A stretch of DNA of 64,000 bases from Iodobacter ciconiae (GTDB lineage: Bacteria; Pseudomonadota; Gammaproteobacteria; Burkholderiales; Chitinibacteraceae), in NCBI RefSeq assembly GCF_003952345.1, contig NZ_CP034433.1, positions 2,480,001 through 2,544,000 of the forward strand, given 5' to 3'. A program made the translations under genes and the position numbers. Below, in pieces: positions 1-64,000 of the stretch. Position 1 is the stretch's first letter; every line of letters starts with the position of its first letter. The notes beneath the pieces were generated by a model. That model saw only the letters and a list, made by a program, of their open reading frames with translations. It did no database searches and was not told the origin of the DNA.

Positions 1-2
1 GG

Positions 3-3000
3 GTTTTAACGTTACTGTTTGGCAAGCTGAACTGGCAGGCACCAGTTTGGTTTAAGAAGCTGGCACTATGGCTGAAGGCAGGCATCTGCTGGATGCGGGC
101 CAAGCCGAAGCAAGCAGGGATTGCGACGCTGGCTTTTGCCTTGATGGCAACGGGTGGAACAATGGGCTGGCGCTGGTATCAGGCTCAGCCCAAACCACAG
201 CGGGTAGGCTATGTGGTCACGGCCCCAGAGCTCACGCCTTATGATGAAAAAGACCGGCCGCAACCCTTGCCGCTGGTGGTGGAATTCAGCGAATCTGCCG
301 CTCCCCTCAAACAAATTGATAAACCCGCTGGCGATGGCGTGCAGCTATCCCCTGCTCTGGCCGGAAACTGGGCCTGGGAAGGCGATAGAAAACTGGTTTT
401 CTACCCCAAGGCCGACTGGCCAATTGATGCCGAATTTGAAGTCTCGCTCGCGAAGAAAAATCTCTTTGCCGAGAGCGTAAAGCTGGAGGAATACAGCTTT
501 GCTTTCAAGACCGCACCCTTTGCCGCCGACATGGCCGAATCGCGCTTTTACCAAGACCCACGGGATGCCAACCTTAAAAAGCTGGTTGCTACCTTACACT
601 TTAGCCATCCGGTAGACCCTGCCGGCATTCAGAAAAACATTAGTCTGAAGCTTGGCAGCGGAGTGAGCTTTCAAAGCGATAAAGTCCCTCCCTATTCAAT
701 CAGCTTTGATAAAACCAGGCTCAATGCCTTTATCCATTCCGCCCCGCTGACTGTTCCCAAAGAAGACAGCGATATTCTGCTGACCTTGGCAAAAGGTACC
801 AAAGCCGCACAGGGCGGCAATAAACTGGAAGCAGATTTAGACAGCAAAATCAGCGTACCCGGCCTCTACAGCCTGCGCTTTGATAATGTGCAGATGCTGC
901 TGGCTGATAATGAGCGCTACGAGCCGGAGCAGGTGGTAATGCTTAGCAGCAATGTGCCGGTTTCCGAAGCCGCGCTCAAAGGAAAAGTACGCGCCTGGCT
1001 GCTGCCGGAATACCCACCGAATACGCCTAAGGAAGATCAGCGCGGCGTGTATCAATGGGGTACCAGCCAGGTTGGGCAGGCAGTACTCACCAATGCCCTA
1101 GCGCTAAAATCGCTGCCGGGGGAGGAAGAATACGGCACGCAACATAGCTGGAAGTTCTCCGCCCCCGTTGGGCGCTCGGTGTTTTTACAAGTGGATGCCG
1201 GTGTGCAGGCCTTTGGTGGCTATCAGTCTGGCAAGGTGATGACACAGGTGTTTCAGGTGGCTCCTTACCCCAAGGCGGTCAAACTGCTATCCAATGGCGC
1301 GCTGCTTTCTGTGGCATCGGATAAAAAAGTAGCTTTTGTGGCGCGCGGCCTCAGCGGCGTTCGCATCGAAGTAGGCCGCTTGCTGCCAAATCAGCTGCAT
1401 CATTTAGTCGACCAAAATAATGGCAACTTTGCCAAACCAGAAATCGCCGATCAGTATTTAGACACCCTAGTCGAGCGCTTTACCGAAGAGCGCACCCTAC
1501 CCGCAACCGATCCCGGCAAGCCTTATTACGACAGCATTGATCTGACCCGCTATCTGGCCGATAAAACGGGCAACCGTCGTGGCGTGTTTATGCTGAAACT
1601 CACGCCTTTTGATCCTAAAGCGCCTAAAAACCGTGAAGACGAGCCCAGCGACAGCCGCTTTATTCTGGTTTCTGATTTAGGTGTGCTGGCTAAAACATCG
1701 GTGGACAATAGCAACGATGTGTTTGTGCAATCGATCTCCAGCGGCGAAGCCGTTGCTGCGGCCACAGTAGAGGTGATCGGCCGCAACGGGCAAACCGTGG
1801 CCAGCAGCCAGACCGATGCGCTGGGCCGCGCTCATTTTCCTGCACTTAAAGATTTAACGCGCGAAAAAGCGCCGCTGATGTATTTGGTGAAACAAGGTGA
1901 GGACGTATCATTCCTGCCCATCAACCGCTACGACAGACAGCTGAATCTGTCGCGCTTTGATATTGGCGGCGTAGCCAATGCCGTTTCAGCACAACAGCTC
2001 AGCAGCTTTGTGTTTTCAGACCGAGGCATGTACCGCCCCGGCGAAACCGCCCATATCCACAGCATTACCCGCACCGCCAACTGGGCAGGCTCTTTGGCAG
2101 GCCTGCCGCTGGAAATAGAAATCACCGATCCGCGCGGGCAGACGGTTAAAAAAGACAAAATCAAGCTATCTGCCAGCGGCTTTGACAGCGTTGATTTTGC
2201 CAGCAGCGAAACCTCGCCCAGCGGCGATTACCAAATTGGCGTTTATCTGCTCAAAGGCAAGGAACGTGGCGATCAGATCGGCAGTGGCAGCATCAAGATC
2301 AAAGAGTTCGAACCCGACCGCATGAAGGTCAACGCCACGCTGAGCAATGCGCCGGTGGAAGGCTGGATTAAACCCGAAGACATCAAGGCCAATGTAAAAG
2401 TGATGCACCTATTTGGCAGCCCGGCTGGTGGGCGGCGTGTAGAAGGCGAAATGATTTTAACGCCCAGCGTGCCAGCCTTTGCGGCCTTTGCCCAATATCG
2501 CTTCAGCGAAGCGGGCCAGTTGAAAGAACCATTCAGAGACGCGCTGCCATCGGCCACCAGCAACGATCAGGGGGACGCCGAGCTGACGCTGAATCTGGCG
2601 CGCTTTGCCCGCTCTACCTATCAGCTGCATTTAACTGCCCGTGCTTTTGAATCCGGCTCTGGCCGCAGTGTGGCGGCAGAAAGCGCCGTGCTGGTTTCAT
2701 CCGCCCCCTATTTAGTCGGGGTAAAAAGCGATGGCGAGCTGGGATATATCCAGCGCAATGCCAAACGTGCCGCGCACTGGCTGGCAATTGCGCCCAATTT
2801 AAAACCGATCGCCACAGAGCAGCTCACCCTCGGCTGGGTAGAGCGAAAATATGTTTCAGTGCTGGTGAAGCAACCCGATGAAACTTACAAATATCAATCG
2901 CGCAAAAAAGAAATAAACCGCGATAGCAAGCCGCTCAGCCTGCCCGCCAGCGGCAGCAATCTGACACTGCCTACCGCCGAACCGGGTGATTTTGCGCTGG

Positions 3001-5732
3001 TAGTCAGGGGGCCGGATGGCGCAGAGCTAAACCGTATCGAATACACCGTGGTAGGCGCGGCCAATATTGCCCGCTCCTTAGAGCGCAATACCGAGCTGCA
3101 GCTCACCTTAAATAAAAAAGACTACAAACCCGGCGACGAGATAGAGATCAATATCCGCGCGCCTTACACCGGCGCTGGGTTGATCACCATAGAGCGCGAT
3201 AAAGTCTATAGCCATGTTTGGTTTAAAGCAGACACAACCAGCTCGGTGCAAAAAATCACCCTACCTAAAGACTTTGAAGGCAATGGTTATATCTCGGTGC
3301 AATTTATCCGCAGCCCAAGCAGCGATGAAGTCTATATGAGCCCACTTTCCTACGGCGTAGTGCCTTTTGCGGTGAATTTAGACGCCAGACGCTTAGATGT
3401 AAAAATCGCCAACGCCAAAGAGGTAAAACCGGGGCAAAAACTGGAGCTTAAAGTATCCAGCAATCAAGAAGCCCGCGTGGTGGTGTTTGCGGTGGACGAA
3501 GGCATCTTGCAAGTGGCGCGATATAAAACGCCACAACCACTGGATTTTTTCTTCCAGAAACGCGCCTTAGATGTACGCACCAGCCAGATTCTGGACTTAA
3601 TCCTGCCGGAATTCTCGCGCCTGATGCAGGGTGCTGCGCCAGGCGGGGACGCTGCAGGGCTGCTTGGCAAACACCTTAATCCCTTTAAACGCAAACGCCA
3701 ACCGGCTGTGGCGTGGTGGTCGGGGCTGATCGATATGGGGCCTCAGGGCAAAACGCTGAGCTATACCGTGCCGGATACCTTTAACGGCAAATTGCGGCTG
3801 ATGGCCGTAGCGGTAACGGCGGATAAAATCGGCGTCTTTGAAGGCGGCACGCAGGTGCGTGGCGATTTAATCCTTAGCCCGAACGTGCCTTATGCACTGG
3901 CCCCCGGCGATGAATTTACCGTTAGCGTGGGCGTGTTTAATAATCTGCGCGCACCGGGCAAGGCCGCAGTGCAACTGAAGCTGGACGCCGATGCCGCCTT
4001 TACGCTGATCTCGCCAGCGCTACAAAACCTGAGCATAGACGGGCAGCGCGAGGCCAATGCAGAGTACCGCCTGAAAGCCAACGCAGTACTCGGCTCTGGC
4101 TCGCTGCGCTTTACGGCCAGCAGCGGTGGTAAGCAAGGCATAGCCCGAGACGCCGTCAGCATCCGCCCGGCCGTGCCTTATTCCACCAAGCTAACCGTCG
4201 GGCGATTTGATAAGAGTAGCGAAGAAGTCGCGTTGAGCCGTGTGCTGTTTAACGAGCATCGCAAAGTGATTGCTGGCGTGGCGGGTTCACCCTTGGTTTG
4301 GGCTCAGGGTTTGGCCAGCTTCCTGGATGGCTATGGCTATAGCTGCACCGAGCAGGTCATTAGCAAGGGCTTCCCCGCCCTGCTGCTCCCAAACTTGGAC
4401 AAAGCCAAAACGCAGGCAGCGTTTAGCAAGCTGATCCAGATTCTTGCCGAGCGGCAAAATGACGATGGCAGCTTTGGCCTCTGGGCCAGCAATCCTGATA
4501 TCTCGCGCTTTGCTTCGGTGTACGCCGTGCATTATCTGCTGGAAGCCTCAGAGCGCGGCCTGCCGGTCAGCCGCGATATGCTGGCCAGAAGCAATGCCTG
4601 GCTGGAGCAACTGGCCACCGGCAGCAGCCAGAATCTGGCCGAGGCCAGAGAGCGTGCCTACGCGATTTACCTTTTAAGCCGCCAGGGCACCATGACCAGC
4701 GGCATGATCGCCTCCTTGCAACAGGAGCTGGATGCGCATCATGCCAAGACCTGGCAGAAGGATCTGACCGCCGCCTACTTAGCCGCCAGCTACAAGCTGC
4801 TCAAACAAGATGCCCTGGCGAATAAACTATTTAAAGCCGTGCCGTGGCGCTTGATCGGCAAGAATAATCAGGCCGAAACCTATTACGACCCTACCGTGCA
4901 CGACGCCCAGCGCCTCTATTTGCTGGCCCGCCACTTTAAAGAGCAGCTGGGCAGCGTGTCGAATAGCGAGCTGAGCGAATTAGGCAAGGCCATCAGCAGC
5001 CAGAACTACCATTCCTTATCGGCTGCCTATTTGATGCTGGGTCTGGAAGCCTATAGCAGCAATGCAGGTACATTTACGCTGGCCGAGGTGGATAAGAATG
5101 GCAAGGTGACTGGTTTAGATATAAAACGGTTAGAAAACAGCGCAGCGCTATCTGCTAGCGCCAACCGTGTTCGCTTTGGCAAAGAAGGCGCTCTGCCCGG
5201 CTTTTATCTGCTCAGCGAATCGGGCTTTGATAAAACCCCGCCAAGTGCAGCCATTAAACAAGGCGTGGAAGTAATCCGTGAATACACGGATCTGGCCGGT
5301 AAAGTGATCGGCAAGGTGAAAATAGGCGAAGAGTTTTTAGTCCGCCTGCGTTTGCGCTCCGATCAGCCAGCATCACAAATGGCGATTGTCGAGCTGCTTC
5401 CCGGCGGCGTAGAAATCGTGCCATCGCCTAAGGAAGAAGCGCCAGAAGTGATCGAGGGCGAAGGCGAGGGAGACGGCGAAACGGTGCAACGCCCGGCATG
5501 GCAAGCGCCGCTGGGTGAAAAGCAATCCAACTGGCGGCCAGATTACCTCGATATGCGCGACGACAGAATCGTGCTCTACGGCGGCATCAGCAAAAACGCC
5601 GCCAGCTTCATCTACCGCCTGCGCGCCACCCACGCCGGCGTATTCACCAGCCCGGCACCTTACGCAGAAGGCATGTACAGCAAGCAGCAAGGCCGTGGCG
5701 TGGCCGGGAAGCTGGAGATTGTGAAGCCTTGA
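3..5732 (+). CDS. Alpha-2-macroglobulin family protein (5' end outside window)
   Basis: Large envelope-anchored bacterial alpha-2-macroglobulin, a class thought to trap and inhibit foreign proteases in the periplasm. Counting from the ATG at 93 (1879 residues), the thioester motif CTEQ is intact at residues 1418-1421, after several beta-rich macroglobulin domains; a Trp/Gly-rich alpha-helical thioester domain follows it. A hydrophobic segment near residues 9-20 looks like a signal anchor, with no lipobox cysteine. The frame is open for 30 further codons back to base 3 and these read like protein (hydrophobic, Trp- and Lys-rich, for example LFGKLNWQAPVWFKKL), so the real start is probably upstream of the window and the ATG at 93 is only the first in-frame Met. 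In enterobacteria this family sits beside pbpC, and pbpC lies two genes downstream here. The family call is secure; the start is not. Confidence 0.93.
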   Translation, partial: VLTLLFGKLNWQAPVWFKKLALWLKAGICWMRAKPKQAGIATLAFALMATGGTMGWRWYQAQPKPQRVGYVVTAPELTPYDEKDRPQPLPLVVEFSESAAPLKQIDKPAGDGVQLSPALAGNWAWEGDRKLVFYPKADWPIDAEFEVSLAKKNLFAESVKLEEYSFAFKTAPFAADMAESRFYQDPRDANLKKLVATLHFSHPVDPAGIQKNISLKLGSGVSFQSDKVPPYSISFDKTRLNAFIHSAPLTVPKEDSDILLTLAKGTKAAQGGNKLEADLDSKISVPGLYSLRFDNVQMLLADNERYEPEQVVMLSSNVPVSEAALKGKVRAWLLPEYPPNTPKEDQRGVYQWGTSQVGQAVLTNALALKSLPGEEEYGTQHSWKFSAPVGRSVFLQVDAGVQAFGGYQSGKVMTQVFQVAPYPKAVKLLSNGALLSVASDKKVAFVARGLSGVRIEVGRLLPNQLHHLVDQNNGNFAKPEIADQYLDTLVERFTEERTLPATDPGKPYYDSIDLTRYLADKTGNRRGVFMLKLTPFDPKAPKNREDEPSDSRFILVSDLGVLAKTSVDNSNDVFVQSISSGEAVAAATVEVIGRNGQTVASSQTDALGRAHFPALKDLTREKAPLMYLVKQGEDVSFLPINRYDRQLNLSRFDIGGVANAVSAQQLSSFVFSDRGMYRPGETAHIHSITRTANWAGSLAGLPLEIEITDPRGQTVKKDKIKLSASGFDSVDFASSETSPSGDYQIGVYLLKGKERGDQIGSGSIKIKEFEPDRMKVNATLSNAPVEGWIKPEDIKANVKVMHLFGSPAGGRRVEGEMILTPSVPAFAAFAQYRFSEAGQLKEPFRDALPSATSNDQGDAELTLNLARFARSTYQLHLTARAFESGSGRSVAAESAVLVSSAPYLVGVKSDGELGYIQRNAKRAAHWLAIAPNLKPIATEQLTLGWVERKYVSVLVKQPDETYKYQSRKKEINRDSKPLSLPASGSNLTLPTAEPGDFALVVRGPDGAELNRIEYTVVGAANIARSLERNTELQLTLNKKDYKPGDEIEINIRAPYTGAGLITIERDKVYSHVWFKADTTSSVQKITLPKDFEGNGYISVQFIRSPSSDEVYMSPLSYGVVPFAVNLDARRLDVKIANAKEVKPGQKLELKVSSNQEARVVVFAVDEGILQVARYKTPQPLDFFFQKRALDVRTSQILDLILPEFSRLMQGAAPGGDAAGLLGKHLNPFKRKRQPAVAWWSGLIDMGPQGKTLSYTVPDTFNGKLRLMAVAVTADKIGVFEGGTQVRGDLILSPNVPYALAPGDEFTVSVGVFNNLRAPGKAAVQLKLDADAAFTLISPALQNLSIDGQREANAEYRLKANAVLGSGSLRFTASSGGKQGIARDAVSIRPAVPYSTKLTVGRFDKSSEEVALSRVLFNEHRKVIAGVAGSPLVWAQGLASFLDGYGYSCTEQVISKGFPALLLPNLDKAKTQAAFSKLIQILAERQNDDGSFGLWASNPDISRFASVYAVHYLLEASERGLPVSRDMLARSNAWLEQLATGSSQNLAEARERAYAIYLLSRQGTMTSGMIASLQQELDAHHAKTWQKDLTAAYLAASYKLLKQDALANKLFKAVPWRLIGKNNQAETYYDPTVHDAQRLYLLARHFKEQLGSVSNSELSELGKAISSQNYHSLSAAYLMLGLEAYSSNAGTFTLAEVDKNGKVTGLDIKRLENSAALSASANRVRFGKEGALPGFYLLSESGFDKTPPSAAIKQGVEVIREYTDLAGKVIGKVKIGEEFLVRLRLRSDQPASQMAIVELLPGGVEIVPSPKEEAPEVIEGEGEGDGETVQRPAWQAPLGEKQSNWRPDYLDMRDDRIVLYGGISKNAASFIYRLRATHAGVFTSPAPYAEGMYSKQQGRGVAGKLEIVKP

Positions 5733-5747
5733 TATGGGTGAATCGGG

Positions 5748-5799
5748 AGCAGAGAGTGGGGAGTTTGATCTCCTACTCTCTACTCCCCACTCCCCTGCT
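5748..5799. repeat. Intergenic imperfect palindrome
   Basis: A perfect 10-bp inverted repeat, AGTGGGGAGT at 5755-5764 and its complement at 5782-5791, lies between the macroglobulin stop and yigZ. A short outer arm (AGCAG at 5748-5752, CTGCT at 5795-5799) extends it. There is no T-tract, so it looks more like a REP-type intergenic element than a terminator. Confidence 0.5.
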
Positions 5800-5813
5800 G
5801 TTAAAATGCCCCC

Positions 5814-6404
5814 ATGACTACATCCCTTGCCACTGCTGTTTCCGCAGAAATCATCATTAAAAAAAGCCGCTTTATTGCGCATATCCACCCCGTAAGCGGA
5901 CGCGCTGAGGCATTGGCGCTGGTCGATGGATACTGGAAGCAACACCCCGAGGCGCGGCATGTTTGCTGGGCTTTGCTGGCAGGAGGGGAATCGGGGATGA
6001 ATGACGATGGCGAGCCATCGGGCACGGCAGCCAAGCCGATGATGAATGTCTTGCAGCACAAACATTTAGAAGGCGTATTAGGCGTGGTGGTGCGCTATTT
6101 TGGCGGCATCAAGCTGGGCGCGGGCGGGCTCACCCGTGCTTACACCGACGCCATCGCCACCGCACTGCTTGATGCCGAATACATCGTCAGCGTGCCCCAG
6201 AATAATATTGAAATCGCCCTGCCCTTTGCCGACGAAGGCCGCATCCGCCGCTTTGTAGCCCAAAACGAAGGACTCGTTTTAGGCGTGCACTACAGCAATA
6301 TCGAAGCCTATTTACAACTGCAACTCGCCCAGGACAAAACCACAGCGCAGCTAGAAGAAATCAATAATCTATGCGCCGGGCAGGTTCGAGTTACGAGCTC
6401 CTAA
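5814..6404 (+). CDS. yigZ: YigZ/IMPACT family protein
   Basis: 196-residue member of the YigZ/IMPACT (UPF0029) family, conserved proteins with an N-terminal RNase PH-like fold and a small ferredoxin-like C-terminal domain; the molecular role in bacteria is not settled. The family signature is clear: DDGEPSGTAAKP around residues 65-76, followed by VVVRYFGGIKLGAGGLTRAY. The length is typical for the family (about 200). It starts at the ATG at 5814, 82 bp after the macroglobulin gene and beyond a palindromic element, so it is probably transcribed separately. It interrupts what is often an adjacent macroglobulin/pbpC pair. Confidence 0.93.
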   Translation: MTTSLATAVSAEIIIKKSRFIAHIHPVSGRAEALALVDGYWKQHPEARHVCWALLAGGESGMNDDGEPSGTAAKPMMNVLQHKHLEGVLGVVVRYFGGIKLGAGGLTRAYTDAIATALLDAEYIVSVPQNNIEIALPFADEGRIRRFVAQNEGLVLGVHYSNIEAYLQLQLAQDKTTAQLEEINNLCAGQVRVTSS

Positions 6405-6429
6405 TTTACAAGTTAAATGCAAAAAGTTC

Positions 6430-6475
6430 TGTAGACACAAAGGGTGCCGAGAACACAGAGCACACGGAAAAAAAC
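6430..6475. repeat. Degenerate copy of a dispersed ACACGGAG-type repeat
   Basis: Bases around GAGAACACAGAGCACACGGA resemble the core (GGGCACAGAGAACACGGAG) of palindromic elements found at 60152-60394 and 61801-61926 in this window. The resemblance is partial and this may be a decayed copy. Confidence 0.35.
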
Positions 6476-6511
6476 CAAATTTTAAACCATGCATTCAGCC
6501 CTTCGAATGGC

Positions 6512-6579
6512 GGCCCCGCGGTGGCTACCGCTCCTAAATCAACGTGCCAAAGGCACTAAAAAGGCCTTTTTGGCTTTGC
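6512..6579 (+). repeat. Dispersed intergenic repeat, copy A
   Basis: About 68 bp that recur in inverse orientation at 32177-32245. Both copies share CCGCGGTGGCTACCGCTCC at one end and GTGCC..AGGCACTAAAAAGG in the middle, which itself forms a small hairpin (GTGCC/GGCAC). It lies upstream of pbpC. Both copies are intergenic, which fits a dispersed non-coding repeat family. Confidence 0.6.
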
Positions 6580-6625
6580 ATCATAAGATCTACAAACCTT
6601 AGGTTTTTAAAGCAGGAATCCCCGC

Positions 6626-8899
6626 TTGTTGAAACATCGCCTCTTCAAACGCTTCATCCTTGCCCTGCTGATCCTCAGCCCGCTGGTGTTGATACGCCTG
6701 TGGCCGCATGAATCGCTGGCTGTTGCGGGGTCGACGGCGGTGCTGGCGCAAGATGGCAAGTTGCTACGGCTCACCCTTGCCCCCGATCAGCGCTACCGCC
6801 TGTGGTTGCCGCTGGAAGATTTTTCCCCCACGCTAATAGACGCGCTTAAATTGCAGGAAGACCGCTGGTTTTACTACCATCCCGGCATTAACCCCATCTC
6901 GCTGCTTCGCGCCATCACGGCCACTTATGGCGGCGGGGCCAGGCAAGGTGCTTCTACGCTGACCATGCAATTGGCGCGGCTTAAATATCGGCTCAATACC
7001 AAAAGCCCCAGCGGCAAGCTCAGGCAAATTGGCCAGGCGCTATGGCTGGAAGCGCGTTATAGCAAGCACGATATTTTAGAAGCCTATTTAAACCTCGCCC
7101 CCTACGGCAGAAATATTGAAGGCGCGGCAGCGGCCAGCCTTAGCTACTTTGGCAAGCCCGCCAAAGCACTTACCCTGCCGGAAAGCCTTACGCTGGCGGT
7201 GATTCCGCAGCAGCCTAATCAGCGTTTGGGCAGCGGCGCATCGCTTACCGATGCCCGCCAGCGGCTGTGGCAGCGCTGGCAACAACGCTACACCGTTAGC
7301 CCACAGCAAATCCGCCTGATGACCCTGCCGCTGCCGGTAAGGCGCCTTGAGCAGCTGCCGTTTCGTGCGCCGCACTGGGTTGAGCAAAGGCTGGCCGATA
7401 AGCCAGAGCAAAGCACGCTGAACACCACGCTTGATTTGCAACTACAAACCCTGCTGGAAAAACAAATCCGCCAGTACCTGGCGCAAAGCAGCACGCGCGG
7501 CATTGTGAACGCCAGCGCCATGCTGGTCGATACACGCGATCAATCGGTACGCGCTTTGGTCGGCTCGGCGGATTATTTCAACGCCAGCATTGCTGGGCAA
7601 GTGAATGGCACCGAAGCCAAACGCTCCCCGGGCTCCACCTTAAAGCCGTTCATTTACGCGCTGGGGCTGGATCAGGGCGTGATACACCCGCAGAGTATTT
7701 TGCGCGACACGCCCAGTGCCTTTGGCCCCTATCAGCCGGAAAACTTCGACGGGCGCTTTGTTGGCCCGCTTAGCGCCACCGAAGCGCTGATCAAAAGCCG
7801 CAATATCCCCGCCGTGTGGCTGGCCAGCCAGCTTAAAAACCCCAGCTTTTACGATTTTTTACGACTGGCAGGGATAGCCAGGCTGAAATCGGAGAATCAC
7901 TACGGGCTGGCGCTGGTGCTGGGCGGCGGAGAAGTCAGCATGGTCGAGCTGGCAGGGCTTTACACCATGCTGATGAATGATGGCCGCTTAAAGCCGCTGC
8001 GCTACCTGAAAGACAGTCCTAAGCCCCGCGGCGAAGTCTTGCTAAGCCCCGAAGCCAGCTGGCTGGCGCTGGATATGCTGAGCAAAAATCCTCGGCCCGA
8101 TGGCGGCAGCAATGCCTGGCCGGTGGCATTTAAAACCGGCACCTCTTGGGGCTTTCGCGATGCCTGGACAGCAGGCGTGGTTGGCCCCTATGTGCTGGTG
8201 GTCTGGCTAGGCAATTTTGATGGACAAGGCAATCCGGCCCTCATCGGCCTGGAAGCCGCAGCGCCGCTGTTTTTTCGCATCAGCGATGCACTGGCCCTTG
8301 CAAAACCCGCCGATAAACCACTGCCCCGCAGCACGCCTATGGGGCTGAAACGCATCAATATCTGCACCGCCAGTGGCGATTTACCCAATGCTTATTGCCC
8401 GCAGCAAAGCAGCACCTGGTTTATCCCCGGCAAATCCCCGATCCGCGTCAGCACCCTGCATCAGCCGGTACACATTGATACCCGCAGCGGCCTCGCCGTC
8501 TGCCCGCCTTACGATCCTGCCTATACAAAAACAGAAGTGTTTGAATTCTGGAGCAGCGATATGGCAAGGCTATTTAAAGAAGCAGGTGTCCCCCGCCGCA
8601 CGCCGCCGCATATCGATTGCAGCGGCATGGCCAGCCTTGGCGAAGCGCCCAAAATCAGCTCGCCCTTGAGCGGCCTAAGCTACACCCTGCGTCTATCCAA
8701 ACCCGAAGAAACCATTGCCCTGCAAGCCGCAGCCAGCAGCGAGCAGCTTTACTGGTTTGATAATCAGATATATCTGGGCAACGCCAAAACCAACGGCATC
8801 GCATGGCGGCCACAGGCGGGCGGCTGGCACCAGCTTAGCGTGGTGGACGATCAGGGCAGAAGTGACAGCAGGCAGGTGATGGTGGAGTTGTTGCCTTAG
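6626..8899 (+). CDS. pbpC: Penicillin-binding protein 1C (bifunctional transglycosylase/transpeptidase)
   Basis: 757-residue class A PBP of the PbpC type that polymerises lipid II and cross-links peptidoglycan at the inner membrane. After an N-terminal membrane segment (residues about 8-24) comes the GT51 domain with EDRWFYYHPG (catalytic Glu78) and GASTLTMQLARL (108-119). The transpeptidase has the nucleophile motif S337-T-L-K340, S391-R-N393 and K503-T-G505. A C-terminal beta domain of about 170 residues matches the PbpC C-terminal extension. The start is the TTG at 6626: an in-frame TAA lies at 6608-6610 and no ATG follows in the plausible range, with a weak AGGA about 10 bases upstream. 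The macroglobulin gene two places upstream is its usual functional partner in other bacteria. Confidence 0.95.
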   Translation: MLKHRLFKRFILALLILSPLVLIRLWPHESLAVAGSTAVLAQDGKLLRLTLAPDQRYRLWLPLEDFSPTLIDALKLQEDRWFYYHPGINPISLLRAITATYGGGARQGASTLTMQLARLKYRLNTKSPSGKLRQIGQALWLEARYSKHDILEAYLNLAPYGRNIEGAAAASLSYFGKPAKALTLPESLTLAVIPQQPNQRLGSGASLTDARQRLWQRWQQRYTVSPQQIRLMTLPLPVRRLEQLPFRAPHWVEQRLADKPEQSTLNTTLDLQLQTLLEKQIRQYLAQSSTRGIVNASAMLVDTRDQSVRALVGSADYFNASIAGQVNGTEAKRSPGSTLKPFIYALGLDQGVIHPQSILRDTPSAFGPYQPENFDGRFVGPLSATEALIKSRNIPAVWLASQLKNPSFYDFLRLAGIARLKSENHYGLALVLGGGEVSMVELAGLYTMLMNDGRLKPLRYLKDSPKPRGEVLLSPEASWLALDMLSKNPRPDGGSNAWPVAFKTGTSWGFRDAWTAGVVGPYVLVVWLGNFDGQGNPALIGLEAAAPLFFRISDALALAKPADKPLPRSTPMGLKRINICTASGDLPNAYCPQQSSTWFIPGKSPIRVSTLHQPVHIDTRSGLAVCPPYDPAYTKTEVFEFWSSDMARLFKEAGVPRRTPPHIDCSGMASLGEAPKISSPLSGLSYTLRLSKPEETIALQAAASSEQLYWFDNQIYLGNAKTNGIAWRPQAGGWHQLSVVDDQGRSDSRQVMVELLP

Positions 8900-8956
8900 G
8901 CCATGGTTTTGCGCCCAAACAAGCATTTGCTTAAGTCCATTTCATAGCAAAAACTT

Positions 8957-9123
8957 AGGGTGTAATAAGTCTGAAGCCGTAGGCATTGCGCCGTGTTTGC
9001 CAAACCCAGATTGGGTGAAGGTCACGGTCGCTAAATTGCTAAATGAGAACGCCGAATTACATCTTGTGAAATCGAGCAAGATGGTGCAATGCGTCTGGAA
9101 AAACATCAGACTTATTGCACCCT
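8957..9123. repeat. MITE-like element with 18-bp terminal inverted repeats
   Basis: The left end AGGGTGTAATAAGTCTGA (8957-8974) and right end TCAGACTTATTGCACCCT (9106-9123) are inverted repeats matching at 17 of 18 positions. Inner segments (GGCATTGCGCCGTG on the left, GGTGCAATGCG on the right) extend the imperfect symmetry. The roughly 167-bp unit has no coding capacity and fills most of the 322-bp gap between pbpC and the AT-rich CBS gene. No target duplication was recognised. Confidence 0.6.
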
Positions 9124-9221
9124 ACAAAATCATGCATCTTACGGTCTTGGGATTGATTAATTTTCTAGACAGCTAGCTTACAAAAGGGCACACTTCAATA
9201 TGCTTTTTTTGGTGTTAAAAA

Positions 9222-10406
9222 ATGACTTCTAATTGCAGCACTGATATAAAAATTGAAAACGATTCTATTCAAGTTGAATCTCAAAATGCACCAGATATAA
9301 ATGAAAATATCACTGGAAGCGTTAGGGAAAATAAACTTAAATTTGAGCTTGAACGTCTTGTGGAATCTGAAGGCGATTCCTTTACAGTAAAGGTGAAAAA
9401 TCTAGTTGATTGGGCAGGATACCAAAGAAGGCGTGGTGGAGCTGAGATTGAAATTGATAGAATTCTTAATGAGTTGAATTTAATTTCTAAACCTGATTTT
9501 AGAAATAGTCATATTAGTGCGGATGTTGAGATCGGTAAGATAAGTCTAGTTGTAGATCCTGCAGCAACTAAAACACAAGGCGTTTTAACAACAATTCCAA
9601 GTGAAACATTCAATAGTCTAGAAAATGATGCTCGCCAAAGTAAAGTAACTGTTAATAGAAATGATCATATATTAACAGTTGGTCGATTAGAGGCCGCAAA
9701 TATAAAACCTATATCTGTCAAGCCTGATAATGAGCTGTTAGAAGCTACGACATTAATGTTGAAGTACAACTTCAGTCAATTGCCTGTTATGCAATCTGAC
9801 CGAGAGGTCAAAGGGGTTGTCAGCTGGCGCTCGATTGTTTCTGCACAATTAAAAGGCACTCAATTTCCGAAACATGTGAGTGAATGCATGGAAAAACATA
9901 CTGAAGTTGGGTATGAGGATTCATTATTTGATGTATTTGGAAAATTTCTTGTTAGTGATTATGTTTTAGTAAAGAAATCAGACAAAACAATCTCAGGGAT
10001 AGTAACTCCGTTTGATTTAAGCGAACAATTTAAAGAATTAAGTGAGGCATTTATAAAAATAGGCCAAATAGAAGCCATATTGAGATTAATTATTGAAACA
10101 TACTACTCAATTGAAAAAATAAAAAGTGCTAAAGACCCTGCAGATGAATTAAGAGAGATTAAAAGTGTTGATGATTTAACATTTGGCGAATATAAAAGGT
10201 TATTGGAAAATCAAAACGATTGGAGCTCTCATTTTCATGTTCAGATTAGTAGGAAAGTTTTTATTGATACACTTGAAGAGATTAGATTAATTAGGAATGA
10301 GGTGATGCATTTTGATCCAGACGGGGTAGATGAAAAGCAGCATACTCAATTATCCACTGCCCTTGATTTTTTTAATGAAGTAAAAAAATTGCTTCCCGTT
10401 CGGTAG
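9222..10406 (+). CDS. CBS-domain protein with C-terminal HEPN-type motif
   Basis: 394-residue soluble protein. Residues about 160-265 read as a CBS-domain pair (ligand-sensing Bateman module; for example KPDNELLEATTLMLKYNFSQ then LPVM, and a second GIVTPFDLSEQ). The C-terminal 120 residues are helical and contain R358-N-E-V-M-H363, the RxxxxH signature of HEPN ribonuclease-type domains; a Swt1-like HEPN is possible. The N-terminal 150 residues are unrecognised. Base use is clearly more AT-rich than in flanking housekeeping genes, and the gene lies between a MITE-like element and an IS3 copy, so horizontal acquisition is likely. The start ATG at 9222 has only a weak GGTG upstream. A nucleotide-sensing RNase, possibly defensive, is an inference; the CBS call is firmer than the HEPN call. 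Confidence 0.72.
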   Translation: MTSNCSTDIKIENDSIQVESQNAPDINENITGSVRENKLKFELERLVESEGDSFTVKVKNLVDWAGYQRRRGGAEIEIDRILNELNLISKPDFRNSHISADVEIGKISLVVDPAATKTQGVLTTIPSETFNSLENDARQSKVTVNRNDHILTVGRLEAANIKPISVKPDNELLEATTLMLKYNFSQLPVMQSDREVKGVVSWRSIVSAQLKGTQFPKHVSECMEKHTEVGYEDSLFDVFGKFLVSDYVLVKKSDKTISGIVTPFDLSEQFKELSEAFIKIGQIEAILRLIIETYYSIEKIKSAKDPADELREIKSVDDLTFGEYKRLLENQNDWSSHFHVQISRKVFIDTLEEIRLIRNEVMHFDPDGVDEKQHTQLSTALDFFNEVKKLLPVR

Positions 10407-10492
10407 ATACTCTATTCACAGACCCGCCTTTTTAAGCTAAAACTTCTGTACGTAAAAACAGGGTCGGACCACAGCAAATTCAGCATTGTAGC

Positions 10493-10515
10493 TTGGGCTA
10501 GTTTCACCAGCCCAA
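10493..10515. repeat. Small intergenic hairpin (REP-like)
   Basis: TTGGGCT at 10493-10499 and AGCCCAA at 10509-10515 form a 7-bp stem with a 9-base loop in the 160 bp between the CBS gene and the IS3 element. There is no T-tract. It may be a REP-type unit or a weak terminator of the CBS gene. Confidence 0.35.
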
Positions 10516-10597
10516 CACATCACGTTCAATTAAATTGTTGGACTGATAAAATTTCAGCCCACGGCAATTGTCAAAGTAGTTGAGATGTTTTTACGAT

Positions 10598-11686
10598 TTA
10601 AGCTGCCTGTAATTCCTCGCTTGTTTTAGGCTCAATGGCCCGGTCCGGGTTCAGTTGCACTTCGTTTTGCCAGCTCCAGTTCCGGGTCGTGTTGCGCCAC
10701 CGTTCCGGCCGCGCCAAGCGGGCGGTTTGGTAAACCGCATGGCGCTTTTCTAACAGCGCTTTGTCCTGCCCTTGATGCCGTTGCGACGGGGTGACGAATT
10801 GAATGCCGCTGTGCCGGTGCGTATGGCTGTACCAATCCACAAAGCGCCTTACCCATTGCCTTGCTTCATCCAGACTGGCAAAGCCTTTATGCGGCCAGGC
10901 GGGCCAGTATTTCAGCGTGCGAAACAATGATTCCGCATAGGGGTTGTCATTGCTGACGCGGGGACGGCTAAATGAAGAGGCGATCCCCGGCATCTCCAGC
11001 TTGGCTTTCAGGGTATAGCTTTTCATCGGCGCACCATTATCTGAATGCAATACCAGTGGATTCATACTGCAACGCTGGGCCAGCACGCTGCGTTGCAATA
11101 ATTCGGCCGCTAATTCCCCTGTTTCTTCCGCATGCACTTCCCAGCCCACCGGATAGCGGCTGAACAGATCTTCAATCATATACAGCTTGTAATACTCGCC
11201 TTTTATCGGTCCCGGTAACCAGGTGATATCCCACATCCAGACTTGATTCGGGCCGGTGGCGGTGAAGCTGGTTGGTTTGGCTTTGCGTACCGCCTTGGCG
11301 GCACGGCCGCGGTGCTGAAGCTGATTGGCTTGCCGCAGTACGCGGTACATCGTTGATTCAGAAGCCAAATAGCGGCCTTCATCGCTCAGAATGGGGACGA
11401 TCTGGCTGGGCGGAACGCTATTAAAACGCGGGCTGTTGCACACCGATAAAATCGCCTGACGCTCTGTTTCACTCAGCTTGTTCGATGGATTGTTCCGTTT
11501 GGCCAAGGGCCGCTGATCCGCGGTTACCTTACCAGCCGCTTGCCAGCGATACCAGCTATGCACCGAAATACCGATGGTTTCGCAAGCGCGATATAAGCTC
11601 GCACCGGCATGACACACCTGTCTGATCCACGCGGTAAGCCGTTCCCGTTGATCCAGTGATGTCAGTCTTCCTCTGGTTCGCCCCAA
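10598..11686 (-). CDS. IS3-family transposase OrfB (DDE integrase domain)
   Basis: 362 residues as an open frame from a TTG at 11686. It carries the DDE catalytic core: first Asp in WMWDITWLPG, second in LVLHSDNGAPMKS, and the Glu in NDNPYAESLFRTLKY. An N-terminal HTH_21-like region precedes the rve domain. It overlaps orfA by 25 bp in the -1 frame, so in vivo it is probably made as an OrfAB fusion through the slippery site at 11698-11704 rather than from its own start. The stop lies about 29 bp inside the left inverted repeat. Confidence 0.92.
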   Translation of the reverse strand: MGRTRGRLTSLDQRERLTAWIRQVCHAGASLYRACETIGISVHSWYRWQAAGKVTADQRPLAKRNNPSNKLSETERQAILSVCNSPRFNSVPPSQIVPILSDEGRYLASESTMYRVLRQANQLQHRGRAAKAVRKAKPTSFTATGPNQVWMWDITWLPGPIKGEYYKLYMIEDLFSRYPVGWEVHAEETGELAAELLQRSVLAQRCSMNPLVLHSDNGAPMKSYTLKAKLEMPGIASSFSRPRVSNDNPYAESLFRTLKYWPAWPHKGFASLDEARQWVRRFVDWYSHTHRHSGIQFVTPSQRHQGQDKALLEKRHAVYQTARLARPERWRNTTRNWSWQNEVQLNPDRAIEPKTSEELQAA

Positions 11687-12159
11687 AGGGCGCGCACCTT
11701 TTTTTGCAGAATCAGCAATGCGGCCGCCTCCGCCAGTGCCTTATCTTTACGCAAAATTTCCCGCTCCAGCTGCTTGTTTTGCTTACGCAGCGTTTTGTTT
11801 TCCTGCGCCTGCTCCGGCGTGCTGACTTCAGCCTGGCCCTGGGCCTGAATGGAGAGATCGCGCCATTGTTTCACTTGCTCCGGGAATAAACCCTTGGCAC
11901 GACAATATTCACTCAGCTCGATTTCTGACATGGCAATGGTTTCAACGACCACGGCAAAGCGGGTTTGAGCAGACCAGTTTTCACTGCTGCGATGGTGTTC
12001 TGGCACGGGGCGACCTTCCTGGCGAAGTTGATTTCGCCAATTGTACAGCGTGGCTTCGGAGAGGTTTTCTTGCAATGCCAACTGCCGGATGCTGACCGGG
12101 TAAGGAGCAAGCATTTTGCTTAAAATGGCATCTTTACGAGCCTTGGGAATACGCGACAT
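11662..12159 (-). CDS. IS3-family transposase OrfA (helix-turn-helix)
   Basis: 165 residues. An N-terminal helix-turn-helix (SIRQLALQENLSEATLYNWR) binds the element ends, and a C-terminal heptad-rich region (residues about 118-150, LRKQNKQLEREILRKDKAL) is the leucine-zipper oligomerisation segment typical of OrfA proteins. The ATG at 12159 is 66 bp inside the right inverted repeat. The reading frame ends 25 bp into orfB, after the slippery run. Confidence 0.9.
   Translation of the reverse strand: MSRIPKARKDAILSKMLAPYPVSIRQLALQENLSEATLYNWRNQLRQEGRPVPEHHRSSENWSAQTRFAVVVETIAMSEIELSEYCRAKGLFPEQVKQWRDLSIQAQGQAEVSTPEQAQENKTLRKQNKQLEREILRKDKALAEAAALLILQKKVRALWGEPEED
11698..11704 (-). promoter_or_regulatory. 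Programmed -1 frameshift slippery heptamer
   Basis: Read on the minus strand, A-AAA-AAG is in the orfA frame (codons CAA AAA AAG), the canonical X-XXY-YYZ arrangement for -1 slippage. Shifting here joins orfA to the orfB frame without a stop and yields the OrfAB transposase. The run contains seven A residues in all (11699-11705). Confidence 0.8.
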
Positions 12160-12252
12160 GATCAGTAACCAGCCCCCTGGATAAGTTGGAATCCCTGAAA
12201 AGGGAGTATCTCAACTATCCTGACACAGGGGGGCCCAGGCGACTATGCTAAT

Positions 12253-12290
12253 AAAAAGCCGTCTCTTAAGTCAAAGAGACGGCTTTTTTT
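12253..12290. terminator. Bidirectional rho-independent terminator
   Basis: A perfect 12-bp stem (AAGCCGTCTCTT at 12256-12267, AAGAGACGGCTT at 12274-12285) with a 6-base loop, flanked by an A-run on the left and a T-run on the right. It sits 33 bp past the stop of the minus-strand GGDEF/EAL gene and is symmetrical enough to work in both directions. Confidence 0.88.
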
Positions 12291-12322
12291 GCAAAGGGAT
12301 CTTCAATTTAAAACCGCAATAG

Positions 12323-14932
12323 CTAAACCTTCGCCTGTAGCCCCAATCTCATCCACAGCTCGGCCACGCCGCTGGGCACGGGCTCGCTAAAGTAAAAGCC
12401 CTGCATGCGTTGCACGCCCAGGCCTTGCAAAAAGCGGGCGGTTTCTAGGTTTTCTACGCCTTCCACAATAATCTCTAAGCCCAGCCCCAGGCCAAGTTGT
12501 ACGATGGCCTGCATAATGCGGCGGCCGTCTTCGGTATGCAGGCGCAGGGCAAAGGAGACGTCTACTTTGAGGATTTGTGCGGGCATTTCATGCAGCTGGG
12601 AGAGCGATGAATAACCAGTGCCAAAATCATCAATGGCAATTTCAAAGCCGGAAGCATTAAGCTGGCGTAAATGACGCAGCTGGCGTGAGTAATCGGTTAA
12701 CGCAACCGATTCGGTAATTTCCAGCACCACATCTTCAGCCCTTAAGTGGTGCTGCATCAGTTTTTCATTGAGCTGCGCCACAAACTGCGGCTGAAACAGC
12801 TGGCTGCGCGAGATATTAATCATCAGCTTCTGTTTCAGGCCCGCATCACGCCATTCACGCAGCTTTGCAAAACTGTGCCCGATCACAAGCTCGGACAACT
12901 CTTGAATCAGGCCGACTTTTTCTGCCATCGGGATAAATAATTCAGGGCTAATCCAGCCGCTTTGCTCGTCCTGCCAGCGTGCCAAAGCCTCTATCATTAA
13001 TACTTCACCACTTCGGGAATCTACCACCGGCTGGTAAAACACTTGCAAACGCTGATTGCGGATTGCCGTTGAAAGGCGGGATTGAATGGCAACATGCTCA
13101 CGGCCCAGCGCTTTTAAGTGCACAATATCGCTATAAAAACAGACATTATTACGCCCGGTATGCTTGGCGTGATACATGGTGTGATCGGCCGCAGACAGCA
13201 GCTCTTCGCCCGATTCTGCGTTATCCGGAAACACCGCAAAGCCCAGCGAAATAGTCGGCTGGGTCTCCATGCCATTAATGGTGACTCCCTTTCTGGCTGC
13301 ATTTTTCAGGCGCCCGGACAGCTCCCGCATCACATTTAAATCAGTTAAATCTGGAATTAAAACAACAAACTCATCCCCGCCCCAGCGGGCGATGACATCA
13401 TTTTCACGTAAAACACTTTCCAGTTGCCGCGCCACATTTACCAGCAATTCATCACCAACCTGATGACCGAATGCGTCATTAATCTGCTTAAAGTGATCCA
13501 GATCGATAAAACCAAGCGCAACTTTAGTGTTTTGAATACGGGCTCTGTCGATCGCGCTATGAATCTCACTATCGAGCATCAGGCGGTTAGGCAACTTGGT
13601 CAGCGTGTCGTAAAGCGCCAGCTGGGTAATATGCTGCTCATTTAAATGGCTAACGGTCACATCGCGCAGCACACCGCGAATCGCGGATAACAAACCATCG
13701 GGGGTGCGATGAGCAATCAGGCGGGCCTCTACCCACAGATAATCACCACTGGCCCGAACCAATCTAAAACGCTGGCACACCGGCTCGGTGGTTTTCAGTA
13801 TTTTTGACAAGGCCTCCACCATCACAAAACCATCACTAGGGTGCACCCATGTGAATAATGGCTGACCCAGGTCTTTTGCCATTTCACGCAAATCCAGGCC
13901 ACGCAGTTTTGCCCAGGCTGGCGTAGTGCGTGCCAGCTCACCGGTTGATGCCAGATCAATCACGGCTTCTTCAAGCAGATTAAGCGTATCGAGCATCGTT
14001 TTGCGCTGTGCGTCTTCCAGCGTCAGCGCGGTGACATCGTGTATCAGTGCCACAGCATGATTTTGCCCGCTCGGTGCTTGTACAGGCTGCAGCCGCACCA
14101 GTAAATAGACCGGGCCATTAACCGTTTGTACCGTGCAGTTAAATTGAGCGCTTTCTTCATTTTGCAAAATACGCGGCAAATAGTGCACCAGCTCGAAAGC
14201 CAGCTCGTAAGGCAGCACACTGATAATTGGCCGCCCCTGCAATAGCTCCGCAGAAGGTAAATCAGGATGACCGGACCAGACACTGACAATTACGCTTTGC
14301 TGATTGCACTCAAACACCATATCTTGCAAAACGCCAACCAGGGCGCGTAAACGCTGCTGATTACACAACAGCTCTTGCTCTACCCGTTTTTTAACCATTG
14401 CTTGCGCTACATGGTTACTGAGCATAGCCAGAAGCCGTAACTCACTGTGATTACGCTGAATTTCCGTATCATTTAAAAAACACAGAAAACCAAATGGCTC
14501 ACCTTTTTCAAGCATGGGAATACACAAAAGCTGACGCACACCAATTTGTGTCATCAGCATTTGTTCGGCAATGGGCAATTCTAAAAGGGATTTACTCAGC
14601 ATCATGCCAACAGCCAGCGTATTTGCCAGCAGCGGATAGCCATCATAGTCGAGAGAGCGGCAAGGGTCTGGGGTGAAATCGGCAAGGCGGGTACCGGAGT
14701 CCCGCCAGGCAAAGGTCAGGTGCGCCACCTGATTATCGGGCGTATTTAAGTAGAGGCAGGCAGCACTACTTTTTGAGGCTTTAGCCAGAATCTGCAAAGC
14801 ATCCAGCACATTTTCCTTGCCAGTATCAAGCAAAGCCGCAACCGTGCTGTCAAAAGCTTCAAAATAAGTTTGCAACAGCCCAAGTTCGCTCCGAAGTTCG
14901 AAGTCAGGGTCAGATAGCTCATTGCACTGCAC
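12323..14932 (-). CDS. GAF/PAS/GGDEF/EAL cyclic-di-GMP signalling protein
   Basis: 869 residues from the GTG at 14932. Domains in order: GAF-like (residues about 25-185), two PAS-like regions (about 195-310 and 320-425, the second ending in a PAC-like stretch), GGDEF with intact GGDEF at 518-522 and an REND inhibitory I-site five residues before it, then EAL (E648-A-L650) with NISRSQL, LEITES, IDDFGTGYSS and EGVE all present. Both diguanylate cyclase and phosphodiesterase activities therefore look possible. No membrane segment is apparent, so the sensor is probably cytoplasmic. I chose GTG because AAGAGG lies six bases upstream; the longer open frame to a TTG at 15013 abuts the topA hairpin and has no ribosome-binding site. 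Confidence 0.9.
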   Translation of the reverse strand: MQCNELSDPDFELRSELGLLQTYFEAFDSTVAALLDTGKENVLDALQILAKASKSSAACLYLNTPDNQVAHLTFAWRDSGTRLADFTPDPCRSLDYDGYPLLANTLAVGMMLSKSLLELPIAEQMLMTQIGVRQLLCIPMLEKGEPFGFLCFLNDTEIQRNHSELRLLAMLSNHVAQAMVKKRVEQELLCNQQRLRALVGVLQDMVFECNQQSVIVSVWSGHPDLPSAELLQGRPIISVLPYELAFELVHYLPRILQNEESAQFNCTVQTVNGPVYLLVRLQPVQAPSGQNHAVALIHDVTALTLEDAQRKTMLDTLNLLEEAVIDLASTGELARTTPAWAKLRGLDLREMAKDLGQPLFTWVHPSDGFVMVEALSKILKTTEPVCQRFRLVRASGDYLWVEARLIAHRTPDGLLSAIRGVLRDVTVSHLNEQHITQLALYDTLTKLPNRLMLDSEIHSAIDRARIQNTKVALGFIDLDHFKQINDAFGHQVGDELLVNVARQLESVLRENDVIARWGGDEFVVLIPDLTDLNVMRELSGRLKNAARKGVTINGMETQPTISLGFAVFPDNAESGEELLSAADHTMYHAKHTGRNNVCFYSDIVHLKALGREHVAIQSRLSTAIRNQRLQVFYQPVVDSRSGEVLMIEALARWQDEQSGWISPELFIPMAEKVGLIQELSELVIGHSFAKLREWRDAGLKQKLMINISRSQLFQPQFVAQLNEKLMQHHLRAEDVVLEITESVALTDYSRQLRHLRQLNASGFEIAIDDFGTGYSSLSQLHEMPAQILKVDVSFALRLHTEDGRRIMQAIVQLGLGLGLEIIVEGVENLETARFLQGLGVQRMQGFYFSEPVPSGVAELWMRLGLQAKV

Positions 14933-15012
14933 GGCAAACCTCTTTTGAAGAGTTCCCAAAGACTGACAGGGACACTCTGAAACCAAGCATTGCGAATTAT
15001 TTCCGCCCCACA

Positions 15013-15053
15013 AAGGTATTACGGGTGAGCATCAGGCTCACCCGTAATACCTT
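15013..15053 (-). terminator. Strong hairpin after topA
   Basis: A 16-bp perfect stem (15015-15030 with 15036-15051; arms GGTATTACGGGTGAGC and its complement) with a five-base loop, extendable by two A-T pairs. It overlaps the topA stop codon. The T-tract on the minus strand is only three bases, so termination may be inefficient, or the stem may instead protect the mRNA end. Confidence 0.7.
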
Positions 15054-17358
15054 ACTCAGCCTCGGCTTTTTCAGCTTTGGGCGCAGGGCCTTCAATCACT
15101 TCAACATAGCCACATTCTTTTTGCGGACACACTTTCTCCGTGCCACGGCGCTTGGTCACTTTGATTGTCATCACCGGCCATTTGCACTGCGGGCAACACT
15201 CGGCAACCGGCGGATTCCAAGTAGCATATTTGCAATCCGGGTAAGTATTGCACGAATAAAAGAGCTTGCCGTAGCGGCTTTTTCTTTCGATCAGGCTGCC
15301 TTTTTTGCATTCAGGACACTCAACACCGGTATCACGCGGCTTTTCGAGTGGCTCGATATGCTTACATTTCGGGTAGGCCGAGCAACCAATAAACTTACCG
15401 TAACGCCCCACCTTGATATGCAATACCGATTCACACTTCGGGCAGGTTCGATCAGGCACAACTTCCGGCTCGGTAGGCGCAGTATCGGCGTCATCCCCCA
15501 GATTGCGGGTGTAATCGCATTCCGGATAAGTGGTGCAGCCAATAAAGCGGCCCCGTTTACCTAAGCGGATCGCAAGCTTTGCCACACCACATTTCGGACA
15601 ATCTTCGTCCATTTCTTCCTGGGTGACTTCTTTACGCGATAAGCCGGCTTTTTCTTCACATTGCTTATGAAAGCCTTTCCAGAAATCTGCCAGCACCGGA
15701 ATCCAATCACGCTTACCGGTAGAAATCTCGTCAAGCTTATCTTCCAGCTTGGCGGTAAAGTTGTAATCCACGTACTGGGTAAAATGCTCAGTCAGAAATT
15801 TATTGACCACTTCGCCGGTATCGGTCGGGGTAAAACGCTTTTTATCGAGGATCACATACTCGCGATCTTTGAGCGTTTTAATCGTCGATGCATAGGTAGA
15901 CGGGCGGCCAATACCAAACTCTTCCAGCGATTTAACCAAAGATGCTTCAGTAAAGCGCGGCGGCGGCTGGGTAAAGTGCTGCTCGCCGGAAAGCTTGTCT
16001 ACCGGCAACTTATCGCCAACATTGAGCACAGGCAGACGTGCTTCGTCTTCTTCCTCTTCATCATCGGTATCTTCCTGGTAAACGGCAATAAAGCCGGGGA
16101 ACACCAGGGTTTGGCCGGTAGCGCGGAAAATCGCATCCGGGCCAACAGCAATATCAACCGCAACGGTATCAAATTTAGCTGCAGCAATCTGGCTGGCGAG
16201 AGTGCGCTTCCAAATCATTTGATAAAGTTTGAACTGATCAGCCGTTAAATAGGCTTTTACCGCATCCGGTGAGCGATAAATCGAAGTCGGACGAATCGCT
16301 TCGTGCGCTTCCTGAGCATTTTTGGCTTTATTTTTGAAAATAACCGGTGAACCCGGCAGGTATTCTTTCTCGAATTTTTCGCCAATGTACGCGCGGATTT
16401 CATCCAGCGCATCATTAGCTAAAGCCACCGAGTCAGTACGCATATAGGTAATCAAACCGACGGTTTCGCCGCCGATGCTCATCCCTTCATACAGCTGCTG
16501 AGCCGTGCGCATGGCGCGGTCAGTGGTCATTCCCAGCTTACGAACCGCTTCCTGTTGCAAGGTAGAGGTTGTAAAGGGAGCGGCTGCACTACGCGATTTC
16601 TTTTTCTTGTCTACCGATTGAATCTCGGCACTCTGGCCGCTAAGCGCATCAAGAATGCGCTCCTGCGTACCGGCATCCGGAATATCGAATTGCTCTAGTT
16701 TCTTACCCTGCCACTGAGTAAGCTTTGCACCAAACTTGCTGCGGCCTTGATGGGTATCGAGGTGAACTGACCAGTATTCTTGCGAGTTAAACGCACGAAT
16801 CTCAATCTCACGCTCACAAATCAAACGCAGTGCGGGGCTTTGCACGCGGCCAGCCGATAGGCCGGAGCGCACCTTACGCCAAAGCAGTGGTGACAGATTA
16901 AAGCCAACCAGATAATCCAGCGCACTGCGTGCCTGCTGGGCATTCACCAGATCGCTATCAATATCCCGCGGGTTTGCCACGGCATTAAGCACGGCAGTTT
17001 CGGTAATTTCATGGAACACCACGCGCTTAAAAGTGCGACTCGCCGTCAGCAACTTTTTAGAACGTAAAATTTCCATGATATGCCAGGAAATTGCTTCACC
17101 TTCGCGGTCCGGGTCAGTTGCCAGAAAGATATTAGTAGCGTCTTTCACAGCAGCCACCAGTGCATCGACGTGTTTTTTATTTCGCTCGATGACCTGATAC
17201 TTCATTTTAAAGTCATTCTCGGTGTCTACCGAGCCATCCTTTCTGACCAAACCACGGACGTGACCATAGGAAGCAAGGATCTGGAAATCCTTACCAAGAT
17301 ATTTAAGCAGCGTTTTCGCCTTGGATGGCGATTCGACAATCAATAGATTTGCGGGCAT
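15052..17358 (-). CDS. topA: DNA topoisomerase I
   Basis: 768-residue type IA topoisomerase that relaxes negative supercoils. The TOPRIM domain is at the N-terminus (VESPSKAK with Glu9; ATDPDREGEA with Asp82 and Asp84). The catalytic tyrosine is Tyr305 in GLITYMRTDS. The C-terminus has four zinc-finger-type modules (CPKCG, CPKCE, CPECKKG and CPQCKW series), a little richer in fingers than many homologues. It is downstream of dprA on the same strand with a 251-bp gap. In many beta- and gammaproteobacteria an smg (DUF494) gene lies between these two; none is visible here. Confidence 0.97.
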   Translation of the reverse strand: MPANLLIVESPSKAKTLLKYLGKDFQILASYGHVRGLVRKDGSVDTENDFKMKYQVIERNKKHVDALVAAVKDATNIFLATDPDREGEAISWHIMEILRSKKLLTASRTFKRVVFHEITETAVLNAVANPRDIDSDLVNAQQARSALDYLVGFNLSPLLWRKVRSGLSAGRVQSPALRLICEREIEIRAFNSQEYWSVHLDTHQGRSKFGAKLTQWQGKKLEQFDIPDAGTQERILDALSGQSAEIQSVDKKKKSRSAAAPFTTSTLQQEAVRKLGMTTDRAMRTAQQLYEGMSIGGETVGLITYMRTDSVALANDALDEIRAYIGEKFEKEYLPGSPVIFKNKAKNAQEAHEAIRPTSIYRSPDAVKAYLTADQFKLYQMIWKRTLASQIAAAKFDTVAVDIAVGPDAIFRATGQTLVFPGFIAVYQEDTDDEEEEDEARLPVLNVGDKLPVDKLSGEQHFTQPPPRFTEASLVKSLEEFGIGRPSTYASTIKTLKDREYVILDKKRFTPTDTGEVVNKFLTEHFTQYVDYNFTAKLEDKLDEISTGKRDWIPVLADFWKGFHKQCEEKAGLSRKEVTQEEMDEDCPKCGVAKLAIRLGKRGRFIGCTTYPECDYTRNLGDDADTAPTEPEVVPDRTCPKCESVLHIKVGRYGKFIGCSAYPKCKHIEPLEKPRDTGVECPECKKGSLIERKSRYGKLFYSCNTYPDCKYATWNPPVAECCPQCKWPVMTIKVTKRRGTEKVCPQKECGYVEVIEGPAPKAEKAEAE

Positions 17359-17609
17359 GGGTCCCCGGCACGTTTATTTATAAAATTAAGGGACTGACTC
17401 AACAGCAGGCGGATTATTCGTAAATGGCAGCAACCTCTTGTTTTACAAAAGAATGTCTGACAAAAACAAAGCACCTTCCTTACTACTGGCAGCGCATCTC
17501 ACAACATTTTGCATACATATCCGAAGCAATCAGCTCTATGGATATAGCAGGAAATCGGGAGGAACAAGCAAGCATCCTAAAAGGGGCTCGGCAAATACTT
17601 ACGCCCTAC

Positions 17610-18686
17610 TCAGGCAATCCGCTGATAGCGACTACCGGGCAGGGCGACAATGCAACCTTCAAGCTCCAAGGTCAACAGCATCGCGGATAGCCTGTCTGTC
17701 GTCAAGCCGCTACGTTGTGACAATGTTTCAATATCGACGGGATCAAAACCCATATCTTGTAAAAACGGGCTGCTTTTTGATGCCTTTTGCTTGCCTGATA
17801 CTTGCACGGAACTCGTCCAGGCAAGCTCGGATAATACATCATCAGCTGACTCAACCAGCTTGGCTCCCTGCTTGATCAGCTGATGGCAACCACGGGCCTG
17901 TGGTGAGTGAATGGAGCCGGGAATAGCAAAAACTTCCCTTCCTATATCTGCGGCCTGTTTCGCAGTTATCAAGGAGCCGCTCCCCACCGTGGCTTCCACC
18001 ACCAGGCAGCCCAGGCCCAAAGCCGCAATCATCCGGTTGCGTCGAGGAAAATGCTCTGCTTTGGGAGGACTGCCTAAGGCTAACTCGGAAAAAATAACAC
18101 CATCACAAGCAATCTGGTGTGCCAATTCACGATTACTTGCCGGATAGACCCGATCAAGACCCGTGCCTACAACGGCAATCGTTGATGCAGCCGCAGCAAG
18201 TGCACCCTGATGCGCTGCAGCATCAATCCCAGCAGCAAGGCCACTCACAACGGTAAGCCCCGCCCCGCTAAAGCATTGTGCAAATTCCCTTGCATTATCC
18301 AGCCCCTGAGGAGTGGCGCTACGGCTGCCCACAATGGCAAGTGCAGGCGCGGATAACAGATCTGCACGCCCTTTTACATACAAAAGTGCCGGCGCATCGG
18401 GCAAATCCAAAAGACTGGCCGGATAATCAGTGTCGCCAAGGCACAGAAGACGATTACCTTCTTCTGCCTGCCAGGCCAGTGTTTGCTGAACTGTTTCTTC
18501 AATATCAGCTACGGCCAGCCAGGCTTTTAAGGTGGACGGGCTCAGTACTTCAGCCAGCTCATCCGGATGGGCTGCCAGCGCCGCTTCGGGCGTTTTAAAG
18601 CGGGTCAAAAGAGCAATCTGCTTTCTTGGCCCCACTTTGACAACGGTGGTGAAGCGCAGCCAAAGCCGCACTTCATCCTCGCTCAT
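17610..18686 (-). CDS. dprA: DNA processing protein DprA
   Basis: 358-residue DprA/Smf, which loads RecA on incoming single-stranded DNA during natural transformation. The Rossmann-like core has IVGSRSATPQG, VVSGLAAGIDAAAHQGAL and FPRRNRMIAAL. A C-terminal winged-helix-like DprA domain (DIETLSQRSGLTTDRLSAML) follows. I use the ATG at 18686, which overlaps the TGA of the upstream LysM frame as TGATG and so suggests translational coupling; a TTG one codon earlier is the alternative. Because the upstream LysM gene is frameshifted, coupling may be affected. Confidence 0.95.
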   Translation of the reverse strand: MSEDEVRLWLRFTTVVKVGPRKQIALLTRFKTPEAALAAHPDELAEVLSPSTLKAWLAVADIEETVQQTLAWQAEEGNRLLCLGDTDYPASLLDLPDAPALLYVKGRADLLSAPALAIVGSRSATPQGLDNAREFAQCFSGAGLTVVSGLAAGIDAAAHQGALAAAASTIAVVGTGLDRVYPASNRELAHQIACDGVIFSELALGSPPKAEHFPRRNRMIAALGLGCLVVEATVGSGSLITAKQAADIGREVFAIPGSIHSPQARGCHQLIKQGAKLVESADDVLSELAWTSSVQVSGKQKASKSSPFLQDMGFDPVDIETLSQRSGLTTDRLSAMLLTLELEGCIVALPGSRYQRIA

Positions 18687-19745
18687 CAAGGCGCTTTCAC
18701 CTCGTCGCCCACGTTCACCGCTCGGAGGCTATCTAGCACCAAGCCATAGGAAAACATAGGGAACACGCGGTAAATAAACAAATTACCGTTTTTTTCTATC
18801 GGAGTGTAACGATTAGGCTCGTTACGATTTTCCTTACGAATCAGGCGGCCAGCCTTGTAGTTAAACAACACACTGCCCACATCAATGCCATGATCAGAAC
18901 CGCGGTTAATCACCACCGTTGTCAAAGGGCCAGCCTCGGCGACACCACCATAGGATGAAATCACACGGCCACTGACTGGTGTTTCAGGTACATGCGGCAC
19001 AAAATTCATGAAAGGTGCGTCGTTAGCGCGGATCAGACGGCTACCCACCAGAATTTCTTCTTTTGAAGAAACCAGGCTCAGTGTTGCAACATCACCGGCT
19101 ACGTCTAAGCGGGCATCACCCAGATACTCAACCTGGTGGCCAATAACCCGTTTTTTTTTCAGGATCATCCGGATCAATCAGATTTTTACCATCACGGAAA
19201 ACCTGCCAGTTATCCCCAACCTCCCCCGTCAGACCTACCGCATAAACCTTATCACCACTGGCAAAAATCACACGTTCATCCGGGCCGGCAGCAATCCGGG
19301 GAGCAGCTGCAAAGGTTTCGTTGTCAAGAACCAGAGGTTTGTCCAGAAAAGGAGCAATCGCTGATAAAGGGATGCTGGGTGTTGCACCATCAGCTAAAGA
19401 TGTCGAACGGATACGCGGCGAAACCTTACCGGAAGCCGATACAGATTCAGGCGATTTTTCGTTTTTAAGCAAGCGCAGACGCGGCTTGCCGCTACTTTTA
19501 TCCAGCAGAACCACATCTCCCGGATAAATCCAGTGTGGATTTTTGATATCTGTTTTATTAAGCTGCCAGATTTCCGGCCAGCGCCAGGGTTGTTTCAAAA
19601 AATGACCTGAAATACCCCAGAGGGTATCGCCTTTTACCACCACATAACGATCAGGCGCGTTATCCTGCATGGCAAGAGTATCTGCAACTGCAGATCCAGA
19701 TAAAAGTACGCCTACCCAAAGTAGCGATATAATTGTTTTTCGCAT
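18686..19745 (-). pseudogene. LysM peptidoglycan-binding protein, frameshifted at a poly-A run
   Basis: Two minus-strand frames make one family-length protein of about 350 residues. The first (19128-19745) has a Sec signal peptide (cleavage near SAVAD) and a LysM domain (residues about 32-80, RYVVVKGDTLWGISGHFLKQ). The second (18686-19177) continues with the conserved C-terminal domain found in LysM proteins next to dprA. The break is a run of nine A on the coding strand (19151-19159): nine gives DPEKKTGYWPPG then stop, eight would give DPEKKRVIGHQVEYLGD and read on to 18686. It may be a sequencing error, a real null allele, or a slippage-controlled switch. The gene is divergent from def. Confidence 0.8.
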
Positions 19746-19893
19746 GATGGCGATTTCTCTCCGCCGAAAAAGATGTTAGCCGAGTGCTTACATCAGTTTT
19801 TCGGAACATGTTTGTTTAATTACTGCCTATTTTACAGCTACATGCAAGAAATTTGCTTGTAGCAATCAACGCCCTTACTTGCACAGACTAACT

Positions 19894-20397
19894 ATGGCCA
19901 TTCTAAATATTTTGCACTACCCCGACGACAGGCTGTACACCGTTGCCAAGCCTGTTACTGTATTCGATGATCGCTTACAGCAGCTAGTTTGCGACATGAG
20001 TGAAACCATGTATGCAGCTCCGGGCATCGGCTTGGCTGCCACACAGGTGAACATTCACCAGCGCATTGTTGTGATCGATATCTCTGAAGAGAAAAATAGC
20101 CTAATAGCACTGATTAATCCTGAAATCACAATGATGGATGGAAAAACCATGTGGGAAGAAGGCTGCCTCTCTGTTCCGGGTATCTATGAAGAAGTGGAGC
20201 GCGCCGAACGGGTTAGTATCCGTGCCTTTGATAGCAAAGGCCAGGCCTTTGAGCTGGCAGCCGACGGTTTACTTGCCATCTGCATTCAGCATGAATTAGA
20301 TCATCTGGATGGTAAAGTTTTTGTAGAAAAACTCTCCAAGCTAAAACTGAGCCGCATCGTACAAAAACTGAAAAAAAATCAGCGCAAAACCATGTAA
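19894..20397 (+). CDS. def: Peptide deformylase
   Basis: 167-residue iron/zinc enzyme removing the formyl group from nascent N-terminal methionine. All three motifs are present: [18 protein letters not shown] with the metal-binding Cys, and QHELDHLDG with the HExxH ligands. I start at the ATG at 19894 ([14 protein letters not shown]), which gives the standard length; an upstream TTG would add five residues. It is followed by fmt after 87 bp, the usual pairing for formyl-methionine metabolism. Confidence 0.97.
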
Positions 20398-20411
20398 TTC
20401 ATCGCCGCTAG

Positions 20412-20455
20412 CCAGCTTGATATACGGTATTTTTACCAAAAAAATATCAAGCTGG
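20412..20455. other. Hairpin between def and fmt
   Basis: CCAGCTTGATAT at 20412-20423 and ATATCAAGCTGG at 20444-20455 form a perfect 12-bp stem with a 20-base loop. No T-tract follows. It could modulate read-through or mRNA stability between def and fmt. Confidence 0.5.
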
Positions 20456-20484
20456 TTTGCAGCCCACAGTGGCTTATACAAAAA

Positions 20485-21411
20485 ATGAAAATAATCTTTG
20501 CCGGTACGCCGGATTTTGCTGCTTGTGCTCTGCAAGCACTGATTGCGGCAGGGCATGAAATTGCTCTGGTCCTAACACAGCCTGACCGGCCTGCAGGACG
20601 CGGAATGAAGCTCACAGCATCCCCGGTCAAAGTGCTGGCAGAGCAGCATGGAATCAGCGTATATCAACCAGAAAAACTGCGCACACCAGAGCAGCAGGCC
20701 CCTCTGGCTGTAATAAATGCCGACATCATGATTGTTGCTGCGTATGGCATTATTTTGCCGCAGACAGTGCTTGATCTGCCCAAGCTGGGCTGCCTGAATA
20801 TTCATGGCTCGCTCCTGCCCCGCTGGCGCGGCGCTGCCCCTATTCATCGTGCCATTTTGGCCGGAGACACCGAGACAGGCATTACCATTATGCAAATGGA
20901 TGCGGGCCTGGATACGGGTGATATGTTGTCCATCCACCACACCGCAATCGAGGCGGGCGATACCACGGCAAGCCTGCACGACAAACTGGCAGCCCAGGGC
21001 GCAAAAGCCCTTGTTGAAGCCCTGGAAGATTTACCCGTGCTCCAGCAAAGACGCCAGATGCAGCCCGAGGCTGGTGTCACCTACGCTGACAAGCTAAAGA
21101 GAGAAGAATCACAAATTGACTGGCACAAATCAGCGATCGAGCTTGACCGGATGATCCGTGCGTTCAACCCCTTTCCTTCGGCTCAGACTCTGCTCGAAGG
21201 GCAGGCGCTGAAAATATGGCAAGCCACTGTTTGCCCGCAAAACGGCCCCCCCGGAACAGTACTTGCCGCAGATAAAGATGGGCTGCTGGTAGCCTGCGGC
21301 AAAGGATCGCTCCGTATTACCGAGCTGCAAAAAGCAGGCAGCAAGCGTGTTGCAGCCGCAGCGTTTTTAGCGGGAAACGAGATTCAACCCGGGCTTCAGC
21401 TGGGAAAATAA
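20485..21411 (+). CDS. fmt: Methionyl-tRNA formyltransferase
   Basis: 308-residue enzyme formylating initiator Met-tRNA. The N-terminal formyltransferase domain shows FAGTPDFA, the substrate loop SLLPRWRGAAPIHRAI and DAGLDTGDM. A C-terminal OB-like domain (from about residue 205, IRAFNPFPSA) completes the family length of about 310. The start ATG at 20485 is well placed. Confidence 0.97.
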   Translation: MKIIFAGTPDFAACALQALIAAGHEIALVLTQPDRPAGRGMKLTASPVKVLAEQHGISVYQPEKLRTPEQQAPLAVINADIMIVAAYGIILPQTVLDLPKLGCLNIHGSLLPRWRGAAPIHRAILAGDTETGITIMQMDAGLDTGDMLSIHHTAIEAGDTTASLHDKLAAQGAKALVEALEDLPVLQQRRQMQPEAGVTYADKLKREESQIDWHKSAIELDRMIRAFNPFPSAQTLLEGQALKIWQATVCPQNGPPGTVLAADKDGLLVACGKGSLRITELQKAGSKRVAAAAFLAGNEIQPGLQLGK

Positions 21412-21553
21412 GCTGCAGTGTGTTTTCTGCTTAAAGCCCCCTTCAAGTACCTACTTGCACTGCTGGTGCATCGGGTTAGCAGGCATAGAGATTGAATTTT
21501 TCTGAAGCACCAGCATCTGATTAACATCAGATCTGTTTTTACTGGGTAGGAAA

Positions 21554-22399
21554 ATGAATAACTGGCTAAAAACGAGCATTCTTATGGCGGGCATTATTGC
21601 CCTCTTTGCCATGATAGGCGCAATGCTTGGCGGCATGAGCGGTATGCTGCTGGCGCTGCTTTTGGGTGGCGGGATGAATATCTGGGCCTACTGGAACTCC
21701 GACAAGATGGTGTTGCGCATGTACAACGCTCACCCTGTTGATGCCCACAGCGCCCCCGAACTTTACGCAATGGTGGAAGAGTTATCCAGAAATGCCGGTC
21801 TGCCCATGCCCAAAGTGTATGTGATCGACGAAGAGCAGCCCAATGCCTTTGCCACAGGCCGTAACCCGGAGAACGCTGCCGTTGCCGCCACCACCGGTAT
21901 TATGCGTGTACTCTCTTACCGTGAATTACGCGGAGTAATGGCCCATGAGCTGGCCCATGTTCAGCACCGGGATATTTTAATTTCGACCATCTCGGCAACG
22001 ATGGCGGGGGCAATTTCTGCACTGGCCAACTTTGCCATGCTTTTTGGGGGGCGTAATGAAAATGGCCGCTCAATGAACCCGATTGTAAGCATTGTTTTAG
22101 CAATTTTGGCACCAATTGCGGCATCACTAATTCAAATGGCTATTTCCCGTGCCCGGGAATATGAAGCAGATGCAGGTGGTGCGCGTATTTCGGGCGACCC
22201 GCTGGCATTAGCAGATGCCTTACAAAAAATCGAGTCTTATGCACGCGGCATTCCCATGCAAGCTGCGGACGCCCACCCGGAAACCGCGCAAATGATGATT
22301 ATCAACCCGCTTACTGGCGGAGGATTATCAAATTTATTTCGCACTCACCCGCAAACAGCCGAGCGTGTCGCAAGATTGCACGCTATTGCACGCAGTTAA
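21554..22399 (+). CDS. htpX: Membrane zinc metalloprotease HtpX
   Basis: 281-residue inner-membrane quality-control protease (M48). Two transmembrane segments lie at residues about 8-48 and the zinc motif HELAHVQH is around residues 131-138. Further hydrophobic segments (about 150-165 and 175-195) precede a conserved REYEAD with the third zinc ligand Glu. A good AGGA precedes the ATG. Expression in relatives responds to envelope or heat stress; no specific signal was recognised here. Confidence 0.95.
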
Positions 22400-22513
22400 T
22401 TGCATTAAACCGCACAGACTCAACGGTTAATAAATTCAGGCAGACGGTAAGCCTTGCTGCCTTGTAGAATTCCGGTTTTGAGCTGGCGGCCATTTCACCA
22501 GAAAGAGAACATT

Positions 22514-23788
22514 TTGCTTGCTACCCAAAAATTTGCCAGCCGTATTGTGGCCTGTGTCCTTGCCGGTCAAAACCTGACTGAAGCCTTAAATAAAGTCTGG
22601 CGGGAAGATCCCAGCCTGCTGCCACGCCAGAAAGGTGCTATCCAGGATGTAAGCTATGGCACTTTACGCCAGCTTGGCTTAATCGAAAGCATCCTGAAAC
22701 AGCTCCTGCAAAAGCCATTGCATGAACCGGAGCTTAAAGCATTATTGCTGGTTGCCGTTTATCAGCTGCAATTTAGCCGCTCTGCCCCGCACGCCATTGT
22801 GGATCATGCCGTTAAAGTGGCAATGCAAACAGGCGCAGGCCACGGCAAGGGGCTGGTTAATGGTGTATTGCGTAATTTTCTGCGCCAGAAAGATGATCTT
22901 TTCAAAATGTCGCAAAACAGTGAATACGGCCAATACTCGCATCCTGCCTGGTGGATTTCGGCGATGCGCAAAACCTACCCCAGACAATGGCGTAATATTT
23001 TGCTGGCCAATAACCAGCATCCGCCAATGACTCTCCGGGTTAATCTGAACAAAACCAGTTGCGATGCCTACATCGCCCTGCTGGCTCTTGATGAAATCGC
23101 AGCCAGCTCAAGCGATGGCTTATCCATTCAGCTGCTGCATCCTGTAGGTGTTGATCGTTTGCCACACTTTTTTGATGGCTGGGTATCAGTACAGGATCTG
23201 GGCGCGCAATATGCAGCAAGGATTTTAGATGTGGCCGACGGCCAGCGTGTACTGGATTCCTGCGCGGCTCCCGGTGGAAAAAGCGGCCATATTTTGGAGC
23301 TGGCAAATGTCAGTTTAACGGCAATCGATAACGATGCCGCCCGCCTTCGCCGTGTACAAGAAAACATAGACCGGCTGGGCCAGACCGCCACCTTACAGCT
23401 AGGCGACGCCAGCCAGCCGGACTCTTGGTGGGATGGGCAGCAATTTGACCGTGTCCTTGCCGATGTGCCTTGCTCGGCCACCGGAGTAGTGCGCCGCCAC
23501 CCCGATATCAAATGGCTGCGCCGCCCTGAAGATTTTGCCGGCTTTGCACGCCAGCAGGCTCAAATGCTTGATGCGCTCTGGCCACTCGTAGCGCCGGGCG
23601 GCAAACTCCTGTACGCTACCTGCTCTGTTTTTGCGGCGGAAAATACCGAGGCAGCAAACGCATTTGTCGCTCGCCATGCCAACGCAGAACGATTGCCTTT
23701 ACCCGATTTTATTCCCGCAGATGGTCAACTACTGCCAACACCGGAACATGATGGCTTTTTCTACGCCCTTTTTGCCAAAACGGCATAA
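22514..23788 (+). CDS. rsmB: 16S rRNA (cytosine-967-C5)-methyltransferase
   Basis: 424-residue RsmB. The N-terminal NusB-like helical domain (residues about 5-130) is followed by the SAM-dependent methyltransferase with DSCAAPGGKSGHILEL, the catalytic DVPCSATGVVRRHPD and YATCSVFAAENTEA. I start at the TTG at 22514 (preceded by AAGAGA, about six bases), which matches the E. coli length of 429; the open frame extends to an ATG at 22454 without family resemblance in the extra 20 residues. Confidence 0.93.
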   Translation: MLATQKFASRIVACVLAGQNLTEALNKVWREDPSLLPRQKGAIQDVSYGTLRQLGLIESILKQLLQKPLHEPELKALLLVAVYQLQFSRSAPHAIVDHAVKVAMQTGAGHGKGLVNGVLRNFLRQKDDLFKMSQNSEYGQYSHPAWWISAMRKTYPRQWRNILLANNQHPPMTLRVNLNKTSCDAYIALLALDEIAASSSDGLSIQLLHPVGVDRLPHFFDGWVSVQDLGAQYAARILDVADGQRVLDSCAAPGGKSGHILELANVSLTAIDNDAARLRRVQENIDRLGQTATLQLGDASQPDSWWDGQQFDRVLADVPCSATGVVRRHPDIKWLRRPEDFAGFARQQAQMLDALWPLVAPGGKLLYATCSVFAAENTEAANAFVARHANAERLPLPDFIPADGQLLPTPEHDGFFYALFAKTA

Positions 23789-23812
23789 TCGCCGCAAATT
23801 GCGGATATCTTC

Positions 23813-24451
23813 ATGCTAAGACCCGGCATGACGCCCTGCCGTGCACAAAGCCAGCCTCGTCTTTTCAAGCTGGCTTTGTTTTGCATAAGCTGCCTGCTCT
23901 GCGCGTGGGTCTGGGCTGATGCTGGAGACATCAAAGTACAAAAAGCAGAAGCGAGCTTTGCTGATAACCGGATTGAAATTGCCGCCCGGTTCGATATCTC
24001 GCTTTCTAATGATTTACAAGAAGCACTCAAAAACGGACTGTCACTGGCCTTTGTCTACGAATTCCAGCTGACCCGCCCCCGGATGTACTCATGGTATCGC
24101 CAGATCTCCGACGGCTTTGGCCCCAATGCAATGCTAAGCTACCAGCTATCCTATCATTCGCTATCAAGGCAATACCGCCTGCACATTGGCAGCTTTTACC
24201 GCAACTTTAGCAATGTGAATGACGCACTGGCAGCACTAGGTATTGTGAGAAACTGGGGAATACTGAGCGACAGCAATATCGCCCGCGACCGCAATCCTGA
24301 TTTTGCAGGCAAAGTACGTTTAAAACTTGATCGCTCACGCCTGCCAAAAACCTATCAGCTCACCGCCTTTGGTCACGAAGAGTGGCAATTAGAATCACCC
24401 TGGGTTGATCTGGTCAAGGTACGCACCGAAGACGCCGTCAGTAATGAGTAA
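23813..24451 (+). CDS. DUF4390 domain protein
   Basis: 212-residue protein with an N-terminal hydrophobic export segment (residues about 17-36, ending AWVWADAG). The mature part fits DUF4390, a family of unknown function that usually precedes ntrY in betaproteobacteria. It may be periplasmic or outer-membrane-facing. The stop overlaps ntrY by eight bases (ATGAGTAA), which indicates an operon. The start is at 23813, with an alternative Met at codon 6. Confidence 0.85.
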
Positions 24452-26582
24452 ACCTAAGCTGCTGCTACTCGCCTCACTGGGCGCTATTCTGATTTTTTTA
24501 CTAGCAACTGCCAGTGGCAATACCTCGGCCTTTGCCGAGTATTACGGCTTACTGCTGATCCTTAATTTATTGCTGCTCGGCGGCCTGCTGGTTTTAGTCA
24601 GTATTCGCTTAGTCAGCCTCGTTAAAAAAGTCCAGGCCAAAGTCTTTGGCTCACGGCTCACCCTCAGAATGGTATTGATGTTTGCCCTTGTTGCCGTCCT
24701 GCCCGGCACGCTGGTTTACACCCTATCGGTGCAGTTTTTAAACCGCAGCATTGAAAACTGGTTTGACGTTCGTGTCGATCACGCTTTGGATCGCGGTCTT
24801 AATCTGGGGCATAACGCTATTGATTATCAGCTGAGTGATCTAACCAGAAAAGCGAACGTTATTGCACTTGATATCAGCGAAGACAACAGCTCGGGCATGC
24901 TGCTCAGGCTGGGGCGGCTACGCGAGCAAACCGGTGTGCAAGAATTATCACTTTTTAATGAATCAGGCCAGACAATAGCCCATCTTGGTGGCGAAAACGC
25001 CAGCCTTTTCCCTATCCAGCCAGACCGCACCCAGCTCCGCCAGGCCATGCGTGCCCCGTTTAAAATCATCGAGCCGCTTAATGATCAGGGGCTCACCATG
25101 CGTGTACTCGTGCCAGTGCGCGCCAGCAGCTTTGGTGAAAAAACACGCCTGTTACAATTGGTCCAACCCGTCCCCAGACAACTGGCCGCCGATGCGGAGC
25201 TAGTTGAAAAAGTACGCAACGATTACAAACAATTATCGCAATCAAGGCGGGGGCTCAAGCTTATTTACAGCCTTACGCTCACGCTGGCCCTGTTGATGGC
25301 TCTGCTGGGTGCGCTGGCCCTGGCAATTTACCTGTCAGATCGTTTAGCAGCCCCTCTCTCGGTGCTTGCAGAAGGTACCCGTGCAGTTGCTGCAGGCGAT
25401 TACTCACAAATGCAGCCCGTGATCAGCAGAGACGAGCTGGGGATACTCACGCATTCGTTTAATCGCATGACAAGGCAGCTCTCGGAGGCACGCAGCACGC
25501 TGGAGATGCATCAGGCTGAACAAGCAGCAGGGCGTGCGCACCTGGGAGCCATTTTGGGTTCTCTCTCCGCAGGCGTATTATCTTTTGATAATGCATGGCA
25601 TCTGCGCTCATCCAACCAGAGTGCCTTAAGAATACTGGGAATAGACCCGGAAAGAATTGGCCCGGAGCCCCTTACTAACTGGCATTTATTCTATCCGGCA
25701 CTGACACCTTTTTGTGCTCAGATCGCAGATAGATTACTATCTGAGCAAGACCGTTGGCAGCATCAGTTAGAACTTGCCAACACTAAGCGCGTTTTGCACA
25801 TCCGGGGTACACATTTACTGGATCCGCAAGATGGCAGCCACACCGGTTTTGTGGTGGTATTTGATGATGTCACCGATTTACTATCAGCCCAGCGCGATGC
25901 CGCATGGGGCGAGGTGGCAAGGCGTTTGGCTCATGAGATTAAAAATCCGCTCACTCCGATACAATTAGCGGCAGAGCGGATGGAGCATAAACTGGCTGAC
26001 AAGCTGGACCCGGCCAGTGCCGAGCTACTTGCAAAAAACACACAGACCATCGTGCGTCAGGTAGGTGCATTAAAAGATATGGTTGACGCGTTCAGAGATT
26101 ATGCGCGCCAGCCTAGCGGCAAGAAAAAACCGCTGGATTTACAGCAGTTACTCACTGAAATTTTAGTGCTGTATGAAGCCTCTCCACTGATTTTAAATCA
26201 GGTCAGTGAAGCGCCTTTAATCGTGCTTGGCGATGCCACTCAGCTGCGCCAGGTGATCCATAACCTCTTGCAAAATGCTCAGGATGCCATCACAGGGTCA
26301 GAAAATTCCGAAAGTCCCAAGCGAATTTACCTTAAGATGGAAAAAAACGAACGTTTTGCAAGCCTAACCGTTACAGACAGTGGCAGTGGATTTCCAAATG
26401 AACTTTTGCCTCGTATTTTTGAGCCTTATGTCACCACCAAAATCAAAGGGACAGGCTTAGGTTTAGCGATCGTAAAAAAAATAATCGAAGAACATCAGGG
26501 CCGAATACAGGCCGGCAACAGGGATGAAGGTGGCGCTTGGGTAAGAATCGAGCTGCCCCTCGCGGAGGAAGCAATTGGCTAG
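24444..26582 (+). CDS. ntrY: Sensor histidine kinase NtrY
   Basis: 712-residue membrane histidine kinase. Transmembrane segments near residues 7-27, 32-55 and 75-97 and another near 270-295 flank a periplasmic region. HAMP (about 295-350), PAS (about 365-475), HisKA with [20 protein letters not shown] (phosphoacceptor His) and HATPase_c ([26 protein letters not shown]) follow. I start at the ATG at 24444, overlapping the DUF4390 stop. It forms a two-component system with ntrX, whose TTG start overlaps its 3' end by eight bases. Confidence 0.95.
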
Positions 26583-27876
26583 TCAGGATATTTTGATCGT
26601 CGACGATGAAGTCGGCATTCGCGAATTATTATCGGAAATTCTGCAAGATGAAGGCTATGGCATTGTGCTAGCCGAAAATGCGGAAACCGCCCGTAAAATC
26701 AGAAATCAAACCCAGCCACGTCTGGTGCTGCTTGATATCTGGATGCCGGACACCGATGGGATTACTCTGCTCAAAGAATGGTCGCGTAATGGTCAGCTCA
26801 CCATGCCTGTGGTGATGATGTCCGGCCATGCCACCATTGATACCGCAGTGGAAGCCACTCGTATTGGTGCGCTTGATTTTCTTGAAAAGCCCATTGGTTT
26901 GCAAAAACTCCTGGCGACAGTAAAACGCGCCCTGTCGCTGCCAAGCGAAACGCTTGTACGTGCACCCACGCTGGAGCGCCTGGGGGCGGGTATTGCCATT
27001 CAGGAGCTGCAGTCCACTTTAAGTCCCTTACGGGGTAAACCTGGCCCGGTCTTACTGCTGGGACTGCCGGGAGTGGGGTTTGAGCACTGTGCACGCTTTT
27101 TAAATATGCCCAATGCGCCCTTTGTTTCACCACCGTCAAATGAAGATCTGGCTCAGGCACCGCAAGAGCTGCTCAATAAAGCCACCGGTGGTATTTTATT
27201 TCTGCGCGACTTAGCCTGGCTGGACCGCCGCGCTCAGCTTGGACTGAAAAGCGTTCTGCCCAAGCTGGAAAAACAGCGTGTACGCCTGGTTTGTGCATCC
27301 AGCAAACCATTGAGTGTTTTGGCAGGCCAGCTGGAACCCGAGCTTTTAAATTATATTTCCCAGCTCAGTATTGCGATTCCTTCATTGGCAGAGCACCGCG
27401 AAGATATTCCGCAGCTGGCTGAAAAACTCCTCGCCGATGCAATCAGCATGCATAAACTCGGCCCCCGCTACTTCAGCCCGCTGGCTCTGCAGCTTTTATC
27501 GCGGCAGATATGGGCCGGTAATCTGGACGAGCTGGCCAATGTTGTGAAAAGCGTTGCAATTACCAGCCGTGACGGAGAAATCGACAGTGCACCACTGGCG
27601 CGTCTTTTATCCCAATTTGCCCCCAATGGCAGTATCAGCACCGAAAGCCACAACCAGCATCTGTCCGGCCTGCCCAATATTGATCTAAGCCTGCCTCTGC
27701 GTGAAGCTCGCGATCAATTTGAAAAACTCTATATCGAACGGCAGATTGATCTGTCTAACGGCAATATGAGCCGTGTGGCAGAAAAAGTTGGTCTGGAGCG
27801 CACCCACCTTTACCGCAAACTCAAACAACTGGGTATCGCTGTACCTAAAAAGCAGCGAAGTACCGAGGAAGAGTAA
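26575..27876 (+). CDS. ntrX: Response regulator NtrX with degenerate AAA+ domain
   Basis: 433-residue partner of NtrY. The receiver domain (1-120) is intact: Asp10/Asp11, phosphoacceptor Asp54 in [11 protein letters not shown], and Lys104-Pro105. The central region aligns with the sigma-54 AAA+ domain but has lost key residues: the Walker A counterpart GLPGVGFE (163-170) has Phe169 instead of Lys, the Walker B counterpart GGILFLRDL has Arg-Asp for Asp-Glu, and the GAFTGA loop is deleted. A Fis-type helix-turn-helix ends the protein ([20 protein letters not shown]). It should bind DNA but probably cannot activate sigma-54 holoenzyme. The TTG start at 26575 has GGAGG six bases upstream. Confidence 0.92.
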
Positions 27877-28880
27877 TGCAGGTAAGACCCAGAGCCCTTC
27901 CTGGCGATCTTGATCGCCTGATTGCCAGCGCTGATGAGATCCTTGCCACGCAGGCTAGTGAAAGCCTGCAGCTGGCAAGGCATGCGCTATTACAGTCGCA
28001 GGCAAGCGGCTATCGCAACGGGGAAACGCGGGCGGGCCTTGTGCTGGGGAAAGCACAGCTCAGGCTTGGCAAGCCGCAAGATGCACTTGCTACTTTCCGG
28101 CAAGCTTTAGGGCTAACCCAGGATTATTCACTCGAAAAAGCATTACTGTTTGAACAGATCGGGCGCAGCTATTTTGATCTTGGTGAAACAACGCAGGCCG
28201 CCTGCATCTGGGAAGAGTGCGCAGAACTTGCCAGCAAGAACAACAGCTTCACCCTGTTTATTCAGGCGCAGATCGGGCTGGGGCAGGTTCATTTTGGCTT
28301 TGAAGAATATACCGAAGCTCTGCAGTGCCACTACAAAGCATTTGATTTTTTGTACACCAGTAATGATCCGGTATTGCGCTGCCAGGTGTATATCAATATC
28401 GCCATTGATCTTTACAGTCTGGAGCGCCTAAATGAAGCAAAAACCATGCTGCAAAGAGCAAGAGACATCTCGCTGACAATTCGTCATTTAGAGCACGAAG
28501 CAGAGATTTATCGAATTAGTGGCTTACTGTATTTGAAGCAGGGCGATTTGAAAAATGCCAGGGCTCAGCTCAATAGTGCTTTAAAAATTTGCCTGTTGCA
28601 GGATAGTCCATGGCATAAAGCCAGCAGCTTACTAGGGTTAGGCCAATGCGATATGGCTGAGCAACTCTGGGAGAGCGCACGCGTTCAGCTCAATACAGCC
28701 TTAACTCTGGCTACCGGCTTACAAAACCCGCATTTATTCTGCCATATTCACCACGCCTTGCATCTTAGCTATATAAACTCTGAAAAAGACGTAGCAACGG
28801 CACACCATCTAGCCTACACCCTGCATAAAAACACACTGCAACGCCCCCAGCCCAGCCGCACAGATAAAGCGGCACTTTAA
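27876..28880 (+). CDS. Tetratricopeptide-repeat protein
   Basis: 334-residue soluble helical protein with about six TPR-like units between residues 50 and 290 (for example LGKPQDALATFRQAL, LGETTQAACIWEECAEL, QGDLKNARAQLNSALKI). No signal peptide and no enzymatic domain were seen. Its ATG overlaps the ntrX stop as TAATG, so it is co-translated with the NtrYX system and may scaffold or tune that pathway; that link is inferred from position only. Confidence 0.85.
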   Translation: MQVRPRALPGDLDRLIASADEILATQASESLQLARHALLQSQASGYRNGETRAGLVLGKAQLRLGKPQDALATFRQALGLTQDYSLEKALLFEQIGRSYFDLGETTQAACIWEECAELASKNNSFTLFIQAQIGLGQVHFGFEEYTEALQCHYKAFDFLYTSNDPVLRCQVYINIAIDLYSLERLNEAKTMLQRARDISLTIRHLEHEAEIYRISGLLYLKQGDLKNARAQLNSALKICLLQDSPWHKASSLLGLGQCDMAEQLWESARVQLNTALTLATGLQNPHLFCHIHHALHLSYINSEKDVATAHHLAYTLHKNTLQRPQPSRTDKAAL

Positions 28881-29007
28881 GCCGCCCTGCAAAAACCTCA
28901 AAATAAGTAAAACTACTCAATCAATCTCTTTTACTTGCTAAGATGCACATCATTTGCAACCGAGCATCGCTGGCAGTTTATGCATTAAACATAAACACTT
29001 AAAAAGT

Positions 29008-29023
29008 TACTTATATATAAGTA
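29008..29023. promoter_or_regulatory. 16-bp perfect palindrome upstream of trkA
   Basis: TACTTATATATAAGTA is a perfect palindrome in the 275-bp gap between the TPR gene and trkA. Its size and place suit an operator, but AT-rich palindromes also occur by chance. No bound factor can be named. Confidence 0.3.
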
Positions 29024-29155
29024 TGTAAGCATCAAGAGAAACATTACCCTTCAAAACTTGATGTTTTTTAGCCGAATACATCAATGCTTGTATAAAATCC
29101 GCTCTCATTTACTGAAACTGATGCCTGCATTTGGCTCATCAGATGGAAAAACATT

Positions 29156-30532
29156 GTGTCTAATATTCTGATCCTTGGTGCCGGACGCGTAGGTGCATCC
29201 GTTGCTGAACAGCTTGTTCACGAGCGCTATAACGTCACGATAGTGGATGAAAACCCGGAAAGTTTAAAACCACTGGCAGACCGGCTGGACCTGCGCACCG
29301 TAGTAGGCCATGCGGCCAGCCCGGCGGTGCTTGCTGCTGCCGGTGCAGCAGATGCAGATCTTTTACTCGCAGTGACACAGCTGGATGAGCTCAATATGGT
29401 GGCGTGCAAAATTGCCTATGAGCTATTCAATATCCCGACCCGGCTGGCACGGATTCGTGACCCGGACTTGCTTGCCCATCCGGAATTATTTGCCGATGGC
29501 AACTTTGCAATCGATCATGTCATTACCCCGGCACAAATTGTTACCGATTATCTGGTCAGCCTGGTTGAAACACCGGAAGCCCTGCAGGTACTGGATTTTG
29601 CCGACGGCAAAGCCCAGCTGGTTGCCACAAGAGTTGAAGCAGGAGCCCATATGGATGGGCAGGATCTGGCCTCGCTCAACAGGCTGCTTCCCAATATAGA
29701 CCGGCGGGTTGTTTCTATTTATCGCAAAGGTCACCGCATTCACCCTGATGGCAACACAACTTTACAAGTCGGGGACGAGGTTTTTTTTCTTGCCGCAACC
29801 GAGCATATCCGGGATGTTATCCAGGAAATGCGGGGCACGGAAACGCCCATCAAACGCATCACCCTTTCAGGAGGTGGCAATGTGGGATTCAGGCTAGCAC
29901 GTGCTTTGGAAAAAAACTATCAGGTTAAAATTATTGAAGCCAACCGTGAACGCGCCAACTGGCTGGCCGAAGTCCTGCCCGACACGCTGGTACTTAAGGG
30001 GGACGCTACTGACGAAGCGCTACTGGAAAGCGAACAGATTGAGCGCTGCGATCTGTACTTTGCTCTGACCTCGGATGATGAAGACAACATCATGTCCAGC
30101 CTGTTAGCCAAGCAAATGGGTGCGCGCAAAACCATCGCCATTATCAACCGCTCGCGTTACGTGGATCTGCTGCAAGGTGGCAAGATTGACGTAGCCATCT
30201 CACCGGCTGTTGCCACCATTGGCTCTCTGCTGGCCCATGTAAGAAGCGGTGATGTCGTGGCTGTTCACAGCCTGCGCCGTGGCGCTGCCGAGGCCATGGA
30301 ACTCATTGTGCATGGCACGCCCGCTACCTCGCGAGTAATTGGTAAAAAACTTGACGATATCAAACTGCCTTCGGGGGCAGACCTGGCGGCCATCGTTCGC
30401 GGGGAAAAAGTGCTGATTGCCCATGGAAGCACTATCATTGAAGCTGAAGATCATGTGATCCTCTTTGTTGATAACAAGGCTCATATCAGAGAAGTAGAAA
30501 AACTCTTTGCCGTTAAAATGGGGTTTTTCTAA
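29156..30532 (+). CDS. trkA: Trk potassium uptake regulatory subunit TrkA
   Basis: 458-residue peripheral NAD-binding subunit of the Trk potassium transporter. Two RCK halves are present, each with a Rossmann motif (ILGAGRVGASVAEQL at 6-20; LSGGGNVGFRLARAL around 238-252) followed by a TrkA-C domain. The start is the GTG at 29156 with GGA about ten bases upstream. It overlaps trkH by one base (TAATG), so the two are translated together. Confidence 0.96.
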   Translation: MSNILILGAGRVGASVAEQLVHERYNVTIVDENPESLKPLADRLDLRTVVGHAASPAVLAAAGAADADLLLAVTQLDELNMVACKIAYELFNIPTRLARIRDPDLLAHPELFADGNFAIDHVITPAQIVTDYLVSLVETPEALQVLDFADGKAQLVATRVEAGAHMDGQDLASLNRLLPNIDRRVVSIYRKGHRIHPDGNTTLQVGDEVFFLAATEHIRDVIQEMRGTETPIKRITLSGGGNVGFRLARALEKNYQVKIIEANRERANWLAEVLPDTLVLKGDATDEALLESEQIERCDLYFALTSDDEDNIMSSLLAKQMGARKTIAIINRSRYVDLLQGGKIDVAISPAVATIGSLLAHVRSGDVVAVHSLRRGAAEAMELIVHGTPATSRVIGKKLDDIKLPSGADLAAIVRGEKVLIAHGSTIIEAEDHVILFVDNKAHIREVEKLFAVKMGFF

Positions 30533-32001
30533 TGTCCCTCGCTCAACGCATCTTTCCTACGGTGAATATTCTGGCCCGGGTATCGGGCATATTTTCGCTC
30601 TGGATTTTGCTGCCCATTGCTGTGGCATGGTTTGGCAATGATAACGGTCTGTGGCCTTTTATTACCTCGCTGAGCAGCCTGCTGCTCTGCAGCGCGGCTT
30701 TGGCACTGCTCACCCGCGGCTATAAACGTGAAATGAAAGCACGGGATGGTTTTGTTCTGGTTGTAGGGCTATGGACGGTGCTGCCCGCCGTCTCTGCCCT
30801 GCCCCTGCTGCTCTATAACCCCAGCCTCACATTTACCCACGCCTATTTTGAGACCATGTCTGCCCTTACCACAACAGGGGCCACCGTGCTAACCGGCCTG
30901 GACCAGCTGCCGCCCTCGATTAATTTATGGCGGCATTTACTTAATTGGCTGGGTGGTATGGGGATTATCGTGTTAGCCGTCGCCATTTTACCCATGCTGG
31001 GTGTGGGCGGACTGCAGCTATTTAAGGCTGAAACGCCCGGGCCGATTAAAGATGCCAGGCTCACTCCGCGTATCAGAGAAACCGCCCGCAACTTATGGAT
31101 TGTCTACGCAGGGCTCACGTTAGCCTGCGCTTTACTGCTTAAGTTTGCCGGAGGCATGAGCTGGCTGGATGCCGTTTGCCACGCATTTGCAGCAATGTGC
31201 CTGGGCGGTTTTTCCACTCATGATGCCAGCGTTGGTTTTTTTAATTCGCCCATCATCGAAGCCATCCTGATTGTATTTATGCTGCTGGCCGCCACCAACT
31301 TTGCCACGCACTATGTAGCACTAACAGGGCGCAAACTCTCTACCTACTTAAAGGACTCCGAATTCAAAGCCATGATTTTGCTGATTCTGATCAGCACACT
31401 TGGCTGTGCAGCCTATCTAGTCGCTCAAAATACCTATGGGGATTATCTGACTTCACTCAGGCATGTCGCCTTTAACCTGGTATCAATTGCTACCGATTCG
31501 GGCTTTGCCAGCGTGGATTTTGGCTCGTGGCCTATTTTTGTGCCGCTTCTCATGCTGTTCCTATCCTGTATTACCGCCTGCTCTGGCTCTACAGGCGGCG
31601 GCATTAAAATGATCCGGACGCTGATTATGATGCGCGAATCCAGCCGGCAAATGTCAAGCTTACTGCACCCCAATGCAGTGCATCCGCTACGAGTCAACGG
31701 CATGGCGATTCCGCACCAGATTATTTTTGCCGTCATGGGATTTATTTTTCTATACGCAATGAGTGTGTTTGTACTCACCTTTTTACTATTACTTTCTGGT
31801 CTGGACTTTCTCTCCAGCTTTACCGCCGTCATCGCCTGCATTAATAACGCAGGCCCCGGCCTTGGTGTTGTCGGCCCTGCATCCAACTATGGCGTACTAA
31901 GCAATATACAAATCTGGATTTGTAATTTCGCCATGCTGCTTGGGCGCTTGGAGGTCTTTTCGCTGCTAATTTTATTTACGCGTGTTTTCTGGAAATCCTA
32001 A
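30532..32001 (+). CDS. trkH: Trk potassium uptake channel subunit TrkH
   Basis: 489-residue integral membrane protein with four repeated M1-P-M2 units. Pore-loop selectivity stretches can be seen in SALTTTGATVLTG, AMCLGGFSTHDAS, ATDSGFASVD and CINNAGPGLG. It forms the potassium-conducting part with TrkA, immediately upstream and overlapping. The length is typical (about 483). Confidence 0.96.
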   Translation: MSLAQRIFPTVNILARVSGIFSLWILLPIAVAWFGNDNGLWPFITSLSSLLLCSAALALLTRGYKREMKARDGFVLVVGLWTVLPAVSALPLLLYNPSLTFTHAYFETMSALTTTGATVLTGLDQLPPSINLWRHLLNWLGGMGIIVLAVAILPMLGVGGLQLFKAETPGPIKDARLTPRIRETARNLWIVYAGLTLACALLLKFAGGMSWLDAVCHAFAAMCLGGFSTHDASVGFFNSPIIEAILIVFMLLAATNFATHYVALTGRKLSTYLKDSEFKAMILLILISTLGCAAYLVAQNTYGDYLTSLRHVAFNLVSIATDSGFASVDFGSWPIFVPLLMLFLSCITACSGSTGGGIKMIRTLIMMRESSRQMSSLLHPNAVHPLRVNGMAIPHQIIFAVMGFIFLYAMSVFVLTFLLLLSGLDFLSSFTAVIACINNAGPGLGVVGPASNYGVLSNIQIWICNFAMLLGRLEVFSLLILFTRVFWKS

Positions 32002-32619
32002 GCAATATCAGGGAGTAAAACCCAAATCTACCAACTAAAGATCAAAAGCATTGCTGGCTTTTATAGGGTGTCCAAGCCGATTTTCTTGCGCATCACTTTC
32101 GCCCCATAACGACCTTATCGTTGAGCCCCCTATAACTCATGTGCAGGCGTTGCATCATTCGTAGGACAGGTGCTAAGCAAAGTCTAAAAGACCTTTTTAG
32201 TGCCTGCGGCACATTAATTTTGGAGCGGTAGCCACCGCGGGGGCCTTCCTTTCTTGAACGGCCAAGAAACGAAGCCAAAGAAGGCCGCCCCACGAAACAC
32301 GAAGGCCCCTGCGCTGCGGACAATCGAGTCGGCGGCGGGCGGGATTGGCTCGCTGCCTCGCTCCCTTGCCGAAACCCCGCCCCGCTTGTTCCTCGCTACG
32401 GCGTGTTTCAAGGGGACTTTAAAAAGCCCCATGCAGAGCGCGCGGTCATTACATTTTTTCGCTGTTTGCTATGATGAAGCCAAATTGCTTAGCACCGATA
32501 ACCACTCCCCCTCCCTACATACTCTGTTTTTCCCAAAGGTAATACGTCAATACAAGCGCAAATCTGAAGCTGTTAAACTGCGCGTCCTACCGCAGCACAA
32601 CGATCAATAGAGCCTTAAA
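32002..32619. other. Long intergenic stretch rich in repeat sequence
   Basis: No convincing gene in 618 bp. It contains copy B of the dispersed repeat (32177-32245), a GC-rich continuation to about 32400 and a short GGGGACTTTAAAAAGCCCC hairpin near 32412-32430. Open frames on both strands here have unusual composition (Pro/Arg/Gly-rich) and no family resemblance. Confidence 0.6.
32177..32245 (-). repeat. Dispersed intergenic repeat, copy B
   Basis: Reverse complement matches copy A at 6512-6579: both share CCGCGGTGGCTACCGCTCC, a GTGCC/GGCAC hairpin and CACTAAAAAGG. Flanking similarity fades after the CCGCGG end. It lies between trkH and the LysE-type gene. Confidence 0.6.
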
Positions 32620-33252
32620 ATGGATGTATTCATCACCGGTTTTTTACTTTCTATTTCACTTTGCCTGGATCTGGGCATCGTCAACGTCGCCCTGATCGAT
32701 ACCAGCCTGAAACACGGCCCCCGCCCCGCGCTGTGGATGGGCTTTGGCTCGTGTTTTGGTGATATGGTTTGGGCGATTGTTTCTCTTTTAGGCATGAGTG
32801 TCTTGCTGCAATTTACGGCAGTCAGGTGGATCACCTGGCTTGGTGGCGGTACAGTTTTACTTTATCTTGCGGTCAAAATGGCAAGGCAGGCCTGGCAAGA
32901 CGCCCGGCAAGTAGAAAGTACCTCCATTCCTCATACGGGCCGCAGAGGGATGTTTAGCAAAGGCATGATGCTGGCTATGGCCTCGCCTTCATCCATTCTC
33001 TGGTTTGCCGCGGTAGGCGGCAGCCTGATCGCTCAGGCCACCGATGGCAGCCTGCTCTCTACAACGCGTTTTCTTAGCGGATTTTTTACCGGCGGCATGG
33101 CCTGGACTTTGCTGATGGTTTACAGCGCCACCCACGGGGCCAGGCTATTTGGTCAGCGTTTTACCCAAGGCTGCCTATTACTATCAGCCGTGCTTTATCT
33201 ATGGTTTGCCGGTTTAGTGCTGGTAAATGGCTATCGAAATTTAATGATTTAA
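32620..33252 (+). CDS. LysE/RhtB-family exporter
   Basis: 210-residue membrane protein with about six transmembrane segments, beginning MDVFITGFLLSISLCLDLG as in LysE-type amino-acid exporters. The conserved region after the first helix (GIVNVALIDTSLKHGPRPAL) aligns with the family P-G-P substrate region. The substrate cannot be told from sequence. It is monocistronic, between a repeat-rich gap and a REP-like palindrome. Confidence 0.88.
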   Translation: MDVFITGFLLSISLCLDLGIVNVALIDTSLKHGPRPALWMGFGSCFGDMVWAIVSLLGMSVLLQFTAVRWITWLGGGTVLLYLAVKMARQAWQDARQVESTSIPHTGRRGMFSKGMMLAMASPSSILWFAAVGGSLIAQATDGSLLSTTRFLSGFFTGGMAWTLLMVYSATHGARLFGQRFTQGCLLLSAVLYLWFAGLVLVNGYRNLMI

Positions 33253-33412
33253 ACTCCGAAATAACATAACTTTTAAAAATATAACAAAATACCTTTTATT
33301 AAAAAATAAAACACTAAATCTTCAAGCACAAAAAAGACGGCATTTCACGAAAAAGTAAATTTAAAATTACAAAGCTACGCTCAATAATATGCCACGTAGC
33401 CCGGGCGATATC

Positions 33413-33548
33413 CAATCCTATCAACTTAAAAACGGCATCGTAGGATGCGGCTTTAGCCGCGAATATTTTAAAAGCAGCGCTTTCGCGGCTAAAGCCGCTC
33501 CTACAAAAATATCTAAAATCATGCTTTTTCTCTACGTTGATAGGATTG
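33413..33548. repeat. Nested palindromic element (REP hairpin inside 13-bp inverted repeats)
   Basis: Outer arms CAATCCTATCAAC (33413-33425) and GTTGATAGGATTG (33536-33548) are perfect inverted repeats. Inside them, GTAGGATGCGGCTTTAGCC(GCGAA) at 33440-33463 and TTCGCGGCTAAAGCCGCTCC(TAC) at 33482-33504 pair as a REP-type hairpin of a kind widespread in proteobacteria. The whole occupies 136 bp downstream of both the LysE-type gene and the convergent metQ-like gene, so it may also stop transcription. Confidence 0.65.
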
Positions 33549-33566
33549 AGGCTGTATCCTCTGCAA

Positions 33567-34349
33567 TTAAAATGCCGGAACTACTGCGCCTGCATATTTA
33601 CCTTCAATAAAAGTCTTAACCTGCTGGCTGGTTAAAGCTGCAGCTAATTTTTTAATAGCAGTACTATCTTTATTATCCGGACGGGCCACCAGATAATTCA
33701 CATAGGGCGAGCTGCGATCTTCCAGAGCTAATGAGTCTTTAAGCGGATTTAGCTTGGCTTCCAATGCATAATTAGTATTAATTAGTGCCAAATCAACCTG
33801 ATCCAATACCCGCGCCAGCATGGCGGCATCCAGCTCTTTAAACTTTAATTTCTTCGGGTTTTCAATAATGTCTTTAGGGGTTGATAAAGCATTCTTTGCA
33901 TCTTTCAGTTTTAATAGACCTGATTTTTGCAGCAGTAATAAAGCACGGCCGCTATTGCTGCCTTCGTTTGGAATAGCAATCGTTGCACCATTTGGTAAGT
34001 CTTTTAATAATTTATATTTGCGTGAGTAAGCGCCAAACGGCTCTATATGCACACCTGCTACAATCACCAGATTTGTGCCCTTACCTTTATTAAAATTATC
34101 TAAATAAGGCTTAGTCTGAAAGTAATTGGCATCAATATTTTTTTGATCAACTTGTAAATTAGGCTGCACATAATCAGTAAAAACTTTAACTTGTAAATCA
34201 ACACCTTCTTTAGCTAATTGGGGTTTAAGCAGTTCCAAAATTTCAGCATGAGGAACAGCTGTTGCAGCAACAGTGAGTTTTTCTGCCGCCTGGGCAAACC
34301 CGGTTGCCAGTAAAGCAGCCAGGGTACTAAGAACCAGTGTTTTTTTCAT
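33567..34349 (-). CDS. metQ: MetQ/NlpA-family substrate-binding protein
   Basis: 260-residue periplasmic binding protein of the MetQ/NlpA family, which delivers methionine to the MetNI ABC transporter. It has a Sec signal peptide (cleavage near AQA-AEK) but no lipobox cysteine, so it is a soluble periplasmic form rather than the usual lipoprotein. The core shows the family features (ATAVPHAEILE, IDANYFQTKPYLD, GATIAIPNEGSNSGRALLLL). No metN or metI lies nearby, so it is an orphan and could serve a transporter elsewhere. Ligand specificity is not proven by sequence. Confidence 0.9.
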   Translation of the reverse strand: MKKTLVLSTLAALLATGFAQAAEKLTVAATAVPHAEILELLKPQLAKEGVDLQVKVFTDYVQPNLQVDQKNIDANYFQTKPYLDNFNKGKGTNLVIVAGVHIEPFGAYSRKYKLLKDLPNGATIAIPNEGSNSGRALLLLQKSGLLKLKDAKNALSTPKDIIENPKKLKFKELDAAMLARVLDQVDLALINTNYALEAKLNPLKDSLALEDRSSPYVNYLVARPDNKDSTAIKKLAAALTSQQVKTFIEGKYAGAVVPAF

Positions 34350-34589
34350 TTCAATTCCTTCTTTATTGTGCGGGGCTAAAGCCGAATGTCTTGATTTGCC
34401 TGAAGTCTAACAAGCATTATTCGCACAAAAAAGAAATATTAAATAACTTATATATAACAAAACAAACTATTAACCGATTTTAGAAGATAATCCCAAATGC
34501 ATATTGATCGACCCACAAAAGCATGCAAGGATACATCTTGGCAAACGAAATCATAAAGGCGAGTACAATCAAGGCTCTATAAGGATTGA

Positions 34590-35333
34590 ATGACCGTTAT
34601 GCCCCTTCACTACCTCCGCACCCTTACCGCCCCAGAACGTACCGACAGCAATAATCTACACCTTGGAATTACCCTCTGCTTTGTTGCAGGCGCGACCAAC
34701 GCAGGAGGTTTTTTGGCCGTTGGCCAGTATACATCGCATATGACGGGAATTTTATCGGGGCTGGCCGATAACTGGGTGCTGGGCAAGCCCTCCCTGATCA
34801 TTGCTGCTGTAGCCAGTTTACTAATGTTTATGGCAGGAGCCATTGCGTCGACCCTGCTGATAAACTGGGCACGCCGCCGGGGTAGCCGCAGCCTATATGC
34901 GGAGCCCCTGATGCTGGAGGCCTTGCTCTTACTCTGTTTTGGCCTGCTGGGCGGCCAGCTTGACTCTCACTCGGGCAGCCTGATTTCCCTTACCATGCTA
35001 CTGCTGTGCTTCATTATGGGCCTGCAAAACGCCATCATTACCAAGATTTCCAAAGCGGTAATTCGCACGACCCACCTGACGGGCCTCATCACCGATATCA
35101 GCATCGAGCTTGGGCGGCTATTTTATTGGAACCGCAATCCCGGCGCCTCCGCCCATATTAAGGTGCTGTGCGATCGTAAACACCTCAAAGTACAAAGCAG
35201 TCTGGTCATGGCATTTTTTTGTGGCGCAGTACTGGGAGCCTATGGCTTTAGCCATTTGGGCTTTAGCTCAACTATTTTTCTGGCATTTATTCTGGCACTT
35301 CTTGCAATCGGGCCACTGATTAAAGATTTTTAG
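34590..35333 (+). CDS. DUF1275 (YoaK-type) membrane protein
   Basis: 247-residue integral membrane protein of the YoaK/DUF1275 family, function unknown. About six transmembrane segments are seen; family-typical stretches include ATNAGGFLAVGQYTSHMTG near the N-terminus and GLQNAIITKISKAVIRTTHL in the middle. AAGGA lies five bases before the ATG at 34590; another ATG three codons on is possible. It is divergent from metQ with a 240-bp AT-rich gap, and tail-to-tail with the VanZ gene (2 bp between stops). Confidence 0.88.
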   Translation: MTVMPLHYLRTLTAPERTDSNNLHLGITLCFVAGATNAGGFLAVGQYTSHMTGILSGLADNWVLGKPSLIIAAVASLLMFMAGAIASTLLINWARRRGSRSLYAEPLMLEALLLLCFGLLGGQLDSHSGSLISLTMLLLCFIMGLQNAIITKISKAVIRTTHLTGLITDISIELGRLFYWNRNPGASAHIKVLCDRKHLKVQSSLVMAFFCGAVLGAYGFSHLGFSSTIFLAFILALLAIGPLIKDF

Positions 35334-35335
35334 CT

Positions 35336-36442
35336 CTACCAGGATTCTTCACGCGGCGCACGAACAGCCAGCCACAGCAGCAGGGCAATAGCGCCATAAG
35401 GCCACAAATCACTAATAACCGCCGACAGGCCATTAAAGTGCAGCAAGTGCCCGTAATGCCAGCGAAATAGCGGCAAGGTAGCAGATAACTGTGGCGTCAA
35501 TGGCCACAACCAGCTAATCACCAGAGCAAAAGCCAGCGCCAGCGCACCAACTAAGGCTCTCCACCGCCGGTTCAGACGCCAGAGCAGCACCAGGGCCAGC
35601 GTGCCCAATGCGCCTCCCACCACAATATTGATATTGATCCAGGCAAAGAACTGCGCGGGTTTAAGCAGTAAGCCCGCAAAGCCCAGCTTGAGCAGCAGGG
35701 CGGTCAACAGAGTAAAGCGAATTGCCTTAGGGCTTTGCCAGGTATGGCGCACCAAAACCGACACAAACAATGCCACCCCCAGAAAGTGCAGCATCATGCC
35801 ACCGCCTTCCAGCAATCTTAAAAAAAGCTTGGCATTTTGTAATGGCGATTCAAAAGGCTGGGGTAAGCCGGGAAATTCAACCACCACACCCAGAAAAGGC
35901 TGTGACGGGTCCAGTTGAGTAATAAACCACAAAACCAGCCAAGTGATGCCCCACTCCACAGCCGGACCCGGCGCAAACCAAGCATGACGAGCGGCCAGCC
36001 AGCGGTTTTGCCAGTAACGATGCCCTAAAATAAGCGCTAATAGCACACCAAGAAAGGCACCAAAACTATTGCTTAAAATATCTAAATTAGACGCTACGCG
36101 GCCAGGCAAAAATTGCTGAATAAACTCAACTGTCGATGATAAAACCAAACCCGACAATGCCGCTAAAAAACTGCCATAGCGAAGATGACGAAAAGAAATG
36201 GCAAGGCTAAAACCCAGGGGTAAATAAGCCAGCACATTAACCGTATTATCGAAGAAGGTGAAGTAATAAGGCAGAGGATAGGCAAAAAACGCCCAGACCG
36301 GTTCCCCTGTAAAACGCCAGCCACTAAAAGGATAAAGGCTGATCACCAGAATCACCAGCACCGAGCAAAAAGCAATATACCGAGGCACTCTAGTCGGGGC
36401 AATTTGCCGGGAAAGATAACTGATGGTGAGGAAATGTTTCAT
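35336..36442 (-). CDS. VanZ-family membrane protein
   Basis: 368-residue membrane protein with roughly ten hydrophobic segments. The N-terminal 140 residues fit VanZ-like (DNTVNVLAYLPLGFSLA, SSTVEFIQQFLPGRVASNLDIL), a domain named for a teicoplanin-resistance protein but mostly of unknown function. The C-terminal half is a further set of helices without recognised family. It starts 3 bases after the T-run of the polyamine-operon terminator, so it probably has its own promoter in that short region or depends on read-through. Confidence 0.85.
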   Translation of the reverse strand: MKHFLTISYLSRQIAPTRVPRYIAFCSVLVILVISLYPFSGWRFTGEPVWAFFAYPLPYYFTFFDNTVNVLAYLPLGFSLAISFRHLRYGSFLAALSGLVLSSTVEFIQQFLPGRVASNLDILSNSFGAFLGVLLALILGHRYWQNRWLAARHAWFAPGPAVEWGITWLVLWFITQLDPSQPFLGVVVEFPGLPQPFESPLQNAKLFLRLLEGGGMMLHFLGVALFVSVLVRHTWQSPKAIRFTLLTALLLKLGFAGLLLKPAQFFAWININIVVGGALGTLALVLLWRLNRRWRALVGALALAFALVISWLWPLTPQLSATLPLFRWHYGHLLHFNGLSAVISDLWPYGAIALLLWLAVRAPREESW

Positions 36443-36444
36443 TC

Positions 36445-36479
36445 AAAAAAAGGGAGAGCCACACTCTTGCAGCCCTCCC
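36445..36479 (-). terminator. Rho-independent terminator of the polyamine transporter operon
   Basis: On the minus strand a GC-rich stem (bases 36479 to 36452, GGGAGGGCT paired with AGC/GGCTCTCCC) is followed by seven T (36451-36445). It lies about ten bases past the stop of the binding-protein gene. Confidence 0.8.
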
Positions 36480-36488
36480 CGATGCCCA

Positions 36489-37547
36489 TTATTTAGAGGT
36501 TTTAACCTGAGTCCACAGGCGGCTTAAATCACGGCGTTGCTTGGCATCAAGCGGCTTAAGTTGCTGCAGTTTTTTTAACGCTGCATCATCCGGAAATACC
36601 GCAGTATTCTTTTTCATTTCAGCATTTACAAAAGGTGCAGCTGCGCTATTTGGATTGCCCGTCCCCACCATATTAGTCAGCTCGCTAGAATTTTTGCCCT
36701 CCAGCATAAAGTTAACAAATTTATGCGCGAGATCCGGGCGGGGTGCGGACTTTAACAGCATCATATTATCCACAGACAGGGTGTTCCCTTCCTTTTGCAG
36801 GCCATAGCTGATACTAAAGGCTCGCTTGGCGGTTTTAGCATCGGTTGCAGCCTGGAACATATCACTAGAGTAACCATGAGCTACCCAGATATTACCCAGG
36901 GTTAATTCCTTGATATAACTTTGTGAATTAAATGCTGCCCAGAAAGGCTTGGCCTTGATAATGGTTTCCTGCGCTTTTTTCCACTCTTCCGGCTTAGTGG
37001 AGTTTGGGGAAAAACCGTTATACATCAAAGATGCCGCAAATAATTCATTCGCATCATCAAGAACCGTTACCTTGCCTTTAATTTTAGCCAATACTACCGG
37101 ATCAAAAATCACGGACCATGAATTTGGCTCAATACCCAGCTCTTTTAGCTTGGTTTGATTAAAGCCCAGCAAAGTCGTGGTAAAAGAATAAGGCAAAGAG
37201 AACTGATTACCCGGGTCAAACTGGCTATTTAAAAATGTTGGACTCACATTTTTGATATTAACAAGTTTGGATTTATCCAGCGGCTGCACCATACCCTGCT
37301 TAATCAGAGGGGGCATTGCAAACCCGGTAGGCACAACCACATCATAGCCTTTAGCACCGGCGCTCAGTTTAGCCAGCATCTCCTCCATTGCACCATAATA
37401 ATCTTGTACCACCCGACATTTACATTCTGCCTGAAAACGTTTAACCGTTTCTGGCGCAATATAATTGTTCCAGTTATAAATGTGGAGCACGTCTTCGGCA
37501 TTTGCCACGCTGGCAGCCAATAAAAACGTGAACAATAATTTCTTCAT
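36489..37547 (-). CDS. potD: Spermidine/putrescine ABC transporter, periplasmic binding protein
   Basis: 352-residue PotD/PotF-type binding protein. Signal peptide MKKLLFTFLLAASVANAED cleaves near ANA-ED. Family features: LHIYNWNNYIAPETVKRF at the mature N-terminus, YDVVVPTGFAMPPLIKQGM and the C-terminal LSRLWTQVK. The order ATPase-permease-permease-binding protein resembles E. coli potABCD rather than potFGHI, but spermidine versus putrescine preference cannot be judged. A 180-bp gap separates it from the upstream permease gene and may contain a separate promoter, since binding proteins are needed in excess. Confidence 0.9.
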   Translation of the reverse strand: MKKLLFTFLLAASVANAEDVLHIYNWNNYIAPETVKRFQAECKCRVVQDYYGAMEEMLAKLSAGAKGYDVVVPTGFAMPPLIKQGMVQPLDKSKLVNIKNVSPTFLNSQFDPGNQFSLPYSFTTTLLGFNQTKLKELGIEPNSWSVIFDPVVLAKIKGKVTVLDDANELFAASLMYNGFSPNSTKPEEWKKAQETIIKAKPFWAAFNSQSYIKELTLGNIWVAHGYSSDMFQAATDAKTAKRAFSISYGLQKEGNTLSVDNMMLLKSAPRPDLAHKFVNFMLEGKNSSELTNMVGTGNPNSAAAPFVNAEMKKNTAVFPDDAALKKLQQLKPLDAKQRRDLSRLWTQVKTSK

Positions 37548-37727
37548 GTCTCAAATACTCCAAGACGGTTAAATTAAAAAGACCCGCTGATTATGCCCTG
37601 TTTTACGCAATCTATTTCCAGCACCAGTACAAATATTACGGATATAGCATCAGCATAAAAAACCAGCTCATCCGCACATTAAATGACACTGGCGTCGCAA
37701 AGGCAGATCATGCCCGCCTCAGCCAAA

Positions 37728-38501
37728 TTACTTCGCTCTTAAAGCTCCGGGAGCCAATTTTCCGGCAATCAAAATCAAGGCCAAAGTCAGCAGCATCAAC
37801 AATGTGGAAATCGCATTTACTTCCGGCGTTACGGCGATTCTGATCATGGAGTAAATTTGCAGCGGCAAGGTAGAAGCGCCCGCTCCTGCCGTAAAAAAGG
37901 TAATCACAAAATCATCAATCGATAAAGTGAATGCCATCAAAGCACCAGCAATAATCCCCGGCATAATTAAAGGCATAGTAATTAAATAAAATGCCTGTAA
38001 TGGTGTGGCTCCCAAATCTCGTGCAGCCTCTACCAACGCTTCATCCATACCCTGCAGGCGCGAGCGCACCACAATTGCTACAAAACCAATACAGAAAGCG
38101 ATATGCGCCAGTGCGACCGAAAACAAACCCAATGTCATATTTAGCATGACAAAAAACATTAATAGCGAAACGCCCATTAAGATTTCAGGAATAGCAATCG
38201 GGGTGAGCACTAAAACCGGTAACAGGCGCAGCTTGTATTTATACATCGCCATACCCGCTAAAGTACCGAAAATAGTGGCAAAAACACTGGTAATCACACC
38301 AATCAATAAAGAGTTACGAGCTGCAAGCAGCATCTGCTCATTATTAAATAAAATGCGATACCACTTAAACGTAAACCCAACCCATTCGGCATTTAAGCGT
38401 GAATCATTAAAGGAATACACCACCACGATCACAAGCGGTAAATACAAAAAGCCATAGGTTAATAAGGCCACTGCCCATAGCCATTTATTTTGCTTAGTCA
38501 T
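37728..38501 (-). CDS. potC: Spermidine/putrescine ABC transporter permease (PotC-type)
   Basis: 257-residue inner-membrane permease with about six helices and the EAA loop (EAARDLGATPLQAFYLITMP) that contacts the ATPase. I start at the ATG at 38501 because GAAGGA sits about eight bases upstream; the open frame has another ATG six codons earlier that would overlap potB. The gene begins one base after the potB stop, consistent with coupled translation. Confidence 0.92.
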   Translation of the reverse strand: MTKQNKWLWAVALLTYGFLYLPLVIVVVYSFNDSRLNAEWVGFTFKWYRILFNNEQMLLAARNSLLIGVITSVFATIFGTLAGMAMYKYKLRLLPVLVLTPIAIPEILMGVSLLMFFVMLNMTLGLFSVALAHIAFCIGFVAIVVRSRLQGMDEALVEAARDLGATPLQAFYLITMPLIMPGIIAGALMAFTLSIDDFVITFFTAGAGASTLPLQIYSMIRIAVTPEVNAISTLLMLLTLALILIAGKLAPGALRAK

Positions 38502-38502
38502 G

Positions 38503-39429
38503 TTATTTTTTCCTTCCACGACTAATCAAGGTCGCTAATACCGCCAGCAGCAGCACACCCCCCGTGAGCATAATCGACAAAGTTGAACCAAAGGGCCAGT
38601 CACGGCTATCCAGGAACTGCTGTTTAATTAAATTCCCCACCATAATGCCATCGGTGCCCCCCACCAGATCAGGCACGGCAAACATACCAAGAGCCGGAAT
38701 AAACACGAGAGCGGCACCAGCCCAAACACCGGGCAGAGAAAGCGGCCAGGTAATTCTCCAGAAACGCTGCCAGGCCGATGCACCTAAATCCTGTGCAGCA
38801 GCAAGCAGTGCCATATCGTGCTTTTCCAAATTTGCATAGAGCGGCAAGACCATAAACGGTAAATGCACATAGACCAGCACCACAATCACCGCAAAATGGG
38901 TAAATAGAAACTGCTGCGGGCCAATACCAAACCATGCTAATACGCTGTTTACCGTCATGGCAAAATAGCCCTGAGGTCCCAGAATAATCATCCAAGCATA
39001 AACACGGATTAGAAAATTACTCCAGAAAGGCAAAATCACCAATAATATGAGTAAATCACGGTATTTCTTTGGACTACGCGCAATCAGCCATGCCAACGGA
39101 TAAGCCAGAATAATACAAAATAGTGTTGTTAAACCTGCGTACCAGAATGACTTAACAAATAATTCAACGTAAACGCCGTCTTCAAAAAAACGACTGAAAT
39201 TTTCCAGCGTCAGAAAATCACGCCAGTTTTGTGAATTAATTAAAAGCGTACGCACACCAGTATCAGGGTGGATATCCACCAGCGGCATCAGACCGCCATA
39301 TTCGCCTGGAAAACGAAACGCCGAGAAAATCATGATCAGCGTAGGGATGGCAAAAAAGATCAATAAGTACAAAAGAGGCGGGCCAGAAATTAGCCACTTC
39401 GCCAGACCGGGCGATTTTACTTTGGACAT
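38503..39429 (-). CDS. potB: Spermidine/putrescine ABC transporter permease (PotB-type)
   Basis: 308-residue permease with about six transmembrane segments and an EAA-type loop (AAQDLGASAWQRFWRITWPL). It is longer than E. coli PotB (275) and nearer PotH (317) in size, due to an extended periplasmic loop between helices 1 and 2. It lies nine bases downstream of potA. Confidence 0.92.
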   Translation of the reverse strand: MSKVKSPGLAKWLISGPPLLYLLIFFAIPTLIMIFSAFRFPGEYGGLMPLVDIHPDTGVRTLLINSQNWRDFLTLENFSRFFEDGVYVELFVKSFWYAGLTTLFCIILAYPLAWLIARSPKKYRDLLILLVILPFWSNFLIRVYAWMIILGPQGYFAMTVNSVLAWFGIGPQQFLFTHFAVIVVLVYVHLPFMVLPLYANLEKHDMALLAAAQDLGASAWQRFWRITWPLSLPGVWAGAALVFIPALGMFAVPDLVGGTDGIMVGNLIKQQFLDSRDWPFGSTLSIMLTGGVLLLAVLATLISRGRKK

Positions 39430-39438
39430 CTCGCCCCC

Positions 39439-40527
39439 TTAAGACAGCAAAAAGTGGCCGGCGTCATAACGCCATGCCAGCTCTACTGCATCATTGTCAT
39501 CAAAGAATTTGGCGCGACCCGCTGCAGAATTAGGCAACATGGCTTCAACCAGGATGCCATTATCTAATTTCACGATATAAATGGTAACGTCCCCAAGATA
39601 GAGGCAGTTTTCAACCGTTCCCTTAAAGTGCACTTCATCTGCATCTGTATTATCCAAGCTGGCTGCCAGCTTAATTTTTTCAGGGCGTAAGCTCAGCGTG
39701 CCTTTCTGACCAACTACAGCGTCCGCAACCAAAAGAGCTTCGGCAATACCAACGCCCGCAATTTCAAGCTGCATACGGTCGTTTGAAATTGATTTAATCG
39801 TGGCATCAAGTAAATTGCACTGACCAATAAAATCGGCAACAAAGCGGCTTTTCGGATAGCTGTAAATCGTTTCAGGCGCATCCAGCTGCTCCACCTGCCC
39901 CTTATTCATTACGGCAATCCGGTGTGATAAGGCCAAAGCCTCGCCCTGATCGTGTGTCACATACACAAAGGTCACACCTACTTCTTTTTGCAGGGTGATC
40001 AGCTCCATCTGCATCTGCTCGCGCAATTTGGCATCGAGTGCAGATAAAGGCTCATCCAGCAGCAAAAGACGTGGGCGATTCACCAAGGATCGGGCAATGG
40101 CGACACGCTGACGCTGGCCACCGGATAATTCATGCGGAAACCGATGTGCGAACTCCTGCAAACGCACGTCTTCCAGAATTTCCGCCACGCGAAACTTAAT
40201 CTCGGCAGCAGAAGCCTTCGCCATTTTCAAAGGAAAGGCAATATTGTCAGCCACGCTCATATGCGGAAACAGTGCGTAATTCTGAAATACGGTATGCACC
40301 GGGCGCTTTTCTGGCGGCACCAGGGACATATCTTGCCCATCGAGCAAAATAGCACCCGAATCTGGCTGCTCAAAACCAGCCAACATCCGTAAAAGCGTAG
40401 TTTTTCCACAGCCCGAAGGGCCAAGCAAAGTAAAGAATTCACCGGCTTTTACCGACAAGCTCACATGATTAACGGCAATGAAATCGCCGAAAGTTTTTAC
40501 GACGTCACGGATCTCCAGCAGGGCCAT
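39439..40527 (-). CDS. potA: Spermidine/putrescine ABC transporter ATPase
   Basis: 362-residue ABC ATPase. Walker A GPSGCGKTT, Q-loop QNYALFPHM, signature LSGGQRQRVAIARSL, Walker B LLLLDEPLSALD and the switch His in VTHDQGEA are all intact. A C-terminal TOBE domain (from about residue 280) is typical of PotA/PotG. I start at the ATG at 40527 (MALLEIRDVVKTFG), preceded by GAGAAG; 12 more in-frame residues upstream do not resemble the family. First gene of the operon. Confidence 0.94.
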   Translation of the reverse strand: MALLEIRDVVKTFGDFIAVNHVSLSVKAGEFFTLLGPSGCGKTTLLRMLAGFEQPDSGAILLDGQDMSLVPPEKRPVHTVFQNYALFPHMSVADNIAFPLKMAKASAAEIKFRVAEILEDVRLQEFAHRFPHELSGGQRQRVAIARSLVNRPRLLLLDEPLSALDAKLREQMQMELITLQKEVGVTFVYVTHDQGEALALSHRIAVMNKGQVEQLDAPETIYSYPKSRFVADFIGQCNLLDATIKSISNDRMQLEIAGVGIAEALLVADAVVGQKGTLSLRPEKIKLAASLDNTDADEVHFKGTVENCLYLGDVTIYIVKLDNGILVEAMLPNSAAGRAKFFDDNDAVELAWRYDAGHFLLS

Positions 40528-41202
40528 AGTCTTCTCACAAAAAAACGGTCGCCATTCTAACAAAAACTTACCCCCGGGGAGTTTTTCTAAGCGCTAAAAT
40601 CGGCATTTGTCATTAGTAAAATAAAACATACTCTGTGGCTTAAAAATAGTGATCAGCCCTTAACGGGCCTCTATCGGCAAGGGCAAGCCACAATATGAGC
40701 TCAGGCGCTCTTTTTTACTGATAACAAAGGATAAAACAGGCATTATTTACAAAGCATGGAAAGCAAATCGAAATACAATGGGATGTGAAGCTTCTCACCA
40801 GAAACAGCATACAAAAATATCCTCCGGCACAAATTGTGCTGGTAGCATCTGCTCCCGGTAAGAAGGCATCAACTCTGGAAGATAAATCTATTAATAAGGT
40901 TAATTAATACTAAGCTGCTTCTGTTTGATTTAGCCCCCCAAAATAGCATCCTCAAACCCTCGATAACTAAAATAGCTGCAGACAAAAAATTGGTAGCCAA
41001 ATATCGCGGTAAGTGCTCCAGACATCGATGAATCATTTACAATCATGCTAATGGAGTGCTTATAAAAGGTAACTGGCACCCACTTGCAAATTAAACAAAA
41101 TGACAAGAACACCTGCTTAGTTTTGCTCAACACGAGCAACATACTCCAGCTAAAAAAACGAATACACGGCCCAAAACCCTTAGCACGATAAGACCTATAC
41201 AA
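40528..41202. other. Long divergent intergenic region
   Basis: About 675 bp between the divergent potA and HD-GYP genes with no convincing gene. It should hold both promoters. A small perfect palindrome (GCACAAATTGTGC at 40827-40839) is the only site of note. An open frame at 40930-41202 on the minus strand lacks a ribosome-binding site and family resemblance. Confidence 0.5.
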
Positions 41203-42540
41203 TTGGAAACACGCCTTCCCGTCTCAGCTTTACAAGCTGGCCTATTTATCAGCGAACTTGATCGCCCATGGTTAGACACGCCCTTTTTGCTGGAAGGGTT
41301 TCTGCTTGAAACCTCCGAGCAACTCGCCCAGCTCAAAGAATACTGCCAGTTTGTAACGGTTAACTTTGACCGCTCAACGGGAGGCAGGGAGCAATGGGGA
41401 TTTTTAAGCGACCAAAAATCTGATAAGGAAATATTTACTCCACAGCTTCAATACCAAACTGTAGAAATTAAAAAGCAGATCTCCCTGCTCAAAGAATTGC
41501 GCCAACGTTTCGCTCTCTGGTCACAAAGAAGGAATAGTAAAACCCAGGAGCCCTACACAGAGCCACAAATTATTATTTATGCTGACAGCATACCGATTAA
41601 GAAGGAAATCCCCCAGGCTCAAGTAGTACATCGCATGGCTAGCGACGTAATAGAAGCCGCAATGGAAGCCATCAGCAAAGATTTACAGCCCAGAACAGAA
41701 GTCATCAACGACATTGTTTCCAAAATGGTTGATTCAATTATCCGCAATCCCAGCGCCCTGCTTTGGTTATCTCAACTAAAGGCCACCGACAACTACGCCT
41801 ATGGTCATGCGCTCGACACCGCTGTCTATATGCTGGCCTTTGGCAGGCACCTTGGCTATCCGCAAGAAGACCTGCACAAACTGGGTTTTGCAGGCTTAAT
41901 GCTTGATATTGGCAAAATGAAATTACCGGAGAATCTGCTCAAACACAGCGGTCCTTACTCGCCCAACGAGTTTTCCATAATGAAAACACACGTCAAGCAC
42001 AGCCTGGATATTCTGAATCAAATTAAAGAAGTACCACTTGATGTCTACGATATGGTAGCGCGCCATCACGAGCGTATTGATGGCAGCGGCTATCCTGCCG
42101 GCTTAAAAGGCGAGAGTATTGGTTTATTTTCCTGCATGGCAGGCATCGTAGATTGCTTTACCGCCCTGACCAGCGATCGCAATCATGCCGAAACAAAGAA
42201 TTCGCATACCGCCTTGCAGCTTTTATACAAGTGGAGTGATAAATACTTCCACCCGGCTCTGGTTGAGCAATTTGCCCAATGTATTGGTATTTTTCCCGTC
42301 GGCACCCTAGTTGAGCTAAGCAGTGGCGATATCGGGATCGTGGCAGGGCAAAATCGCAGCAGAAGACTCAGGCCTAAAATACTTTTAGTTTTAGGGCCAG
42401 ATAAACAGCCCCACGCCCGGCCCAATCTATTGGATTTAATGGTTAATCCGGTCATGAATGCAGGCCAGGAAATCTGCATTCGCAGAGAATGGCCACAAGG
42501 AAGCTTTAATATTGATCTTCGGGAGTATTTCCTGGGATGA
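41203..42540 (+). CDS. HD-GYP domain protein with altered HD motif
   Basis: 445-residue protein. The N-terminal 130 residues resemble DUF3391 (LPVSALQAGLFISELDRPWL), and residues about 190-360 an HD-GYP cyclic-di-GMP phosphodiesterase. The HHExxDGxGYP motif is intact (H288-H289-E290, D293, G296-Y-P298), but the name-giving HD doublet reads L234-D235 (MLDIGKMKLP), losing one metal ligand. Activity is therefore uncertain. The start is the TTG at 41203 with only a weak upstream site. Its stop overlaps the next gene by four bases (ATGA), so two c-di-GMP-degrading-type proteins are made together. Confidence 0.88.
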   Translation: METRLPVSALQAGLFISELDRPWLDTPFLLEGFLLETSEQLAQLKEYCQFVTVNFDRSTGGREQWGFLSDQKSDKEIFTPQLQYQTVEIKKQISLLKELRQRFALWSQRRNSKTQEPYTEPQIIIYADSIPIKKEIPQAQVVHRMASDVIEAAMEAISKDLQPRTEVINDIVSKMVDSIIRNPSALLWLSQLKATDNYAYGHALDTAVYMLAFGRHLGYPQEDLHKLGFAGLMLDIGKMKLPENLLKHSGPYSPNEFSIMKTHVKHSLDILNQIKEVPLDVYDMVARHHERIDGSGYPAGLKGESIGLFSCMAGIVDCFTALTSDRNHAETKNSHTALQLLYKWSDKYFHPALVEQFAQCIGIFPVGTLVELSSGDIGIVAGQNRSRRLRPKILLVLGPDKQPHARPNLLDLMVNPVMNAGQEICIRREWPQGSFNIDLREYFLG

Positions 42541-44081
42541 AAGAGAACGCCCCGGCAAATACCGATCTTGCCATCCTTGCCAGCTATCAACTTAACGAGC
42601 AATTTACTCCCCAGCTTGAAACCCTGATACAAACACACTGCCAGGCTGTAGATCAAACCCTCTACCAGGATTATTTTCAGGCTCTGATTCAGGGCAAAGC
42701 TCTTGCACTATGGTCACAGCTTAGCCCTCATGGCCTAAACCTGTCAACGCTGCTGCTACTGGGCTGGCGCGAGCTGATTTTGCAATATTTGCCCACCGAA
42801 GCCAATGCACCCATAGACCGGCTATGCCTGGCTGAGCTGGCAAAACCCCAGCAATACACGCTTTCTTCCCTGCAAACCAGCTCACCAGCCCATGGACTGG
42901 AAAATGCCAAACGACATACCCAAGCCGGACGCAGCATTGCCCTGCTCTATATCAAATTTGGCCATATTGAATCCTTATGCCCAAACACCAGCCAGCCCTT
43001 AAATGAAATGCTGCGCCAGGAAGATAGGCTTTATCCCCTAGAAAACGGCCTGCTGCTCATTCTGCCCAATATGGCAGGAGAAGGGCATTCATTACTGGCA
43101 GCCAACCGGGCACAACAACTACTCGCGCACTCTTTTACAGAGCATTCAACCAATCTACGTATTGGTATCGCCTTGTGGCCAGAGCACGGACAAACCGCCA
43201 AACAACTAATTCTGGCAGCACAGGCTGCGGCCAAACATTGCAGCAATGAAGAGCCTGCCATTTATCAAGCCAAACGGGATATTCAGGGGCGCCTGCTGGG
43301 TAAACTGGAAAAGCCACTCAGAGACGCACTGGCACAAAACCGTTTTCATCTGGCGTTTCAGCCACAGCTTCAGCCCGGCCCAAACGGCCCTTCATACAAA
43401 GGAGCCGAAGTCCTGCTGCGCTGGCAAGATGCCGAGCTTGGCGCAATCCGTCCCGATGAAGCGGTACTGGTTGCAGAACTGCTTGGCCTGATGCCGCAAC
43501 TCACCCGCTGTGTCATTCACTCTGCTCTGCGAGAATTTTCCCTGCTGATCAGGCAAGGACTTAGCGGCAGTTTAAGCATCAATCTTACCCCATCCAATCT
43601 GCTTGATTCCCGCCTGGCACAAGAAGTCGAAAACGCGCTGCAGCTTTGGAATATACCGGGGGAGCGGATTATTTTTGAGATTACCGAATCGGCAGCAATC
43701 GAAGATCTGGAGGCGACAATAAACAGCCTGCAGGCACTCAAAGCACTGGGGTGCAAATTAGCACTGGATGACTTTGGTACGGGCTATGCCTCACTTTCCT
43801 ACTTAAAGCGCTTACCAATTGATGAATTAAAAATTGACCAAAGCTTTATCCGCACCATCATTCAAAATGAAACAGATGCACATATCGTTGAAAGCGTCAT
43901 CAAGCTAGCTCATACCCTTGGCCTGAGTGTAGTTGCTGAGGGCGTTGAAGATCAGGCCACTCTGGAGATACTGGTGTCCTACGATTGCAATTTAATCCAG
44001 GGGTATTACTTCAGCAGCCCCCTCAGCCCTGGCGACTTAATACAGTTTTGCCAGCGGTTGCAGCCTGTAAAACCCATATAA
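42537..44081 (+). CDS. EAL-domain cyclic-di-GMP phosphodiesterase with degenerate GGDEF
   Basis: 514 residues. The N-terminal part (1-120) is unrecognised; residues about 125-245 look like a GGDEF fold whose signature is lost (YPLENGLLLILP where RxGGDEF is expected). The EAL domain (about 255-505) keeps the catalytic set in variant form: E291-V-L293, NLTPSNL, FEITESAA, LDDFGTGYAS, ELKIDQSFI and EGVED, so phosphodiesterase activity is likely. Translationally coupled to the HD-GYP gene upstream, which suggests a joint role in lowering c-di-GMP. Confidence 0.9.
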   Translation: MKENAPANTDLAILASYQLNEQFTPQLETLIQTHCQAVDQTLYQDYFQALIQGKALALWSQLSPHGLNLSTLLLLGWRELILQYLPTEANAPIDRLCLAELAKPQQYTLSSLQTSSPAHGLENAKRHTQAGRSIALLYIKFGHIESLCPNTSQPLNEMLRQEDRLYPLENGLLLILPNMAGEGHSLLAANRAQQLLAHSFTEHSTNLRIGIALWPEHGQTAKQLILAAQAAAKHCSNEEPAIYQAKRDIQGRLLGKLEKPLRDALAQNRFHLAFQPQLQPGPNGPSYKGAEVLLRWQDAELGAIRPDEAVLVAELLGLMPQLTRCVIHSALREFSLLIRQGLSGSLSINLTPSNLLDSRLAQEVENALQLWNIPGERIIFEITESAAIEDLEATINSLQALKALGCKLALDDFGTGYASLSYLKRLPIDELKIDQSFIRTIIQNETDAHIVESVIKLAHTLGLSVVAEGVEDQATLEILVSYDCNLIQGYYFSSPLSPGDLIQFCQRLQPVKPI

Positions 44082-44130
44082 CCGTAAAACAATGCTCTAC
44101 AAAACCTAATATATATGAGACGGGGCAATA

Positions 44131-45450
44131 ATGAACTGGCAGCAGCTGCTTAATGCCAAGCGACTTGGCACGGTACGAAATGATTTGTTTCCCCACGAAA
44201 CAGGGCGCAGTGATTTTCATAAGGATCACGACCGGATTGTCTTTTCATCCCCTTTTCGCCGCCTGGGCCGCAAAACCCAAGTCCACCCGCTCACTGAAAA
44301 TGATCACGTACATACACGGCTAACGCACTCGCTTGAAGTCAGCTGTGTAGGGCGCAGCTTAGGCGTCATTGTCGGACAAAGGTTGCAATACACCCTGCCC
44401 CAGCACATCACTCCTTACGATATTGGTGCAATCGTGCAAGCCGCCTGTCTGGCCCATGATATTGGCAATCCTCCCTTTGGCCATGCCGGAGAATACGCGA
44501 TTCGCGATTGGTTTTGCCGTGATCAGCACGCCTATTTACTCCAGAATCTGAGTACCAATGAACGACTGGATTTAATGACCTTCGAAGGCAATGCCCAGGG
44601 CTTTAGGGTAGTCACCCAGCTGGAAAACCACCGTTTTGAAGGCGGCATGCGCCTCACCTACGCAACACTGGGCACCACACTGAAATACCCCTGGACCTCC
44701 AGTGATGCGACGCCCGGTGGCAAATTCAGCTGCTATCAGTCAGAGCAAAATATCCTGGAGGAAATCGCCACCGAGCTGGGCCTGCCCATGCTTGGAAAAA
44801 ACCGCTGGGCCCGCCATCCGCTCTCCTACCTGATGGAGGCTGCCGATGATATTTGCTACGCCATTCTTGATTTGGAAGACGGCATAGAAATCGGCATGCT
44901 GGCCTACGAGCAGGTAGAGCCACTTCTGATTAAAATTTGCGGTGGCGAGCAAGATCTGCTTGAGCTGGAAATTGCCGCAGCCCCATCTGCCCGGCGAAAA
45001 ATATCGCTATTGCGCGGCAAAGCAATCGAGCGCTGTATACATGATGTAAGCGAAACATTTATGCAGCACTACACCACCATTATGCAAGGCCAGTTTCAGG
45101 GCGATTTACTCAGCGCCACACCAAGCAGCATGCGAGATGGCATCAATGCTGCCAAACAGCTTGCCCGTGACCGGATTTTTAATGAAAGGCGAAAAATCGA
45201 AATCGAAGTAGGCTCCTTCACCTGCCTTGATATTCTGCTCAACGCCTTTTGTAATGCAGCTTACCAGCAAAAAGTATCACCACAGATGAGTTTTAGAATG
45301 AAAAGGATTCTTGATTTAATGGAATACAATGCTCCCCAAAAAGAATGGTCTCTCTATGAAAGCTACAGCCGTGTACTCGATTTTATTGGCGGGATGACAG
45401 ACAACTATGCAACCTATCTAGCGCAGCAGGTAGGAGGAATGGGGCGTTGA
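44131..45450 (+). CDS. dgt: Deoxyguanosinetriphosphate triphosphohydrolase-like protein
   Basis: 439-residue HD-superfamily dNTPase, hydrolysing dGTP or other dNTPs to deoxynucleoside plus triphosphate. The metal motif shows HTRLTHSLEV (first His), CLAHDIGNPPFGHAGE (HD pair and a later His) and a downstream Asp in EAADDICYAI. Length and the FSSPFRRLGRKTQVHPL start region match the dgt family type 2. ACGGGG lies about eight bases before the ATG. It follows the EAL gene after 49 bp. Confidence 0.94.
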   Translation: MNWQQLLNAKRLGTVRNDLFPHETGRSDFHKDHDRIVFSSPFRRLGRKTQVHPLTENDHVHTRLTHSLEVSCVGRSLGVIVGQRLQYTLPQHITPYDIGAIVQAACLAHDIGNPPFGHAGEYAIRDWFCRDQHAYLLQNLSTNERLDLMTFEGNAQGFRVVTQLENHRFEGGMRLTYATLGTTLKYPWTSSDATPGGKFSCYQSEQNILEEIATELGLPMLGKNRWARHPLSYLMEAADDICYAILDLEDGIEIGMLAYEQVEPLLIKICGGEQDLLELEIAAAPSARRKISLLRGKAIERCIHDVSETFMQHYTTIMQGQFQGDLLSATPSSMRDGINAAKQLARDRIFNERRKIEIEVGSFTCLDILLNAFCNAAYQQKVSPQMSFRMKRILDLMEYNAPQKEWSLYESYSRVLDFIGGMTDNYATYLAQQVGGMGR

Positions 45451-45545
45451 GCGCAGAAATACCAGCCCCTCCCATCCTTTATGCAACACATCATTTTTTA
45501 ATAAATCACCCAGCTTGTCCGTCTTTGCAGCAAGGAAACAGAACA

Positions 45546-45839
45546 ATGAAAAATTTCATTCTAGCCATAGCGTGTACTCTTAGCCTAAGCGGCTGTGCCG
45601 TCGTCGCCGTCGGCGCTGCGGCAGTTAGCGTCACCAGCACAGCCGTTGGCATGGCCTGGGATGTAGGTAAGGCGGGAGTTTCAGGTGTGGCCTCCGTGGG
45701 TGGCGCGGCGATAGATGCTTTAAGCAGCAGCCCTGCACCCGCTCCCAGTTTGCCTGCCGCCGCACCGGCAGCCTATATTCCCCCCGCTCAAAACCCGGTT
45801 TCAAGTGAAGCAGAAGTACGTGCATTAAAACCTGAATAA
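45546..45839 (+). CDS. Small outer-membrane-type lipoprotein
   Basis: 97-residue lipoprotein with signal MKNFILAIACTLSLSGC; the lipobox LSGC makes Cys17 the lipidated residue. A Val/Ala/Gly-rich hydrophobic stretch follows, then a Pro/Ala-rich C-terminus. I start at the ATG at 45546, which has AAGGAAA upstream; a longer frame to 45447 overlapping dgt is not supported by family features. Function unknown. Confidence 0.82.
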   Translation: MKNFILAIACTLSLSGCAVVAVGAAAVSVTSTAVGMAWDVGKAGVSGVASVGGAAIDALSSSPAPAPSLPAAAPAAYIPPAQNPVSSEAEVRALKPE

Positions 45840-45922
45840 ACAAATTCCCCCGACCACAAGCCAAGCGGGTATAGCCATATACCTGCCTTGTAATTACATT
45901 GTGGCTGGCGTAATCAATTCAT

Positions 45923-45960
45923 AAAAAAATACCGCATACTGATACTCCAGCATGCGGTAT
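45923..45960 (-). terminator. Terminator downstream of ompW
   Basis: Stem ATACCGCAT (45929-45937) and ATGCGGTAT (45952-45960) with a 14-base loop, followed on the minus strand by a run of seven T. It is about 80 bp past the ompW stop; a weaker hairpin (GCCATT/AATGGC, 46015-46032) lies nearer the stop. Confidence 0.7.
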
Positions 45961-46038
45961 AAACTTGAAAAATATATTTACTAATCAGCCTGATTTAAAT
46001 ATATTTTTTGATTTGCCATTGATTCAAATGGCTTATTT

Positions 46039-46635
46039 TTAGAATTTTGTCCCTAAACCAAAACCAATAACCCATGGATTAATTTTCAAAGTACCTAAAT
46101 CAGCTCCATTCAAACTCACATCTGTTTTAATCCAGAGCTTCTTCACGTCCACATTAATAAATATATTTTTACTTACCGCAAAGTCTGCACCAATTTGCAA
46201 TGCACCGCCAAAACTATTGTTATCAATTGTTAAAGCCTGATTACCTACTTTCAAATCATTTTTATAAAAGCGGGTGTAATTCAGGCCTGCACCCACATAA
46301 GGCCGGAAAAAACTTTCAGGAGAAAAATGATATTGCAAGGTAACAGTGGGAGGCAAAACAGAAACTTTACCCAAGCTGCCAAGACTTGATGTCACTTCAT
46401 GGCGAGTTGTGCCCAAGATCAATTCTGCACCAATGTTATTGGTGATCATATAGGTGAAATCCAGCTCGGCTGTCGTATCTGAATCTGCACCTACACTCAG
46501 AGTACTTAATGCACCATCGGTGCTATCTGCAGGTGCAACATTAATAACCCGCAAGCGGGCTAAAATATCACCCGGAGCCGCAAATGAAGCGACAGAAACC
46601 AAGCTCAACATAGCGGCAATCAAAGTTTTTTTCAT
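46039..46635 (-). CDS. ompW: Outer membrane protein OmpW
   Basis: 198-residue OmpW-family eight-stranded beta-barrel. Signal peptide MKKTLIAAMLSLVSVASFA cleaves before APGD. Barrel strands typical of OmpW follow (LARLRVINVAPADS, TYMITNNIGAELILG, PTVTLQYHFSP) and the protein ends in the aromatic GLGTKF required for barrel assembly. I start at the ATG at 46635, with CCGGAG upstream, rather than an earlier ATG eight codons away. The family carries small hydrophobic molecules and responds to stress and oxygen in other bacteria. Confidence 0.93.
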   Translation of the reverse strand: MKKTLIAAMLSLVSVASFAAPGDILARLRVINVAPADSTDGALSTLSVGADSDTTAELDFTYMITNNIGAELILGTTRHEVTSSLGSLGKVSVLPPTVTLQYHFSPESFFRPYVGAGLNYTRFYKNDLKVGNQALTIDNNSFGGALQIGADFAVSKNIFINVDVKKLWIKTDVSLNGADLGTLKINPWVIGFGLGTKF

Positions 46636-47202
46636 GCTATTACTCCGGATTTTATTCAAAATAAAATTGATATCTGAGTAGATACTGGCAGGGGGTTTTT
46701 CCTTACCTAACGCCGTGCCCAGCCAAGAAGGGAGTGAAATGTAGCAAATAAAAAACGACTACATTTTGAGCCAGATCAGAAAAAACGCATTCAACAGTAA
46801 ATGAACTTTTATTTTAAATAGAAAAACAGACATAAATGCTTTTTAATAATACCTGCAATAACAGCCTAATCAATAATACAAATGAGCAGAGAATCATTCA
46901 CGAATAAAACCAGATTCTCTTGCTAATCACTCCAAATATACAAAATACACCCTACATCATTAAACCTACACTCAATCACAATTTACTAAAGCCGGCATCC
47001 CGTAAAACCATCAATACTACCGGCTAAATCCATACTCGCCAGTTATTTTAAACCTTTAGCACTATTTACCTAACCATATGCACAGCCCATAAGCGGTTGA
47101 ATTCACACAAATTTAATTTTAAAGAATGATATATAACCCAAAACACAAAGCAGTTGCTAGAATCGCAGGATCGATCACCACTATCACTCACTGAGATTAT
47201 CA
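46636..47202. other. AT-rich divergent intergenic region (ompW / terC-like)
   Basis: 567 bp without a convincing gene, AT-rich, between two divergent genes and so expected to hold both promoters. A hairpin (AGCCGG near 46993 with CCGGCT near 47020) is visible. Nothing else was recognised. Confidence 0.5.
47155..47163 (+). promoter_or_regulatory. Possible extended -10 promoter of the terC-like gene
   Basis: TGCTAGAAT matches the extended -10 form (TGn then TAGAAT) and ends 39 bp before the ATG at 47203, leaving a plausible short leader. No good -35 was seen, which extended -10 promoters can tolerate. Weak evidence. Confidence 0.3.
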
Positions 47203-48210
47203 ATGCTTTCCAATCTGCGCTTTTTTAAAAGCTCCTTTATCGTCACCTTTCTTGGTTTGGCCGCAGCCTACTGGTTAGGCGGCCCTAAGGCCATGTTTAT
47301 TGCCGCTATTTTATCGGTATTAGAAGTATCACTTTCTTTTGACAACGCCGTTGTCAATGCAACGGTACTGAAAGATATGGATGCCGTCTGGCGCAAACGC
47401 TTTATAACCTGGGGTATGCTCATTGCCGTATTTGGGATGCGGGTTATTTTCCCGGTACTAATTGTGGCCGTTATTGCACACCTCACTCCATGGGCCGCTT
47501 TAATGATGGCAGTTAGCCAGCCGGAACAATACGCCTCAGCATTAACCTCATCCCATATTGTAGTGGCAGGCTTTGGCGGTACATTTTTGATGATGGTATT
47601 TTTAAAGTTCTTTTTTGATCAGGAGAAAGAGATTCACTGGTTGCATATTGTTGAGTCTCCTCTGGTTAAAATGGGAAAAATGGGGGGAATTGAAATTGGT
47701 CTCTGTTTAATCATTGTTTATCTGATTTCTAATCAGCTTGCTGATCATGGCCAGCTTAGTTTTATTTTGTCCTCTATCGCCGGGATAGTCACTTACATTA
47801 TTGTTGACGGATTTGGCTCTTTATTGGGCGGGGAAGAAAACCACGGCCAAACAACCGTAATCAGAACAGGTTTCTCCGCATTTATGTATTTAGAAGTACT
47901 CGATGCCAGCTTTAGCTTTGATGGTGTAATTGGTGCATTTGCTTTATCCAATAACATTTTTATTATTGCAATTGGCCTGGGTATTGGCGCAATGTTTGTT
48001 CGCTCGCTCACCATTATGTTTGTAGAGAAAGAAACACTGGATCAATTCAGATACCTGGAGCACGGTGCATTTTATGCAATTGGTGCCCTTGCCTTTATTA
48101 TGTTTATTGGTACATTCCACGAGATTCCAGAAATTATTACCGGTTTAATTGGCGCAGGCTTAATTGGTGTTTCATTACTGGCATCGCTACATCATAAAAA
48201 ACACAACTAA
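47203..48210 (+). CDS. TerC-superfamily (DUF475) membrane protein
   Basis: 335-residue membrane protein with about nine hydrophobic segments. It carries the two acidic half-motifs of the TerC/DUF475 group: EVSLSFDNAVVNATVL near residue 40 and EVLDASFSFDGVIGAFAL near residue 226, thought to take part in metal-ion movement. It is convergent with the Ter gene cluster and stops 175 bp from terA, so it is a likely functional partner; TerC and TerD proteins are thought to act together at the membrane. A strong terminator follows. Confidence 0.9.
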   Translation: MLSNLRFFKSSFIVTFLGLAAAYWLGGPKAMFIAAILSVLEVSLSFDNAVVNATVLKDMDAVWRKRFITWGMLIAVFGMRVIFPVLIVAVIAHLTPWAALMMAVSQPEQYASALTSSHIVVAGFGGTFLMMVFLKFFFDQEKEIHWLHIVESPLVKMGKMGGIEIGLCLIIVYLISNQLADHGQLSFILSSIAGIVTYIIVDGFGSLLGGEENHGQTTVIRTGFSAFMYLEVLDASFSFDGVIGAFALSNNIFIIAIGLGIGAMFVRSLTIMFVEKETLDQFRYLEHGAFYAIGALAFIMFIGTFHEIPEIITGLIGAGLIGVSLLASLHHKKHN

Positions 48211-48213
48211 AAA

Positions 48214-48248
48214 AATAAAAAGGGCGATCTTTGTATCGCCCTTTTTTT
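48214..48248. terminator. Bidirectional terminator between terC-like gene and terA
   Basis: Stem AGGGCGAT (48221-48228) and ATCGCCCT (48235-48242) with a six-base loop, an A-rich run before and seven T after. It can end both the plus-strand membrane protein gene and the converging minus-strand Ter operon. Confidence 0.88.
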
Positions 48249-48384
48249 CGCTATTAAAAAGATAAGTCTGATATCAATAGTAACATTTGCTACGTTTAGC
48301 CTATTTACTTAAAAAATGGCAGTTAAGCATCCAGAGTACAAGGCAGGCCGGGGACTATTTCGAAAAATTACCCCAAAATATCCT

Positions 48385-49581
48385 CTAATCTTTGGATCCC
48401 TTCTTAAACCGCAAACCAAATCCAAATCGATCACTAAGCTGCTCATGCGCGCTTTTACCAGCGGAGTGGGCAAAGTACTCTACCAGTTTGGTGACTTGCA
48501 AATTACCCGCTATGTTTTCAATCATGGCAATCGCACACATTGATGCATTACTCCCCTGATCCAAACGAACCTCCACCGGCGCTCTGCCCGGCACTTCGAT
48601 CACCACCACCCCATCAGTTGCCGCCCAGTTGGCTGCGCCTTCGTAGATAAAAGTAAAGATCACCAGCCGCTTAATATGCTGGAACTGATCGCCATTGATA
48701 AAGATATTCTCCCCCCCCGCATTGCTGCCGGAGCGATCGTCTCCCTCCAGGTGAATAAAAGGCGCTTGTGTAAAGCTGCCCCAGCTGTTGCCCAGCGCTT
48801 GAACGCCACCGGGCGTGCCGTCAACCATTTGAAACATACAGGCTAAATCAAGATCAATCCGACCATTGACTGATTGCTTATTCATCAGCTTATTTAAAAA
48901 ACCAGTCTTTTCAGGAGCCCCTCCCTGTGGCGATTGATTCCAGTTTAAGTTAACGCGAATACGGCCAAAACCACCGCCAGTGTTTTTCTCTAAAGAAATC
49001 TTATCACCGCGTTTTTCCAGCGTGATCTTAGACAGGGAAACTGGCTTTGGAGCTAGGGCTGGTGCAGCAACCGGTGCAACTTCCGTACCGCCAAAATGCT
49101 TCAGCAGCGCCGACAAACCGCCACTAAATCCTTGCCCCACCGCAGCAAAACGCCATTGCCCGTCCCGCCGGTAAAGCTCCCCCACAATAACCGCTTTTTC
49201 ATCCTGAAAATCAGCCCCAGTCAATGCAAATTCCACATTCCCCAGACACATGCTGCTGTTAGCCAGCTGGCGCATCGTGCCTTCGCCACTGATTGATGCA
49301 GCAAAAACCAGCTTGTGGATGCTCTCAGGCAAGCGGGCAAGATCGGTCATAAAACGAGCGCTACCCGCCCCCAGCTCCAGCACCACCGCATCCCCGGGGC
49401 AAGATTTCTGGTTAAAAAACACCATATAACGGTCATCAGAGAGCTGATCATGGGCGTCCAGCCCAAAGCAGGTAATATCAATATCCAGCCCTGCAGCATT
49501 CATATTCAAGCGCACAGGAAACACACCTGTGCAGCCCAGATCAGCCAGCTTACCTTTTTGTCCGCGTGTAAAATTTGTCAT
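48385..49581 (-). CDS. terA: TerA-type tandem TerD-domain protein
   Basis: 398-residue protein of the TerA type. The first half (residues 1-165) is a divergent TerD domain (GQKGKLADLG, LSDDRYMVFFNQ, GELYRRDGQWRFAAVGQGF); after a Pro/Ala-rich linker (about 165-185) a second TerD-like domain starts with ITLEKRGDKISLEK and contains GRIDLDLACMFQM and HLEGDDRSGSNAGGENIFI, the usual TerA calcium-loop variant. TerD-fold proteins bind calcium and are linked to tellurite, phage and acid stress responses. It is the last gene of the minus-strand cluster, about 100 bp after the CitE-like gene. Confidence 0.9.
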   Translation of the reverse strand: MTNFTRGQKGKLADLGCTGVFPVRLNMNAAGLDIDITCFGLDAHDQLSDDRYMVFFNQKSCPGDAVVLELGAGSARFMTDLARLPESIHKLVFAASISGEGTMRQLANSSMCLGNVEFALTGADFQDEKAVIVGELYRRDGQWRFAAVGQGFSGGLSALLKHFGGTEVAPVAAPALAPKPVSLSKITLEKRGDKISLEKNTGGGFGRIRVNLNWNQSPQGGAPEKTGFLNKLMNKQSVNGRIDLDLACMFQMVDGTPGGVQALGNSWGSFTQAPFIHLEGDDRSGSNAGGENIFINGDQFQHIKRLVIFTFIYEGAANWAATDGVVVIEVPGRAPVEVRLDQGSNASMCAIAMIENIAGNLQVTKLVEYFAHSAGKSAHEQLSDRFGFGLRFKKGSKD

Positions 49582-49644
49582 GGTTCTCGAGCTTCTGGTA
49601 AATTAGGGAAGAAAAATAATTGATCATTCGAGGTAAGAAAATGA

Positions 49645-49668
49645 GCCCTCCGTGGTTCAAGGCTTGGT
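49645..49668. repeat. Fragment of the dispersed CCCTCCGTGGTTCAAG repeat
   Basis: GCCCTCCGTGGTTCAAGGCT followed by TGGT, in the gap between the CitE-like gene and terA, matches the right-hand arm of the elements at 60152-60394 and 61801-61926. It looks like a solitary remnant. Confidence 0.5.
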
Positions 49669-49683
49669 CTTCTTATGCGCCGC

Positions 49684-50571
49684 TTACACCATGGCATGTA
49701 CCCCGAACACCCTTGCTTGCTCCAGCACGCTGTGCGCCCAGGCACGGTGGGTGGCGACTTCGCACATGGAATCATGCATCCTGAAAACCGCCGGGCTGGA
49801 TTCATCAATAATCTTCATCGCCACATCCACATCCCGGTGCTGCACACGGTAGTGCTGCTCAATCAGAGCCACCTGTCCAGGATGAATCGCGGTTTTACCA
49901 ACCATACCATGGGCCAGGTCTTCTTCCACTTCCTGCGCCAGCAGCGCCGGGTTATCCAGGTGTTCAAACACAGGAGCCGTGAGCACAAAGCCATAGGGGC
50001 GGAAAATAGTCACCAGCTTTGAGATGACGGCACCCAGCGGGGTTTTATAAATAGTTACATGCCGTGGCCTGCGTATACCCAGCAATGCCAGCAAATCATT
50101 GCCGCCAATCCGCAGCGCCTGAATATGATCGCGCACACCGGGCCGCTCCAGGCTTTGGCGTAATAACTTCATCTCGGCATCATCAAACACCTCTACCGTT
50201 TCCAGCGTCGGCATCAGCATAAATTGTGTTTTACGTACCTGCTGAAAATACGCATCAAAATTATGATGGGTAATTTTAGGCAGTACAAAACCGGTGAGCT
50301 TTTCTACACCGGGCATCTCCAGCACCCGCTTCATTACTTCCGGGTTTCTCACCCGCACAAAGCGCTCGGTACCAGGGCGTTCCACCATTTGCTGCAAGAC
50401 CAGCGACAGGCTAAACAGTGCGTAGCTCAGCTCGCTCTCTGCAACCGCATCTTCGGTACAAAAAATCACTGAGCGCAAATCTCCCAGCAATTGACCATCT
50501 GCAATCTGCTGTAAATCTTTGTGGGTTGCAGGCACGTAGAGCGATGCACCCATCACTTTGCTAATCGCCAT
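49684..50571 (-). CDS. CitE-like (HpcH/HpaI aldolase superfamily) lyase of the Ter cluster
   Basis: 295-residue TIM-barrel protein of the citrate lyase beta/HpcH group. Recognisable points are YVPATHKDL near the start, the acidic MLMPTLETVEVFDD (metal/catalytic Glu), LRIGGNDLLALLG (metal Asp) and GKTAIHPGQVALIEQHY near the C-terminus. In this context the substrate is unknown; Ter-linked CitE-like proteins are predicted to make or break a C-C bond in a small-molecule pathway. GGAGTGAAATAA precedes the ATG. It follows the StiP-type gene after 83 bp. Confidence 0.88.
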   Translation of the reverse strand: MAISKVMGASLYVPATHKDLQQIADGQLLGDLRSVIFCTEDAVAESELSYALFSLSLVLQQMVERPGTERFVRVRNPEVMKRVLEMPGVEKLTGFVLPKITHHNFDAYFQQVRKTQFMLMPTLETVEVFDDAEMKLLRQSLERPGVRDHIQALRIGGNDLLALLGIRRPRHVTIYKTPLGAVISKLVTIFRPYGFVLTAPVFEHLDNPALLAQEVEEDLAHGMVGKTAIHPGQVALIEQHYRVQHRDVDVAMKIIDESSPAVFRMHDSMCEVATHRAWAHSVLEQARVFGVHAMV

Positions 50572-50654
50572 TTATTTCACTCCAAATCAAAAATCCCACC
50601 TGACCTTGCTCTGCCCAAACGGCAATACGACCGGATATCAAAAACCTTGCCCCA

Positions 50655-51755
50655 TCAACCATCCAAAACACTCCCGATCAGGGAAACCGCCTGATAAGGC
50701 AGACTCGCATCTACAAGAAGAGGAACGTTTTTTTCTATTGCTAACAACTTTAAATGCGCCACATCGGTTACCGACGGATCGCGTAAAATCAGCAGCCTTG
50801 GCACTCTGCGCAGCAATACACGGGTAGCCTCGCCTATGCCGGGCTTGATCAAATTTACATTCTCAATCCCATGCTGTGCTTGGATGGCCCGCAAAAATTC
50901 AGTTGAAACTCGAGCCATTTTTACCCGGTCAATTGGCAGAGGAGCAGGCACCCCCTGCTCCTCTGCCAGCCGGACGGCATCAGCCACCAGGCCATCAGAA
51001 AATGCTTGAGACTGATCTTGCGACTCAAACTCATCGTAATAAACGCAGCCGTGAAAATCGTCCGGCCCAATTGCGTCGTTCAGTACCGAGCGGCTAACCA
51101 GGCCAGAAACAGTAGCATTCAGGATGCTTGACGGAATCAGATAATCCTCAGCCGAAGCCGCACATGCTGCGGTACCCGCCAGATCAGACAAAACATAAAG
51201 GCCACTATCGATAGCAACACGATGCTGCAGATTAAAAATATCCACCGCCTGCTCCAGCACGCAGGAAATCACGCCTTTGCCAGTCCAGCCATCGATAAAA
51301 ACGATTGATTCCGGGCTGTGTCCCTGCTGCAAAATATGCTGCAAAGCCACAGTGTCAATGCCACGATCACGGATAATCGACACCGAGTAATGCACCACTT
51401 CCCGACCTAATACACGCTGTAAAAGATGCTTTAGAATCACGCCAACGGGCGTTCCAGCACGCACCAAAGAAACCAGCGTAACCGGCCCGCTGCGTCTTGC
51501 TGCAATCAGCGCTGCCAGCCTTAGACAATCTTCTGCCATTTGTTGACGGTTAGCCGCAAGTGCATCCTTAAAAACCTGCAAATAACGAGGGGAAGGCAGG
51601 GACTCTGGTGATAGCATTTCGCTATAATGGCGCGCTCCCGATTGAATCAGAAACTCTTTATTTACCACATCAATAAACGGCTGTTGCGATAAGCGTTTCA
51701 GCAAAAAGCACACATCATCCGGACGATAACTACCGCAAAAACCATGATTACTCAT
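50655..51755 (-). CDS. StiP-type PRTase with C-terminal PELOTA-like domain
   Basis: 366-residue protein. Residues about 35-280 match the StiP/PRTase-1 family of Ter clusters: a phosphoribosyltransferase-like PRPP loop is seen in IVFIDGWTGKGVISCVLEQ, with VSLVRAGTPVGVILKHLLQ before it. The C-terminal 80 residues (from about 285) resemble the PELOTA-type RNA-binding domain found fused here in the family (LLILRDPSVTDVAHLKLLA). Database entries call the family cysteine protease StiP; the PRTase reading fits the visible motif better. It overlaps the HAD gene by four bases. Confidence 0.85.
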   Translation of the reverse strand: MSNHGFCGSYRPDDVCFLLKRLSQQPFIDVVNKEFLIQSGARHYSEMLSPESLPSPRYLQVFKDALAANRQQMAEDCLRLAALIAARRSGPVTLVSLVRAGTPVGVILKHLLQRVLGREVVHYSVSIIRDRGIDTVALQHILQQGHSPESIVFIDGWTGKGVISCVLEQAVDIFNLQHRVAIDSGLYVLSDLAGTAACAASAEDYLIPSSILNATVSGLVSRSVLNDAIGPDDFHGCVYYDEFESQDQSQAFSDGLVADAVRLAEEQGVPAPLPIDRVKMARVSTEFLRAIQAQHGIENVNLIKPGIGEATRVLLRRVPRLLILRDPSVTDVAHLKLLAIEKNVPLLVDASLPYQAVSLIGSVLDG

Positions 51756-52504
51756 AAAGCGGCAACAGTCAGCTTAGCCAGCTGCGTGCCATTCGGAATC
51801 AGCGCGTAATCACAACTCGCCATAAAACGGGCATCTGACTGACTGTCACCCATGCCAATCGTCATGATTTCTCCATACTCTTTTTGCAGCAGAGAGCGCA
51901 CATAATCCACCGCGCGGGCTTTATTTAATGTTTTAGGCAGCAGCGCTAAATTATTGCCATTGCGGTGAATAAAGAAATCTTTACCCTCGCCGGCCACCCA
52001 GGGCTGCAGCGCCTCGTGATCGATTTGCTCCAGATTGGCGTCAATTTTATCCGGGTCTTTAATCAGGGCATAAAACGGCGTATTGCAATCTTCCACCAGA
52101 CGGGCGCGGCCCTTAAAGCCTACTTTTTGGCAGTAATCATCAAGCACCGCCATAGCAGCATGTAAGCCGGGCAGCGCTTGCTGCATATCTGCACGCATGG
52201 TTTCCAGCCAGAATTCATCCACCGCACCACAAGGCTTAAGCACTACGCCGCCGTAATCAATAATGGAATAGCTATTAAACGGTAAATCAACGCGGCGCAA
52301 AGCATCCAGATTACGTGCCGTGCTTGGAATCAGCGTCATCGACGCACTCATCATTTCAAAGAATGCCCGCTGACGCGGGGTGGTAAATGAAATGGCCACG
52401 CCGTCTTTCAGATAGCCAACCGGCTGTAAACCAGCCACGCCTGCGCATTTGCCAAGTGTCTGAAACAACGTGTCATCTAAATCAACGAACAGAAATTTCT
52501 TCAA
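51752..52504 (-). CDS. HAD-superfamily hydrolase of the Ter cluster
   Basis: 250-residue HAD phosphatase. Motif I is FVDLDDTLF at the extreme N-terminus (nucleophile and acid Asp pair); motif IV-like acidic residues are in TIGMGDSQSDARFM. Length and a large cap between suggest a C2-type cap. I start at the TTG at 52504 so that motif I is near the N-terminus; this overlaps the PRTase gene by 23 bases. A longer frame to an ATG at 52540 adds 12 hydrophobic residues and lacks support. It probably dephosphorylates an intermediate of the adjacent PRTase/ATP-grasp pathway. Confidence 0.85.
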   Translation of the reverse strand: MKKFLFVDLDDTLFQTLGKCAGVAGLQPVGYLKDGVAISFTTPRQRAFFEMMSASMTLIPSTARNLDALRRVDLPFNSYSIIDYGGVVLKPCGAVDEFWLETMRADMQQALPGLHAAMAVLDDYCQKVGFKGRARLVEDCNTPFYALIKDPDKIDANLEQIDHEALQPWVAGEGKDFFIHRNGNNLALLPKTLNKARAVDYVRSLLQKEYGEIMTIGMGDSQSDARFMASCDYALIPNGTQLAKLTVAAL

Positions 52505-53651
52505 TATGAGTCTCAGATAAAAAATGAAATAAACGGCCACCTACGGCCTGCGCAGTAGATAAAAGAGCGGCATTCGCAGGCGTTTCGTGACAAATCAGCA
52601 CCTGATCGTACTGGCCGGGTGTGACGTTATAAATGTAATTGGCCACCCCTTCGCCATAATTATCAGCAAAAGTAATCGCCTCGCTGACCGCGCCCCATTT
52701 CAGGATGGGAGAACGGGTAGTCGATTGCACCTGCACATCCACGCCCCGCGCTTCCAAGGCACAGCCCAACAAAAAAGGCAGATGCATAAATTCGCCGGTG
52801 CCCAACACTAAAACCCGCTCATTAGCCCGAAAGCTGGCAGCAAGCTTTGCAGCAAAGCCGGCTGGTGCAGACAAGGGCCGATCTAGGCCCAAACGGCCAA
52901 AGCCAGCGTTAGCACCCCGATCGGCGTGCGCTTCAAAAACTTGCGCTGCCCCGGGTAAGGATTCTAATTGCCCCGGCGTAAAGCAGTACTCGCCGCTCAG
53001 TGCCGCCGCAATCGAGACCGGTATCCCAAAGCGCTGCGACAATGCCTGATTAGCCGCCTGTCCCATAAAATTAGTAATGGTGCACAGATGCACATGTTCA
53101 ATCCTGGAATTAAGCACCCGGCAAGCCTGACTTAAATTCAAAAAGGTATTACCGGTGCTGGCCTCATCATCAACCAAGACGAGGGATCGGGCATTGAGCA
53201 GCAACAAACGCAGCGTTTCATCCTGCGGCATATGCAAAAACTGCCGTGGCGCGTGGCTGTGCGCTTCAGAAAACTCGATGATCTCTGCACCGCCCACGTG
53301 GTAGCGCGAAGTATGTACAAACAACGCTTCAACAGCAGGATGAGCTTTTTTAAATGCCTCGAATACGCCTTGCCCCAAACCGATCGCCGTTTCGGCCATG
53401 GCGATAAACACCAGCGGGCCGGGTAAATCAGCAGGCACTTGCTGCGCCAGATGTTCATGAATTTGGCGCATTGCGGCGGGGCGCACCGGCCAGTGCTTGC
53501 CCAGCACTTTGCTTAAAAACAAAAAGCCGCGCTTGACATTAGCCCTTGCGGCAAAGCCCATCAGCTCATCCACACTGAATGCGCCTGCATCCGTGCTTAA
53601 TTCCATCAGGCCGGTGGGCAATTCAACCCTAATTACTTGGGCATCGCTCAT
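52482..53651 (-). CDS. Phosphoribosyltransferase with C-terminal TRSP domain
   Basis: 389 residues. The N-terminal two-thirds is a PRTase-2 type domain with the PRPP-binding motif SLVLVDDEASTGNTFLNL around residues 156-173. The C-terminal 110 residues form the TRSP domain, named for a motif visible here as TTRSPILKWG. Both domains co-occur in Ter clusters, where they are predicted to build a nucleoside-like product from PRPP. Its ATG overlaps the ATP-grasp stop (ATGA), and the HAD gene overlaps its end, so the three are co-translated. Confidence 0.87.
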   Translation of the reverse strand: MSDAQVIRVELPTGLMELSTDAGAFSVDELMGFAARANVKRGFLFLSKVLGKHWPVRPAAMRQIHEHLAQQVPADLPGPLVFIAMAETAIGLGQGVFEAFKKAHPAVEALFVHTSRYHVGGAEIIEFSEAHSHAPRQFLHMPQDETLRLLLLNARSLVLVDDEASTGNTFLNLSQACRVLNSRIEHVHLCTITNFMGQAANQALSQRFGIPVSIAAALSGEYCFTPGQLESLPGAAQVFEAHADRGANAGFGRLGLDRPLSAPAGFAAKLAASFRANERVLVLGTGEFMHLPFLLGCALEARGVDVQVQSTTRSPILKWGAVSEAITFADNYGEGVANYIYNVTPGQYDQVLICHETPANAALLSTAQAVGGRLFHFLSETHIEEISVR

Positions 53652-54670
53652 TGCAGCTCCGCAGCCCGGCCTAATTCGGCCACTCGCATGCCGTTGTGAA
53701 TTTCAGGTACTTGCACATTATCAAAACCGCGATCAAAACCACGCAAGGCCAGATAAGGCAAATTGGGGCCAGCCAGACAAGCCATGGCAATCCCGCCTGA
53801 CATCCGGGCATTAATTTCTAATAAACCCAGACCTGCCGCTCTTTCCTTGAATTGCACATTGAAATTGCCGTTTAAACCCAGGGTTTTAGCCAGTTGAGTG
53901 ACGCTCTCCAAAATATCACTGCGCATCTCAATCAGCTGGCCACGACCCGCTTGCTTCATCTTTTTACGCGGCACAGCACAAATCAAGCGCCCATGGTCAC
54001 CCACACAATCAACGCTATATTCATGTCCATCCAGATATTCCATCAGAATCATGGTTTTGAAAGTGCCCATGGCGGCAAAGCCACGCTGCAAATCATCAAA
54101 GCCAATCTGATACTGAGCGCCTTCTACCAATAACTGCGCGCAAGAGCGCTCTTCTTCGATCACCGCAAAGCCGAGGCCAAACACCGATTTAGACGGCTTA
54201 ATGCAAAGTTTGGAATGGTCTTGTTTTAATTCTTGGTAGGCCGCTTCAAACTCTGCAGCAGTTTCGATCACACGAAACGCTGCCGGCGGGGTGAGCGGTA
54301 GATCAATCGCCCGATAAAACGCGGCTTTATCATTAATCAAAGTCAGTACGTCAGGGGCTGCCACCGCTAAAACGCGTGTACCCTGCTGTGCAAAACGCTC
54401 ATGCTCTGCACCGATTAATACGGCTTCTTTGCCCGGAATAAAAATTGTAATAGCCTGATCCAGGCAAAACTGTAAACACCAGGCCAGATAGGCTTCACCC
54501 TGCAGGCCGGAAGGCTCAATGACATATTCATGAGCCTCTTGAAAAGCCGCTGAATAAGGATTGGTGTGGCTGGAGACGATATGATAATCGCCAGCAAGAT
54601 CTGCCTCACGAATCAGGCGGATCGCGGCCGCGACAGAGGAAAATGTTTTATTAAACCAGACGTGCTGCAT
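53648..54670 (-). CDS. ATP-grasp ligase of the Ter cluster
   Basis: 340-residue ATP-grasp protein. Visible features: nucleotide-binding KLCIKPSKSVFGLGFAV (lysine and glycine-rich loop), ILMEYLDGHEYSVDC, and the metal-binding LLEINARMSGGIA near the C-terminus. ATP-grasp enzymes join a carboxylate to an amine or thiol through an acyl-phosphate. It is the first gene of the biosynthetic block, after a 238-bp gap from terD that may contain a promoter. Confidence 0.9.
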   Translation of the reverse strand: MQHVWFNKTFSSVAAAIRLIREADLAGDYHIVSSHTNPYSAAFQEAHEYVIEPSGLQGEAYLAWCLQFCLDQAITIFIPGKEAVLIGAEHERFAQQGTRVLAVAAPDVLTLINDKAAFYRAIDLPLTPPAAFRVIETAAEFEAAYQELKQDHSKLCIKPSKSVFGLGFAVIEEERSCAQLLVEGAQYQIGFDDLQRGFAAMGTFKTMILMEYLDGHEYSVDCVGDHGRLICAVPRKKMKQAGRGQLIEMRSDILESVTQLAKTLGLNGNFNVQFKERAAGLGLLEINARMSGGIAMACLAGPNLPYLALRGFDRGFDNVQVPEIHNGMRVAELGRAAELQ

Positions 54671-54908
54671 AGATGCCTTCAGGGAGCAGGCAAGTCGGCC
54701 GGGTCAAGCACCTTACTGAAGAGCACCGGATCAGTGTTCTATACCGGGTGTTTTCTTTTCAACAGTAGTTCGCCTCAAAAAAACTCAAAACAGAGCATTT
54801 TTCGTTAAATAAGCACTCAAACCCGACAAACAGCCAGCACAGAGACTGTCTCCGGCAAGATTTCGGAAACAGACCTCCATGCGGATAGAGAAATTTAAAT
54901 ATTTGCTT

Positions 54909-55490
54909 TTACAAGTGCGGTGTAATTTGTGGCATCAGCTCATCAAAAGTGCGGCCATTACCAATTTCACCGATAGCGTGCATTTTCCACTCGTTATTAT
55001 GACGATACAGCTTGGCCATAATTTGCGCGTTGTGCGAGCCCAGTGCTGACAAATTAAAACGTGCGACTTCTTTGCCGTCACTGGCATTCACAATACGGCA
55101 AGTGGCATTGGCAATTTGTGAGAAGTTCTGGCCGGTAAAGCTGTTCACCGTGAAGACCAGGCTCTTGATATTGGCAGGCACACGCGTCAAATCAACTACG
55201 ATTTGCTCATCATCACCATCGCCTTCACCGGTACGGTTATCCCCCGTATGCATTACCGAGCCGTCTTTTGATTTCAGCTGACGAAACCAGACCGCATCCA
55301 CCGGATGGCCCTGCTCGTCAAACAAAATGCACGACGCATCCAGATCAATATCCGGAGCGCTGCCACCAAAACCCAGAAACCCCTTTGACTTCACGGCATC
55401 CCAGGCGAGACCCATGATAATTTTACTTAATGTAACGCCAGCCTCTTTATCAAGGGAAATCTTCTGGCCTTTCTCTAGGTTAATCGCCAT
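54909..55490 (-). CDS. terD: TerD-family calcium-binding protein (TerZ-like)
   Basis: 193-residue single TerD domain. It starts MAINLEKGQKISLDKEAG, then shows the calcium-binding acidic set APDIDLDASCILFD and HTGDNRTGEGDGDDEQIVVDL, both intact. A slightly long insert (GFLGFGGSAPDI) resembles TerZ. AAGGAG lies seven bases before the ATG, a strong site. Cytoplasmic; thought to bind calcium and contact TerC-type membrane proteins. Confidence 0.94.
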   Translation of the reverse strand: MAINLEKGQKISLDKEAGVTLSKIIMGLAWDAVKSKGFLGFGGSAPDIDLDASCILFDEQGHPVDAVWFRQLKSKDGSVMHTGDNRTGEGDGDDEQIVVDLTRVPANIKSLVFTVNSFTGQNFSQIANATCRIVNASDGKEVARFNLSALGSHNAQIMAKLYRHNNEWKMHAIGEIGNGRTFDELMPQITPHL

Positions 55491-55524
55491 GCTGTACTCC
55501 TTAATTGATGAAAATAAATGAATC

Positions 55525-56235
55525 TTATGCGCCGTTCTTTTTCTTTAGCCACTGGGCAAAAGAATCACGATTTCTGGAGCAGACAAATACCTTTCCCGTA
55601 CCACTAAAACGCAGCACAATCCCTTCACCGCTGGTCACACTATTAACCAGATTGCCTAGCATGCCACCCAGGCCACCACCGGAATTACCAGTTGTCACGG
55701 AGATTTCGTATTTCAAATTATTGTCCCAGCACACCACATGGGAGTTATCAATAATCACATCCTTACCCGGCGCAACATCCAGCTCGAACATCGAGCCAAA
55801 GCCCGACACCACCACTTGCCCGCTGCCGGAGGTTTCCATAATAAAAAACCCGCCAGACTGCGCAAACAGGGCGTTGCCGATATTTTGCGTGCGCACTTTC
55901 ATTTCAGTGCCCGACGTCGCAGCAACAAAGACGCCATCATTTAATAAATACTGTTTTGCACCTATATCGATAATTTGCAATGCACCGGGCAAGGTAGGGG
56001 ACAGCAGGCAATCACCTCCTCCCCTCACCGCTTCAATTTGCTGCTGAAAAAAAGACTCGCCATTAGCCAAGCGGCGCATGATCGCTCCGCCTATTCCGCC
56101 ATTCATACTGCCTTTCAGATCAAGGTTGGCTTCCATCATCACCATTGCATCGGATTCGCAATAGATCTTGTCGCCTTTTTGTAAGGAAACATGTAAAAAC
56201 GGATCGACATCACCGGTGGCGGTAAATACAGTCAT
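55525..56235 (-). CDS. AIM24/TIGR00266-family protein
   Basis: 236-residue beta-rich protein of the TIGR00266/AIM24 family, function unknown, often found in Ter clusters. Family-typical glycine-rich segments include SMNGGIGGAIMRRL and ALFAQSGGFFIMETSG. No signal peptide. It sits between the TerD-vWA gene and terD with 34-44 bp gaps, which supports one operon. Confidence 0.88.
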   Translation of the reverse strand: MTVFTATGDVDPFLHVSLQKGDKIYCESDAMVMMEANLDLKGSMNGGIGGAIMRRLANGESFFQQQIEAVRGGGDCLLSPTLPGALQIIDIGAKQYLLNDGVFVAATSGTEMKVRTQNIGNALFAQSGGFFIMETSGSGQVVVSGFGSMFELDVAPGKDVIIDNSHVVCWDNNLKYEISVTTGNSGGGLGGMLGNLVNSVTSGEGIVLRFSGTGKVFVCSRNRDSFAQWLKKKNGA

Positions 56236-56279
56236 GGCGCAACAACACCTTTATCAGTTTTTTGCTTCACGCAAATTAT

Positions 56280-57584
56280 TTAAATAAGCCCATGTTGAGC
56301 AGCCAGCTTTAGCCAACCCGGATATTCCGTCATCAGCAGATCATAAAGCGCTGCATCAGAACACTCATCAGGTGAGCTCAGCGAAAAATAATCGGCATTA
56401 TCAATCAAGCGGCCCGGTAAATCATCAAGGCTTTCCAGAAAAGGGAAATCAGAATCAGCAAACGCCAATAAACGTTTATTTTTCGACTTTCTCCCCTTAC
56501 CTATGCCCATAAACTGCCAGAAAATGGGCTCTTTACTCGACCAGCGCAATTGCTTTTCGGTGAGTGCTTTATCCGAGGTCGACCCGTCGGTTACAAACAT
56601 CACATAGACAGGCTGTGCGGCTTTGCTCAGCCCCAGGCATTCACCCGCAGCGTTTTCCGGAAAATAAAACTTGCGAATCGCCTCCATCGCACGCCCATAG
56701 CGTGTATCGCCCTCCAGAGGATGGCGCTGAATAATCTGCTGAATATAGCCCTGGCAATTGCTCAATTCCATAGGCGCGGGCTGATGGACTTTTTCGCCAA
56801 ATAAAAACACATCAATGGCACCGTCATCATCAAACTGGCAAGCCAAAGCAAGGATACGGTCTGCAAATGCTTGTACGAGTCCCTTTTTATACAGGGCGCT
56901 CATCGAGCCGGAAATATCGAGACATAAACAGACTCTGGCACGATGCTGCTCTAAGCCCGCTTTTTGCAACGAAACACCCGCAGCCTTATGCAAATTAACA
57001 AGTTGCGGCGCGGCGCTGGCTATTTTTTTCTCTAAAGATACTTTCGCGGCAGCCGGCAGCGGATCGTCTGCCACACTGCCGCCAAAATAAGTAACTAAAG
57101 CATCCAGCCCGCCATCAAAGCCCTGGCCCACGGCCATAAAACGCCAAACACCCTCTTTGCGGTAAAACTCGCCCAGCATTAATGCTCGCTCGGCGGAAAA
57201 ATCAGATCCTGCAAAAGAAAAGCGGCCGTGTTCACGCTCTCCCTCAATAATTCTTAAATATCCTGAACGCAAGAGCGACATTGTTCCGCCCTCGCTGACA
57301 CTCGCGGCCACAACGACACGCTCTATGCTGGCAGGTAGTTTTTGCAGCTGAAAAGCAAAACCTGCCGCATCTCCCTGCACATTGCAAACGGCAACACCAC
57401 CACAAGGGGTGCACGTTTGATTAAAAAACGTCATGTAACGATCATCGGAGAGTTTGCCTGCCGAATCTAAGCTAAAGCAGGCAAAGTCAACAGGCAACCC
57501 TCCAGCTACAAGACCTACTTGAAAGGACCCTGTCGGAATCACTTCTCGAATATTCAGGCGCTGGCCCTTAACAAGTAGCGTCAT
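56280..57584 (-). CDS. TerD-domain/vWA fusion (TerF-like)
   Basis: 434 residues. The N-terminal divergent TerD domain (1-170; LSDDRYMTFFNQ, GEFYRKEGVWRFMAVGQGFD) is close in pattern to the first half of TerA. A linker with a KVSLEKK segment leads to a von Willebrand A domain (from about 215) with an intact MIDAS, CLDISGSMS, and FVTDGSTSD. TerF-like proteins join the calcium-sensing and vWA parts of the pathway. I start at the ATG at 57584 with AGGA seven bases upstream; a TTG eight codons earlier would overlap the TerD gene. Confidence 0.9.
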   Translation of the reverse strand: MTLLVKGQRLNIREVIPTGSFQVGLVAGGLPVDFACFSLDSAGKLSDDRYMTFFNQTCTPCGGVAVCNVQGDAAGFAFQLQKLPASIERVVVAASVSEGGTMSLLRSGYLRIIEGEREHGRFSFAGSDFSAERALMLGEFYRKEGVWRFMAVGQGFDGGLDALVTYFGGSVADDPLPAAAKVSLEKKIASAAPQLVNLHKAAGVSLQKAGLEQHRARVCLCLDISGSMSALYKKGLVQAFADRILALACQFDDDGAIDVFLFGEKVHQPAPMELSNCQGYIQQIIQRHPLEGDTRYGRAMEAIRKFYFPENAAGECLGLSKAAQPVYVMFVTDGSTSDKALTEKQLRWSSKEPIFWQFMGIGKGRKSKNKRLLAFADSDFPFLESLDDLPGRLIDNADYFSLSSPDECSDAALYDLLMTEYPGWLKLAAQHGLI

Positions 57585-57597
57585 TAAGCGATCCTGA

Positions 57598-58173
57598 TTA
57601 GGCAGCAATACCGAAAGAACGAGCCAAAGGTGCTAAGCCGCCGGCAAAGCCCTGGCCTACCGCTTTGAATTTCCATTCGGAGCCAGCACGGTAGATTTCA
57701 CCAAAAACCATGGCTGTTTCTGTAGAGCTGTCTTCTGACAAGTCATAACGCGCGATTTCTTTATCGCCATTGGCATCAAGGCAGCGGATATACGCTTTAC
57801 CTACCATACCAAAGTTCTGCTTACGCGCTTCAGCATCATGGATGGTTACACCAACGGTGATTTTTTCAATCTCGGCAGGCACTAAAGCCAGGTCAATCAC
57901 GATTTTTTCATCATCACCTTCACCCTGGCCGCTGGTGTTGTCACCTGCATGAGTCACCGAACCATCGGTCGATTTCAGATTATTGTAAAAAATGAAGTCA
58001 GAATCAGCACGAACCTTGCCGTCGGCCTTAAGCATGAAAGCACTGCCATCCAGATCGAAAGCAGAGCCATCGGTAACGCGTGGATCCCAGCCCAGACCAA
58101 TCACCAACTTTTTGAGGGAAGGCGCTTCTTTACTCAGATTGACGTTGCCGCCTTTTTGCAGACTAATAGCCAT
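57598..58173 (-). CDS. terD: TerD-family calcium-binding protein
   Basis: 191-residue single TerD domain, closest in style to TerD/Ter[19 protein letters not shown] begins the domain; calcium ligands are in [14 protein letters not shown] and [20 protein letters not shown], intact. AAGGAG seven bases before the ATG gives a strong start, as for the other terD here. It opens the downstream half of the cluster after a 431-bp gap, so a promoter is probably located there. Confidence 0.95.
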
Positions 58174-58604
58174 GAACGAAACTCCTTAAAAAAATGAACG
58201 ATACGCCTTACAAAAACCGGCGAAGCTTTTACAACATATGAAACTGGATAATATCGACAAAGCCAGCTGGCAAAACATTTTCACCAAAAGCCGCTTCAGC
58301 AACAAACGCCCTACTTAGAATCTGTTCACTTGAAAGCATTTTCAAGTGAAGCCGGGTAATTTATCTTATTAACTTATCATAAACCCCACATTCAACAGGA
58401 AAACAAACCCGGATAAACCCGCTGGCTGCCAAACTTGTTTTTTGTCAGGCGCTGGCTTACAAAAGACAGGACAAGAACATAATAGTTCCATACATACCTA
58501 CTTTTTACGTCCTGATCAGTAATACCCAGCCAGATCAATACTCTAGGCCCGTGCAAAACTAAACCTTTAGCGCCAGCTTTTCAGGAACGCTCATTCAAAA
58601 CACT
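58174..58604. other. Long gap upstream of terD with a hairpin
   Basis: 431 bp without a gene. A perfect 9-bp stem (CACTTGAAA at 58327-58335, TTTCAAGTG at 58340-58348, loop GCAT) lies about 155 bp upstream of the terD start and could be an operator or attenuator. The promoter of the terD half of the cluster is expected here; candidate -10/-35 pairs are too weak to assign. Confidence 0.5.
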
Positions 58605-60101
58605 CTAACGAGCCCCGCCCACCATCTGCACCACCACCAGACGCCCTCCTTCAGCCTTATCCAGCAGAATTTGCTGACCATCTTTCAGCTCAAGTTTGCC
58701 GCCTATGGCAATAATCTGTTTGGTCACCACATCCATTAAACCAGGCAGCCCTACATTAAAAATCCACCATACATTGCGATAAAAAATAAAGTAAGCCACT
58801 CGCGACTTGTGCTCATCAGCCAGCTTTTCATTCGGGGCCAGTAAATAATTAGCGTGCCAAGGGTAAAGCGATTGCCCTTCCCAAACCAATAACCGGTGAT
58901 TATCAGGACGGAACTGCCCTTCTTGCCTGGATGAATACAGATTAAGCACCGGCAGCTGCCCATGGTAAGCCGAACCACAAAACGGGCATGCAGGCTGGGT
59001 GGAGTTATCAAATACAAACCATTTTTGCTCACAGCGGCAGGGCAGCACCAGATCAATGGTTTTAAGCAGCGCCGTTTCCCAATCATTGGCCGACGGGCGC
59101 AGATTGGGCTGATGCAGGCCATCAACAAATGCCTGCGTAAACAGTGGTGTCAGATAAGGGCCAGTCAAGGTATAGGGCAACTTGCTGCTGTCTGCCCATG
59201 GCAGCTCGGCAGGCTTGGCATCAGCCAGAAGAATGCGATTACTTGCATCTACGGGGTGCTCGACAAACAGGGCCTGCTCGCCCATAGACAGTGCTTCATC
59301 CCGCTGCTCATCATGCATATCGTGCACTTTGCCGCCGCGCAAAGGGTGGCGATACAGCAGATACATATAGATCAGCACGGCCAGCGCATGCTGGTCTGTT
59401 TCGCGGCGCGGCAAATTGCGCTGCGGATCGCCCTTGGCCAAATGGCTGGTGCTCACCACTTCCGGAGCAATAAAATCAGGCGTACCCACCACATCGGGCG
59501 GATATCGCCCCGGCACCACCAGGCCATCCACATCAATCACGCAGGCAAAGCCCCCCGACGGATCGACCAGCACGTTCTTATAAGACAAATCAGAATGCGC
59601 CAGCCCCGCCATATGCATACGGCGCACAGCACGGGCAATCAATACGCCAATTTTTAAATAGCTAAGCCAGTCACCCAGCTCGCGCTGATCGACAAAACGC
59701 TGACGCAAACTGGCTGCAGCAAACCATTTTCCTTCTTTTTCCTTGCCCTTGATCTCAAGCATGTCATGATTTTTGGAGCCAAATTCAAAGAAAAAATGTG
59801 CAGGATAAGTTGGGGCGATTAAACCGAGTTTGCCTTCATATTCCAAAAGCGCAGTTGGCCAGCAAAACAGGTTTTTCCAGTAATCCCCGCCCGCCTGATT
59901 AAAAATCCCCTCGCGATATTTGCCGATAATCATCTGCAGCCGCTCCAGCGCCTGAGCGTCCTGCTTATTCTTATAAAACGCCACCACGTAAGACTTATCC
60001 GGCGAAAAATAAACCTCCTTCATCGCCCCGGAAGCAATCATCTCATCCACAAACTCAACCTGCTGCCCATCCAGCGTGCGGCACTGAATCACCTTCGCCA
60101 T
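58605..60101 (-). CDS. Ter-cluster protein kinase with C-terminal zinc ribbon
   Basis: 498 residues. Residues 20-345 are a eukaryotic-like protein kinase: catalytic loop H169-S-D-L-S-Y-K-N176, the DFG-position segment D190-V-D-G193 and an APE-like APEVV near 212. A zinc ribbon follows (C355, C357, C372, C375). The C-terminal 110 residues are unrecognised. No transmembrane segment, so cytoplasmic. Pairing with the PP2C gene 309 bp upstream and the two TerY proteins forms the phospho-signalling triad (TerY-phosphatase-kinase) described for Ter systems. Confidence 0.9.
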   Translation of the reverse strand: MAKVIQCRTLDGQQVEFVDEMIASGAMKEVYFSPDKSYVVAFYKNKQDAQALERLQMIIGKYREGIFNQAGGDYWKNLFCWPTALLEYEGKLGLIAPTYPAHFFFEFGSKNHDMLEIKGKEKEGKWFAAASLRQRFVDQRELGDWLSYLKIGVLIARAVRRMHMAGLAHSDLSYKNVLVDPSGGFACVIDVDGLVVPGRYPPDVVGTPDFIAPEVVSTSHLAKGDPQRNLPRRETDQHALAVLIYMYLLYRHPLRGGKVHDMHDEQRDEALSMGEQALFVEHPVDASNRILLADAKPAELPWADSSKLPYTLTGPYLTPLFTQAFVDGLHQPNLRPSANDWETALLKTIDLVLPCRCEQKWFVFDNSTQPACPFCGSAYHGQLPVLNLYSSRQEGQFRPDNHRLLVWEGQSLYPWHANYLLAPNEKLADEHKSRVAYFIFYRNVWWIFNVGLPGLMDVVTKQIIAIGGKLELKDGQQILLDKAEGGRLVVVQMVGGAR

Positions 60102-60151
60102 ACCTAACTCCTGATTGCCTGCTGCAAAATAATCCCAGATATTGATGCCTT

Positions 60152-60394
60152 AAACCCAAATCTTGAACCACGGAGTTTGGGAGGGTACAAAAGGCCATGG
60201 AAAAAACCTTTAGGGTGTGCAGGTTTTTATGCCCACGCATTTATGCGCCACTCACCGAGAGTGAGTGGCCCTGTGTCTTCCCTACTGTTTTGTTTCTTAT
60301 GCGCAAAAAAAGGGAAATAGAGAAAACTCAGCCTTGAGTTTTCTCCATGAAACTCCGTGTTCTCTGTGCCCTCCATGGTTCAAGATTTGGGTTT
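60152..60394. repeat. Palindromic dispersed element with 22-bp ends
   Basis: Left end AAACCCAAATCTTGAACCAC then GG (60152-60173) and right end CCATGGTTCAAGATTTGGGT then TT (60373-60394) are inverted repeats with one mismatch. Two inner hairpins are seen: GCCACTCAC/GTGAGTGGC (60247-60269) and AGAAAACTCA/TGAGTTTTCT (60321-60344). It fills the whole gap between the PP2C and kinase genes, and its parts recur at 61801-61926, 49645-49668 and, weakly, near 6430. Confidence 0.7.
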
Positions 60395-60410
60395 TAGCAG
60401 ATACCCCAAC

Positions 60411-61688
60411 TCAAGCCCAAAGCAGCGTCATGCTCCGGTCATCATGATGGCCGGGGATGAAAAAACCCATCCAGTCCAGCAGGCTTTGTTCCGGGTGTTC
60501 TGCCACAAGGCTTGGGGCGATTTCGTCCCAGAGGGCATTCCATTTATCAGCGCTGACGAGGCCTTTATCAGTTTCAAATTTGGGGTCAGAAATGCCGTCA
60601 CTCATCAAAATCACCGCCGAAATATCGGTATAACGGCCAATTTTTATCCGCTGTGCAAAGCGATCAGAAGCCAGAGCAGCCCGATCTAGAAAGCGCGTTT
60701 GGCCTGCAAATTCACCACTATCGGGCAGGCCCATCAGCCGCACTTTGCCTCGCGGCCCATAAGCGGCGATCGCCCCGTCTCCGATCCAGAAGGTGGCCAA
60801 AAAGAGTTGCCCACCTTCCCGCTTCACTGCCGCTGCTAACAGGGTGCTCGCATAGTCCTTGGCGTCGCTTTGCTGTGATATTGCGGCTTGCTCTATGGCG
60901 TCCACCGCCAAAGTAGCTGCATCGTAAAATACAGAATGAAACTGCCCACCGATTTGCCCGCTAATGGATTCTGGATCAGCATCCCAAGCTTGCAAGGCAT
61001 GGTTGATGCTGGCTCCAAGATCCGCTTTTAAAACAGTCAGCAAATATTCCCCGGCAGTCTCTACCGCCAGCTTTGAGCCATAGCGGGAATACCTGGCACT
61101 GCCAGCGCCATCGGCCACCAGCAACACGCTCCAGCCCGATGCGGCGTCGTGCTGCACAAAAAAATCATCGTCTCTGAACAGGCCTGCATGTTCGTGCGAG
61201 CGGCCACGGCGGCTGGCGGCGGCGATTTTTAAATCACCCTCATTGATTGCCTGCGTGGCGCTATGCGGCTTAGGGTAAATCGCATCACTGGCTGGCTCAT
61301 TGATTTGCCACAGGCTGCGCGGATCAGGATTCACCAGCAGCACGCATTGTCCTGCACGCCAGTGCACGCCATCGGCTGACCACTGAAAGGTGATGAGATG
61401 ATCTCCAGCGACGTTGGGCTGCCCCAGCAATTCTCCTTGCTCGCTCAAAGTCAGTGCCAGAGCGGCAGGTAAGACGATCTCTTTAAACTGCAAGGCCCGA
61501 CCATCGCCCCCAACTTCACGCAACTTGCCGCAATAAACCTGCCCCGCCTTAGCATTAGGCGCTTGAAAAACCACTCTGGGACTCAGCGGCTGGCTCGCCA
61601 CCGTGCCAGCAGGCGGTATTGCGCCGGGCTTATTGGATAAATGAATAGGAGCGGATTCAGGGGAATTTGCATCAGAAGGAAGGTGCAT
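60411..61688 (-). CDS. PP2C-type protein phosphatase with N-terminal beta domain
   Basis: 425 residues. The C-terminal PP2C domain (about 150-425) keeps the metal-binding motifs: ADGAGSARYS (D193, G194), FWIGDGAIAAYG (D304), MSDGISD (D364, D368) and the final HDDRSMTLL. The N-terminal part (about 40-125) looks like an Ig-like beta module (VLPAALALTLSEQGELLGQP), reminiscent of the He_PIG motif; this is an inference. It probably reverses the action of the adjacent kinase. Confidence 0.88.
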   Translation of the reverse strand: MHLPSDANSPESAPIHLSNKPGAIPPAGTVASQPLSPRVVFQAPNAKAGQVYCGKLREVGGDGRALQFKEIVLPAALALTLSEQGELLGQPNVAGDHLITFQWSADGVHWRAGQCVLLVNPDPRSLWQINEPASDAIYPKPHSATQAINEGDLKIAAASRRGRSHEHAGLFRDDDFFVQHDAASGWSVLLVADGAGSARYSRYGSKLAVETAGEYLLTVLKADLGASINHALQAWDADPESISGQIGGQFHSVFYDAATLAVDAIEQAAISQQSDAKDYASTLLAAAVKREGGQLFLATFWIGDGAIAAYGPRGKVRLMGLPDSGEFAGQTRFLDRAALASDRFAQRIKIGRYTDISAVILMSDGISDPKFETDKGLVSADKWNALWDEIAPSLVAEHPEQSLLDWMGFFIPGHHDDRSMTLLWA

Positions 61689-61800
61689 AGCCGTCTCGTG
61701 TATTCCCCGTTCAAATCAGTAGCGAGGAAAAATAAAGTTATCAGGGAGAACCGTATGAAGAATTGGGCACAAAGCTAAAGACAGCTGTTCGCCTTGCAAT

Positions 61801-61926
61801 AAAACCCAAATCTTGAAACACGGAGGGCACAGAGAACACGGAGTTTCACGGAGAAAACCTTGCTATGTTTTTCTCCGTGGCCCTCCGTGTTCTCCTGGAT
61901 CGAAGTGGCTTAAGATGTGGTTTTTT
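61801..61926. repeat. Second palindromic copy of the dispersed element
   Basis: Begins AAAACCCAAATCTTGAAACA then CGGAGGGCACAGAGAACACG, and ends in a partly complementary TTAAGATGTGGTTTTTT. The inner CACGGAGAAAAC / TTTTTCTCCGTG arms pair well. It fills most of the gap between the vWA/TerY-C gene and the PP2C gene. Confidence 0.65.
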
Positions 61927-61930
61927 GTCA

Positions 61931-62974
61931 TCACCCCCTCCCGCGCCCTACATCAAAGCCATCCTCGTCCCCTGAACAACTAAACGAGACTAATTTTTTG
62001 CACCAGGGGCAAAAGCCTTCTTCTGGGCCGTTGATGCACATGAGTTTCCCACAGCCACAGGCAGCAAAGGCGGTGAAGTTGCCGCAGTGCGGGCAGCCTG
62101 GGGTACCGATTAAATCTGCGCTATTTACTTTTAGATCCATTGCCCGTGGGTCGGACCAGATAAAATAATCTTCTTCCAGCGGATAGCAGCCCGCTATCTC
62201 GAAATGGGATACTTGCAGTTTAAAATCTCTGGTTGCCACATCCCGAATGGCCCGGTCATACTTCATCAAATAGGGTTTACGGGTTTTCTGGCAGCGCCCC
62301 ACCAAAGTGATGCAGGCTTCATCAGCCTGTTTGGAAGGAGGATTTTTGAAAATACGCATCAGGCTGGCGTCAATATTAGCCAGAGATTGCGCATCGCTTT
62401 CCCCGACGCTTTTGCTTTGCGCCACCACGGAAGCCGTTACCCAGTTAATAAACTTTTTGAAATCACCTTCCTGCGTGTCTTCAAACATCATGGCATTGTC
62501 GGTTAACCTGCCCAGTGTTTCAAAATCGACCGACTGGCCCAGCCCCACCGCAATCAGCGTGGCCTTTTTGGCGTATTTGGCATTCCAGCGATCAATAGCT
62601 GCGTTAGGATTATCGGTTGGGCGGCCATCGGTAAAAAGATAAACAATCGGCTTCCAATCACCTTTGCGATCAGGCGTAGTTTTAACCACACTGCTATCTA
62701 ACTCGGCCATGAGCGCTTCTAATGCCACGCCCAGGCTGGTTCCTCCGCCAAGTGGCAATTTAGGCGGGTAAAAAGAAACCAGCTCAACCAGGGGAGCAAT
62801 AGTTTTAGCCACACCCGCAAAGGCAATCACCGAGATATAAACGGTTTCCAGGGCATGAGGGTCTGTTCTGAGTGCACGGACAATAGCTTGCAGACCGTCT
62901 TCCATTTTCTGCAGGCTGTCGCCCACCATTGATTCGGAACAATCCAAAACAAAAAATACCGGTAATCTGCGCAT
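61931..62974 (-). CDS. TerY-type vWA protein with C-terminal zinc domain
   Basis: 347 residues. The vWA domain (1-200) has an intact MIDAS: D11-C-S13-E-S15, the Thr in GGGTSLGVAL and FTDGRPTDN. The C-terminal 130 residues carry a cysteine-rich module (CPHCG, CGCGKLMC, CPWC) matching the TerY-C type zinc domain. vWA proteins of Ter clusters are proposed to act as metal-dependent adaptors for the kinase/phosphatase pair. Confidence 0.9.
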   Translation of the reverse strand: MRRLPVFFVLDCSESMVGDSLQKMEDGLQAIVRALRTDPHALETVYISVIAFAGVAKTIAPLVELVSFYPPKLPLGGGTSLGVALEALMAELDSSVVKTTPDRKGDWKPIVYLFTDGRPTDNPNAAIDRWNAKYAKKATLIAVGLGQSVDFETLGRLTDNAMMFEDTQEGDFKKFINWVTASVVAQSKSVGESDAQSLANIDASLMRIFKNPPSKQADEACITLVGRCQKTRKPYLMKYDRAIRDVATRDFKLQVSHFEIAGCYPLEEDYFIWSDPRAMDLKVNSADLIGTPGCPHCGNFTAFAACGCGKLMCINGPEEGFCPWCKKLVSFSCSGDEDGFDVGRGRG

Positions 62975-63034
62975 GGTTTTGCTCTTTTAATTAAATGTAT
63001 CGCTTAAATAGCTACGCGTTGACTAACGCCTGCC

Positions 63035-63673
63035 CTACAGAACAAGATGAATTTCTGCGGGGGGTGGCGGTAAAGCCACATCATTGGCAACACCGGCGCT
63101 GTTGCTGCCCATGGCAACGCTGGCAGAGACCCATTTAAAAAAGCCAGTAAACGCCGAGGCATCCAGAGTATCCAGCGTCACCACACGATCTGTAAGCTCC
63201 AACAGATATTCCTGCTTGGCTTTGGGGCCTGCGGCACAGGCAATGATGGCCCCGAACTGACACTGTTTAATCGCAGGAATCGCTTGCCTGAAGGCATGCA
63301 GATCAGAGGGGCTGCCATCGGTCATTAAAAACATCAGCGGGCGCCAGTCGCCTTTTTCATCTTCGCTGCTTTTTTGCACATCGCGCTCAAGGCACTCAAG
63401 CAGCAGCTCTAAAGCAGCGCCCATAAAGGTAGCTCCGGCGCTGGGGGAGCTCACTTCCTGCAACTGCACATCGGCCAGAGGCGTTAATGGCAGATATTCA
63501 CGTGCTTCCAAATCGAAAGTAATAATCGACAGAGCCACACTTTCCAGAGCGTAAGGATCTTGTCTTAAAGCGCTAAGCATGGCCTGCAAGCCCACATTCA
63601 CCGAGTGAATAGGCTCGCCACGCATGGAACCGGATGTATCAAGAAGAATATAAACAGGAAGACGTCGGCTCAT
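63035..63673 (-). CDS. terY: TerY vWA-domain protein
   Basis: 212-residue, single vWA domain, the usual TerY size. The MIDAS is intact (D12-T-S14-G-S16; Thr in SAGATFMGAAL; LMTDGSPSD). It ends in a Pro-rich tail. A paralogue with an added zinc domain lies 60 bp downstream. Start ATG at 63673. Confidence 0.92.
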   Translation of the reverse strand: MSRRLPVYILLDTSGSMRGEPIHSVNVGLQAMLSALRQDPYALESVALSIITFDLEAREYLPLTPLADVQLQEVSSPSAGATFMGAALELLLECLERDVQKSSEDEKGDWRPLMFLMTDGSPSDLHAFRQAIPAIKQCQFGAIIACAAGPKAKQEYLLELTDRVVTLDTLDASAFTGFFKWVSASVAMGSNSAGVANDVALPPPPAEIHLVL

Positions 63674-63796
63674 GATGCTCTCTATAAGGGGCGCTCATTA
63701 ACAGATCACCCACATATTTTCATTTATGCCGGGGCCACGTTTAAACATCAGGCTCCCGGCCGCACAAAAAATACGATCCACTCAATGAATACAGAT

Positions 63797-64000
63797 TCAA
63801 CTGTACTGTTTTAACCACTCAACAAATGAATCTGATTGCGATGGTGCACCAATTGCGTTGAATTTCCAGCCGCCAGCCTCACGAATTAATTCGGCAAACA
63901 GCAAGGAGCGGCAATTTTCATACTGAGCACCACCAGATAAATCAAAGCGCACCATTTCCCGGCCTTTACCATCTTCAGCCCGGATAAAGGCATTTTGCAC
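63797..64000 (-). CDS. TerD-like protein, C-terminal fragment (5' end outside window)
   Basis: Last 67 residues of a protein whose frame stays open to the window edge. The pattern NAFIRAEDGKGREMVRFDLS, LLFAELIREAGGWKFNAIG, then FVEWLKQYS at the end matches the C-terminal part of a TerD domain as in the complete TerD proteins of this cluster. It is the first visible gene of the Ter operon, so the island continues beyond the window. Confidence 0.8.
   Translation of the reverse strand: MQNAFIRAEDGKGREMVRFDLSGGAQYENCRSLLFAELIREAGGWKFNAIGAPSQSDSFVEWLKQYS

Follow-up and report, generated by a model that had tools for sequence, protein, structure and literature searches.

Ter-dependent stress response systems were reportedly defined by Anantharaman, Iyer and Aravind in 2012, a work represented here by the passages that cite it. 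In the relevant passages of three further papers, ter genes are tied to tellurite, phage, and colicin resistance, are induced by Te, Zn, and Mn, and are predicted to yield a nucleoside-like product (PMC12054061, PMC8115787, PMC7824862). A Klebsiella study describes, in the passages cited here, a set of 14 genes of potential biosynthetic function beside the ter genes; terZ-F restored tellurite resistance to a terC mutant and, alone and without the biosynthetic operon, made E. coli MG1655 tellurite resistant (PMC8115787). AIM24 is further noted, in the part of another paper cited here, to adjoin TerD in Ter-dependent systems (PMC5822837).

The stretch of Iodobacter ciconiae DNA analyzed here (64,000 nucleotides, hereafter the window) carries 14 consecutive minus-strand genes between positions 48385 and 63673, and inspection of their reading frames revealed 0 frame breaks, bearing out a count of at least 14 contiguous genes in the earlier note. 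As that note also stated, the cluster runs off the right edge, where it is continued by two TerD genes, TerD_a2 (minus strand, 63797–64000 and on to equivalent position 64438; PF02342, E 1.2e-51), which crosses the edge, and TerD_a1 (equivalent 64547–65125; PF02342, E 4.5e-86), which lies outside the window. The Ter island thus totals 16 genes over 16.7 kb, with its right end 1.1 kb outside the window and a LysR gene following TerD_a1 beyond that end. All 16 genes are under purifying selection among the genus copies (pairwise dN/dS 0.02–0.13), and selection on the enzyme-block genes is comparably strong to that on the rest. Given this selection, and six more genomes of the genus that keep this gene order at one shared site (four of them without the TerF gene), chance is excluded as the cause of the gene run. 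The base composition of the island falls inside the range of the remaining window and so gives no sign of foreign origin. Taken as a whole, the locus is probably a complete and apparently functional Ter chemical-stress island with three linked arms.

Pfam names 13 of the 14 minus-strand genes in the window, confirming the families proposed earlier (TerD, vWA-TerY, PRTase/TRSP, ATP-grasp, and kinase/phosphatase). Over these genes and the neighboring DUF475/TerC gene, most scores far exceed the curated cut-offs, and the kinase barely passes (34.1 vs 31.7 bits). The signaling genes comprise a VWA protein (63035–63673; PF00092, E 1.9e-09; DTSGS motif), a TerY-type vWA protein with a TerY_C metal-binding domain (61931–62974; PF15616, E 2.3e-56; PF00092, E 3.1e-13), a PP2C-type protein phosphatase (60411–61688; PP2C_2, PF13672, E 1.4e-43; DGAGS, SDGISD, and DDRS motifs), and a protein kinase with a Cys-rich C-terminal part (58605–60101; Pkinase, PF00069, E 2.5e-08; HSDLSYKN and DVDG motifs). 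Beyond a 431-bp gap lie TerD_b (57598–58173; PF02342, E 1.2e-83), a full-length, close relative of TerD structures already solved (PDB 2kxt, residues 1–190, E 7e-80), a TerF-type protein with a TerD domain and a vWA domain (56280–57608; vWA-TerF, PF10138, E 1.1e-53; PF02342, E 5.2e-28), an AIM24-family protein (55525–56235; PF01987, E 4.6e-55), and TerD_c (54909–55490; PF02342, E 6.2e-54). The last island gene encodes a TerA-like protein of 398 aa (48385–49581; PF02342, E 2.8e-31, residues 25–163; second half without a Pfam match) that is 67% identical to its counterpart on Polaromonas plasmid pPNAP04 and 35% identical to Klebsiella terA. Six island genes therefore have a TerD domain: the four recognized at 48385, 54909, 56280, and 57598, plus TerD_a2 and TerD_a1.

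The five-enzyme biosynthetic block that had been proposed stands, on the minus strand and in the following order. It begins with an ATP-grasp ligase (53648–54670; ATPgrasp_Ter, PF15632, E 1e-43; 4-base overlap with the next gene), followed by a PRTase_2-TRSP protein combining an APRT-like phosphoribosyltransferase with a C-terminal TRSP domain (52482–53651), a HAD-IIB-like phosphatase (51752–52540), a StiP-PELOTA protein (50655–51755; PF11202, E 1.6e-99; PELOTA_1, PF15608, E 2.9e-28), and a CitE/HpcH-type C-C bond lyase (49684–50571; C-C_Bond_Lyase, PF15617, E 1.4e-94). The phosphatase is the one gene without a Pfam match; its resemblance to HAD phosphatases comes from weak NCBIfam HAD-IIB matches under the cut-offs and from DxDxT (DLDDT) and GDSQSD motifs. 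The four genes from ATP-grasp through StiP overlap. PADLOC defense models run against 10 proteins returned weak kinase-domain matches only.

Multiple clustered TerD-domain proteins, an ordered five-enzyme block, and a module of TerY vWA protein, PP2C phosphatase, and kinase, all features of Ter-dependent systems in the broad sense, are present in the island. As far as the citing passages describe those systems, the island shares with them the TerD paralogues, TerF and TerY vWA proteins, kinase, phosphatase, AIM24 beside TerD, phosphoribosyltransferases, HAD phosphatase, ATP-grasp enzyme, and lyase, and differs in having neither TerB nor TerC. Profile searches over 48385–65125 matched neither the TerB nor the TerC family, and the island is thus not a classical terZABCDEF operon, which includes terB and terC. 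A classical terB stands alone at position 3191906 of the same chromosome, about 650 kb from the island. Across nine genomes of the genus, TerB scores above cut-off in 7/7 island carriers and 0/2 non-carriers, and a TerD-vWA-TelA locus is found elsewhere in five of the nine. Another TerC is encoded elsewhere in 11/11 genomes examined.

Among the plasmid records listed, the best StiP match is on Polaromonas naphthalenivorans pPNAP04 (NC_008760), which shares the five-enzyme order and the kinase-PP2C-TerY_C-vWA-TerD set with the island. Most shared proteins are 66–91% identical, with lower values for PP2C and the second vWA protein (50–54%) and for DUF475 (47%). On pPNAP04 the signaling genes are divergent, DUF475 lies inside the cluster, AIM24 has no match, and a TerF-like gene (40% identical) is about 6 kb away, whereas all genes of the window island are co-directional, with TerF and AIM24 inserted. 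The Klebsiella terZABCDEF genes and 14-gene biosynthetic operon, as described in the cited passages (PMC8115787), share both halves with the island, including the five-enzyme order (26–42% identity) and signaling proteins (43–70% identity), but their operon also contains terB and terC, and the two halves are oppositely oriented. Acinetobacter phage vB_AbaM_ME3 (PMC7824862) shares the PRTase_2-HAD-StiP order near TerD, vWA, and DUF475; this version is phage-borne, and the 17-kb stretch examined gave no ATP-grasp, lyase, kinase, or phosphatase match. The five-enzyme order recurs on Polaromonas, Pseudomonas (P. putida), and Klebsiella plasmids, with one extra gene inserted in P. putida, and StiP, the marker enzyme of the cluster, was detected in 2,567 of 72,556 plasmid records. 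The earlier description of the locus as little-described is contradicted by these counts and by published accounts of such loci, among them the Klebsiella one (PMC8115787). The island is an intact chromosomal example of the Ter system, a bacterial stress-response cluster that is widespread and has been described before, with its signaling genes and five-enzyme block complete.

Within the genus, the island occupies one site in seven of nine genomes, with constant gene order apart from TerF. The TerF gene is present in three of the seven islands (the window strain G000, G007, and G008) and absent from four of the six others. The remaining two genomes (G001 and G004) gave no TerD or StiP match, and the site was seen unoccupied. 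Convergent with the minus-strand run, the plus-strand gene at 47203–48210 encodes a DUF475 (TerC-superfamily) membrane protein (PF04332, E 9.1e-105) that had been assigned to the same system. All nine genus genomes retain this gene, carriers and non-carriers alike, and it groups outside the Ter-associated DUF475 proteins. We therefore rule it out as an island member; the gene belongs to the older chromosome and not to the acquired unit. In an unrooted four-gene tree the two non-carriers cluster together (placement support 0.469), and the 7-to-2 split may reflect a single event. In this Iodobacter-like genus the island may have been gained, or it may have been kept by the carriers and lost from the other two genomes.

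We also asked how tightly the enzymes and Ter proteins travel together, as the earlier note had proposed they do. The conserved order in the genus and on plasmids of three other genera agrees with this, as does co-occurrence among 398 Pseudomonadota genomes, where TerD is present in 11/12 genomes with StiP vs 31/386 without (Fisher p = 5.5e-11, uncorrected for relatedness). PRTase_2 lies within 2 kb of StiP in 11/11 other StiP genomes. Four of the same 11 have ATPgrasp_Ter in the StiP cluster, seven have the lyase there, and two have TerY_C, counts from which short contigs may hide some members. For ATPgrasp_Ter and the lyase, only matches adjoining StiP were taken, because these families also match control genomes (13/14 and 6/14, respectively). 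Not every arm of the system is obligatory. One genome (G311) has PRTase_2, StiP, and HAD with no TerD anywhere, an indication that enzyme activity does not require Ter proteins. That genome, the 31 of 42 TerD genomes without StiP, and the cited results with terZ-F in the Klebsiella terC mutant and in E. coli MG1655 (PMC8115787) would suit what is mainly a metal or tellurite tolerance locus, in which the TerD and vWA genes produce the phenotype together with the TerC and DUF475 proteins of the host genome, and the enzyme block is carried along as a passenger that serves some other part of metabolism. We regard this as a possible but rather unlikely account, as the enzymes sit between TerD genes in 7/7 genus islands under comparably strong selection, and StiP is nearly always accompanied by TerD.

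Public record names (24 of 25 plasmid records among the matches listed and several records in other listings) and the Pfam description call StiP a cysteine protease, which would place a proteolytic step in the block. Conservation argues against this: every Cys column varies, the most conserved being kept in 200/238 homologues and in 10/12 of a more divergent set, and we reject the protease assignment as highly improbable. A DGWTGKG loop is present in 238/238 homologues. The AlphaFold2 model (pLDDT 90.8) gives HPRT/PyrR-like fold matches of moderate strength and shows the phosphoribosyltransferase-like fold with a strand-loop-helix PRPP loop that marks type I phosphoribosyltransferases; the C-terminal part of the protein matches L7Ae. 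The PRTase_2 domain likewise combines a predicted PRTase fold with a DDE(S/T)TG motif, as in type I enzymes. Of the two PRTase-like models one is clear and one moderate. Searches of solved structures gave no convincing sequence relative of either the StiP N-terminal domain or the TRSP domain, and the fold search barely covered TRSP. These features suggest that StiP binds RNA and acts as a phosphoribosyltransferase, not as a protease. The union of an L7Ae-type domain with a PRTase-like domain whose loop is invariant could even mean that the block acts on RNA instead of producing a free compound, the L7Ae-type domain bringing the PRTase-like domain to kink-turn RNA to exchange or excise a base under stress. 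To this reading we give little credence; no RNA target was found, Rfam has no family over threshold in the window, and the HAD phosphatase, ATP-grasp enzyme, and lyase better fit a small-molecule route.

The 431-bp non-coding gap upstream of TerD_b (58174–58604) contains conserved blocks and is a candidate regulatory region. The motif TTGTCCTGTCTTYTGTAAGC (58455–58474, minus strand) is conserved in 7/7 islands, and with up to 3 mismatches it has one match in the window vs 0.02 expected. Scans of 22 loci found no match with up to 4 mismatches at TerB or at the second TerD locus; the Klebsiella stretch gave a single weak match. Reading the motif as an 11-bp repeat was dropped, as its one window match was likewise obtained in 13/100 shuffles. 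Promoter and terminator scans gave fewer matches than shuffles, so no promoter is claimed. A CGCC/GGCG inverted repeat precedes TerD_b in the gap; RNAalifold returned a covariation term of −1.66, two-sided changes in 8/54 pairs, and an invariant CGCC/GGCG stem, and accordingly we make no RNA claim for the gap. The Rfam search found nothing at gathering threshold in the whole window and only three sub-threshold, chance-like matches in 46–64 kb.

Returning to the favored reading of a three-armed stress island, the TerD-family and TerF/TerY vWA proteins may form metal-dependent assemblies beneath the inner membrane, joined there by TerC-type and TerB partners whose genes lie in other parts of the genome. 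The kinase and PP2C phosphatase would switch these assemblies, and upon sensing of stress or phage the ATP-grasp enzyme, APRT-like PRTase, HAD phosphatase, RNA-binding PRTase, and CitE-like lyase would together produce a small compound derived from a nucleotide or nucleoside. The two predicted phosphoribosyltransferase-like enzymes fit the published prediction of a nucleoside-like product. A more elaborate arrangement, for which we see only a slim chance, would make Ter in this genus a dispersed regulon, where the island provides sensors, phospho-switch, and enzymes, the solo TerB and the TerD-vWA-TelA locus complete the membrane complex, and a kink-turn-tethered StiP performs RNA-linked nucleotide chemistry.

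Viewing StiP as a putative RNA-binding phosphoribosyltransferase instead of a protease redirects its biochemistry. The unoccupied site shows that the DUF475 neighbor should be left out of the model. A complete, chromosomal copy in a probably environmental bacterium, together with two natural non-carriers in which the site is unoccupied, offers a clean comparison for the Ter system.

The Ter island of Iodobacter ciconiae extends over 16,741 bases of a single-contig genome of 3.88 Mb (G000, with the window at C1:2480001-2544000). Fourteen successive minus-strand genes with zero frame breaks occupy 48385-63673, a TerD gene is cut by the right edge of the window, and a second TerD gene lies beyond it, followed by a same-strand LysR gene, all in agreement with the 14 contiguous genes and the run-off to the right described in the earlier note. 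The catalogue of gene families given there was also right. Pfam names 13 of the 14 in-window genes, and weak NCBIfam matches together with motifs point to a HAD phosphatase for the fourteenth. The motifs sought in the kinase, in PP2C, in HAD, in the two PRTases and in each of the three vWA proteins were all found. TerD_b aligns with the solved TerD structure 2kxt along its length. The ATP-grasp, PRTase_2, HAD and StiP genes overlap; gaps of 238-431 bp separate some of the other genes, and the island therefore need not be a single transcript.

Of the gaps compared, the 431-bp one upstream of TerD_b has the longest stretches of conserved non-coding sequence, with TTGTCCTGTCTTYTGTAAGC present in 7/7 islands and an invariant CGCC/GGCG repeat; a search around TerB and the second TerD locus found no copy of the TTGTCCTGTCTTYTGTAAGC motif. 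Sequence conservation of this kind suggests a candidate promoter or operator region. Every gene of the island gives pairwise dN/dS values of 0.02-0.13 when G000 is compared with relatives, namely G003, G007 and G008 for 15 genes and G007 and G008 for TerF, which is carried by 3/7 islands; the dS values, 0.5-1.5, are partly saturated. A scan for close relatives of the ATP-grasp protein returned four loci, 82-85% identical, two of them in records from Iodobacter and two in metagenome-assembled records with the labels Proteobacteria and Janthinobacterium, and the nearest named StiP proteins among the best 120 homologues listed are also from Iodobacter.

The island is a well-formed, intact and conserved copy of an already known kind of system. 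Its description as little-described fails, given StiP matches in 2,567 of 72,556 plasmid records (2,555 covering 80% or more of the query), mainly from Klebsiella, Escherichia, Enterobacter and Salmonella, and loci in the literature. Among 50,697 phage records three gave a match, two of these being the same phage, and at least 7,900 of the 7,995 candidates scored are StiP homologues at an E value of 1e-10 or lower.

Across 398 Pseudomonadota genomes, StiP was over the cut-off in 12 (four additional matches below it were left out of the count) and TerD in 42, with both in 11, StiP alone in one (G311) and TerD alone in 31 (Fisher p = 5.5e-11, or 4.8e-10 without the window genome, relatedness uncorrected). 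In the 11 other StiP genomes, PRTase_2 lies within 2 kb of StiP in 11/11, the C-C lyase within 1 kb in 7/11, ATPgrasp_Ter in the same cluster in 4/11 and TerY_C in 2/11; TerD is within 20 kb on the same contig in eight, on another contig in two fragmented assemblies and absent from one. HAD matches occur in 5 of the 7 StiP stretches read among these 11. G311 has HAD, StiP and PRTase_2 genes (L057 6643-9899) and zero TerD matches; the enzyme core can occur without Ter proteins. Plasmids of Polaromonas and Klebsiella carry the enzymes in the island's order, ATP-grasp, PRTase_2, HAD, StiP, lyase, and a P. putida plasmid does so with one extra gene inserted. These counts and orders show the enzyme block to be a real unit: its PRTase_2-StiP core is constant, its ends are optional, and TerD is a usual but not invariable companion. 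The expectation that the blocks travel together holds, with StiP and TerD joined in 11/12 StiP genomes and one order shared by plasmids of three genera.

Iodobacter belongs to the Neisseriales, as had been guessed. In a 61-genome sample, StiP and TerD occur together in 7/9 genus genomes, and the remaining genomes, from the same family and order, have StiP in 0/52 and TerD in 2/52. All seven islands share one common chromosomal site. In the two non-carriers, G001 and G004, it reads DUF475, a 538-aa gene, LysR and genes that we take to be azoreductase-like and pirin-like, and the gap at the island position is 162 bases in G001 and -3 in G004. The 538-aa gene of G004 encodes a methyl-accepting chemotaxis protein; a gene of this size, assigned elsewhere from size and place, lies between DUF475 and the island in six carriers and is absent only from the window genome. 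It adjoins DUF475 in the other eight genus genomes; G000 is without it, and DUF475 is flanked on its opposite side by an OmpW gene (window 46039-48210). The two non-carriers cluster together (support 1.0) in a four-gene neighbour tree; gain and loss are not told apart because this tree is unrooted.

The convergent DUF475/TerC gene, previously counted as an island member, is not tied to the island within the genus because the non-carriers retain it at the unoccupied site. An eight-sequence tree also splits Iodobacter DUF475 (support 1.0) from the Ter-cluster DUF475 of Polaromonas, phage ME3 and G031, a same-family genome. The Ter cluster of G031 (L031 748-9096) comprises kinase, PP2C, TerY_C, two vWA, two TerD and DUF475 genes, and a StiP match is absent from that genome. 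The Ter island, which has no terC of its own, lies near a TerC-superfamily gene, possibly by chance. A terminator-like inverted repeat (window 48217-48246) lies where DUF475 and the final gene of the island converge; the terminator scan overall gave no excess above shuffles.

Neither TerB nor TerC families were found inside the island. A TerC gene occurs elsewhere in 11/11 genomes searched, island present or not. TerB is over the cut-off in 7/7 carriers, lacking in G001 and weak, below the cut-off, in G004. The solo classical TerB of G000 (C1:3191906-3192259; L063 7810-8268), about 650 kb from the island, matches the solved TerB 2jxu over its length (E 4.6e-38). In 7/7 carriers its neighbour is what we take, by eye, to be a DEAD-box-helicase-like gene. 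Upstream of both in G000 (L063 1084-3532), a presumed methylase-like frame is split by a presumed transposase-like frame beside a large, presumably helicase-like frame, all named by eye. A second, mini Ter locus (L010 7605-10863, at about 3,108 kb of G000) encodes a vWA protein, TerD, a 245-aa protein without assignment and TelA, and recurs in 5/9 genus genomes (G000, G003, G005, G006 and G007); frames that by eye we take to be VgrG-like adjoin it in G000. These distributions suggest functional linkage, although the 7-to-2 split between carriers and non-carriers may reflect one evolutionary event.

In the literature the Ter module types are described (PMC7824862, PMC12054061, PMC8115787, PMC5822837), TerD is associated with AIM24 (PMC5822837) and Klebsiella ter genes form two operons (PMC8115787). 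Phenotypes towards phage and colicin are likewise reported, as is induction by Te, Zn and Mn, and the enzymes are predicted to make a nucleoside-like product (PMC12054061, PMC8115787, PMC7824862). No literature joining StiP with tellurite and protease was found; the name "cysteine protease StiP" led to work on gut microbiota enzymes, and Iodobacter with tellurite to work on Antarctic mats. The identity of the product of the enzyme block is a question for Ter systems in general; the Iodobacter locus gives no answer to it but makes it testable.
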